Positions 1 through 64,000 of a DNA stretch of 64,000 bases are shown one piece after another. Both the position numbers and the translations under genes were made by a program. The stretch is from positions 47,985,665 through 48,049,664 of the forward strand of contig OX419757.1 in NCBI GenBank assembly GCA_948567375.1. The letters are read 5' to 3'. Source of the DNA: Lunularia cruciata (Eukaryota; Streptophyta; Marchantiopsida; Lunulariales; Lunulariaceae). Numbering within the stretch: the first letter of the stretch is position 1; each line of letters opens with the position of its first letter. The notes under the pieces were generated by a model, which worked only from the letters and a program-made list of their open reading frames with translations, was not told the origin of the DNA and did not search any database.

Positions 1-585
1 GGCTTGGCAGAGAGAACCAATCAGACCTTGTGCATGATGTTGGCCAAAGATGCAGAAATGGAGGGAGCTAAACATCATTGGGACAAGAGGATTCATGCAG
101 TTTTGTGGGAGTATAGGACAACCATGAAAACTTCCACCGGATATTCTCCATTTCAATTGGTGTATGGTATTGAGTCTACCTTATCTATTCACTTTGATCT
201 TCCTACCTTCCAAAGCATTCATAGGAGATTGAAAAAAGCACAAGGAGGTGATGTAGAGAAGTCAAGGAAGGATCAACTCATTGAGTTGGAAGAGGCAAGA
301 GCAGTTGCTATGGTTCGAGTGGAGCAAGCCCAAAGGAAACAAAAGGAGAGCTATGACAAGAGGCAAGGCAAGAAGAAGGTGGAGACTTTCAAAGAAGGTG
401 ATTGGGTAATGTTGTTTGATTCCATTCGATTCAAGAGAGTGCAAAACAAGTTTTTGCCTAACTACTTTGGACCTTTTGTAGTGGAGAAGGTATGGGGAAA
501 TTACACCTATGATCTCAAGGAGTTGGGAAGAAGACACTTTGATAGGATTAACCATGATAAGTTGAAGATGTACCATAGAAGGTAG
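1..585 (+). pseudogene. E1 integrase C-terminal part (partial, 5' cut by window)
   Basis: The frame is open from the first base to a stop at 583-585. It encodes the end of a Ty3/gypsy integrase: the catalytic-core tail (RTNQTLCMML, then STGYSPFQLVYG, the usual 'tGysPf.lvyG' signature), a charged helix rich in K, E and Q, and the C-terminal beta domain (GDWVML, FGPFVVEKV, HFDRINHDKLK). Integrase joins element cDNA to the host chromosome in the nucleus. This stretch has no internal stops, unlike the E3 counterpart. The catalytic Asp residues would lie upstream of the window, so whether the whole gene is intact cannot be judged. There is no chromodomain. Confidence 0.88.
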
Positions 586-633
586 AGAGACCTTCACTTT
601 GAGGACAAAGTGAAAACTTAGTCCGGGGGTAAA

Positions 634-1325
634 TGTAATACTCATTTGTGCATGTGTGTGGTATTGTGATATTTAGCTTGGTATTACAAGTACTTAAGAG
701 ATATTATTTATATAGAGATAAAGGATGGTTCTATATTAGTCATGGTTAGCTAAAGTTAGTCATAGCTAAGATAGATGGGACCTTACTTTAGAGGAAGTAG
801 AAAAGATGAGCACCACTATTTTGGATTTTAGTGTGTTGACTTGGTATTATTCCTAGGTGTTTGGCTTTGAGGAAAGAGTTGAGAACTCTTGGGCCCGCAA
901 GCCTTTTTGTTTTGGGTTCTTCTTTAGTCCAAGGATAGCCCATGTGAAGGAATCCTTGACTTAGTGGTTGGGTCAAGATAAGACCACATGCTTAGGGGAA
1001 TATGTCCATGTGAATGGATATTCCTTTCTTCTTTTTGACTTTACTTGACTTTTAGTCTAGTAACTTGAGTTACTATGGTAATTAGTAACTTTGGTACGTA
1101 ACTATTTCACAAGTTTATAAACAAGGGGTGAGGAGGTACTCATCATCTTTTCATTTGCAACTATCTCTCTCTCATTGAGTTCTCTAGTGAGCAATGTCTT
1201 GAGTCTTGGAGTGTTAGCCTTGGAGGAGTATGATGGAGTTGGGATTCCTTGCCTTCTTAGTCCATGGTGCGCTACCATAATAGCCATCAGAGGTTCATCC
1301 TGAGTGAGAGACAGGCCGGCTCACA
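634..1325 (+). repeat. E1 3' LTR
   Basis: The LTR has TG...CA ends. A polypurine tract (about 621-633, cgggggtaaa) sits directly before TG at 634, and a TATA-like TTTATAAACA lies at about 1115-1124. It aligns along its length with LTRs at 23755-24445, 33905-34595, 39241-39926 and 46369-47059. Confidence 0.88.
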
Positions 1326-1853
1326 GCACAAATGGTGGGTTATATGGCATTGAGAGGCTCGGTCTGCATTGCATACAAGATGTCTACATGGATATTAGCA
1401 ATATTAATGACTTTAAATTTGGCACAAAGTATACATAGAAAAAAATGGCACCTGCAGATTATCTCAACAGATGTTGCAACACACTCATTAGCATTAGCAC
1501 TTAGCTTTGAGACATTTTTTGAAAATTCTTCATTATTCAGTTTAATAAATGGAAGGTCCTTTGGTAATCTCTTTTGTATTAATACATTGACTGGTTTTGT
1601 ATATGATGCTACCTGAATTTGCATGTTTTACTCTTAGTTCATGAATATTGATTGAATTGACAACTTCTCATCATAAACACTCATGATAGGAAGATTTAGA
1701 AAAGATAAAAATTGATGCATGAGAAAAAGATCAGCTAAAAAGTGGATGACATTTTCATTATTTAGTTGGTGAAACAACTATGTGAAACAAAGCAAAACTT
1801 GCCATCAACATCAACAAAACTCATCAAGAACAATACCAAATTGAATCTTGGTG
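1326..1853. other. Anonymous AT-rich DNA
   Basis: Two overlapping opposite-strand frames of 94 codons (1332-1616 plus, 1340-1624 minus) match no family I recognise and mirror each other, so at most one could be real. No repeat partner was found in the window. Confidence 0.5.
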
Positions 1854-2443
1854 TGTTGTAATGTTATGAGGATAGGAAAAACCCCAAGAGAGACAAAAGA
1901 GAACAAACACAAGAGAAACACAAGGTTTCATTCCTCAATACTCCAATGCCCCAAAGGAGCACCTTGTCTTTATTATATAGCAAAAAGGATCTTTTCAAAG
2001 GAAGCTACACCTTTGGATTAAGTATTGGATTGGTGACATGTTAGCAAGCTCCACCATTAGATTAGCTGCATGGATTGATGACATGTTGATCCTTGTCCTA
2101 TTTGGTTGGTCAAACAAGTTTGACCAAAGAGAATCTATGAGGAATCTAGGAATCTTCATGCAGGAAGCTTAGAATAGCTTGGATGAGGTACTGTTGGAAA
2201 GATCTTGATAAGAAAAAAGAGGGAGTAGAAGAATATCATTTTTTGAGGCCTAATTCTTTTGTTCAGGCCTTCAAAATTGGCTTTGAAATTTTCAAGGTGT
2301 TTCTGACCTCTGCCCTATTAGTGGAAGTACCCTTTTGGTGATACATCTATGTGATCTACTTAGACCATCATCTATAATATTTCTAAAGATATTACCAAGC
2401 CAATTTCCACCTCTAGATACTTTTTCTAGCTAATGGTATTACA
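1854..2443 (+). repeat. Solo-LTR-like repeat, copy A
   Basis: About 590 bp, starting TGTTGTAATG and ending GGTATTACA. It shares extended blocks with copy B (4323-4904, inverted) and copy C (51821-52392): the 'ctccaatgccccaaagga' block, the 'ttggttggtcaaacaagttt' block, and the terminal 'tctagctaatggtatta' block. TG...CA ends and a size near 0.58 kb fit a solo LTR. No exact target duplication is visible here. The left end is uncertain by a few bases. Confidence 0.6.
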
Positions 2444-3557
2444 TGTGCAAGTGTATAATACCAAGGGGTAACCTAAATGGTACATGCTCCCTAGGATACC
2501 CGCTCTAGTGCACCATGAAATCTGAAATACAGAGTGTGCGGTATAAAGGAAGGACTATAGTACCACATCCATCTCTTCTCACAAGGATGTATCTATGGCT
2601 CACAAAAGGCTCGTCCTAGAAGCATAAGGATCAACACTGTAGTCCTAAAATGGCACAAGGCCCACTCCTTCTCTAGAAACCTAATAACAACATGTGTAGA
2701 GACTCTAACTCTATCTAGAGGAGCTATAAGTCTACCTACTAAAGAGGTGCATGAAGCACTAAGCATATCAAAAGGGGAAAATCTAAGAGAATATATAGCT
2801 CTATGAGGTTAGTTTCTACTATAAGGAAGAGCATCACTATCTATGATAAGAATATCTCTAAGACATTATCCTAAAAATGTAAATTTAAATGTACTATAAG
2901 GCCTAACCATGAACCCTCTATAATAATCAATATATCTATCCTTGTCTAAAAAGCAAGCCATGAGCCTTGAACCTATATGTAATCCTTTTGGGATAAAGCA
3001 TTGATCCTACAAAGATTGCAATAGGAAGTCTCCCTCCCACTTTGGACCACTAGTCCAAAGGATCACCTCAAAATATGTGATAACCAATACTCCATGAGCT
3101 CCTTGAGTCCAAGATGTGATATATACCATGAAGTACTATTTTCCCTATAATAGTGCCTCCCTCTTCTCATACTAGTCTTTGAATACCAATCCAAGAATGG
3201 GGGTAACATAAGATTAGTAGGATCTCTAAAGTCAACCAAAAAATCCACATCCAATACTAGAATCCTCCTCCTCAAATAAGTGTAGAAGAGTACAAATGGG
3301 ATAAATACTCTAGACATGCTCATCCTTTATCTAAGCTCTATGAGCCTCAATATCTCATTATGCAAAAGTTGCTTCTTCTCTTGATGCCATCAAGTCATAT
3401 GGTATGTACCTCTAAAGCATAAAGTGGTGGCAAGATCATCACTTGTGCAATGTCTCTATGATACAATTTCCTCCTTAGTATGTAAATAAAGCTCCTTCCT
3501 TGGCTCACCTATGAGAGTCAACAAAGTTTGACTTGCATAAATGTATCTCCCAACCCT

Positions 3558-3683
3558 ATCATGTACATGCTCGGTCTGAGTACATACATCAGTGTGAGGA
3601 AACTTCTATGCTACCATACAATCATGTACATGCTTTGTTTGAGTACCACATCAATGTGAGGAATCAAAGTTGCTTTGCTTCTA
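3558..3683 (+). repeat. Imperfect tandem duplication, about 63-bp period
   Basis: The block beginning 'atcatgtacatgct' at 3558 recurs at 3621 with the same downstream order ('tgagtac...atca.tgtgagga'). Confidence 0.6.
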
Positions 3684-3879
3684 GCACTTTGTCACCTCCC
3701 TGCAAGCATCCTCATATGCAAGCCTAAGAGAATCTAGCAAAGTCCTCACCCCATGTAGAATCCTTTGAGTACTCTCCAATAGCTTCATAATCATAACAAA
3801 CTCTCTCATATAAAACATATCCTGAAGTTTATACCCTTGGCCATCAATTCCCTAAATACACTAAACCCTTGGCCATCAA

Positions 3880-3898
3880 TTCTCTCTCTCTCTCTCTC
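3880..3898 (+). repeat. (TC)n microsatellite
   Basis: About nine TC units, directly after a short duplication of 'cccttggccatcaatt' (about 3833 and 3867). Confidence 0.85.
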
Positions 3899-4322
3899 AT
3901 AAGTCTATCTAACTCATCAATCCTCTCAACTCTATCACCAACAAGGTGCTCCAGCTTGGCAACTCTATGCTTGTATGCTCTCCTTCTTTCTAACTACACT
4001 AACTAAGTGTGATAACCTTCCATGAATAGTGCTCTCCTTGGTAGATAAGTGTATCTCTCACTTGACTAGTCTTGTCTCTCTTTCTATAAGAATATGCTCA
4101 TCCAGCCTTGCTCCTCCCTCTCTCCTAGTCCACTCTCCCAAGTGCTCATCCTAAACTCATACTTCACTATTTTATGCTCCTAAGGACAAATTTGCTCTTC
4201 TTTCTCAACTAGATGTTCCTCTAGAAGTTTATACATATGAGTTTCTCTAGGTAGAGTGGGGAGCTCAATTTCCATAAGAGCAGTACAATGGGGTGAATGA
4301 GCATGGAGAGTGCTCTAATGGG

Positions 4323-4904
4323 TGTAATACAAGCAGCTAGACATATTATCAAGAGGTGAAACTTGGCTTGGTAACACCTAGAAAGATTGTGTGTACAATG
4401 GGCTAGGTATATCAGATAGAGGTGTCACTAAAAGAGAACTTCTACCTTAGGGCAGAAGCCACAAATAGCCTTAAAACTTTAGAGCCAATTTTGGAGGCCT
4501 AAATGGATGAATTAGGCCTTGAAAATGGAAGAAAACTCTCTCAAGAACAAGAGAGGCTTGCCTTCTCCACCTTATGATTTGTCTCATCAAGAGATTTCCA
4601 ATGGTACCTCACCCGCGCAATCCTATAGGAAGATTCCCTAAAGATCTCCTTTGGTCAAACCCATTTGACCAACTAGATAGGACAAGGACTGACATGTCAC
4701 CCATCCAAACAACTAATCCAAGGATGGAACTCGCTGACACCAATCCATGTATCTGATCCAAGGGTGGAGCTTCCTTTGAGTGGATCCTCTTTGCTATATA
4801 TTAGAGAGAAGGTGCTCCTTTGGGCATCGGAGGATTGAGTGTGAAACCTGTGTTTTCTCTCTTGTATCTCTCTTGGAGAGTTCTCTTGTCCTCGGAGTAT
4901 AACA
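4323..4904 (-). repeat. Solo-LTR-like repeat, copy B (inverted relative to A)
   Basis: The reverse complement aligns with copies A and C: the 'gaggtgaaacttggcttggtaacac' region, the 'tttggtcaaacccatttgacc' region and the 'gtgctcctttgggcatcggagg' region all have counterparts. The plus strand starts TGTAATAC and ends near AACA. Flanks atggg and atagg are similar but not an exact 5-bp duplication. Confidence 0.6.
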
Positions 4905-5834
4905 ATAGGCCTCAAATACAAGTCAACTCACGGGAAGAATGTGGAAGGGGTGATTTCATGGGAAGAATGAGCATGACATGTACATAAAATCTACACATGA
5001 TCAAGTCTTTGAGCCTAGATCAAGCAAAGACTATCAAGTCGCTTGTATCAAGTCAAGTCTATCAAGTTTATCCAAGCTCATACCAAAATCATATCCATGA
5101 AATATTCAATGAATATTCAAAGTCTATCATGCTTCATCATAAATACATGATTAAATAAATAAATATTCTAATCTAGATATATATTGCTCCATTCAAGTCT
5201 CTCACTCACCCTTGTAATCATCATGGTCATCAGGTGCCTCCTCTTCTTCATCCTCACACTCAATGTCATAATCCTCCTTGGTCTCTTGTGGGCCATATAC
5301 AAGCTCTTTCTCACTCACCATACCTCTCTCCATGAGCAAGTGTGTAAAGACCTGCCCTACATGAGTCACACAAAAGCGTCTCATCCCTAGGTGATGAAGC
5401 TGCCTACAAACTACAACTAGCTCTACCTCAATAGCAAATAAAACAAGCTCCACCCAATCATAAAATATAGATGTAGAGTGCTCCATCTTGCTCTTCACTA
5501 TCAAAATGACATTCCCATGTACTACTCTATATTTTTTGATTGTAACCATTAATAGAGTAATACACTTTAAATTGAAGAAACTTGAATACAAAGCATTCTC
5601 TTACCAAGCAAATCAACAAAGCAATGCAAGCACAAGAAGGAATAAAAAATGTTCCCTTAATACAACAAATCAACAAAGTAGATGCACTGAGCAAAAGATC
5701 AACAAAGTAGATGCACCAAGGAGAAGATTGAACAAAAGATTATATATTAAATCAAATACACTCAGCTTATATAGTATATAGGTAATACAAGTGTGAAAAC
5801 ATCTCACTTGGTCTCAAAACTCACACATTACTGA
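4905..5834. other. Anonymous AT-rich DNA with a minus-strand 129-codon frame
   Basis: A minus-strand frame at 5202-5591 has a hydrophobic N-terminal half and a very acidic C-terminal tail (runs of D and E). No family is recognised and no support for expression is visible. The rest is AT-rich without repeats matched elsewhere in the window. Confidence 0.4.
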
Positions 5835-6434
5835 TCACTCACTATTCTCTACATGGGACGGGATCTCATCTAAGCTTAGAACCATGCTCATGAGGCCCAT
5901 GATGCTCCTAATTTCTTTTGAGATTTTCATAGCTTTTGCTAACTCTATAATTGCCTTTTGAAACCTTTTGGACTTAGCACTCCTTTCTTTGATTCTCAAC
6001 TTCTCTATCTTTGCAAGTCTCTTCTTGTTCTTGGAATTCAGAGTATTTTTCTCTATTTCACGTTGCATTCTCAACTTCTTCATCTTGGCAAGTCTTGGAG
6101 ATTCAATTTATGCAAGCATGCATCCCATATTCTCAACTTCTTCATCCTCTTTGTGGATTTGTTTGTATTACTCCTCCTGTTCAATTCTACTCTCTTTCTG
6201 TATGTGCTTAGTTCTGCTCTACTCTTGCAAGTGCTGAACTCTAAAGTCTTGAGAGTATGGTACATAATAAACATACTTTGATTCTTGTGTATTGGGTTCA
6301 TGAAAAATTGGAAAAGTAGTAGAATGAAAACCTTTAGAAAACCTTCTTGATGCATGTGTGGCATGAGTAGCATGATAGTGCATTGAATGCACTTGGGGTT
6401 CACTTATGACTTGGGAAAAGAAGTCTTCTTGCAA
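5835..6434 (-). pseudogene. Decayed charged coiled-coil ORF of unknown function
   Basis: Two minus-strand frames, 6434-6219 and 6083-5835, lie in the same phase and are separated by three stop codons. Together they would make about 200 residues: a His-rich N-terminal part, then a Lys/Arg/Glu-rich helical part in which a motif of the type 'RLAK(I/M).KLR(I/M)' occurs twice. No domain is recognised. It ends about 80 bp from the outer end of element Y's 3' LTR, so Y may have inserted beside or into it. It could be a fragment of another retroelement or of a host gene. Confidence 0.4.
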
Positions 6435-6513
6435 TATTATCTCTGCAAAATCATTCTTTACTCCTAGAGTTACAGGAGCAAGAGGAGCAATATTTGCTAC
6501 TATCTAACAACAT

Positions 6514-9500
6514 TATTACAACCCATTAAATATCACTTTTGCGGTAATCATGTAAGTAAAGTTCATTCCCGCAAAGATACTGGTCAGGAATGTCCAAATA
6601 CAAAGCAAATAGTAACAATCTCAGTTCTTCTTGGTTGCATCTTTAACCTCTCAGGTAGCAACTACACCCAAAAGAGAGTAACAAGCACTTACTCGCAATC
6701 TCGTCACAAATTGGCACTCACTAATCACAACTTCATCAAATACTATCCAAAAAATTCTTGATTGTAATGATTTAGATTCTCCCAAGGATGGTTACTTCAC
6801 TAAAAAACAACTTCTGCCTCAGAATTGTGTTCCACCCCTCCACTAAAGGCACAACTTCCTCAATCAAAATTGCTTCACATCAACATTGTGATGCACTCAC
6901 AATTGCATAACACTACCAACACTACAATTCTTCTCATATTTTTCAAGGCATTGCTCAAATTGCACCTCACTCAAGATCAAACACATAGAATGAAGATCAA
7001 GGCTATAGAATCCAACATCCAAAAAAACACATTGACTTGCACTTCAGAATTCTCCAAACATTCATAATTGCAGAAACACAAAGTTGATACTCAAAACTAA
7101 GCTCAAACAATAAGCAGTGAAAGTACTTTGCTTTATCTATCTTCAAAAATTATGAATATTGAACAACATAACACTATGAATGCCCCTTGTAAATAATAGA
7201 GCAATTGATAGTTGCTAACAACTATACTGTTCTACAACAACTCTACAAACTTGTAGATCCAAAATGATAATGCACCTCTTCATATCTAAAAATTATTACT
7301 ACTCCAATCCGATGTCTACTTCTTCTTTGGCTTCCAAACCTGATGACACTCCTATTACTTCTCCTTCTTTGGGTCTATCTTCAACAACCAAATCTCTCAC
7401 TTTTTCTACTACTTCTTCACTATGAACTACAATTGAGGTCATGGGTAACCTTTCTATCTCTTTATCTCCCAACCACTCCTCTCTAATGTCTTGGAGGACA
7501 ACTCTAAAGACACCTATACTCCTACCCTCTTACTTTGGACTTCTTATCTTCATGCACACTACTCCTAAGTCTCTCTAACTCTGAGTTCACTAAATCTAAT
7601 CTGAGACTTACATTGTTTCCTACCTCCAACATCTTTCTATCTACTCTTTCCCTTAAACGAATCAGAAGAGTGTTCATATCTAGATCTTTTGCTCTCCTCT
7701 TCCGAGTTTCTTGCACTATCAATTTCAATTTGTGCAGTCTTGCTTCCTCCAACCTTCCTTAGACTCCATGCTCAACATGGCTTGCAATTTCCAACAACTT
7801 CTCTTATTGTCTGATGCATACCCACAAGATCATTCTGCCTTTAACTCTTCTTGGTACATCTTCAACTCATACTCGTACTCAGCAACAAGCATCTTCTTCT
7901 CCTCTGCATACTGAGAACTTTGTAGCTCAGCACTTCTTACCAATCTCTCAATCTTTCTTCCTCTTGGTGTTGGATCGACAACTCTCTCTGCCATACTTGA
8001 TCCTTTCCTGCTGCACTCTTCTTTAGGCTCTCTAACTCTTGCTCTATCACCATTTTCACATGAATACTCTTGATGAAAGCTTCATTGACCTCCTCTTTCA
8101 TCTTTGTCAGCAATATCATTTGCTCCTTCAACTCTTTGGCTTGACAATGCATCTCTTTTCCTCTCTTCTCAAAACTCTATTGCAAATTCTCTAACATCTT
8201 CTTCTTCAAGACTACATCCACCGGAAGCTCCTCAACTTTGTCTTCTCTTTGGGTTACACTTTCCTGCAATCCCTTCACTTTGTCTAGCAGATACTTCACC
8301 ACCTACAACTCATTCTTCACCTTCATACAATCTTGCGGGATTACCTTCTACTGCATCTTCAACAACTCCAACAATGTAGTCACAATCTGCATTAAATATT
8401 CTACTCTCCCAAAGCTCTTTTCATCTTCAGCTCCATCTTTGTACTTGGTTTCTTCCACTAGTGCCTTCTCTCAAAGTCTTGATCTTCATACTTTCAGCGG
8501 TATTGCTTCCGAGCTTCCTTTTTCCTTACTGGCTGAACTCGATTGTGTAGGGTCTTCCATTGTTGATTTCTTGTCTTTGCCTCCCTTTTAGTCTTCCTTC
8601 TTTGGCTCTACATCCATCTCCTCCATGGCCAATTCTAAGCAAGGATTTTCTCTTCCCTCCATACGGTCAATTGCCACATGAAATGCTTCATCTTCTTCCA
8701 CCTCAGCCGATTGCTGAACTTCCTCTTCATTATCACTCTCACTTCTGGATTCCTTACTGTGTAGTGTGAGCTCCACTTCTTCTGAGTCTCCTCTTCTTGA
8801 CTCTATCTCTCCTTTAGACTCAGTCTCCAAAGTCTCCTCCTTCACCGCCTTCTTACCTTGCAGAGTAGGTCTTTGGGTATTCTGTCGTGGCTGAGGCAAC
8901 ACTACATCTTTGGGTTTAGTCCGCTTCTTTGTGTTTGGACTCCTTCCTTCCACCCACTCTCTCTATTCCATTCTGGTAAAGTATCATTGTTGGCTCACAG
9001 GTGTGACATGTAGTGCTGTTCCTCTTCATCTGCTTCTTGTTGTAGATCAAGATGGGAATATGACACTACGTGATGCCTCTCCTCCGCTGTCAAAAAATTC
9101 AATCCAAAGTAGACGTGTGCTACAAATAGTGCAAAGTAATGTGGAGGCAAATTGGTTCTCCAATTGACAATCATCTGCCTTGTTTGCTAGTAGAAGCACT
9201 TTGCCCAATTCACCTTCACTCTTGCAAAAATCTGGGAGAAGAAGACTACCTACTACATGTTCACATATGTCATTCATTTGGGTTTGAACATGGCTATTAT
9301 CACTCCTACAATGCTTCATTTAATCAGGTCCCAATAGGACTCCACTTTGTAACCATTGGTAGTACACAAGGTGAAGAAAAAATTTCTGATTTCCGCAGTC
9401 TCCTCTGCAGCATCACACTTTTGATAGAAGGTGATCCCAATTGCCTCTCCTACTTCCTTCTCCAATACTAATCTCCAATCTGACTCAGTCCATCAAGCTA

Positions 9501-10269
9501 GATTTCCTCTCTCCCTTTGACTTCAAGGTCTTCCTCACAATTACTGGCAGCTATCTCTGCCATGACTCCTGGGAAATTGAAATTCCAATTCCATGCTAGA
9601 AATGTAATCCAAAGTCTATTCAAGAACTCAATCCTTGCTATGACATCTAACCTCCGAATTGCAAAACTCCTCACTGCAACTGTGTTCTTAGCCTTCTTTG
9701 CCATGATTTGCTCTCTAGTTCTTTGGCACTTAAAAAACTATCCCCTCTTCTGGATGTGACACTCTAACCCCTTTTGGACTTCAAAGAATTTCACTCTCAA
9801 TTGGCTTCTTGACACGCATTATTGTCGGATGACTACTCAAAGGAACAAGATATCTATTTGACATATTTGATTTCCCCTATACAATTGCAATTTTATATTA
9901 CCCCAAAGTGCAGTCATTCTTCAATCAATTTCAAATTGACTCCTACTTCTTCTGCATGTTGGTTTCTTGTCACTATCAAGACCTTCTCTTGCCTCTACCA
10001 TTTCTTGAAGTGTACTTTCTTGCCATGTAGAAAGGTTGTTACACCATCTTCATATCGGCCTTCACTTCCCGGTTCAAAGATGCCTTTCTTTGGACTTGTC
10101 TCTTTGTAACCCCATCCGAGTACTTCCAGTTCTTGACTCCAAGTCTACTTCTTTGGGTTTACTCCAAAGACACACCTGTCCATTCTTTCCTTTGTAATTT
10201 AGCTTTCTTACTCATTTCTTCTTCAAAACTTTACCAAAATAGAAGAAAACAAGAATTGTGGGTACCACA
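6514..10269 (-). repeat. Y 3' LTR (about 3.76 kb)
   Basis: On the minus strand it begins TGTGGTACCCACA (10269) and ends near GGGTTGTAATA (6514). It aligns with the solo copy at 28724-32491 (TGTGGTGCCCACA...GGTTGTCACA) and with the split 5' LTR. The purine tract at 10270-10283 immediately precedes it. Confidence 0.82.
7522..9704 (-). pseudogene. LTR-encoded ORF, decayed copy in Y 3' LTR
   Basis: Minus-strand fragments at 9704-9498, 9319-9047, 8953-8588, 8152-7937 and 7752-7522 correspond in order to the single long frame of the solo LTR copy (29510-32077). The N-terminal block 'AIRRLDVIARIE' and 'ITFLAWNWN' is followed by an acidic region and then coiled-coil segments (for example 'LIVQETRKRRAKD'). 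Several phase changes show frameshifts. The function is unknown. See the solo copy for the fuller description. Confidence 0.65.
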
Positions 10270-10283
10270 TACCCCCTCCTTGA
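10270..10283 (-). promoter_or_regulatory. Polypurine tract of element Y
   Basis: The minus strand reads AAGGAGGGGGTA directly before TGTGGTACCC. That is the expected position and composition of the plus-strand DNA priming site of an LTR retrotransposon. It is the main reason for calling 6514-10269 an LTR. Confidence 0.8.
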
Positions 10284-10361
10284 AATGTGAGCGTCCTTGC
10301 AAACCCTAACAACCGGTTCTTTATATAAAGTTGGGTCCTTGGTCCAATATTTTCTAACTCT

Positions 10362-11249
10362 CTACCCGTTTACTTGAGTAACAAAAGGATTTCCTTCCAG
10401 GTCTGCAAGTTGAATAGAGCCATTGGCATATATGTGCACAACACGATATGGTCTCATCCACCTTAAATGTAGTTTGCTCAGAAAAAATATTTGGTGATTG
10501 TCATATAACAACACCAAGTCACCCTCCTGAACAGCCACATGCTTGAATTTCTTGTTGTGCCTGACTTTCCTTTGTTCTTGCACTTCCTATGTGGTTTGCA
10601 TTGAATCATCCCTTTTCTCTTCTAACCACATCAGTTGATGGATCCAAAGATCTTGACTTTCTTCCTCCGACAATCGTTCCTCACAAAGAATCTAATATGA
10701 CAATACTTCAAATTCAATTGGTAGAATGGGATGCAACCCATATGTTAGGATATATGGAGTTTGGTTGGTTGTAATCTTTTCAGTCATTTTGTATGCCCAC
10801 AAAGCTCTAGATAACTTTGTGTCCCAATCATAGGCGTAATTGACTATCACCTTCTTCAAAATTTTACACAATAATCCATTGGCCTTCTCTAATAGTCCAT
10901 TTGCTTTTAGATTATAGGGAGTTGTCTTCCAATGTTTAATCTAGAAATACTTGGTTAATGCTTCTACCATGGAGTTCAAAAAATGGGTTCCCCAATCATT
11001 GACGAATTCCAAAGGACACCCATAACATGAAATGATGTTTTGGAAGAAAAATTATATGACTATTTCTGCATCATCTCTTTGTGTTGCTTCTGCTTCTACC
11101 ATCTTGGTAGCATAATAAGTGCATACCAAGATGTATCTCTTCCTCGTGACTTGGGTCACTGGTTGAATTGGACCTACAAAATCAATACCCAATTTCTCAA
11201 ATAGAACCAATGGCAAAATTGGTCTCAAAGGCCACTGGGAAGTAGCCAT
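10362..11249 (-). pseudogene. Y integrase core and C-terminal part (decayed)
   Basis: Frame 11249-11052 carries the start of the integrase catalytic core: 'FEKLGIDFVGPI' contains the first catalytic Asp (D of GIDFVGP), followed by 'YILVCTYYATKMVEA'. Frame 10583-10362 carries the C-terminal basic/beta domain ('QEGDLVLLYD', 'RPYRVVHI'). About 470 bp between them are interrupted by stops and frameshifts. Integrase inserts the element's cDNA. This one cannot be functional. The frame ends about 80 bp before the polypurine tract, as expected for pol. No chromodomain is seen. Confidence 0.78.
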
Positions 11250-11282
11250 CAGTTTTCCTATTCTTTAATAGGCATCACAACT

Positions 11283-11945
11283 TCAAATATGGGCATAAGT
11301 GTCTTTATACATCATAGGCCACCAATACCCTGCTGAAAGGATTTTCTTTACAATATTCTGTAGGGCATAGTGTCCTCCCGATGCTTTAGAGTGTAAGGAC
11401 TCAATGACTCCTCCAACTTTGCATGCCTCCAAACATCTACAAAGTACTTTGTCTTCCACCATCTTAAATAAAATGTTGTGTTTTAGTTGGTACGGTCCCA
11501 TCTTCCTGAGGAAGACTGCACTCTGCTCCGGGTCCAACCTCTCAAGACAATGACAAGTATGCAGATAGTGATATTTGGCCATATACCTTGTACTTTGCAT
11601 AGCCATTAAATGATATAGCTCTTCATCAAGAAACCAATCATCAACTTCCAAGTCTTGGTCTTGAGTTTCTAACCTAGATAGGAGGTCTGCATTTGAATGC
11701 AAAGCTCCCTTCCTTACTTGTACAATGTATGTGAATTCTTGTAACAACAAGATCCATCTTGCAATTTGCTTGAACAAATTTGCCTTCTTGACCAAATGTT
11801 GCAATGCATAATGATTAACATAGAAGACAAACTCGTATCCCAATAGGTAGTGGTAAAACTTCTTGCAGGCATAAACCATTCCGAGTGCTTTTCTTTTAGT
11901 CATCAAATAGTTCTTTTTTTGAAAGTGATAATTGTTGGTTGGCAT
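11283..11945 (-). pseudogene. Y RNase H C-terminal part and integrase zinc-binding domain
   Basis: A 220-codon open frame. The first part has the Ty3/gypsy RNase H features 'KRKALGMVYACKKFYHYLLG', '.VNHYALQHLV' and 'HSNADLLSRLE', the last containing the catalytic-site Asp before LSR. It runs into the integrase N-terminal zinc finger region ('HSKASGGHYA...AGYWWPMMYKD', two His). RNase H degrades the RNA strand during reverse transcription. The typical 'TDH' of the family reads 'VNHY', so a key Asp appears lost. Confidence 0.8.
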
Positions 11946-12111
11946 AATAAATTGGGTAGTCCTTCTTCTTCTCGTCCTTCTAACTTAAGATGACTCCGAT
12001 TGCCATGGATGAAGTATCCACATACACATGAAAAGGGGCATCCTAATTTGGTGCCCTCATAACTGGTGCTTCAACCAATTTCTTCTTCAATACTTGGAAA
12101 GCTTCTTCTTG

Positions 12112-12908
12112 TTATGCTTCCCACAAGTAGTCTTTGGACTTCTTCAAAAGTTTTGTAAGGGGTGCAGCAAGCACCACATAGTTTGATACAAAGCATCTAT
12201 AGTATCTGACATGTCCCAAGAATGCTCTCGGCTCCTGGATTTTTTTAGGAGATTCCAAAGTTGAGATAAATTTTACCTTCTCAAAATCAACTTCAATACC
12301 TTGGCTTGACACTTGATGCCACAGAAGAATTCCTTCCTTCATTGCAAAGAAACATTTCTCCGCATTTCTCCGGGTGTAATGACAAACCTGAAAAATGACA
12401 CCTTTCAAAAGTTTAGGGAAGGTAATCTAAATGTACTTCTCTTTGCCCAAACACACAAAAATCATCAATTAAGACTTCCACAGATTTGCACAAAAAATCC
12501 TTGAAGATTGCATTCATCATCCATTGGAAAGTAGTGGGAGCATTACACAACCTGAAGGGCATTTGATTTTAAGAAAAAGTTCCCCAATTGGTAGTGAATG
12601 TAGTTTTATCCTTATCTTCTTCTTGGATGGAAACTTGATTATACCTTAAAAATCCATCAAAAAAATTGTTGCAAGGATGACTAGCTACTTGGTCCAAAAT
12701 TGTAATAGTAAAAGGCAAGGGATGAGATCCTTCCTTGTGATTGCATTCAAATTTTGAAAATCTTTGCACACTCGCATCTTCCTAGTTTTATGCTTTGGTA
12801 CAATGACAATGGGTGAGACCCACTCACTGCTTAAGACAAGAAAAATTATTGTGGCCCCTAGGTACTTGTCAATTTCATCTTTGACCAAGAGCGAGTACTT
12901 TGGGTTCA
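12112..12908 (-). pseudogene. Y reverse transcriptase (decayed)
   Basis: Minus-strand fragments give the RT order: 'VKDEIDKYL', 'SSEWVSPIVIVPK', 'MRVCKDFQNLNAITRKD' (fingers), then a frame with 'FLRYNQVSI' and 'KTTFTTNWGTF' (palm), then 12408-12112 with 'GIEVDFEKVKFI...PRAFLGHVRYYRCFV' (thumb/connection). They lie in different phases, and the segment that should hold the F(I/V)DD box is damaged. The enzyme copies element RNA to cDNA. The sequence is closest in style to family E. Confidence 0.78.
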
Positions 12909-13387
12909 GGTGGTATTGTCTTTGCCAAACCGGAATTGCACCTTCAACTAGATCAATCCGGTGTTCTCCAAATTCTCATGGAATACCCGGCATTTGATCA
13001 ATAGACCAGACAAATACATCATGGAATTCTATATATAGTGCAATGTATCCTGCCAACTCCTCCAAAGTGATTGTCTTTGAAATTTTCAAAATTTTCCTTT
13101 AGTCAACAACATCTTGATAGTCATTGAGGTTAATGACTCCTTCAACATGACTGACTCGGCAAAACCCGAGTCAAATTGCAGTCAAACCCTCTTCCTCCAA
13201 GTCATTTTCACCCAAAGAAATGTTGTATGGGTCTTTGTTTTCAACATCTACCTTGTAGCATTCCAAGTAGTTGACTTGGACTTTGTCTTCAGAGTCTCTT
13301 GAACACGGAGACAATGAATCTTTGGATTCATCTTTGTCTTTTGACAAAGTTGTTTCCCAAAGTGGGGAACCTTTGTTTAACTCACCG

Positions 13388-13924
13388 TCACCAGCTTCTG
13401 ATCTTTGGATGGGATGTCCTTGAACCTTGGCTTTTGCTAGTGCTAACCAATCCACAATAACTTGAGTGTTGTACAACCAAGGACTTCAGATCAAGAGTGG
13501 ATAACCAGTTTTGGTCATTGGTCGCAACACAATGTAATTTAACTTGAAGGGATCTCCTCCATTGATTGTGGTAATATTTGATAGCATCCTGAAGGCCGTC
13601 TCTTGGTTTGATCTGCAAATTTTAGAATTTGGGGTGTTGGTTCAAACGTCATATATCCCAATCAATGTGCAATGTCTTCTATCATGACATTCACACCCTA
13701 CCCCAAATCAATGAGTAGGATGTGATCATGCAGCCTACAATCTCCATGTCAACTTCAAGAGATCCCAAATCTTCTTGTTCAATCCAATAAATGGCAGGCA
13801 AGTCTTTCTTGGTCATCGTCCTTACTTTCTTGAGGGCTACACTCAGCTGCTTCTTGTACAACTTGTTGTCCTTCCACAATTGCTTAAATGTGACATTAGC
13901 ACTTGTAGATGCCAAATCGGCCAC
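13388..13924 (-). pseudogene. Y protease region (decayed)
   Basis: Around 13640-13720 (minus strand) an aspartic-protease-like site is visible in one frame: 'LIDLG', a stop, then 'GVNVM'. The usual element motif is LIDSGS.VNVM, so one Ser is changed and one position is a stop. Flanking frames 13618-13388 and 13924-13691 give no other recognised domain. Element proteases process the Gag-Pol polyprotein. The position between the gag side (beyond Z) and RT is as expected. Confidence 0.55.
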
Positions 13925-14219
13925 AATATCATATTAAGGGACTCCTCCCAACTTCATCTTCTTCACCTTTTTCTTTGGGTTTGAAGTCTCTCCTTGTTCA
14001 AATTGGACTTTAGGGTGCTTGAAGACAGTGATTGGAGTACTGGCGGTCTTAACCCAATGTTCTTTGGGTTGGCCAAACTTGGCTTGGATCAAATCCTTCA
14101 CTTTGGATCTAATATCCGCCAGAAAAATGGGAGGCTTTATATCCTCTTCCAAACTCATCTCCCAAGTTCTGAGTATTGTTTCCTTGATTTCTTTTTGCAA
14201 AGATTTAGCTTTAGCTTCT

Positions 14220-14224
14220 GCTAG
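14220..14224. repeat. Target-site duplication of Z, left copy (GCTAG)
   Basis: GCTAG abuts the TG end at 14225. The partner is at 19855-19859. Confidence 0.93.
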
Positions 14225-14324
14225 TGTAAAAGACCAAAACCAAGGAGAGAAATAGGAGAATGGAACCTCACATTGGGACACTTGAATGAGGGAAAACTCC
14301 AAATGCCTAGCATGAGCTTTGACT

Positions 14325-14340
14325 TTGGTATTTATAGATA
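14325..14340 (-). promoter_or_regulatory. TATA box candidate of Z 3' LTR
   Basis: The minus strand reads TATCTATAAATACC. The heat-shock-element array begins about 15-20 bp upstream of it. The identical arrangement occurs in the other LTR near 19540. Confidence 0.7.
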
Positions 14341-14353
14341 GCATACAAGACCC

Positions 14354-14563
14354 ATGAAGCTTCTCAAGAAGCTTCCTTGAGCCGCTTTCTTGGAGTGCAA
14401 GCCAAGTTAACCAGGAAGCTTCTCAAGAAGCTTCCTTCTAGAAGCCGCCTACTTGGAGTGCAAGCTAAGCTAGTTAGAAGCTTCTAGAAGCTTCCTTCTA
14501 GAAGCTACCTGCTTGGGACGTAAGTTAACTTCCCAAGAAGCTTCTTAGATACTTCTAGAATAT
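14354..14563 (-). promoter_or_regulatory. Array of heat-shock-element-like motifs, Z 3' LTR
   Basis: Four clusters of alternating GAA and TTC pentamers occur: 14354-14376 (GAAGCTTCTCAAGAAGCTTC), 14414-14456, 14474-14505 (AGAAGCTTCTAGAAGCTTCC) and 14530-14563. The spacing nGAAnnTTCnnGAAnnTTCn is the binding-site pattern of heat-shock factors. All clusters lie upstream of the TATA candidate in the element's transcription direction. Heat responsiveness is inference. Confidence 0.7.
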
Positions 14564-14635
14564 TCAAGGCTATTTTGTCTTATTCTCTACTTCGTAAGCC
14601 CGACTAACTTCATCACTAAACTCCATATTGTTACA

Positions 14636-14650
14636 TATTCCCCCGCTGCT
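14636..14650 (-). promoter_or_regulatory. Polypurine tract of Z
   Basis: The minus strand reads AGCAGCGGGGGAATA immediately before TGTAACAATA of the 3' LTR. Confidence 0.82.
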
Positions 14651-14731
14651 AGTTGGTGACGTCCTCATCGCCAGTGAAGCTTCAAATTCCTTGATGGCCA
14701 TATGTGCATTTTGGAGGTGGGAAAGAGGTTC

Positions 14732-16176
14732 CTATGTGGCATCATGAAGGGGATACCCTTTCCAAAGGACCTTGTACTTTGTATGTTGGTGACGGCCTCG
14801 TTGAATGTGACAACGTGCAAGGATACGATCAACTTCATACTCCTCATGATCATTGATAGGGATAGGCAGAGGAAGAGGTTGGACTTGAGAGGAAAAGGAA
14901 GAGGGGTTAGGAACAAAGGGTTTCAACTTGGAAACATGAAAGACAGGATGGATACGCATGTGACAAGGCAAGGCAAGTTGATAAGCAACAGGAGAGACAA
15001 TGTGGGTGATATCAAAGGGTCTTATCCAATTAGGAGCAAGTTTATGAACTTGGGTATCAAGTGGGAGAGGGAGGTTACTAGATGAGAGCATGACTTTATT
15101 GCCAACTTCAAAGGTGAGATCACGACGATGGTGGTCCGCATATTGTTTTTGGCGATTTTGAGCAACAAGAAGGTGAGACTTGGCTTGTTGGAGAGATTGG
15201 GATATAGTGGTCAAGAATGTGGAAGTATGAGGAACTTGAGAAGGAGGGGGAGCAAGAAGAGAATCTGGAACAAGTGGATCTTGGCCAAAATTGAGAAAGA
15301 AGGGAGAAAATCCGGTGCTTTCTTGTTTGGAATTGTTGTAGGAAATTCTGTAGCTGCAAGACATTCATCCCAGTTGGTATGGTGGACATTGACAAAGGCC
15401 CGCAACATATCCTCCAATGTACAATTGGCGCATTCGGTTTGTCCATCAGTTTGAGGATGATAGGCCGTGGACAAAGCAAGCTTGGTGCCGAGTATTTGGA
15501 AGAGTGCTTGCCAAAACTTCCCGATAAATTGAGGATCATGGTCGGAGATGAGTACACGTGACATCCCATGATGCTTGAAGACATTGTCAAAGTAGATTTG
15601 CGCTAAGGTTGGAGCATCCACGGTATCACAGGTTGGTGCCAAGTGGATTTACGTACTAAGCTTATCCATAAACACCACGATTACAGTGTGTCCTTGTTTT
15701 GTCTTTGGCAAGGATGTGATGAGATCCAAGCTCACATGCTCCCAACGAGCAGATGGAATGGCGAGTGGTTGAAGGAGTCCACTTGGCTTCTGGTTGCTGG
15801 CCTTGTTCCATTGGCAACTCTCACATGATCAGACAAAGTCTTGAACATCTCGTGTCATGTTGGGCCACCATCATTGGCGTTGGAGGGTGCCCAAGGTCTT
15901 GTCCACTCCCATGTGGCTAGCTATTGGTAAATCATGGGCTTCTTGAAGACGCACAAGTCGAAGATCACCTTTGGCTGGAACATAGATCTGGTCTGCATGG
16001 AATAAAACGTCTTCCTTGAAGGAGAAGGTGTTGTACTCCTTATTGCATGCTGTCAGACGACCGTGTACCATTTGGAAGAAGGGATCTTGTTGTAGAGCTG
16101 ATTGAAACTCATTATGGACCTTAGGGTCAATGGACACCGTTGTAATTGCCGCCGTGATGAGAGGAAGATCCTTCAA
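14732..16176 (-). pseudogene. Z integrase with C-terminal chromodomain (frameshifted)
   Basis: Three minus-strand frames cover it. 16176-15871 has the N-terminal zinc region ('HMGVDKTLGTLQR'). 15642-15211 has the catalytic core ('DHDPQFIGKFWQALF', 'STAYHPQTDGQTE', the classic D and 'HPQTDGQTE' signature). 15364-14732 has the core end ('STGFSPFFLNFGQDP'), the beta domain ('VGNKVMLSSSNL...LAPNWIRPFDI'), and from about residue 172 a chromodomain ('EEYEVDRILARC', 'TKYKVLWKGYP'). In this position chromodomains guide integration to chromatin marks. The frame ends at a stop exactly where the conserved Trp of 'DATWEP' is expected (TGG to TAG), so the last dozen or so residues are cut off. Confidence 0.9.
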
Positions 16177-16185
16177 ATCAGGTCG

Positions 16186-16670
16186 TCATGATAGAGCATT
16201 GAGGATGACATAGAACCGACCTGGTTTGTACTCAAGTTTGATGACAAAAAATTGGAGTTGCTCTTCCCATCGATGATGCCGACTCTTCATGTGCTCCAAG
16301 TGCAACAATGGCTTGTGATCAATTCGCATGATCACTTGTTTCCCCAAGAGATAATGCCTCCATACCTTGGTGGCATATACCATTGCAAGTTGTTCCCGAT
16401 CTCAAGTAGAGTATTTCTTTCAGCTGTATTTAGTCGGCGAGACACAAAGGCAATAGGATGTAGTCCATCTGGAAATTCTTGTTGCAACACAACTCCAATT
16501 GCAAAGTTAGAAGCATCAAAATCAACCACACAAGGTAGTTGAGGATCATATGGTTGAAGAATAGGTCTTGAAGACACCATATGCTTTAACTTCTGGAATG
16601 CTTCTTCATGCTTGGAGGTCCATTGGAAGCTTGAGTTCTTTCCCAAGAGGTCAGTCAATGGTGCAGCCAC
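16186..16670 (-). pseudogene. Z RNase H
   Basis: Frames 16670-16332 and 16383-16186 overlap in different phases. Visible motifs are 'LPCVVDFDASNFAIGVVLQQ' (first catalytic Asp in the 'VDFDAS' strand), 'PIAFVSRRLN', 'ERNTLLEI' and 'MRIDHKPLLHL'. These are the connection and RNase H domains of Ty3/gypsy. A frameshift near 16350-16383 breaks it. It lies directly between RT and IN. Confidence 0.88.
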
Positions 16671-16879
16671 GTGAGCATAATAGTGGATGAACCGTTAGTA
16701 AAAACTGGCCAATCCATTGAATGCTTGTACTTCTATAGCATCCTTTGAGGTAGGGCAATTAGTAATGGCCTTGATCTCTCTTCTTCTATCTTGATCCCCT
16801 CTGATGAGATCTTATGACCCAAGAAGGTAACCTCCTTTTGCCAAAAAGCACACTTTGACTTCTTGCAGTAAAATTTCCA

Positions 16880-17692
16880 CTATTGTAGTCGTCTTAGGAC
16901 TTCTTGCACACGATTCATGTGTTCTGCCTCTGTTCTGCTATAGATTAAGATATCATCTAAGAACACCACCACGGACTGATCCAATAGTCCTTCCAACACC
17001 CGATGCATCTGATCCATGAAGACTACTAGAGCATTAGTGAGTCCGAAAGGTAGAACTCTCCACTCAAAATGTCCATACCTTGTGCAAAAAGCAGTCTTTT
17101 GCACGTCCTCTCCTTCAATAGGAATTTGCCAATAGCCGTTATGAAGATCCAGCTTGGAAAAGTAGCATGCTCCACTTAGTTGATCAAGCAAGTCATTGAT
17201 CCGAGGCAAGGGATATGCATTCTTCACGGTTTGCTTATTGAGTCCACGGTAATCAATATAGAAATGAAGTCCTCCATCCTTCTTTGGAACAAATAGTACC
17301 GGTGCTCCCCAAGGAGAGGTACTAGGTCTTATGAAATCCTTCTCCAACAACTCTGTAAGTGTTGTTTGCAACTCCTCCAACTCCTTTGGTGAGAGCCAAT
17401 AGATTGGTCTACTCACTGGAGTACTCCTTGGCAATAACTTGATCTTGAAGGGCATACCTCGATTGGAGGGTAATCCCTTTGGTAGATCATCCGGAAACAC
17501 ATCTACAAACTCCTGAACTATCCGATCAACCATTGCTTGATGCGGCACTTGGCCTTCCTCAGATTGTTCTTGTGCAATCGGCTTGATCAACACCGCAAAT
17601 ACAGACTTATCTTCCTCCAAAGCTTGTTCTATGGTTGCTTCATTAACAAACTTCCCTTCTAGGGACTCATCTCTCTTCCAAGCTTGTTCCAT
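16880..17692 (-). pseudogene. Z reverse transcriptase
   Basis: A 270-codon open stretch covering fingers and palm. It contains '[19 protein letters not shown]', '[20 protein letters not shown]', '[20 protein letters not shown]', '[15 protein letters not shown]' (catalytic Asp), 'FGLTNA' and the active-site box 'FLDD' in '[12 protein letters not shown]'. The usual R.CVDYR reads HFYIDYR. It stops just after 'VLRRLQ', and the thumb region (16680-16870) is broken by stops. The enzyme makes cDNA inside the Gag particle. Confidence 0.9.
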
Positions 17693-17889
17693 GGTTGCCT
17701 TCTTGGCAAACTTCCCATCTTGGGACTCATCTCCCTTCCAGATTCACTCTTTGGCTACCTTCTTGACAAACTTCTCATCTTGGGACTGACTATTCTTAGG
17801 TGTCTTACTCAGAGGTGCCAGACAACCTAATCGGAAATTCCTACCTTGATGTTGTACTTGAATTTGGCATCGGGTCAATCAAATAAGGT

Positions 17890-18237
17890 TCAATCAAATT
17901 GAACCTTATGACATTCAAGCCAAGGTAGACCCAGAATGATATCATAGTGTAGAGGTGCCACTACAAACCTCATACACTCCAAATACTCCTTCCCAATCTT
18001 GAAGGTAACAGGATGCAAGGTGCGGAATGCAGAACCCTTTCTACCATCCGCCATCATCAAACTACTTCCAATCACTAGCTTGATAGAAATACCCAATTCC
18101 TTTGCTACTTTCATAGACATGCAATTCTTTGAACTTCCAGAATCAACCACAATTCTACAACCCCGATTAGATATCATACCTTGCAAGTGAAGCAGACTTG
18201 CATAGGTTGAGCCTTTAATCACATTGGAACAAATCAA
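17890..18237 (-). pseudogene. Z aspartic protease domain
   Basis: A 115-codon open frame with the retropepsin active site 'VVDSGSSKNCM' (Asp-Ser-Gly), the flap-like 'MMADGRKG', and 'DIILGLPWLECHKVQFD', the conserved 'D.ILGmdWL' strand of Ty3/gypsy protease. It is well preserved in itself. The stretch between it and RT (17700-17890) carries repeated motifs and stops. It processes Gag-Pol. The order gag-PR-RT is standard. Confidence 0.88.
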
Positions 18238-18239
18238 GC

Positions 18240-19200
18240 TCCCAATGGGCGGCTCAAAATCTCCTACTGGGATTCCTTGTTTCCCTGATCATTCCACTCC
18301 ACAACCTCCACTTGGGCAACTTGTCGAGGTTGTCCATTCTTGAGTGGACATTCAGCAATGTGATGCCCCAACTGGTGACAATAAAAACAACCTCCATTTT
18401 GTCATAATCTTTCTCTATCTACTGTGCCAAGTGGTATTTGTTAGATAGCATCAATCTCCATTGGTACTGGTTCTTCCACTCGTGGTATTGGTAGGCTTTG
18501 TGTAGGTCGAGGTCGAGACCAAGTTGTCGCAACCAAGGAATCAAAACGCTTAGCCAATTGCATGGCTTCTTCTACGTTCTATGGCTCTCGCATGGTCACC
18601 TCCAGTTTGGTTTGTGACTTCAATCCTTGCACAAATTGACTTAGAACTTCACCTTCTTGGATATCTGGAATCTGCATGATGATGTTCTAAAATTGTGTGA
18701 TGTAGCTTCTCATTGAGCCAATCTGCCTCAACTCCGCCAATTTATCTTGTGCGGCTCGGGTGGCATTTATAGTTTGAAATCAACCAAGTATTGCATCCTT
18801 GAATTCTGCCCATGTCGAAATCGGTGTAACAATTTGTTGTTCAGCTCTTTCTACTTAGAAATCGCCACCAAAGTTTTGCCATGCCATCTAATTGGCTAGA
18901 AGCCAAGAGAATTTGTTTCCGCTCGTCTTGAAGATTGGTGGCTTCAAAGTAACATTCATAGTCAAATACAAAATTCTCCACTGTGCCCGGAAGATTCTTG
19001 CCTTCAAACACCTTGGGTTTTGGAAATCAAATGCAATCTTCTCCATCCCGAACTGGCGCTCTATCTATCTGTTCTCGTCGTTGCTGGTCTTGTTCATCCA
19101 ACAATTGAGTAAGATGCTTGATCTGTTGTTGCATTGCAAGGATAACATCCGGTATTGCCACCATCGCTACTACTCTATCCTACTACTCTCAATTTATCTA
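18240..19200 (-). pseudogene. Z gag (decayed) with intact CCHC zinc knuckle
   Basis: There is no long open frame, but the minus strand at 18348-18389 encodes 'CFYCHQLGHHIAEC', an intact CX2CX4HX4C nucleic-acid-binding knuckle. Upstream, readable pieces fit a gag capsid. Gag packages the element RNA. Stops and frameshifts remove function. Confidence 0.65.
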
Positions 19201-19416
19201 ATTGATTAACACATAGATACAACACGTCCACCTTTCTCCATAAGTTACAATTGGAAGTATCAAGGGTTCTTCTGACACGATGATCATATGTAGAAAATCC
19301 TGCCTAAAGCGGTGATGAATTGTGTGAAACGATGCTTTGGTAATATTTGGACATGAAAGTCCCAATGGTTTGGCGGAAGTGGATTTGGTAGTCCATAAAT
19401 TCCATCCATCCCATTC

Positions 19417-19431
19417 CTGCTCTGATACCAA
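19417..19431 (-). promoter_or_regulatory. Primer-binding site of Z (tRNA-iMet type)
   Basis: The minus strand after the 5' LTR reads TTGGTATCAGAGCAG. TGGTATCAGAGC is the standard complement of the plant initiator tRNA-Met 3' end. The LTR boundary is thereby fixed at 19432. Confidence 0.93.
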
Positions 19432-19854
19432 TGTAAAAGACCAAAACCGAGGAGAGAAATAGGAGAATGGAACCTCACATTGGGACACTTGAATGAGGGA
19501 AAACTCCAAATGCCTAGCATGAGCTTTGACTTTGGTATTTATAGATAGCATACAAGACCCATGAAGCTTCTCAAGAAGCTTCCTTGAGCCGCTTTCTTGG
19601 AGTGCAAGCCAAGTTAACTAGGAAGCTTCTCAAGAAGCTTCCTTCTAGAAGCTGCCTACTTGGAGTGCAAGCTAAGCTAGTTAGAAGCTTCTAGAAGCTT
19701 CCTTCTAGAAGCTACCTACTTGGGGCGTAAGTTAACTAGTTGGGAAGCTTCCCAAGAAGCTTCTTAGATACTTCTGGAATATTCTAGGCTATTTTGTCTT
19801 ATTCTCTACTTCGTAAGCCCGACTTACTTCGTCGCTAAACTCCATATTGTTACA
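19432..19854 (-). repeat. Z 5' LTR with heat-shock-element-like array
   Basis: 423 bp, the partner of 14225-14635. The GAA/TTC array is at about 19561-19780 and the TATA candidate near 19537-19547. It keeps the extra 'agttgggaagct' that adds one more GAAGCTTC-type palindrome. Confidence 0.94.
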
Positions 19855-19859
19855 GCTAG
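19855..19859. repeat. Target-site duplication of Z, right copy (GCTAG)
   Basis: GCTAG directly follows the CA end at 19854. Confidence 0.93.
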
Positions 19860-22370
19860 AATTTTTTCCTCCTTGGCAAAAAGAATAGCTTTTGGACGCA
19901 ACCTCTTTGCCTTTCATGAAGATGAAGAAGTAGTACTTGCTTCTTTAGGATCATGCTTCTTCTTACCCAAACATGTCTTAACCTTCAAAATTGTGAGGTC
20001 CAACCATTCACCTTTTGAAGCCGTACTCCCTTCTTGAGGTCTCTCCTCCGCAAGTGTTAGAACATTTACATTGGTATCCCCTTTTGCCTAGAGTGCAACA
20101 CGCTCAGTTGGGGTCAGTACATATTTTACACACAGCTTTGGGTTTGGTGTTTCCGGGCACTGATTTCCAATATGACCCAATCCTTTACAATTCTGCACAA
20201 CAGGACATACCCAATTTGCCGTCTTGGCTTTGGACAATTGGGGGACCAATGCCCCATCGAGCCACAATCATAACAAGCACCCGATGCAACATTTTGAGGC
20301 CTATTTTGGCCACCCATCAGTGGTCTTCATGGAGAATCATTGTTGTTGTACACCCTTAGTCCATACCTGGGACCTTGATACAATGTGCTTGCCTGAGGCT
20401 ATACCTCTTTGGTTTGGTAAATAGCCTCATCTTTCCTTACTTTGGTCCCAACTTGGAACCCAATCAATTTGTTGCACTGGAAATGCATTGCAAGTCAAAC
20501 ACTTTGTATTAGCATGGCCGGATTTACCACACACAGTGCACCATACATTTGGTCTGCAAAACAATGGAGGCTTTCTTTGGTCCTTAGCAACCATGTATAA
20601 AATAGCTTCTCATGATCCAACGGTATTCACGATTTAATATGATATATTGGAAAACCATTTTCTCCATTAATATATTATAATTGATCATGAGAGTTGCAAA
20701 GAGATGGTATGTCAAACCTTCAAGTTTGATGGTAGTTTGTAGTCTGCAAGTCCTGCATGTGCAGCCAGGATCTGCTCTGCCTCCTCCAAACTGACTGGTA
20801 GAACTTCAATGACAATAGAAGATTTTCATATGGTGCAAATTCTGGAGGTGATTACAAATTTCACTTGATCATGTAAATCAAACGCAAGGTCATCAACAAA
20901 AGCTTCATCCCAATCATTTGGATATTGAAATCCCCAAACTCTTTAATAAGAGTCTCCAGCTTTTGATCCGCCTTATGTACATTCTTTGCTAGAGCTGTTA
21001 CTGGCTTCTTTCCTCCATGTCTTTGTATTCTCTTTGGCTTTGAATCTTCTTCGGATTCCAAAGAAGAACTCAAAGACGTAGAGGATCCCTCCAAAAAAGG
21101 GATGTGATGCGAGAAGCTCTTCTTTTGGGCTTCTTGCCTTTCTTCTCCCAATTTCTTTGGTTTCTAGACAAGTGAGAGTCAGCCGCCTCATATCAGGTAA
21201 CATATTTGAGTACTTTGTCCAAGGAAGGTACATTCCTCTCCCTAGCAAAGATACCAATCTCTGGTGAGAGTCTGCCAAGGAACCAGGTAATGGCTTGGGC
21301 ATTGGACTAACCCACCACATTGGATTGCTTTGGGACTTGGTTCAAGAGAGCCATGAAATGCTCAAAGTAGTCTCTCAACTTCTCCTTCTTTTGTTGGGCC
21401 AAATCATTGAGTGCAGGAAAGACACTTGTATTGTAGTCAACGTCCTGGAATTGTTCTAGGAAGCCATTTTGCAAGTCTACCTAGTCGGCTGGTATGGACC
21501 TCTTTTGAGTTACATGGGTATACCAGCTCCGGGCTTTCTTTTGGAGTTAACTTGGAAAATTTGTTGACGACCCGTAGATTCATGTTCCTTGTTGGCAAAG
21601 GAAATGAATTCAAATTCTTTGATGAATTCATCAAGATCATTGTCTTGTTCTGTCCCCTTATACTTCTCATAGGCATGTTGGGTGATAGGTAACAAAGTCA
21701 TAGTTTGACTTGGTGGAATTGGCTGTGGTAAGGTTGAACTTGATGGGCCCAAGGAACTGGCTGGTATTGATTTTGTGTTGATAGCCTAGGGGTTCCAATT
21801 GGTCAAGTTCAAAGTGGGGTCGTTGTCGACAGGTTCTTCTTCTCTAATAGTTTTGACTTTGACTCAAATAGAAGAAAGAGTTTCAACACCCTTGGAGTGT
21901 TCTTCAAAATTCCTTTGAGCCAATCAAGGAATCATGCATAGAAGATGTTGACACTCCTCTTCCATCAAACTTTGTGTTGTCTTTTCACAGATGAATTCCT
22001 TTAGAAACTTTACTTCCTTGATAGCTTTTAGGGAAGTTGGTGTATTGGATTGTAAGGAATATGTTTGCCCGCTCAAGTCTTTCTTCTTCTTGGAATTGGG
22101 AGACGTGAAGTAGCCATATCACCCAACTTCACGTTTCTTTTGTTTGAGCTCTCTCAAGGATTCTTGAACTTTGTGAAGGATTTGTAAATCCAATGCCTCT
22201 CTTTTGGCCTTGTCTAAATTGATATGGCCATTTTGACGTTCTTCTTCTTCACATTGCAAAGTTATTCTTTGTGCTCTCTCTTCTTCTTGTTCACTCAATG
22301 CAAACATTCATGTTGATTTAACACCCAGTTTTGAATTTGGCTTTGTATTTGTCCAATTTCGATATGTGTA
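19860..22370 (-). pseudogene. Y gag (decayed) with two CCHC zinc knuckles
   Basis: From the primer-binding site leftward the minus strand holds a Glu/Gln/Arg-rich coiled-coil segment (22307-22119), a capsid-like part (21752-21510, 'DNDLDEFIKEFEFISFANK'), a Lys/Ser-rich segment (21320-20861), and two nucleocapsid knuckles. The first, near 20490-20540, reads CTVCGKSGHANTKC. The second, 20234-20275, reads CYDCGSMGHWSPNC. Both fit CX2CX4HX4C. Gag forms the particle that carries the RNA. Frames are broken repeatedly. The 3' end of this region is separated from pol by Z. Confidence 0.7.
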
Positions 22371-22387
22371 TCCCGCCAGTAGTGCCA
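22371..22387 (-). promoter_or_regulatory. Primer-binding site candidate of Y (tRNA-Asp-like)
   Basis: The minus strand reads TGGCACTACTGGCGGGA, seven bases after the 5' LTR end. It resembles the tRNA-Asp-type site (TGGCGCC.TTGCCGGG) with several mismatches. Confidence 0.6.
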
Positions 22388-22394
22388 AAAATCA

Positions 22395-23754
22395 TGTGAC
22401 AACCCGGCAAATATCAGTTTTGTAGTAATCAGGTAAGTAAAGTTTGTTCCCATAGAGATATTGGTAAAAAATGTCCAAATACAAAGCAAATAGTAACAAT
22501 CTCATTTCTTCTTGGTTGCATCTTTAACCTCTTAGGTAGCAACTACACCCAAAAGAGAGTAACAAGCGTTGACTCACAATCTTGTCACAAATTGACACTC
22601 ACTAATTACAACTTCATCAAATACTATCCAAATAATGCTTGATTGTGATGATTTAGATTCTCCTGAAGACGGCTACTTCACTACAAAATGACTTCTACCT
22701 CAGAATTGTGTTCCACCGCTCCACTGAAGGCACAACTTCCTTGATCAAAATTGCTTCACATCAACACTGTGCTACACTCAAAATTGCAGAATACTACCAA
22801 CACTACAATTCTTCTCAGATCTGTGAAGGCATTGCTCTGATTGCACTTCACTCAAGATCAAACACACAAAATGAAGATCAAGGCTGCAGAATCCAACATC
22901 CAATAAACACATTGCCTTGCACTTCAAAATTCTCCAAACATTCATAATTGCAAAAACACAAAGTTGATACTCTAAATTAAGCTCAAGCGACAACCATTGT
23001 AAGCACTTTGCTTTCTCTATCTTCAAAAATTATGATTATTGAACAACATAACATTGCAAATGCCCCTTGTAAATAGTAGAGCACTCAATAGTTGTTAACA
23101 ACTATACTGTTCTACAACAACTCTACAAACTTGCAGATCCAAAATGACAATGCACCTCTTCATATTTGCCTCTTCATATCTCAAAATTGGTACTACTCCA
23201 ATCTGATGTCTACTTCTTTGGCTTCCAAACCCAGTGGTACTCCTATTACTTCTACTTCTTTGGGTCTATCTTCAACTACCAAATCCTTCACTTTTTCTAC
23301 TACTTCTTCACTATGAACTACAATTGAGGTCATGGGTAACCTTTCTATTTCTTTATCTCTTGACCCACTCTTCTCTAATGTCTTGAAGGACAACTCCAAA
23401 GACACCTATACTCCTACCTCTCTTACTTTGGACTTCTTATCTTCCTACACACTACTCCTAAGTCTCTCTAACTCTGAGTTCCCAAAATCTAATTTGAAAC
23501 TTATGTTGTCTCCTACCTCCAACATCTTTCTTTCTACTCTTTCCCTTAAACAAATCAGAAGAGTGTTCATATCTACATCTTTTGCTCTCCTCTTCCGAGT
23601 TTCTTGCACCAGCAATTTCAATTTGTTCAATCTTGCTTCCTCCAACCTTCCTTTAGACTCCATGCTCAGCATGGCTTGCAATCTTCCAATAACTTCTCCT
23701 ATTGATTCTGATTCATGCCCACAAGATCATTCTACCTTCAACTCTTCTTGGTAC
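22395..23754 (-). repeat. Y 5' LTR, segment 1 (LTR 3' end)
   Basis: The plus strand starts TGTGACAACCCGGCAAATAT, matching 28724 onward. It continues into coding-like sequence (23681-23445: 'LLVQETRKRRAKDVDMNTLL', almost as in 7752-7522) and is cut at 'cttggtac' by E2. Segment 2 resumes at 34596. Confidence 0.85.
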
Positions 23755-24445
23755 TGTGGGCCAACCTGTCTCTCACTCAAGATGAACCTTTGATGGCTAT
23801 AATGGTAGCGCACCATAGACTATGAAGGCAAGGAACCCCAACTCCATCATACTCCTCCAAGGCTAACACTCCAAGACTCAAGACATTGCTCACTAGAGAA
23901 CTCAATAAGAGAGAGATAATTGCAAATGAAAAGGATGATGAGTACCTCCTCACCCCTTGTTTATATACTTGTGAAATAGTTACATACCAAAGTTACTAAT
24001 TCCTGTAGTAACTCAATTTACTAGACTAAAAGTCAAGTTAAGTTAAAAAGAAGAAGAGAATATCCATTCACATGGGCATATTCCACTAGCATGTGATCTT
24101 ATCTTGACCCAACCACTAAGTCAAGGATTCCTTCACATGGACTATCCTTGGATTGTAGACAAATCTTAAACAAAAAGGCTTGCGGGCCCAAGAGTTCTCA
24201 ACTCTTTCCTCAAAGCCAAACACCTAAGAATAATACCAAGTCAACACATTAGAATCCAAAATAGTGGTGCTCATCCTTTCTACTTCCTCTAAAGTAAGAT
24301 CTCCTCTATCTTAGATATGACTAAATTTAGCTAATCATGACTAATGTAGAACCATCCTTTATCTCCATATAAATAATATCTCTCAATTACTTGTAATACC
24401 AAGCTAAATATCACAATACCACACACCTGTACGAAAGGTGTTATA
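23755..24445 (-). repeat. E2 3' LTR
   Basis: 691 bp. The minus strand begins at 24445 (TATAACACC, mutated from TGTAACACC) after the purine tract GAGGGTAAA (24446-24455) and ends near TTGGCCCACA. Confidence 0.9.
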
Positions 24446-24493
24446 TTTACCCTCGGACTAACTTTTCACTTTGTCTTCAAAGTGAAGGTCTCT

Positions 24494-25540
24494 CTACCTT
24501 TTATCATATATCTTCAACTTATCATGGTCAATCCTATCAAAGTGTCTTCCTCCCAACTCCTTGGGATCATAGGTGTAATTGCTCCACACCTTCTCCACTA
24601 TGAAAGGTCCAAAGTACTTAGGCAAAAACTTCTTTTGCACTCTCTTGAATCGAATAGAATCAAAAAACATTACCCAGTCACCTTCTTTGAAAGGCTCCAC
24701 CTTCTTCTTTCCTTGCCTCTTATCATAGCTCTCCTTTTGTTTCCTTTGGGCTTGCTCCACTTGAACCATAGCAATTGCTCTTGCCTCTTCTAACTCCGTG
24801 AGTTATTCCTTCCTTGACTTCTCTACATCACCTCCTTCTACTTTCTTCAATCTCCTATGAATGCCTTGGAAGGTAGGAAGATCAAAGTGAATAGGTAGAG
24901 TAGACTCAATACCATATACCAATTGAAATGGAGAATATCCAGTGGAAGTCTTCATGGTTGTCCTATACTCCCACAAAATAGCATGAATCCTCTTGTCCCA
25001 ATGATGTTTAGCCCCCTCCATTTTTGCATCTTTGGCCAACATCATGCACAAGGTCTGATCGGTTTTCTCTACCAAGCCATTGGAATTTGGGTTATACAAT
25101 GTACTTACTCTATGTGTGATAGAGAAATGTCGTAGCATGGCTGTAGTAATGCTTCCTATAAACTCTCTTCCTCTATTAGAAACCAACTCCAAATGGCATC
25201 CAAATCTAGTGATAATGCGTTCATAAGGAAATCTACCAACTTCATCTTCATTCTTGTCCCTCAATGGTCTAGCTTCAACCCACTTGGTAAGGTAATCAGT
25301 AACTACCATAATGTACCAATTGTTCCTTGGGGTTCTATTGAGGGGACCTACAAAATCAATTCCCCACTTCTCAAAAGGTCCTAGCAATGGAATTGATCTA
25401 AGTGGTAGAGTGGATGTAAAATTTCAAGCAAAAGCTTGACAAACATGACAAGTTTTGCAATAATCAAGAAAATCCTTTAAAATCCCTCTCCAATGGTAAC
25501 CTGCATCTAGAATCTTGAAAGCAGTCACCTTTCCTACAAA
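24494..25540 (-). pseudogene. E2 integrase
   Basis: Frame 25387-24803 (194 codons) has 'PFEKWGIDFVGPL' (first catalytic Asp), 'YIMVVTDYLTKWVEA', 'LVSNRGREFIGS' (second site; the usual D before RG reads N), and 'YNPNSNGLVEKTDQTL' with the third acidic residue region. Frame 24769-24494 carries the C-terminal domain ('EGDWVMFFD', 'FGPFIVEKVW', 'RIDHDKLKIY'). The two lie in different phases. The zinc-binding N-terminus upstream is interrupted by stops. It is nearly identical to the E1 and E3 counterparts. Confidence 0.88.
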
Positions 25541-25574
25541 GTGTCCTCCACAACTAAACCTTCATGAAACTCCT

Positions 25575-27549
25575 TTATAAGTAGGATAGACTCTTCCTTA
25601 CCCACCACTCTTCAAAGTAGACCATCTGCTCCTTGGTGAAAAGAATATCCTCCACCATTGTGTAAGGTCTAGATCTTGCTACAAGGGCCTTCCTCTCCCG
25701 AGCATGCATCCCTTCTGGATAGTTACCCCTTTCCACAAAATCCACAATCTCCTTGTACTCCATTGGAACCTCTTGAGTGACTGAGATTGTCATGAGCTCC
25801 TCATCCGAGAAGGAATCATCCACTGGCTCATCTCCATCATGATCATAGGCTCTAGATAACAAATCAGCATTTGCATGTTTCTTTCCTGGCCTATCCTCAA
25901 TGGTGTAGTCATACTTAGACAAGATTATCATCCACCTTGCTAGTCTCCCTTCAACATTAGGCTTGTTGAAGATGTACTTCAAAGCCTTGTGATCCGTGAT
26001 AATGGTGGCTTTCCCTCCAATCAAGTAGTTTCTAAACTTCTTGAGACCAAAGATCACTGCCAACCCTTCTCTCTTTGTGACAAAGTAGTTCCTTTCTGCT
26101 GAAACCATCTGCCTACTAGCATAAGCTATTGGATGATCATGCTCATCTTGGTCTAATTGACTAAGAGTGCATCCTATAGCTACATTAGAAGCATCAATGT
26201 AGAGGATGAAAGGCTTACTCCAATCAGGTTTAGCAAGAATTGGAGCTACAACAAGGGATTGCTTGAGCTCCTCAAAAGATTTGAGAGCCTCCTTGTCCTC
26301 CAAAATCACCATGTAATCTACACCCTTCTTCATGTAGATGGTCAATGCATAAGCCTTGTTGGAAAATGAGAAGATGAACCTCCTATAGTACCCAACCATC
26401 CCCAAGAATTGGTGTAACTTTTTCAAGCTTGAAGGGAATGGAAGGTCTAAGATTTTCCTCACCTTTTCAAGATCAACTACTATTCCATCCTTGGAGATGA
26501 TGTGCCCCAAAAGTAGACCTTCTTCACATCCAAAAATGCACTTCTCTGGGTTGAGTGATGCATTTGCCTCATCTTAGCATTGCAAAACCTTGATTAGGTG
26601 CTCCAAGTGCTCCTCCTTGCTCCCCATAGACACAAAAGTCATCAATGAAGTCCCTTACAAATTGCCCAATGAAAGGTTCAAATACCTTGTTCATGAACTG
26701 TTGGAATGTGGTTGGAGCATTGCAAAGCCCAAAAAGCATGACCTTGAAAGTGTAAGTTCCCCAAGGTGTAGTGAACGTGGTGAGTTGTTGATGCTCTTGT
26801 GCAATCTTGATTTGGTTATATCCACTATAACAATCTCCAAAACTGTACCTCTCATGACCTGCAACCTCCTCCAAGATCTCATCAATGAATGGCAATGGGT
26901 AATAGTCCTTCTTGGTACCAACATTGAGCTTCTTGTACTCCACACATACCCAAAGCTTGCCATTTTTTTTCTTCACAATGACAATTGGAGACATCCATTC
27001 TGAATTCTCTACCTCAAAGATAAATCTAGCCTCCTTGAGCTTATCTATCTCATCCTTCACCACCAAAGATATTGGTGGGCTAATGCGACATTGCTTTTGG
27101 CAGATTGGTCTTGCTTGTGACTCCACCTCTTTCTTGTGCTCCTCCAAGGTGACTTCCTTCAAATCCTTGTAACTGAAAGCAAAAACATGGATGAACTTGC
27201 CAAAAATCTCCTCAAATCTCACCTTCTCCTCCTTGGTAACATTTGGGCCATACTTGAGGGTAGCTAACCTTCTCTCTACCTCCTCAAGTGTCAATGGGGA
27301 TTTATCTGGGTCCTTCAAAACCTCTGGCTTAGGTGCAAAATCCATAGCACACAAAGGATACACATTTGAATCAAATTCAAATTCATCCTCCTCTGTGGAA
27401 GTCTCCTCTTCCATGATTATGTCCACACCTGAAGCTCCTTCTTCAAAATCTGATTCCCAATAATAATAAGATAATGTATCTGAATGTGAAGTGTTGGTGG
27501 TGTTAGTCACAAGAACTGTGACTCTATGGTTTGATGGCCCAATCCTCAA
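25575..27549 (-). pseudogene. E2 reverse transcriptase and RNase H
   Basis: Frame 27549-26569 (326 codons) holds 'SEWMSPIVIVKKKNGKLWVC', 'YYPLPFIDEIL', 'YSGYNQIKI', 'FGLCNAPTTFQQ' and the active-site box 'FIDD'. It then shifts frame. Frame 26510-25575 (311 codons) continues with 'GHIISKDGIVVDLEKV', 'FLGMVGYYRRFI', then RNase H: 'FILYIDASNVAIGCTL', 'AERNYFVTKREGLAVIFGL', 'IITDHKALKYI' and 'HANADLLSRA'. The single frameshift near 26510-26570 ('EQGGALGA') separates palm from thumb. Key catalytic Asp residues are still present, so this is the best-kept pol of family E here. Confidence 0.92.
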
Positions 27550-27564
27550 GTACCCTTTGTGCCA

Positions 27565-27960
27565 TCAATCAGTTGTGTGTGCTGCTCTCAACCATGGCCT
27601 CCCAAGAAGTAAGTCATAGCTTGAATCCTTCACGACTTGGAAAATCATGAGATTTTGAACTCCCATAACTGAAACTACCACTTTATCCATCACTCCTACT
27701 AGTCCAACTTGTTGCTTGTTTGCAATGCTCACCACAAATGTTGAAGGTCTCGAGGGTATCATACCCAACTTCTTCATCAACCTTTCTTACATGACATTCA
27801 CTACTGATCCTCCATCAACAAGTGCATCCTTGATGTTGTGACCATTCACTCTCACATTAATCTTGGAGGCAAATTCACAAGCCTCCCATGGTGTTGGCTT
27901 GGCATCCACCACCCCCATTGATACTGGAGCTTTTGCCTTCTAGTTCCTCTTGCTCCTTGT
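27565..27960 (-). pseudogene. E2 protease region
   Basis: The minus strand encodes 'ALVDGGSVVNVM' (protease active site, Asp-Gly-Gly-Ser), then a stop, then 'MIPSRPSTFVVSIANKQQV' and 'YDLLLGRPWLRA', the conserved last strand of the domain. The counterpart in E3 reads 'VDGASAVNAM'. Confidence 0.82.
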
Positions 27961-27965
27961 AGAAC

Positions 27966-28556
27966 TCAAACCACCTCTAAACCATACTTGTAGCCTTGAG
28001 GAGGATGCACAACCTCCTTCACCACCAAATCACTCTCATCTCCTTCCAAACTCTCCTCCATAAAAATTGCACGCTCGATAGCTTCAACCTTGGAAGAAGG
28101 TTTCTCATATCTCACCTTGCTTCTAATTTGTGGTCTCAACCCTCTCACAAAATTCTTGGTGAACATGGCCTCTATGCCAATCATAGTAGTCTCCACCCTT
28201 CCTCTAGACTCTAACTTTTCCACTCTTTCCACATAGACTCTCACTTTCTCTCCATCTCCTTGTTTGAGAAAGGTAACCTCACTCATCAATCTCTCATTAC
28301 TCTCATCAGGAAAAAAGTTCTCAATGAGTGCTGAAGTCAAAGTCTCCCAAGACTCTTCATGCTTATCTCTCCTCTCTCACTTTTGGTATTTTGACTCATA
28401 CCATGTAAGTGCTGCATCCTCAAAGAAATCTAGTAATAATGAGGCCCACTCATTCTTCCTCCTCTCATATTTTCATATGCAAGCTCTCTTGAATTCTCTC
28501 ACAAAGGCCTCCACATCTTCTCCATCCTTGCCAAAGAAAATAGGAAGTTTCCCCAT
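27966..28556 (-). pseudogene. E2 gag, truncated by internal deletion
   Basis: It begins 'MGKLPIFFGKDGEDVE' and follows E3 gag through the capsid ('RKNEWASLL', 'AALTWYESKYQK', 'EVTFLKQGDGEKVRVYVERVEKL'). There are stops in the first third, and the stretch 28340-27966 is open. After 'GYKYG' it jumps straight to sequence that in E3 lies beyond the gag stop. The nucleocapsid half (about 735 bp, E3 42106-42841) is missing. Confidence 0.85.
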
Positions 28557-28718
28557 CTTGACCACTCACTATCTTTGTTTTCTCTCAATTTTTTTTCTTC
28601 TTTTTCTCATTTTCTTTCTCTCCCTCTATAACTAATAGAGTATATGCACAACTAACACCATTTGAGAATAATCCACTCTAGGGAACACAAAAGGTTTAGG
28701 TTGCTCCAAGATTTCTAA

Positions 28719-28723
28719 AACAA
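28719..28723. repeat. Target-site duplication of solo LTR X2, left (AACAA)
   Basis: The partner is at 32492-32496. In E3 the uninterrupted sequence reads 'ttgatgttg..atatagaaatcttgg' at the same place. Confidence 0.9.
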
Positions 28724-31700
28724 TGTGACAACCCGGCAAATATCACTTTTGCGGTAATCGGGTAAGTAAAGTTTGTTCCCATAGAGATACAAGTCAGAAT
28801 TGGTCAAATACAAAGCAAAGTAACAATTTAGTTCTTCTTGGTTGCGTCTTTAATCTCTCAGGTAGAAACCACACCCAGAAGAGAGTAACAAGCACTGATT
28901 TGCAGTCTTGTCACAAATTCACACTTCTTAATCACAACTCCATCAAATCTTTCCAAACAATCTTGATTGTGATGATTCAGGCTCTCCCAAAAACAGCACT
29001 TCATTGCAAAACGACTTTACCTCAGAATTGTGTTCCACCCCTCCATTGAAGGCACAACTTCCTTGATCAAAATTGCTTCACATCAACTTTGCACTACACT
29101 CACAAATGCAAAATACTACCAACACTACAATTCCTCCCAGATCTGTCAAGGCATTGTTTCGATAGCACTTCACTCAGGATCAAACACACAAAATGAAGAT
29201 CAAGGAATCCAACATCCAACAAGCACACTGACTTGCACTTTGAATTTCTCCACACACTCACAAACACAATTGCAAAGTTGATACTTGGAATCAAGCTCAA
29301 GCGACGAGCACTGCTTCACAGCACTTCGCTTTATCTATTCTCAAAAATTATGAGCATTGAACAGCATTTGACTGCAAATGCCACTCTTAAATAGTGAAGC
29401 AATTGACAGTTCTAACAACTATACCATTCTAAAAAAACTCTTCTAACCTGCAGATCCGAAATGACAATGCACTTCTTCATATTTGCCTCTTCAAATCTCA
29501 AATCTGTTACTAATCCGATCTGATGTCTACTTTGTCCTCGGCTTCCAAACCCGAACCCGAAGTAATCTTACTTCCTACTATCTTTTCCTCGGGTTTCAGA
29601 TCTTCTACTTCTTCTACCAGATCTAGCAATTCTCTTTCCTGATCTGAAATATCACTAATGGGTAATCTATCTAACTCCTTATCTCCCGACCCACTCTTCT
29701 CTAATGTCTCTGATAGTAACTCCAAAGATATTTGGACTCCTATGTTATCTACTTTGGGTTTTGCTCTAACATCCTTCCGAAGTTTTTCTAACTCTATTTT
29801 CACTAAGTCTAATCTAATTGAAATGTTATCCTCTACCTCTAAAACCTTTCTGTCTACACGAGTTCTTAGTTTTATTAACAAGGCATTCATCTCTGTGTCT
29901 TTCTCTTGTCTACGCCTCGTCTCCTGCACCAACAGCTTTAACTCGTGTAGTCGTGCTTCTTCAATTCAAACGATGGCTTATGTACTTAACATCACGTTCA
30001 CCTTGAGAACTATCTCCTTCAATGGCTCCAATCTTGTCTTCCTTTCTTGTTCCCGATCTGCAAGCCATTCCTCTTGGTACATTGCCAACTCTGCCTTGAA
30101 CTCGGCTTTCACCGTCTCCTTCTCCTTTTGTACAACTTTTTCTTCCTGATTACGAAGTAACTCTCGTAATCTTTCTTCTTCTCTATACCGCACAGCCAAC
30201 TCTCTTTGCCATAGTTGCTTCTTCTCCTCCATACTCTCCATCACTCTATTGAGCTCTTGATCATTTGCTGCTACCCTCGCCATAGCATGGATTACTTTTA
30301 CTCTTGAATCAGCAAACTGCTGCTTCAAGATTTCGAATTTAGCTACTTGTCTCTCTCTTGCTATGTCACTTTTCTTCACAAGATCCTCTCAATAATTTAC
30401 TTCTCTCTTCAGGTCTTCAATTACCTGACTTCTCTCTACTGCTTCCGCTTGCAGTACTTCTCTCTCCTCCTCACCTCGGGTTATACTTCTCTTCAACTCC
30501 AAGTTCTCTTCTTCTAATCTCGATAAGACCTGCAAACCAGTCTTCACCTCTGGACAAGTCAACTGCATCTCCTTCTTCTTGTACTCCAATTTCACCAACA
30601 GAGGACACACCACCTCTTGCGGGTAATCGACTCCATCATTGGCAACTACTTCCACCCGCAGAGTGGTCTCTCTTCTCTCCTTGTGTTCTCCTGATACTCG
30701 CCTTCTTCTCTGGAGTCTTCATATCTGGATTGATGCTTCACTGCCCGAGCTTTCTTCTGCCTCTTTCTTCACATTACTCGGCCCCATTTCACACTTTGCC
30801 TTACGTCTCGAGCGCACCTCTTGCTGCACTGCGATCTTCCTTTCCTTGGGCACCGGAACTTTGTCTTCCAACGGTGAGTTGTCTTCAGCCTCCAACTCGG
30901 CTTGCACTTCTTCTTCTTCTTCATTAGCCGCTGGCACTAATGTCATCTCTCCTCCTTCTTCACTATCACTGCTCGTATCTCCACTCTACAATGTCAGCTC
31001 AGGTTCCTCCTCATGTTCCGAGTCCTTCGTCTTGAGCTCGGCCTCGCCTTCTGAGTCTTCATCTTCCGACTCAATTACCACCATACTTTGCCTTGGGTTA
31101 CTTCTCTACATCTTTCGAGGTTTCTTGCTGTCTTCGGCTTCTCCTTGCCAACTCCTCTTCTTTGTCGGGGTACTCATTACGACCTCCACGTTCTTTCCTG
31201 TCTTTGCGTAGTAGTTGTTGGTGCTCTGGATTTGGAGAATGTACTGTTGCTCCTCGACATCCACCTCCTTTCGCACATCAGGATGGAAGTGCGACACCAT
31301 CCAAGTCTGCTCCACCAAGGTCAATAGATTGAGCCCGAGGTAGAAGTGTGCTTCAAACGGCACAATGAAGTGTGGAGGTGACTTATCCCGCAAATTCCAC
31401 ATCATCTGCCTCGTTCTCCCGTGAAAACACCTTGCCCAATTGATAGGTCCTCCTGCAAACAACTTATGGAAGAACACCGCTTGGTGTTTCATCACATAAG
31501 TTGTTCTCTCTGGCTTCAAGATTGCCATGAGAGCACTCACGATCCCTCTCTTCACTGGATCCTTGTAACTCTCAACTTTGTACCCATTCTTCGTTCTTTG
31601 TGACAAGAAGGCATCTCTCACCTCCTACGTCTCTTGGGCTATCTCTCCTTTCTCCAAGAACGTGGCTCCCTGCTCCGAGCCTGCCTCCTTCCCGAGTACG

Positions 31701-32491
31701 AGTCTCCAATCCGACTCTGTCCAACAAGCCGGATTTCCTCTCTTCCCTTCTTCCTTGGGTCCATCGAGACACTTACTCTCGATGATTTTTGTCATGAATC
31801 TTGGAAAACTCACGTTCCAGTTCCATGCCAAAAATGTGATCCGAAGTCCGCTCAAGACTTCAATCCTTGCTATCACATCTAATCTCCGAATCGCATGATT
31901 TCTCACTTCAAATTCGGAGTTCTTCTTCCCTCCTCCCATCTCTTCTACTTTCTCACTTTCTCTCAATTTCACTCTCGCAACTTTGCCCTTGCGCACTAAC
32001 ACGAGTCCAACTCTATTCCTCTTTCCCCAATCACCTGCAAGACGACTCCTCAACGGCAAAGGAAAATTGCTTGACATTTCGTCGTTGCAGTTTTGATTTT
32101 TATAGAGTTGAGTTTCTTTGTCTTGCGTCTCTTCGAGTTCCTACCAAGAAATCACACCTCCAACATGCACCTGTCACTGTCAATCAACCTTCGTGCGTAT
32201 GAGCCACCAGTTTTCAAACAGCCTCTTCTTGAATTTCTTGCCCCAATAAAAGGTTGTTAGATTTTCTTCGCCTCAGGTTGAGCTCTCCCCAATCCAAAGA
32301 CAATTTACTTTGGGTTGTATGCTGACAGGACATTTCCGAGTACTTCGCCTTATGACCCAAAGTCACTTTACTTTGGGTTTCATCCTGAAGACTCCTTTCT
32401 TGGCTTTCTTTGGCCATACAGGCGCAATTCGACTTCTCTATACAACTCCTTCTCCTTTATTTTGAAAAAAACAAAAAATGTGGGCACCACA
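28724..32491 (-). repeat. Solo LTR of family Y (X2), 3768 bp, in E2 leader
   Basis: The plus strand begins TGTGACAACCCGG and ends GGGCACCACA. It is flanked by AACAA on both sides and interrupts E2 leader sequence that is continuous in E3 (near 41330). No internal region or second LTR accompanies it, so it is a solo LTR formed by LTR-LTR recombination. A TATA-like CTATAAAAAT lies on the minus strand near 32096-32105. Confidence 0.88.
29510..32077 (-). pseudogene. Long ORF inside the Y-family LTR (about 855 codons, nonsense-interrupted)
   Basis: Minus-strand frames 32077-31625, 31621-31106, 30946-30719, 30655-30389, 30379-29978 and 29932-29510 all share one phase. The 2.57-kb frame is broken only by stops, mostly TAG or TGA of the kind left by C-to-T change, with no frameshift. 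Features: a basic N-terminus; a globular region of about 300 residues ('RRLDVIARIEVLSGLRITFL', 'WTESDWRLVLG', 'INWARCFHGRTRQMMWNLRD', 'PFEAHFYLGLNLLTLVEQTW'); an acidic, Ser-rich linker; then about 400 residues of Glu/Lys/Arg/Leu-rich coiled coil. I do not recognise the family. It is encoded in the same sense as gag-pol. Decayed versions occupy 7522-9704 and 34871-36448. Confidence 0.75.
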
Positions 32492-32496
32492 AACAA
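32492..32496. repeat. Target-site duplication of solo LTR X2, right (AACAA)
   Basis: Directly after CACCACA. The partner is 28719-28723. Confidence 0.9.
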
Positions 32497-33880
32497 CATC
32501 AAATCCTAGAGTACATATTAATCTAACTCTCATGGATAGTTTATTCATAAGTTGAAAGATTACCTCCATCACTAATCTTGAGAAGTAGCTGATGAAGGTG
32601 GTAGTATTTCTGTAGCTGTACTTAGAATCTCTCCAAGATCCTTCATTAAAGTCTCCAAAAGTGCTTTTACTCCACTACACTCATGTTCTTTTGGAAGTCC
32701 TTCCACTCCACAAACCTCACACAACTCCTTGGTTTTAGATCTTCTCCCTCCCAATCTTGGTGAAGAATGTCCAACATGCAAACCCAAGTCAAGTAAGCCT
32801 CTCCTTTCCCTCAATCTCTTGCCCTCAAAGTTCAATGGACATGAACTTACCTTATGTCTCTTCTCTCTACATAGAAAGCACTAGACTCACTCTTTCCTTT
32901 TAAGTGGCGTAGGTTTTTGGATCCTTTCAACACTCTCTTCAAATTCTATTGTAAACTCTCTTTTCTTCAAATCCACACCTACAATCACCTCAAACCCTTT
33001 GGGAACCTCGCATAGTCTCAATTTCCACTCTTGATGACCCTCCATGTTCCCAAGATGAATGTGAACACTCAAACATGCTTTTTGTTGCTCTCAAACTCTT
33101 CATGCATGAGATCTCCACTCTGCAGAATTGACACTTCCTCACAATGTCACTCAAATCTCCCAACCAGTAAGTGACAGTCCTATGAAATTCTTCACACTTG
33201 ATCACACCTCTAGGGCATCCCTCATTGAAAAATTTCAGATCTTTTCATTGAGCTATTTGGCCTATACATCTTTCTATTCAGCACATATATCTCAGATTTG
33301 GTCTGAAAACCACCCCCCTTACTTCAACAACTGATAACTCCCTCCGCAAGATTGTTCTCTCTCTAATTTTTGTGGCAGCCCATAGGATACAATGCACTGA
33401 TTTTTCTTGGAAATTTTGAGAAAAATTTATTGAAAATTGAAGAAATGGCAGACTCTGTACAATTTTCCAAAGAGCATGCAGTTGTGAGAGCAGTTTACCC
33501 TATCAACTTTCAAAAATTCTAGCCCAGTGTGCATAGTAGCTCTCACAATAGTTTTAAGTGTGCTAACTGAAAGATAACCCAAGCTATCATGTGTAGAAAT
33601 TTCAAGTCCAGATCTTAAACTTGAGATTTTGCCCAAAATCACCTAAATCCCCAAAATCTGCAATCCACCTCACATAATCTCTCCAAATCCTCTCATGTGT
33701 ACAAGATGTACAAAATCACTTCAAAGACAGCATAATGAACTACAGGGTAAACAAATGGATGTTGGTTCTCTAACATAAGTTCAGCCCTCTCCTCTCCTAA
33801 TGTTCCCTCCAAGTGAGCTCTCATAGCCTCCTTCTGCCTTATGTAAAATTGAACGCGGAACATTATCTTGCCTTCTAGAG
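32497..33880 (-). other. E2 untranslated leader (5' part)
   Basis: The reverse complement aligns with E3 39950-41330, including 'ggatttggagagattgtgtgaggtgg' and the segment around 'gagttgtgtgaggtttgtggagtgg'. Short frames in it are not conserved as open frames between the two copies. Confidence 0.8.
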
Positions 33881-33904
33881 AGGTCTCGGCAATGAAACCA
33901 AAAA
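33881..33904 (-). promoter_or_regulatory. Primer-binding site of E2
   Basis: The minus strand reads TTTTTGGTTTCATTGCCGAGACC after the 5' LTR. It is related to the tRNA-Asp type (TGGCGCCGTTGCCGGG) with mismatches. Confidence 0.6.
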
Positions 33905-34595
33905 TGTGGGCCGGCATGTCTCTCACTCAGGATGAACCTCTAATGGATATTATGGTAGCGCACCATGGACTAAGAGGCAAGGAACCCCAACTCCATCATA
34001 CCTCTCCAAGGCTAACACTCCAAGACTCAAGACACTGCTCACTAGAGAACTCAATAAGAGAGAGATAGTTGCAAATGAAAAGGATGATTAGTACCTACTC
34101 ACTCCTTTTTTATATACTTATGATATATTTACGTACCAAGGTTACTAATTACCATAGTAACTCAAGCTACTAGACTAAAAGTCAAGTAAAGTCAAAAAGT
34201 AGAAAGGAATATCTATTCACATGGGCATATTCCACTAGCATGTGATCTTATCTTGACCCAACCACTAAATCAAGGATTCCTTCAAAAGGGTTATCCTTGG
34301 ACTATAGAAGAATCCAAAACAAAAAGGCTTACGGGCCCAAGAGTTGTTAACTCTTTCCTCAAAGCCAAACACCTAGGAATAATACCAAGTCAATACACTA
34401 GAACCCAAAATAGTGATGCTTATCTTTTCCACTTCCTCTAAAGTAAGGTCCCCTCTATCTTAGCTATGACTAACTTTAGCTAATCATGACTAATGTAGAA
34501 CCATCCTTTATCTCTATATAAATAATATCTCTCAAGTACTTGTAATACCAAGCTAAATATCACAATACCACACACTTGCACAAATGGGTGTTACA
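33905..34595 (-). repeat. E2 5' LTR
   Basis: 691 bp. The minus strand begins TGTAACACCC at 34595 and ends GGCCCACA. It is the partner of 23755-24445. Confidence 0.92.
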
Positions 34596-36727
34596 GTACA
34601 TCTTCAACTTGTCTTTGTACTCAACAACAAGCATCTTCTTCTCCTCCACATATTGAGAACTTTATAGCTTAGCACTTCTTACCAAGCCTCTCAATCTTTC
34701 TTCCTCTTGGTTTTAGATTGACAACTCTCTCTACCATGCTTGATCCTTTCCTGCAGCACTCTTCTTTAGGCTCTCTAACTCTTGCTCCATCACCGCTTTC
34801 ACATGAATACTCTCAATGCAAGCTTCATTGACCTTCTCTTTCATCTTTGTCAGCAATGTTGTCTACTCTTTCAACTCTTTGACTTGATGATGCATCTCTT
34901 TTCCCCTCTTCTTGAACTCTCTTGCAAATTCTGTAACGTCTTCTTCTTCAAGATTGCATCCATCCAAAGCTCCTCAACTTCTTCTTCTCTTTGGGTTACA
35001 CTTTCTTGCAGTCTCTTCACTTCATCTAGCAGATACTTCACCACCTGCAACTCATTCTTCACCTTCATACAATCTTGCAGGATGACCTCATGCTGCACCT
35101 TCAACAGCTCCAACAATGGAATCACGATCTGTGTTAAATATTGTACTCTCCCAAAGCTCTCTTCATCTTTAGCTCCATTTTCATACTTGATTTCTTCCAC
35201 CGGCGCCTTCTCCCAAAGTCTTGATCTTTGTACTTTCAATGGTATTGCTTCCAAGCTTCCTTCTTCCTTATGGCTGAACTTGGTCCTGCAAGATCTTCCA
35301 TTGTTGATTTCTTGTCTTTGCTTCCCTTCTGGTCTCCCTTCTTTGGCTCTGCATCCATCTCCTCCATGGCCAATTCTAAACAAGGATTATCTCATCCCTC
35401 CATACGGTCAATCACCGCATGGAATGCTTCATCTTTTTCCACTTTAGCCGATTGTTGAACTTCCTCTTCACCATCACTCTCACTTCCAAATTCCTCACTT
35501 TGTAGTGTGAGCTCCACTTCTTCGGAGCCTCCTCCTCTAGACTTTGTCTCTCCTTCAGACTTTGTTTCCAAAGTCTCCTCCTTCACCACCTTCTTACCTC
35601 ACAAAGTAAGTCTTTGGGTCTTCCGTTATGGCTGAGGCAACCCTACATCTTTGGGTTTAGTCTGCTTCTTTGTCTTTTGGACTTCTTCCTTCCACCCACT
35701 CTCTCTGTCCTATTTTGGTAAAGTGATCATCATTGGCTTATAGGTGTGACATGTAGTGCTGCTCCTCTTCATCCGCTTCTTGTCGTAGATCAGGATGGAA
35801 ATGTGACACAATGCAATGCCTCTCCTCTGCTGTTAGCAAATTTAATCCAAAGTAGAAGTGTGCTACAAACGGTGCAAAGTAATGTGGAGGAAAATTGGTT
35901 CTCCAATTGACGATCATCTACCTTGTTCTTTGGTGGAAGCACTTCACCCAGTTCACGTTCACTCCTACAAACATCTGGTGGAAGAAGACTACATGTTGCA
36001 TGTTCATGTATGTTGTTTTTTTGGGTTTGAACATGGCTATTATCACTCCTACAATGCTTCACTTAATTGGGTCCCAATAGGACTCCACTTTGTAACCATT
36101 GGTAGTACGTGGGGCAAAGAACAAATTTCTGATTTCCGTAGTCTCCTCTACAGCATCACACTTCCGATAGAAGGGGTACTTAATTGCCTTTCTTGCTTCC
36201 TTCCCCAATACTAACCTCTAATCCAACTCAATCCATTGAGCCGGATTTCTTGTCTTCTCCTTGACTTCAGGGCCTTCCTCATAATTACTGGCAGCTATCT
36301 CCACCATGACTCTTGGGAAACTAAAATTCCAATTCCATGGTAGAAATGTAATCCAAAGTCTATTCAAGACCTTGATCCTTGCTATGACATCTAACCTCCG
36401 AATTGCAAAACTCCTCATTGAGAGTGCATTTTTAGCCTTCTTTGCCATGATTTGCTCTCTAGTTCTTTGGCACTAAAAAACTATCCTCTCTCCTGGACGG
36501 GACACTCTAAACCCTTTTGGACTTCGGAAAATTTCACTCTCAATTGGCTTCTTGATGCACATTATTATAGGACTACTACTCAAAGGACCAAGATATCTAT
36601 TTGACATATTCGATTCCCCCCTACGCAATCACAATTTTTTATTACCTCAAAGTGCAATCATTCTTTAGTCAATTTCAAAATGGACTCCCACTTCTTCTAC
36701 GTCTTGGTTTCCTATCACTGTCAAAGT
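34596..36727 (-). repeat. Y 5' LTR, segment 2 (continuation after E2)
   Basis: It resumes 'gtacatcttcaact' where segment 1 stopped and parallels 7855-9990 of the 3' LTR to about 36727. The first 330 bp or so of the LTR (including the TGTGG end) are absent and unrelated sequence follows. Confidence 0.85.
34871..36448 (-). pseudogene. LTR-encoded ORF, decayed copy in Y 5' LTR
   Basis: Minus-strand frames 36448-36218 ('MAKKAKNALSMRSFAIRRLD'), 36062-35790, 35589-35392 (acidic) and 35383-34871 (170 codons, coiled coil) follow the order of the solo-LTR ORF. Phases differ, so frameshifts are present. The C-terminal end lies on the far side of E2 (23681-23445). The same strand and order are kept in all three copies. 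Confidence 0.68.
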
Positions 36728-37816
36728 ATATTCTTGTGTATTGTAGATAGATATTGTTTAGCTTCTTCTCAATATATTTTAATCCTTGTGTATCAAGCCT
36801 TCTCTTGTGCATTTAACTTTCCAATTCTAAGCTAATTTATATGATGCCATGTAATGAGCCTACTTCTTGGTTAATCTCTCTCCACTCATTGATTCAAGAA
36901 AGCCTCTTCCAAACTTTAGAAGGTATGTGGCCATGCAGTTGAAGGTGGTGCTCTTTTGCATAGGCATCTAACATGTACTTTCATGGATCTACTTGAAATG
37001 GTTTGGGTCTTCAAGATAAGCAATAAGTTGACTATGTTGATGTGATATCATTCTAAATCTATCATCATGTAACCCTAGAGAAGGATTCACAAATTGTGAT
37101 ATTGATGGCCCCGCGGACAATCTTTTTACCTACCTAGAAGGTCTTGAAGATAACACCAAGTTAAGAAGATCTTAGAATTTACATAGTGGTGGAACAATAG
37201 GAGAAGTAGCTCTGGTTGAATCTAAAGTGCTTATAGATTCTCCTACAAGGGTCATAGATTGAGAAAGAGTTGTAGATGGAGAAAGAGGTGACAAGAGGTT
37301 GCCTTCAAAGAGTACTTCAACATAGGTTGCAAGGCACAGAGTTTGAGAATCAATGATAGTGCTAACTACTTCACTACAATCACCGTGAGGTGGCTACATA
37401 TAACTCGTTGACAATTCTAATGCTAAAAGAGATTGAAGCTTTCATGAAATGCTATTCTTGGAAAACACTTCTCCTAGAGTGTCAAGAGATTCAAGAGAGT
37501 GAGAGTTTAGGATTTTAAGAAAATTTCTAAAGGGGGTCGTTGTGCATTCCATGATATTCATATCTATTGCACTACATTGCATCCAAGGCCTGATATCCCA
37601 AATTTGCAAATGCACCAAATTATAAATGTGGCCACTCAATATTAACTCCCTATACTCTTGACGCCACATGCACCACATTCAATGGAGTGCCTTAATTCTA
37701 ACCAATTTATAATCCTCCACTTTCCCTCATTTTTGCCTATCCCATCATCCCTCTCTCATCATCTCTCTTGCTCATTCTATTTCTCTCCTTTCAACCCATG
37801 GTGCCTCTATCCCCTC
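36728..37816. other. Anonymous AT-rich DNA between Y and W
   Basis: No repeat partner in the window. The longest frame (37442-37678, minus, 78 codons) is unrecognised. The sequence just left of 37817 is CT-rich. Confidence 0.5.
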
Positions 37817-38257
37817 TGTCACGCCATTTGTAGTGTTGCATCTAAATTGCTTGGACATTGGAGTTCCATTGTTAGTAGTTAGAGGCATTTTGGCAATTAC
37901 TTATAGACTACTTTTTGACAATCAGATTTTGTGTTTGGGGACTTACTTCATGGTGGGGCCTACTGTCACTTGCACCGTCCGTGCCATTGGGTGTGTCGTC
38001 AATGGGACCAATGGGATGAGACCTAGGTCAAAATCAAGAGTATACCCTAGAAGTGCAGCTCCAAAGAGCTCACTTCTCTAATGTTGAGCCTTCGAGTTCT
38101 TGGCTAGAGTGGACAAAAAGCCGATAAGCGTCACCATGAGTCTCTTAGCTAGAGTGGGTGTGGCTTGACTGAAATTGGTGCCCAATTGTTGGCAAGTTAT
38201 TGAGGATCAGATCAAGTATTGATCTGAGTTTGATTGATTTGAGTTGTAAACGATTTG
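37817..38257 (+). repeat. W 5' LTR plus start of leader
   Basis: It aligns with 48586-49058. The site TGGTGCCCAATTGTTGGCA (38176-38194) resembles a tRNA-Asp primer-binding site, so the LTR proper probably ends near 38175 (about 355 bp) and the rest is leader. Confidence 0.7.
38176..38194 (+). promoter_or_regulatory. Primer-binding site candidate of W
   Basis: TGGTGCCCAATTGTTGGCA, tRNA-Asp-like with mismatches. Confidence 0.55.
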
Positions 38258-39240
38258 ATTACATTAGAGAAGTGAGTCAGGGAAATTTGGTGTAGGAACT
38301 GCAAGTGTTGGTGTATCTCCAAGCTCAATAGATTGTGGTGTCTCGATCAAGTAGTTCAAATTTCCCTAAGAGAGTATGTGTGCAAAAGTGCTAGCAAAAT
38401 TTAGAGCCAGTGAAGAAGCAATTTTCAAGCGGTAGTTGTGATTTTGAGCTCAAGACCAATTTGGTACGAGTTGAGCTTAGAAATTGAAATTGAAAGTGGA
38501 GTTGGGAGCAAATCCTTGCAAATTGAAGATTGGACAAAACCCATTTTTCCAATTTGGCTTGAGTGAAGAGTTAGATGAGGATTTAGTGGTCAGCCATTTT
38601 TAGGGATTTATGTCAGATTTTATGTCAAATTTCTGTCAAATTTTATGTCAAATTTTGTGAAGGAGTTACGTCAGATTTTGGCGAGAAGAACTTGAATCCG
38701 ATCCTCGGTGATCCTCGTAGCTCACGAAGTAGATAGGTACTCCAATTATGTCAAATGCCAAATGGTGGCAGGGTCAATCATGTGTTGATTTATGAGATAG
38801 AGGATTGTTGTTTAGCATTATTGTGATTGGACCCCTCCATTCTTTGCTTCATGTTTGTGCACCGTGTTTGTGTGAGGTGCTCTCGACCAAGAGTGAGACT
38901 GGAGTGATGACCAATCAGACTATCTTTGTTTCTCTCCGGTGAGGCAGGAAGTGATAACCTACATACCGCAAGAATGCGTGTTGTGATGGCAGGTTACAGG
39001 TCGCCCTTGCCCCTAGTGGAGTTGTCTCAATTAGAGTTACATTAGGACAATGTTTTGTTAGTTTTGGCACTAGGTGGTGCTTGGTTGGTGTTGGCACTTG
39101 GTGGTGTTTGGTTGGTGTTGGCACTTGTTGTTGCAATTGCGGTTACTTTGTCACGATGGAGTTCTTTGGGGATTCTTGAGGAGTCAGCTCAGCACTACGT
39201 AGTGGGTTTACTTGGAGTGGTGCTTGATATTAGCCTCTAT
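38258..39240 (+). other. W leader / gag-proximal remnant
   Basis: No gag motif is recognisable. It contains repeated 'tatgtcaaattt' units (38610-38660) and two to three copies of a 27-bp unit 'ttggcacttggtggtgtttg' (39061-39130). It ends abruptly at the E3 LTR. Confidence 0.55.
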
Positions 39241-39926
39241 TATAACACCCATTTGTGCATGTGTGTGGTATTATGATATTTGGTATTACAAGTACTTGAG
39301 AGATATTATTTATATAGAGATACAGGATGGTTCTACATTAGTCATGATAAGCTAAAGTTAGTCATAACTAAGATAGAGTGGACCTTACTTTAGAGGAAGT
39401 GGAAAAGATGAGCACCACTATTTTGGATTCTAGTGTGTTGACTTGGTATTATTCCTAGGTGTTTGGCTTTGAGGAAAGAGTTGAGAACTCTTGGGCCCGT
39501 AAGCCTTTTTGTTTTGGATTCTTCTACAATCCAAGGATAGCCCATGTGAAGGAATCCTTGACTTAGTGGTTGGGTCAAGATAAGATCACATGCTAGTGGA
39601 ATATGCCCATGTGAATGGATATTCCTTTCTACTTTCTGACGTTACTTGACATTTAGTCTAGTAACTTGAGTTACTGCAGTAATTAGTAACTTTGGTACGA
39701 AACCATTTTACAAGTATATAAACAAGGGGTGAGGAGGTACTCATAATCCTTTCATTTGCAACTATCTCTCTCTCATTGATTTCTCTAGTGAGCAATGACT
39801 TGAGTCTTGGAGTGTTAGCAATGGAGGAGTATGATGGAGTTGGGGTTCCTTGCCTTCTTAGTCCATGGTATGTTACCATAATAGCCACCAAAGGTTCATC
39901 TTGAGTGAGAGACAGGCCGGCTCACA
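39241..39926 (+). repeat. E3 5' LTR
   Basis: It starts TATAACACCC (TG changed to TA) and ends GGCTCACA. The TATA candidate AGTATATAAACAAGG is at about 39713-39727. Confidence 0.92.
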
Positions 39927-39928
39927 TT

Positions 39929-39949
39929 TTTGGTTCCATTGTCGGGACC
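39929..39949 (+). promoter_or_regulatory. Primer-binding site of E3
   Basis: TGGTTCCATTGTCGGGACC, just after the LTR. tRNA-Asp-like with mismatches. Same position as in E2. Confidence 0.65.
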
Positions 39950-41502
39950 TCTCTAGAAAGCAAGATAATATTATGTGTTCAATTCTACATTAGGCAAAAG
40001 GAAGCTATGAGAGTTCACTTGGAGAGAACATTAGGAGAGGAGAGGGCTGAACTTATGTTAGAGAACCAAGATCAATTTTTATACACTGTTATTCATTATG
40101 ATGTATTTGAAGTGATTTTGTATATCTTGTATACATGAGAGGATTTGGAGAGATTGTGTGAGGTGGATTGCAGATTTTGGGGATTAAAGTGATTTTGGAT
40201 AAAATCTCAAGTTTAAGATCTGAACTTGAAATTTCTACACAGGATATCTTGGGTTATCTTTCAGTTAGCACACTTGGAATTATTATGAGAGCTATTATGC
40301 ACATTGGGCTAGAATTGTTGAAAATTGATAGGGTAAATTGCTCCCGCAATTGCATGCTCTCTGGAAAATTGTATAGAGTCATTTATTCAATTTTTAGTGG
40401 ATTGTTTTGAAACTTTCCAAGACAATTAATTACATTATATTCTACTTGAAAACATAAAAATTAGAGAGAGATCATTCTTAAGGAGGGAGTTATGAGTTTT
40501 TGAAGTGAGGGGGCTGGTGTTTAGACCAAATCTGAAATATGTGTGCTGAATAGAAAGATGTTTAAGCCAAATAGCTCAATGAAAAGATCTGAAATTTTTC
40601 AATAAGAGATGACCTAGAGTTGTGATCAAGTGTGCAAAATTTCATAAGACTATCACATACTAGTTGAGAGATTTGAGTGAAATTGTGAGGAAGGGTCAAT
40701 TCTGCAGAGTAGAGATCTCATGCATGAAGAGTTTGAGAGCAACAAAAAGCATGTTTGAGTGTTCAGATTCATCTTGGGAACATGGAGGGTCATCAAGAGT
40801 AGAAATAGAGACAAGGCAAGGTTCCCAAAGGGTTTGAGGTGATTGTAGGGGTGGATTTGAGGAAAAGAGAGTTTACAATAGAATTTGAAGAGAGTGTTGA
40901 GAGGATCCAAAAACCTATGCCACTTAAAGGGAAAGAGTGAGTATAAGTGCTTTCTATGTGGAGAGAAGGGACATAAGTCAAGTTCATATCCATTGAACTT
41001 TGAGAGCAAGAGATTGAGGGAAAGGAGAGGCTAACTTGACTTGGGTTTGCATGTTGGACCTAACTTCACCAAGATTGGGAGGGAGAAGATCTAAGACCAA
41101 GGAGTTGTGTGAGGTTTGTGGAGTGGAAGGCCTTCCAAAAGGACATGATTGTAGTGGAGTAAAAGCACTTTTGGAGACTTTGGTGAGGGATCTTGGAAAG
41201 AGTCTTAGTATAGCCACAAAAATACTACCACCTTTATCAGGTAGTTCTCAAGATTAGTGATGGAGATAACCTTTCAACTTATGGATAAACTATCCATGAG
41301 AGTTAGATTAATATGCACTCTAGGATTTGATGTTGCTATATAGAAATCTTGGAGTAACTTGAATCTTTTGTCTTCCCTAGAGTGGATTATTCTCAGATGG
41401 TTTTATTCATGTATATACTCTATCAGTTATAGAGTAAGAGAAAGGAAAAGAGAAAAAGAATTAAAAAAATTTGAGAGAAAAGAAAGATAGTGAAGGGTTA
41501 AG
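39950..41502 (+). other. E3 untranslated leader
   Basis: About 1.55 kb, matched by the E2 leader in reverse complement. Small frames inside (for example 39905-40138, 41036-41257) have counterparts in E2, but they are short and no domain is recognised. Confidence 0.75.
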
Positions 41503-42838
41503 ATGAGGAAACCTCCGGTTTTCTTTGGCAAGGATGGAGAAGATGTGGAGTCCTTTGTGAGAGACTTCAAGAGAGCTTGCATAGGAAACAATGAGAGGAG
41601 GAAGAATGAATGGGCCTTATTATTGCCAGATTTCTTTGAGGATGCAGCACTTACATGGTATGAGTCTAAATACCAAAAGAGAGAGAGGAGAGATGGGCAT
41701 GAAGAGTCTTGGGAGAGTTTGACTTCAACACTCATTGAGAACTATCTCCCAAATGAGAGTTATGAGAAATTGATGAATGAGGTTACCTTTCTCAAACAAG
41801 GAGATGGAGAGAAAGTGAGAGTCTATGTGAAAAGAGTGGAAAAGTTAGAGTCTAGATTTTGCATAGTGTTGAGGAAGGGTGAGGATGATGTGGAGACTAC
41901 TATGATTCACATAGGGGCCATACTCACCAAGAATTTTGTGAGTGGGTTGAGACCAAAAATTAGAAGCAAGGTGAGATATGAGAAATCTTCTTCCAAGGTT
42001 GAAGCTATCAAGATTGCAATTCGTATGGAGGAGAGTTTGGAAGGGGATGAGAGTGATTTGGTGGTGAAGGAGGTTGTGCATCCTCCTCAAGGCTACAAGT
42101 ATGGTGGAACTTCTAATACTTTGGTGGCAAGGGTTGCACTACAAGTAGAACTTGCTCCAATTCTTGCACCTCTACCAAAAGATCCACTTCAAACCATCAC
42201 AAAACAACTTACAGATCTCAAAATCAATTTGGTGCAACTATGGGAGAAGAGAGAGGTGGATCAGAATGTAGGGAGAGGGCCTAGGAGTTATGGAAACTAT
42301 CCATATAGAGGAGGCCAACCAGCCCACAATTTCAATGATAGAAATTATTTTGGTTGTGGAGGAAGAGGCCATATCCAAAGGAATCGCCTAAATTCCACTT
42401 ACTATGGAGGAAGGGATTATGAAGGAGCCAATAGAAGGAAAGAGAGACGTAGTGAAATCCAAGTGGCTCCTAATCCAAACAAAGGTAAGGGGATAGCATC
42501 CATAGATGTGGTTGAGAGCAAGTTTGAGAAGGGAGAGTGCTCAAACTCCAAGGGTCTTAATTTGGAGCTTTTGGCACAAGAGAAGAAGAGAGCTCGTTTT
42601 GCAGAGGATGTTCACTCTTCTCAAGGATTTACTCCAAGCAAGGATACTCATATGTCTACTAGGAGCACTTGCACCTCAACACCATCAACAACAAAGACTC
42701 CAAGGAAGAAGTTGGGGATGGAGGACTTCTTGATTTCAAAGCAACAATGGAACTATAATGTGTTGGAGGATGTTGGTAGTCACAAAGCTAACATCACAGT
42801 GGGCCAATTGATTGCTTTTAACCCTACCTTGAGATAGG
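41503..42838 (+). pseudogene. E3 gag (444 codons, open)
   Basis: Starts 'MRKPPVFFGKDGEDVESFVR'. The capsid-like part contains 'EWALLLPDFFEDAALTWYES', 'TFLKQGDGEKVRVYV' and 'LTKNFVSGLRPKIRSKVRYE' (retrotransposon gag family pattern). The nucleocapsid motif reads 'FGCGGRGHIQRNR', in which the first and last Cys of a CX2CX4HX4C knuckle appear changed (to Phe/Tyr and Arg), so zinc binding is probably lost. The frame ends at TAG 42836-42838, and the protease follows in the same phase. Gag assembles the RNA-containing particle. Confidence 0.9.
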
Positions 42839-43498
42839 AGCTTAGAGGTGGTTTGATTTCTACAAGGAGCAAGAGGAAGAAGAAGTCAAAATCTCCAATA
42901 TCAATGGGGGTGATGAATGCCAAGCCAGCACCATGGGAGGCTTGTGAATTTGCCTCCAAGATTGATGTGAGAATGAATGGTCACAACATCAAGGATGCAC
43001 TTGTTGATGGAGCATCAGCAGTGAATGCCATGTCAGAAAGGTTGAAGAAGAAGTTGGGTATGATACCTTCAAGACCTTCAACATTTGTGGTGAGCATGGC
43101 AAACAAGCAACAAGTTCCACCAGTAGGGGTGATGGATAAAGTGGTAGGTTCACTTATGGGAGTTCAAAATCTCATGACTTTCCAAAGTCTTGAAGGGTTC
43201 AAACTATGACTTACTTCTTGGGAGGCCATGGTTGAGAGTAGCATGCACAACTGATCAATGGCACAAAGGGTATTTGAGGATTGGGCCATCAAACCACAAA
43301 GTCACAGTTCTTGTGACTAACACTACCAACACTTCACATTCAGATACACCATCTTTTGATTATTGGGAATCAGATTTTGAAAAAGGAGCTTCAAGTGTGG
43401 ACACAAGCATGGAAGAGGAGACTTCCATAGAGGAGGATGAATCTGAATTTGATCACATGTGTATCCTTTTTGTGCTATGGATTTTGCACCTAAGCTAG
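42839..43498 (+). pseudogene. E3 protease region
   Basis: The gag phase continues after TAG through 43209: 'WEACEFASKIDVRMNG', 'ALVDGASAVNAM' (active-site Asp; family consensus DGGS), 'PSTFVVSMANKQQV'. A frameshift near 43190-43209 moves to the next frame, which has 'YDLLLGRPWLRVA'. A further acidic linker follows to 43498, where another frameshift occurs. Confidence 0.85.
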
Positions 43499-45415
43499 AG
43501 GTTTTGAAGGACCCAGATAAATCACCAATGACACTTGAGGAGGTAGAGAGAAGGTTATCTACCCTCAAGTATGGTCCAAATGTTACCAAGGAGGAGAAGG
43601 TGAGATTTGAGGAGATTTTGCACAAGTTTATCCATTTGTTTGCTTTTAGTTACAAGGATTTGAAGGAAGTCACCTTGGAGGAGCACAAGATAGAGGTGGA
43701 GTCACATGCAAGACCAATCCGCCAAAAGCAACGTCGCATTAGCCTACCAATATCTTTGGTGGTGAAGGACAAGATTGATAAGCTCAAGGAGGATGGATTT
43801 ATCTTTGAGGCAAAGAATTCAGAATGGGTGTCTCCAATTGTCATGTGAAGAAAAAGAATGGCAAGCATTGGGTATGTGTGGATTACAAGAAGCTCAATGC
43901 TATTACCAAGAAGGACTACTACTTATTGCCATTCATTGATGAGATCTTGGAAGAGGTTGCAAGTCATGAGAGGTACAGTTTAGGAGATGTTTATAGTGGA
44001 TATAACCAAATCAAGATTGCACCAGAGCATCAACAACTCACCACGTTGGGAGAACTTACACTTTCAAGGTCATGCCTTTTGGGCTTTGCAATGCTCTAAC
44101 CACATTCCAACGGTTCATGAACAAGGTATTTGAACCTTTCATTGGAAAATTTGTGAGAGACTTCATTGATGACTTTTGTGTTTATGGGAGCAAGGGGGAG
44201 CACTTTGAGCACCTAATCAAGGTCTTGCAATGCTTGGATGAGGCAAATGCATCACTCAACCCAAAGAAGTGCATTTTTGGATGTCAAGAAGGTCTACTTT
44301 TGGGGCACATCATCTCCAAGGATGGAATAGTAGTTGATCCTAAGAAGGTGAGGAAAATCTCATACCTTCCATTCCCTTCAAGCTTGACAAAGTTATGCCA
44401 ATTCTTGGAGATGGTTGGGTACTATAGGAGGTTCATCTTCTCATTTTCCAACAAGGCTTATGCATTGACCATCTACATGAAGAAGGGTGTAGATAACATG
44501 GTGATTTTGGAGGACAAGGAGGCTCTCAAAGCTTTTGAGGAGCTCAAGCAATCCCTTGTTGTAGCTCTAATTTTTGCTAAACCTGATTGGTGTAAGCCTT
44601 TCATCCTATACATTGATGCTTCTAATGTAGCTATAGGATGCACTCTTAGTCAATTAAACCAACATGGGCATGATCATCCAATAGCTTATGCTAGTAGGCA
44701 GATGGTTTCAGCAGAAAAGAACTACTCTGTCACGGAGAGAGAAAGGTTGGCATTGATCTTTGGTCTCAAGAAGTTTAGACACTACTTGATTGGAGTGAAA
44801 GCCACCATTGTCACGGATCACAAGGCTTTGAAGTACATCTTCAACAAGCCTAATGTTGAAGGGAGACTAGCAAGGTGGATGATACTCTTGTCTAAGTATG
44901 ACTACACCATTGGGGACAGGCCAAGAAAGAAACATGCAAATGCTGATTTGTTATCTAGAGCCTATGATCTTGATGGAGATGAGCCAATGGATGATTCCTT
45001 CCCGGATGAGGAGCTCATGATAATCTCAATCACTCAAGAGGTTCCAATGGAGTACAAGGAGATTGTGGATTTTGTGACAAGAGGTTACTATCCAGAAGGG
45101 ATGCATGTTAGGGAGAGGAAAGCCCTTGCAGCAAGATCTAGACCTTACACAATGGTGGAGGATAGTTTTTTTCACCAAGGAGCAGATTGTCTACTTCAAA
45201 GAGCAGTGGGTAAGGAAGAGTCTATCCTACTTATAAAGGAGTTTCATGAAGGTTTAATGTATGGAGGACACTTTGTACGAAAGGTGACTGCTTTCAAGAT
45301 TCTAGATGCAGGTTACCATTGGAGAGGGATTTTCAAGGATTGTCTTGATTATTGCAAAACTTGTCAAACTTTGTCAAGCTTTTGCAAGAAAGTCTACATC
45401 CACTCCACCACTTAG
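43459..45415 (+). pseudogene. E3 reverse transcriptase and RNase H
   Basis: Three phases are used. 43459-43848 covers the N-terminal fingers ('RPIRQKQRRISLPISLVVKD', 'NSEWVSPIV'). 43824-44099 has 'WVCVDYKKLNAITKKDYYLL' and 'YSGYNQIKI'. 44072-45415 (447 codons) has 'FGLCNALTTFQRFMNKVF', the active-site 'FIDD', 'GHIISKDGIVVDPKKV', then RNase H 'FILYIDASNVAIGCTLSQ', 'IVTDHKALKYIF' and 'HANADLLSRA', and the start of the integrase zinc region ('HEGLMYGGHF...AGYHWRGIFKDCLDYCKTCQ'). A short deletion at about 44045 removes the 'TTPWGTYTF' strand. Catalytic Asp residues remain. Confidence 0.92.
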
Positions 45416-46320
45416 ATCAATTCCATTGCTAGGACCTTTTGAGAAGTGGGGAATTGATTTTGTAGGGTCTTCTCAATAGAACCCCAAGGAAAAATTGGTA
45501 CATTATGGTAGTTACTGATTACCTTACCAAGTGGGTTGAGGCTAGACCATTGAGGGACAAGAATGAAGATGAAGTTGGTAGATTTCTTTATGAACGCATT
45601 ATCACTAGATTTGGATGCCCTTTGGACTTGGTTTTTGATAGAGGAGTAGAGTTTATAGGAAGCATTACTACAGCCATGCTACGTCATTTCTCTATCACAC
45701 ATAGAGGAGCTACATCCTATAAGCCAAATTCCAATGGCTTGGCAGGGAGAACCAATCAGACCTTGTGCATGATGTTGGCCAAAGATGCAGAAATGGAGGG
45801 AGCTAAACATCATTGGGACAAGAGGATTCATGCAGTTTTGTAGGAGTATAGGACAACCATGAAGACTTCCACCAGATATTCTCCATTTCAATTGGTATAT
45901 GGTATTGAGTCTACTCTACCTATTCACTTTGATCTTCCTACCTTCCAAAGCATTCATAAGAGATTGAAGAAAGCACAAGGAGGTGATGCAAAGAAGTCAA
46001 GGAAGGAACAACTCATGGAGTTGGAAGAGGTAAGAGCAGTTTCTATGGTTTGAGTGGAGCAAGCCCAAAGGAAAAAAAAGGAGAGCCATGACAAGAGGCA
46101 AGGCAAGAAGAAGGTGGAGCCTTTCAAAGAAGGTGATTGGGTAATGTTGTTTGATTCTATTTGATTCAAGAGAATGCAAAAGAAGTTTTTGCCTAAGTAC
46201 TTTGGACCTTTCATAGTGGAGAAGGTGTGGGGCAATTACACCTATGATCTCAAGGAGTTGGGAAGAAGACACTTTGATAGGATTAACTATGATAAGTTGA
46301 AGATATATCATAGAAGGTAG
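45416..46320 (+). pseudogene. E3 integrase
   Basis: 'EKWGIDFVG' (first catalytic Asp) is followed by a frameshift. 45505-45843 then has 'MVVTDYLTKWVEARPL', 'LVFDRGVEFIGS' (second Asp kept) and 'YKPNSNGLAGRTNQTL'. A TAG replaces the Trp codon at 45841 ('HAVL*EY'; E1 has HAVLWEY). Further stops occur near 46054 and 46163. The C-terminal 'RRHFDRINYDKLK' ends at 46320, 48 bases before the 3' LTR. It cannot be functional as read. Confidence 0.9.
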
Positions 46321-46352
46321 AGAGACCTTCACTTTGAGGACAAAAAGAAAAC

Positions 46353-46368
46353 TTAATTTGGGGGTAAA
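46353..46368 (+). promoter_or_regulatory. Polypurine tract of E3
   Basis: TTAATTTGGGGGTAAA abuts TGTAACACCC at 46369. E1 and E2 have GGGGGTAAA and GAGGGTAAA at the same place. Confidence 0.75.
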
Positions 46369-47059
46369 TGTAACACCCATTTGTGCATGTGTGTGGTATT
46401 GTGATATTTAGCTTGGTATTACAAGTACTTGAGAGATATTATTTATATAGAGATAAAGGATGGTTCTACATTAGTCATGATAAGCTAAATTTAGTCATAA
46501 CTAAGATAGAGTGGACCTTACTTTAGAGGAAGTGGAAAAGATGAGCACCACTATTTTAGATTCTAGTGTGTTGACTTGGTATTATTCCTAGGTGTTTGGC
46601 TTTGAGGAAAGAGTTGAGAACCCTTGAGCCCGCAAGCCTTTTTGTTTTGGATTATTCCATAGTCCAAGGATAGCCCATGTGAAGGAATCCTTGACTTAGT
46701 GGTTGGGTCAAGATAAGATCACATGCTAGTGGAATATGCCCATGTGAATGGATATTCCTTTCTACTTTTTGACTTTACTTGACTTTTAGTCTAGTAACTT
46801 GAGTTACTTCGGTAATTAGTAACTTTGGTACTTAACTATTTCACAAGTATATAAACAAGGGGTGAGGAGGTCCTCATAATCCTTTCATTTGCAACTATCT
46901 CTCTCTCATTGAGTTCTCTAGTGAGCAATATCTTGAGTCTTGGAGTGTTAGCCTTGGAGGAGTATGATGGAGTTGGGGTTCCTTGCCTTCTTAGTCCATG
47001 GTGCGCTACCATAATAGCCATCAGAGGTTTATCTTGAGTGAGAGACAAGCCAGCTCATA
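46369..47059 (+). repeat. E3 3' LTR
   Basis: 691 bp, TGTAACACCC...CAGCTCATA (final CA changed to TA). Partner of 39241-39926. Confidence 0.92.
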
Positions 47060-48170
47060 GTCCGTCATGCTCATGAGAAGCTAGGACATTTTGGAGTAAA
47101 GCGTACATACAGCTTACTCCAGAGTCATTATTGGAGGTGTGGTATTCAAACCGAGGTATAGCAATTTGTTGCCATATGTGTGATTTGTGACCAAGTTAGA
47201 GCATCATTCAATGCTCCTACACCACAATTACACCCATTACCTATCATGGGATTGGGTTACCATTGGAGTTTGGACTTTTTTGGACCTTTACCGCTGATTG
47301 TGAGACATCATTGGTATGTCTTGGTGATGGTGGAGCACTTCTCCAAGTGGATTGAGTTGGTGGCACTTCTTAACAAGTCTAGTGAAGGGACAACTTACTT
47401 ATTCTTGGATTGAGTTCTAAATCATTTTGGTGCACCAGATGAGGTTTTGACTACTCAAGGTACAGAGTTCTTGGGGGAGTTTCATGTCTTGTGTGACAAA
47501 GCTTTGATTGATCACCATACTACCTCCTGAGATCACCCTAAGGTAGATGGCTTAGCAGAAAGAGTGGTTCAAACAATGAAAAGAGGATTGCAAAAGTATG
47601 GTTTGTAGAGAGTCCACTTGGGAGATTGGGATCTCCAATTACCTTGGTTGGCCATGGGCTATTGGTTCAGCCGGCAAGCCTCCTTAGCATCCTTCTCTCC
47701 ATACTTTCTACTCTATGGACGAGATCCAAATTTACCTACAGTCATTCATGGAGATGCTATTGTAGTCTTGGACTTGGATGACCAAGATGCATGGATGAGC
47801 GCATGTTCTCAACAAGCAAAGATCTTTTGGAGAGTGATACGGATGGCCTTTGAGAACTTGGCGATTGCTCAACAAAGAGATACTTTATGCTATGCTACCA
47901 TTTGAGGAGGAGGTTATAGACCCTCAATCTATCAATTTCATCTAAGAGACTATGTATATCTATAGCAAACAGCACCGATGACACTTGATGTTTTGACAGG
48001 CCGCACTATCTTGAGAGTGCGTGAGGTTTTGCCATCTAGAGTCCTGTGTTAGAAGGACGTGATGGTGCTGTCTAGAAGGATCATGTACGCAATTGTGCGC
48101 CATGACGCCTCCCAAACATTGATAGTACTATGGACCCAAGCCTGGCACTTGTACGTGCAGGCTTGAGGTG
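47060..48170 (+). pseudogene. W integrase remnant
   Basis: It opens with the zinc-binding region 'VRHAHEKLGHFGVKRTY...SHYWWRG', followed by 'CVICDQVRA'. The core reads 'GYHWSLDFFGPLPL' (catalytic Asp in LDFFGP), 'YVLVMVEHFSKWIE', 'LTTQGTEFLGEF' (the usual D of 'sDrG.EF' reads T), and 'HPKVDGLAERVVQTMKRGL'. The end of the core is 'ASFSPYFLLYGRDPNLPT'. At least five stops interrupt it. It is of a different Ty3/gypsy lineage from E, Y and Z by sequence. It abuts the E3 LTR without an intact RT upstream. Confidence 0.85.
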
Positions 48171-48474
48171 TATGTTATGTGGCTCTTCTAGTGGAGCTGC
48201 TACGAATGTTGGTGTGTGATAGCTGTTCAAGAGGATGGCATATGGCATGTATGATTCCTCCCCTCACGGTGGTTCCTCAAGGAAAGTGGTTATGTCCTAG
48301 ATGTACTTGACCTATAGCTAGTTCATTCTTTATATGGTATAGATTGTAAACAAGCAACTAATGATGGAGCTCCATAGCACCGGCCTCCTGATATTTGCCC
48401 ATCATAGGGTATACCATATACTTGGAGTAGATGGCTATCTGAAGTTAGAGGGACCTAACCGCTAGCTAGGGGAG

Positions 48475-48585
48475 CAATTGTGGCACTTTAGAGTTTATGT
48501 ATGACTTATGTGTGAGTTGTGCTTCTATTGAGTATGATGTTATGAGCGATGTATGTTGTGTAGCAATGTATATACACATTACAGC
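48475..48585 (+). repeat. Direct repeat flanking W 3' LTR, left copy
   Basis: 'ttgtggcactttagagttta' and the following 90 bp recur at 49060-49170, on the other side of the TGTCAC repeat, with about 90% identity by eye. Confidence 0.75.
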
Positions 48586-49058
48586 TGTCACACCATTTGT
48601 AGTGTCACATCTAGATTGCTTGAACATTGGAGTTCCAGTGTTAGTAGTTAGAGGCATTTTGGCAATTACTCATAGACTACTTTCTGACACAAAATCTGAT
48701 AGTCAGATTTTGTGTTTGGGGTACTGACTTCATGGTGGGGCCACTATCACTTGCACCATCTGTGCTGTTGGGTGTGCCGTCAGTGGGACCATTGGGATGA
48801 GACCTAGGTCAAAATCAAGAGTATACCCTAGAAGTGCAACTCTAGAGAGCTCACTTCTCTAATGATCTCACAACTCTAGAGAGCTCACCCTTCAAGTTCT
48901 TGGCTAGAGTGGACAAAAAGCCGTCAAGCATCACCTAGAGTCTCTTAGCTAGAGTGGGTGTGGCTTAATTGTAATCAGTGCACTATTGTTGGCAAGTTAT
49001 TGAGGATCAGATCAAGTATTGATCTGAGTTTGATTGATTTGAGTTGTAAATGATCTGA
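48586..49058 (+). repeat. W 3' LTR plus leader-like sequence
   Basis: It matches 37817-38257 including the primer-site region, which should not follow a normal 3' LTR. It contains an extra local duplication of 'aactctagagagctcac' (48838 and 48872) absent from the 5' copy. Confidence 0.72.
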
Positions 49059-49059
49059 T

Positions 49060-49170
49060 TATTGTGGCACTTTAGAGTTTATGTATGACTTATGTGTGAG
49101 TTGTGCTTCTATTTTGTATGATGTTGATAGCAATGTATGTTATGTAGCGATGTATATACTCACAACACTT
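49060..49170 (+). repeat. Direct repeat flanking W 3' LTR, right copy
   Basis: Second copy of 48475-48585. It stops near 'tatatactcacaac' where the first copy runs into TGTCAC. Confidence 0.72.
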
Positions 49171-49438
49171 CTCCCTCGTGCCTCATACAGGTCTAGTCAA
49201 TAGCATTTCCTTGCATACCTATTTGCCTTTCTACTCTCTAGCATTTCCTGTCTAGAAACACCTGAGCTCTCCTCTCAAGAGGAGGACTTTGGTTTTGAAA
49301 TTTCCCCCTCACAATACATCCAAGTTCTAAGCTCTCCTCTCAATGCGGACTACTAAGAATTTGAAATTTTTCTTTGTGCAAGGTCATGCAAAACCTTTAG
49401 CTTGTTTTCATTCTCCTCTCTAGAGTCTCTAAAGGAAG

Positions 49439-49600
49439 ATTTTGATTTTGAAAATTCCCTCTCAAGATACACCTAAGCTGAGTTCTCTTCTTGATGAGTA
49501 AGATTTGCAATTTTGAAAATTCCCTCAAGATACACCTAAGCTAAGCTTTCCTCTTGATGAGCAAGATTGCAATTTTGAAAATTCTCTCTCTGCACCACAT
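49439..49600 (+). repeat. Imperfect tandem repeat, about 60-bp unit, two and a half copies
   Basis: The unit 'gat.tgcaattttgaaaattccctc' followed by 'aagatacacctaagct' and 'ctcttgatgag.aa' occurs from 49439 and 49502, with a partial third from 49563. Weaker relatives lie at 49265-49380. Confidence 0.7.
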
Positions 49601-49983
49601 GACCAAGCTGCACAAACCTCTTCAGCTTGTTTTGACACAACATGGTAAGCCTATAGCTTGTTTTGGCATCTACAAAGTTGCATTTCCTCCTTGACATGGT
49701 ACATGTAATTAAGATTTTTCCTTTCATCTTTGCATGCTAATTGGGCTCGGAACTTAAAAATCAGGCAAATGGAATCAACCAAGTAAAAAAGGTAATGGCC
49801 CTTAGAGCCACAAATTTAATTACAAGCATTTCCTTTTTCTCATCCTTTTCCTTCAATAAGACCTCTTAGGCAATTTTACAAAACCCTTGCTACTCCCATA
49901 AATATCCCATAATATATACTCTTGAAACGCCCTAATATGAGAATGGTGAACAGCTAGAAAGACTTTTGTGAAATCTTTCACGT

Positions 49984-50219
49984 TCATTTTCTTCTAATTA
50001 TAGTGTTTAGTTGATTCTACTCGTAAATTTTGCTTGTGACTACAATAAAAACAAAATCTTTTTGCAGTAGATATTTTCCTTTTGCCATTCACCTTCTTTT
50101 CTCATTTTCTTCTAATTATAGTGTTTAGTTGATTCTACTCGTAAATTTTGCTTGTGACTACAATAAAAACAAAATCTTTTTGCAGTAGATATTTTCCTTT
50201 TGCCATTCACCTTCTTTTC
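49984..50219 (+). repeat. Perfect 118-bp tandem duplication
   Basis: Units 49984-50101 and 50102-50219 read identically by eye, starting 'tcattttcttctaattatag' and ending 'ccattcaccttcttttc'. Confidence 0.9.
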
Positions 50220-50706
50220 TCTAAATCTCAATTGTGGTAAAAGCTGGACCCTCATGCTACTTCACTTTTCTCTTATATTAATTTGATACTAAAATTTCTA
50301 CCAAATAAACTTAGATGCACTTTCAATTCATTCGGACATAAACTTTTAGAACATCCATTCTTGGAACGATCATTTCTATACCTAGACCTTTACAGTGGAT
50401 TTCCACGTACAATTAATATCTATGGAGAATAGTTGGCCTATACAATTTAAAGAACAACACCCATACAAGCCATGACAGTTTTACAATACGCAGTACTATG
50501 TTTGATAGACTTTTGTAACTATACGGAATATTTCAACATAAATTATGAAATGTGGGAGGTAAATTTAGATCAAATCTATTCTACCACATGTATAGAATCA
50601 AATTATAGCTCGCGTAGTTATCTCATGAGGGAACTATTGAACACCGTTTTTGCTATTGTGAGTAATTTTGTCTTCCTTTCCTAGAGTAATCTGTTACGCA
50701 CGGCAG

Positions 50707-50874
50707 TCTGCATAATATATGTGGTCGGTTCCTTAGGATGAGATGCAATCTGCAATCTATTTTATAATCTGCTTTATAATTCCCTAGGATAAGAGGCAAT
50801 CTGCATCCACTTTATTCTGCATTATATAGATGGTCGGTTCCTTAGGATAACAGGCAACCTGCAATCTACTTTAT
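50707..50874 (+). repeat. Three imperfect tandem units, 50-60 bp
   Basis: Each has the pattern 'tctgc.t.atat' followed by 'tccttaggat' and 'gcaatctgcaatc'. Units are 50707-50764, 50766-50815 and 50816-50874. Confidence 0.7.
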
Positions 50875-51564
50875 ATAATTCAAGGACAGCATTTAGAGCA
50901 TTTTAAGCGTGAGACCGGCTCACCAGAAAAGAAAAACCCATGCGATGTCTGCTGTGATGCTTTAGAAGTTATGTCCCCGGACTGGATACAGTTTGCATTA
51001 TAAATATGAAGGTCAATTCATATAGAAACGGAAAATACTCTTCTTCCTGGACCAACAGCTGGACTGTTAGAACTAGGGGGGAGAAAGCGTAGTGCAAACC
51101 TAGTCAGAACGAGAAACGAATCAGTTATACTCTCAAGAAAAGCTTATCCCTTTCTCGAAAAAGAAAAAAACACGTGAAGCTCATGATCGAATTTGCTGCC
51201 GTGGTCCGCCACTTATAAAGTTAGAGCACCATGACATTGAAGAAAAATAGAATATTTACTTGTGTGTTTGATCACGTCATATCATGAATTTTTTATAATC
51301 TTATGAACTTTGAAGGTGCCTCTTTTTCCTCCCTTTATTGCTCTTAATAACGTGGATATCACGTCGGTTTGGACAGAAATTGGGAGTGCACAATGGTTTG
51401 ATACGGTCATGCATATTATCTATGGAGAGGGGAATAACTGTCATCAAATAAAATCAAATTGGGAAAGGTATCAAGTTATCAATTGCGATAGGATGCTCAT
51501 GAGCTCTTTCATTGTTCTTTGTCACTCATGAATGTTGGTGAGAAACAAGTCTCTATCCACCTCT

Positions 51565-51815
51565 ACAATTGACAAAGCAAAGACAACTGCATAGAAAACA
51601 CAAAGGATTGGACGACCTTCAAGCCTTGCAAGGTTGAGACAAAAGAGGTAAAATGGGGCTAAACCCCAATAGTATAGGTATGAGAAATCTGCACTATTGC
51701 ACCTAAGATATCCAAGCTATGCAAGTCATAAGGTCTACAAACTATGGGAACATACAAAGAAGCATCATATAGTGTGATTGCTCTCTTATGGATTGCACTA
51801 GCCAATGCTCTCTAG
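51565..51815 (-). pseudogene. L3 ORF end and 3' tail
   Basis: It aligns with 58240-58480 of L2: 'gggagagac.aaa.aggta.catggggctaa.cccca' and 'caagctatgcaagtc.ta.ggtctaca'. The frame is destroyed. It joins the rest of L3 at 52393 once the solo LTR is removed. Confidence 0.75.
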
Positions 51816-51820
51816 AAATG

Positions 51821-52392
51821 TGAAATATCCAAAGGATGTGAGACCACTCAAGAATAAAAACACAAAGTTTCACACTCAATACTCCAATGCCCCAAAGGAA
51901 CATCTTGTCTTTATTATATAGCATCCTCTCAAAGGAAGCTCCATCCTTGGATCAAATATATGGATTGGTGATATGTCAGTAAGCTCCACCCTTAGATTAG
52001 TTATATTGATGAGTGGCGTGTGTTCTTGTCCTATCTGGTTGGTCAAACAAGTTTGACCAAGGGAATCTTTAGAAAATCTTTAGAAAATCTTCTAAGACTT
52101 GCATGGGTGAGGTAAAAATGGAAACCTATCAACAAGACAAATATTGGGTGGAGTAGGCAAGCCTTTTTCTCCAAGGGACATAGGAATCTTTCCATTTTCA
52201 AGGCCTAATTCATCTATTTAGACCTCCAAAATTGAGTCTTTAATCTCTATTTTAGACTCCTACCCTATTAGTAGAAGTATTCTTTTGGTGACACCTCTAT
52301 CTGATCTACTTAATCCATTATACATAACATCCTCCTATATGTTACCAAGCCAAATTTCACCTCTAGATAATATGTCTAGCTAATGGTATTAA
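51821..52392 (+). repeat. Solo LTR copy C inserted in L3, target duplication AAATG
   Basis: It starts TGAAATATCC and ends GGTATTAA. AAATG at 51816-51820 and 52393-52397 flanks it, and the L3 sequence on both sides joins exactly when compared with L2 (58480-58500). About 572 bp, the same family as copies A and B. Confidence 0.8.
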
Positions 52393-55170
52393 AAATGGAC
52401 ACATGTTATCTAAAATATGTAATAAGGTATGAGAGTGAAAGTGGCACCTCCTCACATTCTTTTATGATATGCTCTTGTGCTCTCCTTGAAAAACGTGTTA
52501 AATGTTGTATCCATCACCCATATAATTCCAAGGCTAGAGACACAAAAAGGTGATCTCATTGCATACCCCTACACTTGGAGACTTTGCTTGATGTCACTCT
52601 GCTCATCGCCATCCAAGAGATGAGTAACCACTCCCTCCAAAACATTATCATTTATAAGGTTCATAACCACAACATCTACTACTGTCACTTGATCAACTTA
52701 GACCAAGTATGACCATGTTTGCCTTGACATGTATCATTTGCAAAGCATATAATGCTCCCTCCGAGCAAGATATCCACTCACTTGTGCCATAGAAAACACT
52801 TTATCTCAAATGGCATCATGGGTAGTTATCTTTTTTCCTCCAAAAGGACATGGTGTCATATAGACTGCTGTTACATTTTTTGGAGAACCATACTCACACT
52901 CACAAGTGAGTAATGAAGATGTAGATGGATGGACCAAACCTAGGCAAAATCTCATTGTTGTAAACAAGGTAGTTAGTGTGAGTCAAACCGCCTTAATGCA
53001 CATGCAAGCTAGGATCCAAGAGCCTACACCCTTTCTAGAGCAAGCGCAAAGATGTGCTCTAATAGCCTAAGGAATGGAAGAGTTAACTAAGAGCGAATGT
53101 AGCATATGTTGACATTGTTGCTCCATCAAGGAAGATTGTAAGCCTCAATCCAATCAATAGATAAGAAAGAAAAAGATGGAAGGTCATCTCATGCCTGTGG
53201 GGATAGGCCATCTCTTTTTTACCACAATAATATATAGGGATAAAAGGATCCCTCCTCCACCTTGGTCACATATATCTCCAAGGCTGGCCTATTAGCAACC
53301 ACAAAATGGGAAGAAAGTAGGGATTTAGAGAGATCACAACTACCCAAAATGCTATAGGTGATATCTACTCCATCGATCATAGGCCTATCCTTCCACACAA
53401 GATTAGTAAAGATGTCTGTCTACATGCCAAATCCACTATCACACACTCAAATGTCCATGGTCCAATGATATTGCCAAAGACTCTCATAATCATCCTTTCA
53501 AAATTTCTCAAACATGATAGGAAGGTCAAGGAAGGAGGAACTATGCAAAGAAGGTAATTCTATCAATATGCAATACTAGAGGAGAGTATAACAAATTCCA
53601 CTTGTGGATCCCCTAGTAGTGGAAGGTTTTCCACATGGAGAATATCCTTTGTAAATGTTATGTCTTAAAAGCATGTGATAATGTCTTTGTATCCTCCAAC
53701 AATACATAGTCCATCTATAGATATGATACACCTCTTTGGAAGCTGAAGGTGGGGAGCAATACATAAAGGGGACCATTTGCTAAACTTTGACAACTTGACT
53801 CTCAAGCCTACAAGATGAAGCTCAATAGTCAAGTTATCAAAAGCCTACTTAATTTGATCTACATGGCCCACAATGTGTGTATCGTCTACCAAGGAGGAAA
53901 ATATACAAATTTTTATGGCCAAAGTAGTTGATAAGAGAGCTCTAAAGTGATCCATGGAAAATAAGATCCACTTAAAAGATCTCCTTGTTATGTACCAACA
54001 ATTGACTCAAAGATAATAACTCCCTCTTGTGAAAAACCATGTTAGTAGTAGAGAGAAGCAAGAGAGCCATAGAAAGACCACACAAAAGGAATAAGAATTA
54101 CCAAGGATCCACTAGCTTCCCTAAGCTCTCTAAAGATGAATGCATGTAAGATGATATTAAAAGCATTTGCAACATCTATTTATAGGATGATCCACCCAAG
54201 GTGGATATCTAGGAATGCCTTAATACCTAAAGATATACCCTCACAACCTTTAGGTATAGCTACTTCAAACTAATGTGGACTAAGGTGCTATCAAAAGTGA
54301 GAACAATGGTGCGGCTAACCAGATGCAAAAAAAGATTTCCCCAATAGCAATTGGTCTAATGTCCCATGTATCCTTCTCCGTCACAAGAAGTAGACTAGTA
54401 CCAAACTAATTGACATAGGAATATCTCTCCTTGCTATTATTACAACCCCTAGAAAGATCATCTGCCTAAAAGCAATCTCTATGATGCTCATATATGATCT
54501 ACGATAAGCCTCTTGAGGAGATGCATGGGGTAATGCACAACACATGTGCAAAAAAAAACCAATCAAGACATAAAAGTTGCTCAGTTTGATCATCTAAAAC
54601 CTCTGATAGTACTCCCCCTCCTAGCATAAGATGTAGTAAACATAGGGAAGAGATAGTTTCATCAATGGGACTAGCCATAGACAAAGGACGTAGCACATAT
54701 TCTGCTCTACTAAACTCTCCCGCTTGATCTCATATCCTACACTATCATAATCAAGTGAAATTTGTGGTATTTGATAGTTGAACCTATCTCTTGTATGTCT
54801 AGCTCTAATAGGCTCCTCCTATAGTGCAGCCCAATCCGTTGCTTGGAATCTATAAAATCTAGCAACCACCTCTTTAAGCCCCACATGTCCTTCTCTAGTA
54901 TAACAAAGACACCATTGAGCGAGTAAGAGGAATAAGAACCATGCTAACTCATCCAAGGGATAACATGCCAAATTATCAAGCAATAGGAAAAAGCCTATCT
55001 AACCTCCAACATGGAATGTATGGGATAGCTTATGGAATAGGTGTGAACATGGAAAACAAATCTTAAATAATCCAAAAATACAATCCACTTAAGATACTAA
55101 CCACTCCTATGACTCAATTGGTATTCCCAAAATGGTCAACAAAGGAATAGATGAATAAGATACGTAATCC
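52393..55170 (-). pseudogene. L3 reverse transcriptase and C-terminal knuckle/nuclease-like region
   Basis: Minus-strand RT landmarks in order: 'EGISLGIKAFLDIHLGWIIL' and 'IDVANAFN' near 54160-54220 (palm motif A, Asp), 'QGDLLSGSYF' near 53975-53990 (motif B), 'FSSLVDDTHIVGHVDQ' near 53865-53895 (motif C, V-D-D), then 'VGLRVKLSKFSKWSP'. This order is that of non-LTR retrotransposon RT. Downstream (52700-52930) follows the Cys/His and nuclease-like block described under L2, here with the knuckle degraded. No apurinic endonuclease domain was identified upstream. Many sites that are CpG in L2 read TpG or CpA here. The function is lost. Confidence 0.72.
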
Positions 55171-55730
55171 CAAGTGTTACCATTGTTGATGTGGTTCCTC
55201 ACCTCATATGAGCATCTCGAGTGGTCCAATCATAGTCCTTGTACATCATTCTCACATGGGTCTTTACCCCTTGAGAAGTAAAGCGTAAGTGATATAATGT
55301 GCAATGTGTATCCCAAGTTCCTCTAAGCAACCTCATATGGAAGAGTGTAGCCATGGCTAGCACAAGAATAATAATATTAATGACACATGATGCTCCTCTC
55401 CATATCTCCCCATACCTACAAAACCACAACCCCTCACATCCTAACTCACATGCATAAATATTATCTTTACAAACCTTAAAAACTAGAAGCTCTCATAGTT
55501 TTCAATAGCTTAGACATCTTAATAGACATCTTGATAATTTTCAAACTAAGTTCTCATTGAACTAGAGTATGAAGATAAAGAGATTAAAATTGAAAAATTC
55601 CAGATCCATCACTCTCAATGTGAAATGACCACTCTAAACCCTAAAAAAACAAAAGTCTTCATAACTTTCTCTTCAATTCTCCCTAGACTTCAATCTACAT
55701 ACCAATGGAACTAAAATACAAAAATTGACT

Positions 55731-55945
55731 TATATGCTATGCTATATGCCAATGAGCCTTCCAAAACCAAAAATTTTCTTTCCTCGTTTCTATCTCTCTC
55801 CCGTGGCCACTCTCCTCTAAAATTGAAAAATTCACGTATATGTTATGCTATGATATATGCTAGTGAGCCTTCCAAATATACTAATTTTCTTTTCTCTTTT
55901 CCATCTCTCCCCCTTGGTCACACTCCCTCTCGATCCATCAAAGGA
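55731..55945 (+). repeat. Imperfect tandem duplication, about 106-bp period
   Basis: 'tatatg.tatgctat' followed by 'tgagccttccaaa' and 'ttttctttcctc/ttttcttttctc' occurs from 55731 and again from 55837. Confidence 0.7.
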
Positions 55946-56977
55946 GAGGGATATATTATACCTTAAGTATAAATTGCTTGATAATTGGACTTGCTTATTT
56001 CATATACCTACCTTTGACATGCTTATGGAAATAAATTAAGTGCATGAGATTTTCAGTGCATTTTCTTTCAGGTCTATGTATTTTAACTTGTCTCGTTTTG
56101 TCAATAAAAAAAACACTTCAATGATGTGTAACAAGATAAAATAATTTATCAAATATAAGAGAAATTTGTATTTCATCTCTATAGAACTATAGTATCTAAG
56201 AATACAATGTGTAGGTTAGATTAATTTATAACATACATCTATATGATTACGCCAAAGCATAAAAATTACTTTACTCTTATTTTGTAACTGTATACTAAAA
56301 CGTAAAGAAAATGAACCAACGAAAAAAAGTGATTTTCTAGGAGAACTTCTTAAGTTAAATTTGTTGATATCTTATATTCACAATGAAAAGATTTACTGTA
56401 TTATTGCACATGATATCAAGAACTCGAAGTAGTTCAATTGGCCACGAGACACACCTTCTGATTTGGTGCTGACTTCTCCATCCATAATTAATTACTGAAA
56501 CACATGTGTACTCTAAATATTCGGGATCTGGAAGGATGCAAGAAGTTCTGATGTTTCATTAACCACATAAGAAGATTAATAACGCTACACGTTTACGATG
56601 TTATTTGTGTGAAAAAAATTCTAGACGTTTAACAACGATCTATGTGCCCACTATTATAGCAAACCATTCCTAAAAATAAAAAAGATTTAGAGTCAAAGAT
56701 GAACATCCACATCTAACTCTAATATATTACCACTTTGCATGGATTTTCATCATAAATAAGCAGATCACTTAACCAGTAAGACTTGAATATCTCATGTAAG
56801 GAAAATGCTTTGAAATAAACATTTTATGGTGCTATATGGACTTAGCCTTCAATTTACCGGAACAATTTTAACAAGAGGAAATCACATATCTTCACATGTC
56901 CTCATAAATTGATATTTATATTATTACTAGAGTATCAAAGGTAGAAAAAAATTGCAAGACGGATGCATTCGGACTTC

Positions 56978-57045
56978 TTCATTTTATACCATCGAATTGA
57001 GCATGCATCCTTTCATTTTATACCATCAAATTGAGCATGCATCCT
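56978..57045 (+). repeat. 34-bp tandem duplication
   Basis: 'ttcattttataccatc.aat' then 'tgagcatgcatcct' in two adjacent copies (56978-57011, 57012-57045), differing at one base by eye. Confidence 0.85.
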
Positions 57046-57142
57046 ATGTTGACGGTTTGATTCCTTAATCTTGCCCGCTTCCTTTGAAATCAAGTTACAC
57101 CTACCTTCAACTTTGAAAATACAAATTAAATTACTCTAAAAT

Positions 57143-57805
57143 AAACTCATAAAATTCATGTTATTAGTGACATAGTGTTTGCTATGGCACGCAAGAATGG
57201 ATACTTGGTTTGGAGGCAGCGTTCGTATGCTTTGCAGACAAGACGTGTCGAGGTAGACTTATACTTGGTCCGAGATGGTCAGGTGACAATAATGGATGTC
57301 GTTGTTACAGACCCTACGCGAGATACAGTTTCAGAGGGAGTGATTACCCATCCCCCTGAATGGGCGGCGAGCGCAGCAGCAGGTCACAAGGTCTCCAAGA
57401 ATAGGGGCATGCAATGAGGTCATCTCTTTGTTCCTCTAGTCTTGGAGTTATATGGAGCGATGAACATGGTGTTAGACACATTCGTCAAAGAATGCACGAG
57501 AACTTATCATGTTAGTCGCACGGAGTACCACTCTCACTCTCATATTTTGTAGCGTATTTTAGATAACGTGTGTCCATTGCTCTATAGAGTGTAGTGGCTG
57601 GTGCAATAATTGTGCAATCACACTAGGTGATGCTTCTTAGGATGCTCTATTTGTTTATAGACCACACTACCCGCATAGCTTGGCCATCTTAGGTGCAGTA
57701 GGGCAGATTTCTCATGTAGACTCTAGTGTTCTCATTTTACCTTTTTCATCTTTGTATGGTTTGATGGGTCTTCCCCTCCTTATTTGTTCTATGCGGTCGT
57801 CCTTT
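57143..57805 (+). mobile_element. 5'-truncated LINE-family copy L1
   Basis: Homologous to L2 in opposite orientation, from 'catgttattagtgacatag' through the ORF end and 3' tail ('gcggtcgtccttt'). A possible 9-bp target duplication CTCTAAAAT is at 57134-57142 and 57806-57814. About 12 bases at the 5' junction match neither partner. Confidence 0.7.
57166..57680 (+). pseudogene. L1 fragment of the nuclease-like C-terminal domain
   Basis: Frame 57175-57417 gives 'MARKNGYLVWRQRSYALQTR', then 'VDLYLVRDGQVTIMDVVV', in which Asp-x12-Asp is spaced as in L2. It stops at 57415 (TGA where L2 has Arg: GMQRGH). The rest can be read on with further stops ('CTRTYHVSRTEYHSHSH'). The Cys/His knuckle is truncated away. 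No catalytic activity is expected. Confidence 0.7.
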
Positions 57806-57814
57806 CTCTAAAAT

Positions 57815-58235
57815 TTATCCAGAAAGTGCTAATCAAGTTGGTGAATAGAGTTTAGTCAGCCTCATGTAACTGTAGTTTTTATGTTTAACTTAATCTCATG
57901 AGTCCCTAAACCGTACCGATACTTAAACAGATAAGACTCTTCATGAACAAAAAAAGTAGATAAGGGTTCCATCCCGATGTACATCACAACTTTCAAGTGT
58001 CCGTTGCCAAAGGCTTTTTACTTTAAGTTGCCGACTGACAAGCAATTTGCGCCATAAGTGAGATGGGTCTTCCCATCCTTCTATTTTTCTATGCGGTCGC
58101 CTTCTTCCAGAATTGAGATCTCATAATTCCCAACGCTTTTCTTATTAGACTGACTTCTTGATAACCCAATGGTGAGGCAGTGGGGGCCCCAAGCCTACGT
58201 TCTGACTCTTTCGACTTCGCGTACAGCAACTAATA
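57815..58235. other. Spacer between LINE fragments L1 and L2, containing tail L4
   Basis: No gene seen. A 49-bp piece of the LINE 3' tail lies at 58065-58113. Confidence 0.6.
58065..58113 (+). mobile_element. Ultra-short LINE 3' tail L4
   Basis: 'gggtcttcccatccttctat' through 'atgcggtcgccttcttcc' matches the L2 3' end. A short direct repeat TGAGAT flanks it (58059-58064, 58114-58119). That is weak alone but consistent with L5 and L6. Confidence 0.55.
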
Positions 58236-59076
58236 GGAGAAAAAGGCGACCGCATAGGAAAAATGAAGGATGGGAAGACCTCATCAAGCCGTACAAGGGA
58301 GAGACAAAAAAGGTAACATGGGGCTAAGCCCCAATAGAGTCTGTATGAGAAATCTACCCTACCGCACCTAAGATATCCGAGCTATGCAAGTCGTACGGTC
58401 TACACACAACTGGAGCATCCGAAGAAACATCACCTAATGTGATTGCTCTCCTATGGATTGCACCAGCCACTGCCCTCTGTATTGCAATGGACACACGCTG
58501 TCTAAAATATGCTACAAAGTATGAGAGTGAGAGTGGTACCCCTTGACGCCTAACATGATAAGCTCTCGTGCACTCCCTGACAAATGTGTCAAATGCCATG
58601 TCCATCGCTCTATATAACTCCAAGGCTAGAGGAACAAAGAGGTGACCTCGCTGCATGCCCCTATACTTGGAGACCTTGCGACCTGCTGTTGCACTCGCCG
58701 CCCATCCAAGAGGATGGGTAATCACTCCCTCCGAAACTGTATCCCGCATAGGGTCCATGACCACGACATCCGCTACTGTCACCTGATCATCTCGAACCAA
58801 GTATAAATCTGCCCTGACATGTGTCGTCTGCAACGCATACGAACGCTCCCTCCAAACCAAGTATACACTCTCTCGCGCCATAGCAAACATTATGTCTCTA
58901 ATGGCATCATGGGTAGCTATCCTCTGTCTTCCAAAAGGACACCGTGTCATGTGGACCGCTGTTGCATCTAGTGTAGAACCACATTCACAAGTGAGTAGTG
59001 AAGATGCAGAGGGGTGGACCAAATCTAGGCGAAACCTCATCGCGATAGAGAAAGTAGCCGGAAGTATCGAGCCACC
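58236..59076 (-). mobile_element. 5'-truncated LINE-family copy L2
   Basis: The direct repeat GCAACTAATA at 58226-58235 and 59077-59086 flanks it. The minus strand has an ORF end of about 240 codons, a 3' untranslated part, and the tail '...tgaaggatgggaagacc' (plus-strand reading) ending near GGAGAAAAAGG. No poly-A, but the 3' end is T-rich on the element strand. Confidence 0.8.
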
Positions 59077-59100
59077 GCAACTAATAAGGACGGAAAGCAT
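58354..59100 (-). pseudogene. LINE ORF C-terminus: Cys/His knuckle plus restriction-like-nuclease-type motif (open, 5'-truncated)
   Basis: 248 codons are open. The first eight or so come from flanking host DNA because the element is truncated. Visible: 'CECG' (C38, C40), H50 and C54 forming a C-x-C-x9-H-x3-C cluster, 'RIATHDAIRDIMFAMAR', then 'RADLYLV...VADVVVMDP' with D98 and D111 twelve residues apart. R2-type retrotransposons end with a Cys/His motif followed by (K/R)PD-x12-14-(D/E), part of a PD-(D/E)xK nuclease. The arrangement here matches except that Pro is Ala. The last 120 residues are unassigned. L3 shows that an RT lies upstream in this family. A nuclease role is inference. Confidence 0.62.
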
Positions 59101-59919
59101 GTCATTAGCCTTAATCAGGCGCAGGTAGAGCAGGGTAATTGGGCTAACTCAGAGTGGGGAACTAGGTAGGTACTTATTATTCCTTATCGTTGGATGACCC
59201 CGTAGGAATGGTCAAGATCACCTTGTTGATCATGGTTAACTCTACAGTTCACCAGCTGGAACAATATGAACCAAGAGTGTAGAGCATGCGGCGCAAGTGG
59301 ATTGCTGTGACAGCTCTCAAGTCGCTACCAATTGACGGTTGTGACCGTAATGGGCAGCTGGCGTGGAAGAGAGGCGGCACGTGACGCAGCCGTTATAATA
59401 ATTACCAAGAGTTCTGTGATAGAACATTTGTCATGGAGCTGCCGTGGCAATTCTGGAGAATAAGAAGGGCAAGACGCAGCCACTGAAGCATTCTAAGCTA
59501 AATTGGAGCTGCGGATCGTGGGTACTCCTCCACTTTCTTGGAGTTGGCTCGGTCTTCGTCAATTGCAGAAGGATAGTGTCAAAATCTGCATAAGATTCGT
59601 GTTCGAGTGTTTAAAACTACTGCGAGACTGAACAGTACCCTTGGGTTCGGAACTTCTGGTTGCCGATTTTGACCGATTTGGGGGTGAGAGAGAACTCGGG
59701 AGAGGTGAGAGGAACTTTGGGAAGAGTTGTGGATTCAAGTAGAATTTTGCCAACAGACTGCCTGGCAAGGCCTTGGGAGCGCTTCATTTCGTGTGGGATA
59801 AAATAATATTTGAGCGAGTGAGGAGATCGAGCCCTGGTGGACACGTTGGCCTCGAATTCCGTGTAGAGGGATTGTATATTCGTTTGGGTTCATTGAGCTC
59901 TGGCCATTATTCAGTAGAC
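59087..59919. other. Upstream region of the VOC gene
   Basis: It has higher GC than the element-rich part of the window. The VOC reading frame is open back to an ATG at 59773, so an N-terminal extension of 49 residues is possible. AT-rich 'gataaaataatattt' at about 59797 is the only TATA-like stretch. No other gene seen. Confidence 0.5.
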
Positions 59920-60872
59920 ATGCGGGTAGAAGAAACCGCAGCTGCTTGCGCGATGGTCTCGGAAACCAACCTTAACACGTTCCGAAAATCGTCGGCGCTG
60001 CCATTGTCTTGTGTGAATCACATTTCGAGAGTCTGCAGCAATTTGATCGCATCAAGAAATTTTTATGAGAACGTGCTTGGCTTCGTGCAAATCAAAAGAC
60101 CTGGATCTTTCGATGTTGAGGGTTCATGGTATGCAACTTATCGTAGCTGCCTCTGTTCAATCCGCTTTCGAGGAGGATTCTTCACTCCTCGTTGTTGAAA
60201 ACAAACAACTTACGTATTACTTCTTACAACGCCGTAGTAAACGCTCACTCTGAGTGCTGTGTTTCTTCACTGCAGGCTCTTCAATTACGGTATCGGCATT
60301 CATTTATTGCAGAGTCAAAAGGGAGTTGTACCTCCCAAGAAAGAAATTGATCCAAAAGACGACCACGTCTCTTTTCAGGTGAATATCATCAACATTCAGT
60401 CGATGTAGTACGATCAGATTTCAGGTATATTCAATCTGTTTGTGTATGATTCTGTACCACACGTTAAGATGGAAGGAAATCGCCCGATAATTTTGCTTGT
60501 GCTCTGGGATGTCCCCTGACTCATACGTGAAACGCTGTGGGTCTGGGCCTCCGATCTAATGGCTGGCTACGTGAACTATGGCAGTGCGAGGACATGGAAC
60601 TCGTGGAGGAAAAGCTACAAGAGAATGGAATCGAGTACTTGAGACGAGAGGTTGAGGAAGGTGGTATCATGGTTGACCAACTGTTCTTTCATGATCCGGA
60701 CTGGTTTATGATCGAAGTATGCAACTGCGATAAACTGCCGGTGGTGCCCCTTGCTCGTGCGGCGTCCATAAAGAATCAACAGCAGTTCTTTGGTAGTTGC
60801 AAGCGCACAAGTTCCCTTTCCAATGCACCATCTAAGCAGCTATCGATACAGGATCTCACTTTAAAAAGTTAG
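59920..60872 (+). CDS. Glyoxalase I-like / VOC superfamily protein, three exons
   Basis: Exons are 59920-60128, about 60275-60378 and 60585-60872; the joined product is about 199 residues. Introns of about 146 and 206 bp start GT and end AG, and the phases agree (a split Trp codon at junction 1, phase 0 at junction 2). The protein has two betaalphabetabetabeta halves of one VOC fold: 'VNHISRVC' (H34), 'SRNFYENVLGFVQIKRPGSF', 'GIGIHLLQS', 'PKDDHVSFQ' (H100), 'VEEGGIMVDQLFFHDPDWFMIEVCNCDKLPVVPL' region (E148). H34, H100 and E148 are at metal-site positions. It closely resembles the short plant lactoylglutathione-lyase-like proteins (Arabidopsis At1g80160/At1g15380 type). Substrate is unproven. 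The usual Gly in 'DPDGF' is Trp. Starts at 59773 or 59953 are alternatives. Confidence 0.88.
60129..60274 (+). other. VOC gene intron 1
   Basis: Donor 'catg|GTATGC', acceptor 'CTGCAG|gctctt'. The frame is restored with a Trp codon split across the junction, matching the family's 'GsWLF(N/G)YGIGIH' segment. Contains stops in the exon frame. Confidence 0.85.
60379..60584 (+). other. VOC gene intron 2
   Basis: Donor 'TTTCAG|GTGAAT', acceptor 'TATGGCAG|TGCGAG'. It joins 'HVSFQ' to 'CEDMELVE', as in homologues ('HISFQCESM'). Confidence 0.88.
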
Positions 60873-60963
60873 CTATCTGTATCCCTGGCAGATCAAGGGC
60901 CATGTTCTTACGGGGTCGTCTAGAGAGTCGCCCAAATTTTATTATTTAGTTTGTTATTTGTTT

Positions 60964-61053
60964 GCCCCATTTTACCTTTTTCATCTCTCCCTTTTACGGC
61001 TTGATGGGGTCTTCCCATCCTTCATTTTTTCTACGCGGTCGTCCTTTACCAAT
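60964..61053 (+). mobile_element. 90-bp LINE 3' tail L5 just downstream of the VOC stop
   Basis: 'attttacctttttcatctct' to 'ctacgcggtcgtccttt' matches the 3' tail of L2 and L1. It is flanked by TTTGTTATTTGTTT (60950-60963) and TTTGTTATTGGTTT (61054-61067), a 14-bp duplication with one difference. It lies 92 bp after the stop codon, probably within or close to the 3' untranslated region. Confidence 0.82.
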
Positions 61054-61122
61054 TTTGTTATTGGTTTATCGGACATGTAGAGAGGTGCGAATACATAGAT
61101 AGATATGACTCCAAGTACATAG

Positions 61123-61214
61123 TGTAATACTCTTGAACAGGATAAGTGACAGGAAGGTGGTTGGAATTTGTAATACTCTTGAACAGGATAAGTGACAGGA
61201 AGGTGGTTGGAATT
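61123..61214 (+). repeat. 46-bp tandem duplication
   Basis: Units 61123-61168 and 61169-61214, both 'tgtaatactcttgaacagga...ggttggaatt', identical by eye. Confidence 0.92.
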
Positions 61215-61296
61215 CGTGAATAGAGGAATAATTTCTAAACAATAGAGGAGTGGGGAAAAGATAGACATTCCAAATTTTGATGCAGAAACCATAAGG

Positions 61297-61679
61297 AAAT
61301 ATGAAACCGATTATGTTAGCAGATTAGCTTAGTTAGTTGGAGCTTATTAGCCTCTGGAAATTCTGGTGGTGGAATTCAAATGTACAGAACAAATCGGTGG
61401 CTTTTTTGTGGTCACCTCAGTTTTACGTTTTAAATCGTCCCTCTATAGTAACGTCTGCTGTAACCCGTTTTCTCTTGGAAGGCGTGTGAAATATGAAACC
61501 AATTATGTTCGTAGATTAGCTTAATCAGTTGGAGCTTATTAGCCTCTGGAAGTTCTGATGGTAGAATTCGAATGTACAGAACAAATCGGTGGCTTTTTCT
61601 TGGTCACCTCAATTTTACGTTTAAATCGGTCCTCAATTGCAACGTATACTGTAACGCGTTTTCTCTTGAAGGGCCTGTG
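61297..61679 (+). repeat. About 191-bp tandem duplication
   Basis: Units 61297-61488 and 61489-61679 share order throughout ('aaatatgaaacc.attatgtt' ... 'tgtaac.cgttttctcttg'), with roughly 10% differences. Confidence 0.9.
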
Positions 61680-61680
61680 A

Positions 61681-61813
61681 ACTTTAAGGGGTAGTGTGGC
61701 ATGGTACTATCTGGGAAAACTTAAATGGTGAATTCGTTTTAATGTGTACTTTAAGGTGTAGTGTGGCATGGTGCTATCTGGGAAAACTTAATGGTGAATT
61801 CGTTTTAATGTGT
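61681..61813 (+). repeat. About 67-bp tandem duplication
   Basis: Units 61681-61747 and 61748-61813, 'actttaagg.gtagtgtggc' to 'gttttaatgtgt'. It starts directly after the 191-bp pair. Confidence 0.9.
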
Positions 61814-63817
61814 ATACTTAAAAAAGCATGGATACTTAGTGAATTGTACGGTAATGTCTGAGAAAAGCCATGCTAGTCTCTACCGTGTTCGGTAATGGGA
61901 TCAGTGATGCCTCACGAGAAGTTTGCGTTCTAGAACTTCTGTATCTGGCGTCAGGAGCTTGAACTGCCAAGAGCTCGAGAAACTGAACATGTGAACAGGA
62001 TGTATGCGACTAATCATTCCATGAACTTTGCTCAGAACATTGAATGTTTTTGCGCTGCGTCTACGCTTAGGCAGCCAATGTGACTGCATTTCACGAATTC
62101 TGCCTCCATGATATTCAAAGCCCATATTACGAGGGATTAAGTCCCGCTGAATATTAGCTGCAAGTGCCCGAAGCTAAATTGCGGACACTTCAATCCCCCG
62201 CATCTCTGCCCATATTACATAAACGCAAAATGTCTTTCAGGAAAGAACGAAATCCGCATTATCGGGTACAGATGGTTGAATCCTGGACACCGATTGTAGG
62301 AGAGATCTGCTGTACTAATTGGACATTAGATGAACTAGTACAGTAATTACTTCATTGTCGAGATCGACATCAAATTCAGATACATATTGCGCAATATCCT
62401 TATATGTCGAGATGGAGATCAATTTCGGGATGGATAGTGCGTAATATGCTTTTGTTTCCTACTAAAATTAGGAGCCCAGTGAAGGACCTGAGTATCGTGC
62501 ACATCAGAAAGCGAAAGTATCATATGCATCAGAAACATTCTCGTGTTTGTTGTCATGTGTGTGACAATGAGCAATTCAGGACGCTAGAGGTATATACTAA
62601 AGCCAATGGCTCTGGTGGATCCATTTTAGAAGAACAACCGGTATCGATTGGGGGAACATTTGTTTAGCCGGAAGTGATGTTGCCTCTGGCTGTGCATTAC
62701 AGAATATGGATTAACAAGATTCAGAATCTGCAAGTTTGTTTTCTTTAAAGTTTGGCATATTTAAGGGTTTTCGTCTCTCTGTTTATCACCTCGTTCTCCT
62801 AGAACAGAGCATCAGATATGAAGGTTCTTTACTAAGAAACCTAGAACCCCTCAGGTGCCTAACATGGATCCAGATATCCAGTTATGTCATGAAACATAAA
62901 ATTTAAAAACAGTACAAATCGAGGAAGTACAGTCCAGAATACGTAATCTGACTACAGATACTGGAAGCAAGAAAGTGATCAGGGTGGGAAGAGCTAGAAC
63001 TCCTTCCATTTTGAATCTCATGATCGTAATTTATCTATCCAAGGTCGGCCTGGCGCAGTCCTTTGTATCAACGAACGAAAGGAAGGAATGCGATGTAAAG
63101 AGAGCTACTATCGAGATTAGTTGATTTGGTAGACGTGATTTGGCACAGTGAAAGCTTTTGAAATATTAGTCTTCCATGATAACCAGATCAAAGTTTGCTG
63201 GCACTCACCGAGCATGTTCATTGAAGTAAATGTCAGACACCTGCTTCTGGATGAAAAACTAATGAATTCCCGTGTTGAATTTCAATGAAAGGAGTTTACT
63301 TATTTACGGAACAATTACATTGCAGTGCCGATATGCATTCAAATTGTCGTGCCAGGAGTATTCCCGCATTCCGGCTTTCTGGCCATTCTGATATGTGGAC
63401 AACTGGCACGACAATTCACATTGTGGACAACTGACAACTATTGCTCTCCGATACCCCATTGAGGACATTTGCTTCGTTCATACAAGTTGAACTAGCAATG
63501 TCATCTGCATCCGGTTGCCAAAAGTTTCATCAGCGTCTTCATGTGATTATATTAATAATCCTGGATCCATGTGCGTTTTAACTTACATTCTTGAGTTCAG
63601 TAGAATTCGAGGGTCTCATGGAAGGAGTTTTTGTACCTATTCCTGCATCCTCCAAGTCGATCCTTCAAAGCGAGAGTCGAACTATACTCATTGTCACTCA
63701 TCATGTGGGAGGTGTTCCGGGAGGAAAAGTGCAAGTATTTTAATTGGTGCTGCGTATTTATATAGTATGAGATGACCTTTCTAGTAAAGGGCATTTCCAC
63801 ATTGCTCTGTTTTGAAA
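61814..63817. other. Anonymous intergenic DNA
   Basis: Frames up to 87 codons on both strands, none recognised. It contains a weak 49-bp tandem duplication (62356-62454, 'tgtcgagat.gacatcaaatt' type) and the inverted repeat at 63343. No RNA gene seen. Confidence 0.5.
63343..63415. repeat. 13-bp perfect inverted repeat with 47-base spacer
   Basis: ATTGTCGTGCCAG (63343-63355) and CTGGCACGACAAT (63403-63415) can pair. 'tgtggacaactg' also occurs on each side of the right arm. Confidence 0.75.
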
Positions 63818-63919
63818 GAAAGAAAAAAGGCGACCGCGTAGGAAAAATGAAGGATGGGAAGACCCCATCAAGCATACAAGGGAGAGACAAAAAAGGTAAC
63901 ATGGGGCTAAGCCCCAATG
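63818..63919 (-). mobile_element. 102-bp LINE 3' tail L6 with 12-bp target duplication
   Basis: The minus strand reads 'attggggcttagccccatgt' to 'gcggtcgcctttttt', the L2 3' end. TCTGTTTTGAAA at 63806-63817 and 63920-63931 is an exact 12-bp duplication. The element 3' end lies at the low-coordinate side. Confidence 0.9.
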
Positions 63920-64000
63920 TCTGTTTTGAAATAGACGCTCACATCTATGTCACATTACTGTTCGTGGTTGATTCTCAGCTGTTTGATCCCTTTGAAATCT

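What the first reader, a model, noticed from the sequence alone, without database searches (positions are those of the whole stretch)
6514..36727. Ty3/gypsy family whose LTR is about 3.77 kb and contains a long same-sense ORF
Seen: three copies of one 3.77-kb unit. One is preceded by a purine tract (10270-10283), one is followed by a tRNA-Asp-like site (22371-22387) and gag, and one stands alone with a 5-bp duplication. That makes the unit an LTR rather than a transposon. Each copy carries the same long coding-strand sequence: an unrecognised N-terminal domain, an acidic linker and a long coiled coil, on the gag-pol strand. Known: plant LTRs this long exist, but a conserved ORF of about 855 codons inside an LTR is unusual. 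Inference: it may be an extra structural or regulatory protein expressed from the LTR promoter, and it would be present twice in each full element.
Basis: partly seen in the sequence, partly recalled or inferred. Interest (0 to 1): 0.82.

Follow-up and report, generated by a model that had tools for sequence, protein, structure and literature searches.

The report
Protein gene inside a retrotransposon's LTR
A plant mobile element, probably from a liverwort, carries a long extra protein gene inside its end repeats, so a full element would hold two copies; the copies seen here are decayed, but the gene shows signs of past selection, and its job is unknown.

Summary
The unit is an LTR. Copy A (6514-10269) follows a purine tract; copy B (36724-34596 plus 23754-22395, split by a nested element) precedes a primer-binding-like site and gag; copy C (32491-28724) is a solo LTR with a TTGTT duplication. 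All are in gag-pol sense. C keeps one 855-codon frame (ATG 32077, stop 29512) with 7 in-frame stops; 0 of 2000 shuffles have so few. No copy is open. At those 7 codons A and B align with sense codons, and the final stop is shared. In the N-terminal domain third codon positions differ most between C and A/B (77,66,125; 73,64,127), while the A/B pair is flat (35,31,37): past purifying selection on a protein gene inside the LTR. The coiled-coil stretch shows this less clearly. TATAAA lies 33 and 27 nt before a shared ATG in A and C, not in B, hinting at an LTR promoter for the ORF. No homologue was found. A liverwort host is inferred from a neighbouring element. The genome could not be searched. 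Plant extra ORFs seen in the review read are internal; MMTV Sag is the closest LTR-borne parallel. New variant of a known kind.

The parts
6514..10269 (-). Copy A: 3' LTR of the outer Ty3/gypsy element (3756 nt)
10270..10283 (-). polypurine tract directly before LTR A
10365..14224 (-). outer element, pol pieces (RT, RNase H, integrase), broken
14225..19854 (-). nested chromovirus interrupting the internal region (LTRs 14225-14635 and 19432-19854)
19855..22307 (-). outer element, gag pieces, broken: zinc knuckle above the Pfam cut-off, Retrotrans_gag piece just below it (E 2e-4)
22371..22387 (-). primer-binding-like site, 7 nt after the end of LTR B
22395..23754 (-). Copy B, 3' part of the 5' LTR
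34596..36724 (-). Copy B, 5' part of the 5' LTR (first 290 nt missing relative to A)
23755..34595 (-). nested Ty3/gypsy element of another family (690-bp LTRs, 90% identical) that splits copy B
28724..32491 (-). Copy C: solo LTR, 3768 nt, TG...CA, TSD TTGTT at 28719-28723 and 32492-32496
29510..32077 (-). LTR ORF in copy C: 855 codons from ATG 32077 (809 from the start I think more likely, ATG 31939), 7 in-frame stops in one unbroken frame; the final stop aligns with a stop in A and B
31205..31939 (-). N-terminal conserved domain, copy C
35717..36448 (-). N-terminal conserved domain, copy B (51% aa identity to C over 245 columns)
8983..9704 (-). N-terminal conserved domain, copy A (48% and 53% identity in two pieces in different frames)
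32099..32104 (-). only TATAAA in LTR C (sense strand), 27 nt before ATG 32077
9892..9897 (-). only TATAAA in LTR A (sense strand), 33 nt before the homologous ATG; copy B has TAAAAA here
28724..29509 (-). 3' noncoding part of LTR C, 70-95% identical to A/B per 60-nt bin; inferred to hold poly(A) and U5 signals

Best explanation
A Ty3/gypsy family whose LTR is itself a gene cassette. Shown: a protein frame of 809-855 codons lies wholly within the LTR, in gag-pol sense, in a 5' LTR, a 3' LTR and a solo LTR; its N- and C-terminal parts bear the mark of purifying selection from before these insertions; all copies here are now broken. Inferred: a TATA box about 375-390 nt into the LTR starts transcription near nt 405-415. 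The protein begins at the second conserved ATG (C position 553), about 140-160 nt downstream. RNA ending in the LTR's conserved 3' noncoding part is the mRNA for the protein, while RNA reading past it into gag-pol is the genomic RNA. The protein (conserved N-terminal domain, basic patch seen by eye, acidic linker, partly heptad-periodic coiled coil) most likely acts as an oligomeric nuclear accessory factor for the element, in RNA handling or in countering silencing; this last step is the weakest.
For: LTR status: purine tract, primer-binding-like site and gag, solo LTR with TSD and unoccupied sister site. Coding: 7 stops versus 77 and 47 in the other sense frames and 0 of 2000 shuffles. The 7 stops align with sense codons in A and B and the final stop with stops. 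Protein identity to C 48-53% in the N-terminal domain and 44-68% in the last ~170 residues. Codon-position differences in the N-terminal domain 77,66,125 (A/C) and 73,64,127 (B/C), p 1.6e-5 and 1.9e-6; at the 158 codons identical in A and B 40,36,86, p 6e-7; A/B control 35,31,37, p 0.76; C-terminal stretch 51,34,67 and 52,35,64, p 0.005 and 0.015. Nei-Gojobori ratio in the N-terminal domain 0.21 and 0.17 in frame and 0.80-1.08 in the two shifted frames; neutral baselines by the same method: A/B 0.45, 3' noncoding part read as codons 0.48-0.71. TATAAA at corresponding places in A and C, shuffle frequency 0.009 and 0.003. Heptad periodicity in residues 500-640, 0 of 2000 shuffles.
Against: Only three copies, two of them taken to be one insertion. 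A and B share 5 stop codons, so that insertion may already have been defective (parallel mutation is possible). In LTR nt 1801-2412 (coil) third positions do not exceed first (A/C 107,74,104; B/C 110,73,110), and protein identity there is only 28-35%. Indel lengths between C and A/B in the ORF show no clear excess of multiples of 3 (A 10 of 30, B 11 of 25, counted). The A/B baseline itself varies by segment (0.31-0.67). Copy B has TAAAAA at the TATA place and its one TATAAA lies inside the ORF; one TATAAA per LTR is about what shuffles expect (1.02 and 0.46), only its place is notable, and the test was chosen after looking. One antisense frame has only 13 stops. The acidic linker is not recognisably conserved (best E 0.53). 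Heptad periodicity is not significant in residues 640-855. No RNA evidence and no homologue.
Confidence: 0.6

Rival explanations
1. U3 model: the LTR promoter lies in the conserved 3' part, the ORF sits in U3, and it is expressed from the 3' LTR as a late or subgenomic message, in the manner of MMTV Sag.
For: The 3' noncoding part is the best conserved stretch between C and A/B; [quoted passage not shown]
Against: No TATAAA in the 3' noncoding part of A, B or C; in A and C the only one lies before the ORF. Weak, since many promoters lack TATAAA.
Confidence: 0.25
2. Passenger: a captured host or foreign gene that hitch-hikes in the LTR without serving the element.
For: Gene transduction is known in plant LTR elements (PMC7264820, text parts 1-2 of 3); no viral or transposon homologue was found.
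Against: Selection between two deeply diverged LTR subfamilies is not expected of a passenger; no host homologue was found either (limited sensitivity).
Confidence: 0.12
3. The ORF was useful long ago but was already dead when these copies inserted, so it is a relic carried in large LTRs.
For: 5 codon columns are stops in both A and B; A and B share several indels against C that are not multiples of 3, although alignment there is poor.
Against: The 7 stops of C are not found in A or B, and C has an unbroken frame apart from them; 12 of 13 indels that separate A from B are 1-2 nt and private to one of them, as expected of decay after insertion.
Confidence: 0.2
4. The unit is a DNA transposon or other insertion, not an LTR.
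For: Copy C alone, with TSD, would fit.
Against: A abuts a purine tract and B a primer-binding-like site and gag around one gag-pol region, and C has TG...CA ends.
Confidence: 0.02

Closest known systems
MMTV LTR with the Sag ORF
   Same: a protein gene inside the LTR (U3 ORF: one passage of PMC9412291), hence twice per provirus
   Different: animal retrovirus; ORF in U3, with Sag expression from a U3 promoter in B cells (same passage). Here a plant Ty3/gypsy element, an 809-855 codon frame with a coiled-coil stretch, and a TATA motif upstream of the ORF in two of three copies
Retrosat2 / RIRE3 / RIRE8 / FRetro3 (rice), ORF0
   Same: LTRs of about 3 kb or more and an extra ORF upstream of gag-pol that is less conserved than gag-pol (passages of PMC3485330)
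   Different: the passages seen list ORF0 beside the LTRs and do not place it inside them; here the ORF is in the LTR and so also in the 3' LTR
Additional ORFs of plant LTR elements (env-like ORFs; Grande gene23, Retand, PvRetro13)
   Same: extra conserved proteins of unknown role, some nuclear or with an SMC domain (PMC7264820, text parts 1-2 of 3)
   Different: the review describes aORFs in the internal region, most often between pol and the 3' LTR; a search of its text found no 'in/inside/within the LTR'

Membership tests
Ty3/gypsy LTR retrotransposon (outer element) | two LTRs flanking PBS, gag, pol and PPT | tested here: met
   the 5' LTR lacks its first 290 nt and the PBS-tRNA match is unproven
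Ty3/gypsy LTR retrotransposon (outer element) | pol order RT - RNase H - integrase | tested here: met
   RT: piece 12975-12688 matches the RVT_1 ORF of the nested element (BLASTP 2e-21), piece 12568-12416 RVT_1 E 0.0028, under the cut-off. RNase H E 3.5e-12; H2C2 E 8.5e-5, under the cut-off, both in 11984-11283. Integrase core: piece 11264-11055 matches the rve ORF of the nested element (BLASTP 1e-11). Of the 5 pol pieces given to Pfam, 4 had no match
Ty3/gypsy LTR retrotransposon (outer element) | target-site duplication of the whole element | not testable with these tools
   LTR B is truncated at 36724
solo LTR (copy C) | TG...CA ends, TSD, no internal part, unoccupied site in a relative | tested here: met
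   the unoccupied site was compared by eye
element with an LTR-borne gene (MMTV-like layout) | protein ORF wholly inside the LTR, in sense | tested here: met
   all present copies are broken
element with an LTR-borne gene (MMTV-like layout) | ORF located in U3 | tested here: inconclusive
   the TATA position in A and C argues for R/U5; no RNA ends available
Retrosat2-type ORF0 | extra ORF in the internal region, between PBS and gag (internal placement recalled; the passages say only 'upstream' of gag-pol) | tested here: not met
   a frame starting at 22307, 64 nt after the PBS-like site, is taken as the start of gag by position only; the extra ORF is in the LTR
known protein domain family | match of the N-terminal domain to Pfam, NCBIfam or a PDB sequence | tested here: not met
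   the C-terminal part had only sub-cut-off NCBIfam matches (best E 0.014)

The most novel reading that the evidence does not exclude
The LTR is a self-contained gene (promoter, 809-codon ORF, terminator) of a land-plant retrotransposon: every element carries two copies, every solo LTR keeps one, and the protein is a new family acting in trans on the element's life cycle.
Probability: 0.37. Interest if true: 0.8.

Novelty: new variant of a known kind. Interest (0 to 1): 0.62.

Why it matters
LTRs are usually treated as regulatory DNA, and extra ORFs of plant elements are described in the internal region (PMC7264820). A selected protein gene inside an LTR could be missed that way, would persist and spread through solo LTRs, and could supply a trans-acting element protein without gag-pol. 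It also offers an explanation for some very long plant LTRs that can be tested in existing genomes.

Tried and rejected
Homologues of the N-terminal domain: Pfam (E up to 10), NCBIfam, PDB sequences, the protein database (a 277-aa piece whose length filter excludes full-length relatives, 809 aa with region 1-280; both E up to 1), viral contigs, prokaryote contigs: nothing. Controls: the same protein database returned 1003 proteins (120 listed) for a pol ORF of the window, the top two being named liverwort records, so it does hold liverwort element proteins; but it needs exact 5-residue words and my query is degenerate, so a remote relative can be missed. A pol ORF found nothing in viral contigs, so that collection says little. 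The structure model of the N-terminal domain had mean pLDDT 35.5, so no fold search was run. Rfam gave nothing over 6400-36800. A DNA-transposon reading was rejected (see rivals). The long + strand frame 34779-35447 is antisense to the ORF stretch of copy B and was not taken as a gene. Indel lengths as evidence for coding were dropped on recount (10 of 30 and 11 of 25 multiples of 3).

Literature: searches returned no paper; some searches were seen as listings (capped lists in 54 and 70). bear on ORFs within LTRs; the exact-phrase search returned one paper, on MMTV. Passages only: PMC3485330, PMC11302176, PMC4031123, PMC9412291, PMC5408684; of these PMC4031123, PMC11302176 and PMC5408684 showed no protein gene inside an LTR of the present kind in the passages seen. 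The library lacks most subscription papers, so 'not in print' is not claimed.
Full report
What is there. Self-comparison and end mapping resolve the region into nested elements, all read on the minus strand. The outer Ty3/gypsy element runs from LTR B (36724-34596, then 23754-22395) through a primer-binding-like site (22387-22371), broken gag and pol pieces, and a polypurine tract (10283-10270) to LTR A (10269-6514). LTR B is split by a second Ty3/gypsy element (23755-34595; 690-bp LTRs 90% identical), and the internal region by a chromovirus (14225-19854; RT, Tf2-1-like SH3 and chromodomain matches). Copy C (32491-28724) is a solo LTR of the outer family sitting inside the second element; the other copy of that element (39243-47060) shows the unoccupied site (by eye), and C is flanked by TTGTT on both sides.

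Coding content. In copy C one frame runs from ATG 32077 to a stop at 29512-29510, 855 codons, with 7 in-frame stops. Over the same stretch the other two sense frames have 77 and 47 stops and the antisense frames 35, 13 and 20; the best of three frames in 2000 dinucleotide shuffles averaged 45.1 and never fell below 28. Copy B keeps the frame for the N-terminal domain at 51% protein identity over 245 columns; copy A gives 48% and 53% in two pieces; the last ~170 residues match at 44-68%; the coil before them at 28-35%; the acidic linker is not recognisable by tblastn (best E 0.53). The 7 stops of C align with sense codons in both A and B, and the terminal stop aligns with a stop in both. Over the 809 gap-free codon columns, in C's frame, A and B have 16 and 15 stops, 5 at the same codon (upper bounds, because short stretches of A and B are frame-shifted), so the element that inserted may already have been damaged, or the same sites mutated twice. 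Indels against C are multiples of 3 in 10 of 30 (A) and 11 of 25 (B) cases (recounted), no better than chance, so I do not use them. No copy in the window is open.

Selection. A and B flank one gag-pol region and are taken as LTRs of one insertion (11.8% different, K2P 0.131, 79% transitions), so their differences should be neutral: by codon position in the N-terminal domain they are 35, 31, 37 (p 0.76). Against C the counts are 77, 66, 125 (A, 239 codons; p 1.6e-5) and 73, 64, 127 (B, 240 codons; p 1.9e-6); at the 158 codons identical in A and B, which removes most A- and B-specific decay, 40, 36, 86 (p 6e-7). The C-terminal stretch (LTR nt 2527-2978) gives 51, 34, 67 and 52, 35, 64 (p 0.005 and 0.015). 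In the linker (nt 1273-1800) the counts are 63, 85, 97 and 68, 80, 89, and in the coil (nt 1801-2412) 107, 74, 104 and 110, 73, 110: there the third position does not stand out, although second positions are lowest in the coil, and sites are near saturation. Nei-Gojobori ratios in the N-terminal domain are 0.21 and 0.17 in frame and 0.80-1.08 in shifted frames. Neutral sequence does not give 1 by this method, because of transition bias: the A/B pair gives 0.45 (0.31-0.67 by segment) and the 3' noncoding part read as codons 0.48-0.71; those are the baselines. Purifying selection acted on the N- and C-terminal parts of this frame before these copies inserted.

A module boundary. Synonymous sites between C and A/B are near saturation (pS 0.68-0.70 in the N-terminal domain), yet the 3' noncoding part of the LTR is 70-95% identical per 60-nt bin (25 of 26 bins from nt 3001 at 75% or more), against 53-78% in the seven bins before nt 2941; the rise to 81-84% falls in the bin 2941-3000, which holds the stop codon. 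Either the 3' part is strongly constrained or LTR modules were exchanged near the ORF end. I favour exchange (inference).

How it may work. The only TATAAA in LTR A (nt 373) and in LTR C (nt 388) lies 33 and 27 nt before a shared ATG (nt 406 and 415); shuffled leaders put one in that place with frequency 0.009 and 0.003. Against it: copy B has TAAAAA there and its one TATAAA lies inside the ORF; about one TATAAA per LTR is expected by chance (1.02 and 0.46); the test is post hoc. If real, transcription starts at about nt 405-415, the shared ATG is too near the start to be used, and translation begins at the second conserved ATG (C nt 553), where nearly gap-free protein similarity also begins; that gives 809 codons. 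The protein would then have a conserved N-terminal domain, a basic patch (by eye), an acidic linker (26% D+E) and a coiled coil; heptad periodicity is significant for residues 500-640 (0 of 2000) and 450-760 (8 of 2000) but not for 640-760 (388 of 2000) or 760-855 (856 of 2000). An accessory nuclear role is inference by analogy with extra ORFs of other plant elements (PMC7264820, text parts 1-2 of 3 and passages). The alternative, expression from U3 as for MMTV Sag (PMC9412291, one passage), is not excluded.

Host. A pol ORF of the neighbouring element (44006-45415) has its two best matches in Riccia sorocarpa (58% over 94%) and Marchantia paleacea (75% over 54%) among 1003 proteins, 120 listed. 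A liverwort is likely; this comes from the neighbour, not from the outer element itself.

Comparison with the known. The review of plant extra ORFs describes them in the internal region. Retrosat2-type elements have long LTRs and an extra ORF0 upstream of gag-pol, listed beside the LTRs (PMC3485330, passages). An exact-phrase search for ORFs in LTRs returned one paper, on MMTV. I therefore rate this a new variant of a known kind: an LTR retrotransposon with a once-selected gene inside its LTR. The library is partial, so prior description elsewhere is possible.

Limits. Three copies, two from one insertion; the own genome could not be reached in 11 calls; no RNA data; no homologue and no usable structure.

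Noticed in passing
39243-47060: A second copy of the nested Ty3/gypsy family, in opposite orientation, with about 94% identical LTRs; it holds the two longest open frames of the window (447 and 469 aa) and the unoccupied site for copy C.
   Followed up: partly
14225-19854: Nested chromovirus with short (about 410-420 bp) LTRs, an RT frame and a frame with SH3 and chromodomain matches, lying between the gag pieces and pol pieces of the outer element.
   Followed up: partly
28724-29551 versus copies A and B: Rise in LTR identity at the ORF end (53-78% per bin before, 81-84% in the bin with the stop, 70-95% after), suggesting module exchange between LTR subfamilies.
   Followed up: partly
58354-59148: A 264-aa minus-strand frame without a Pfam match at E 0.1; by eye it resembles the C-terminal part of a non-LTR element protein.
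   Followed up: no
1909-2443, 4323-4865, 51849-52391: Three diverged copies (70-76% identical) of an unassigned repeat of about 540 bp.
   Followed up: no
51576-52955, 57163-57809, 58238-59040: Direct and inverted copies (71-83% identical) of another unassigned repeat.
   Followed up: no
36724: LTR B lacks its first 290 nt here (relative to A); what replaced them was not determined.
   Followed up: no
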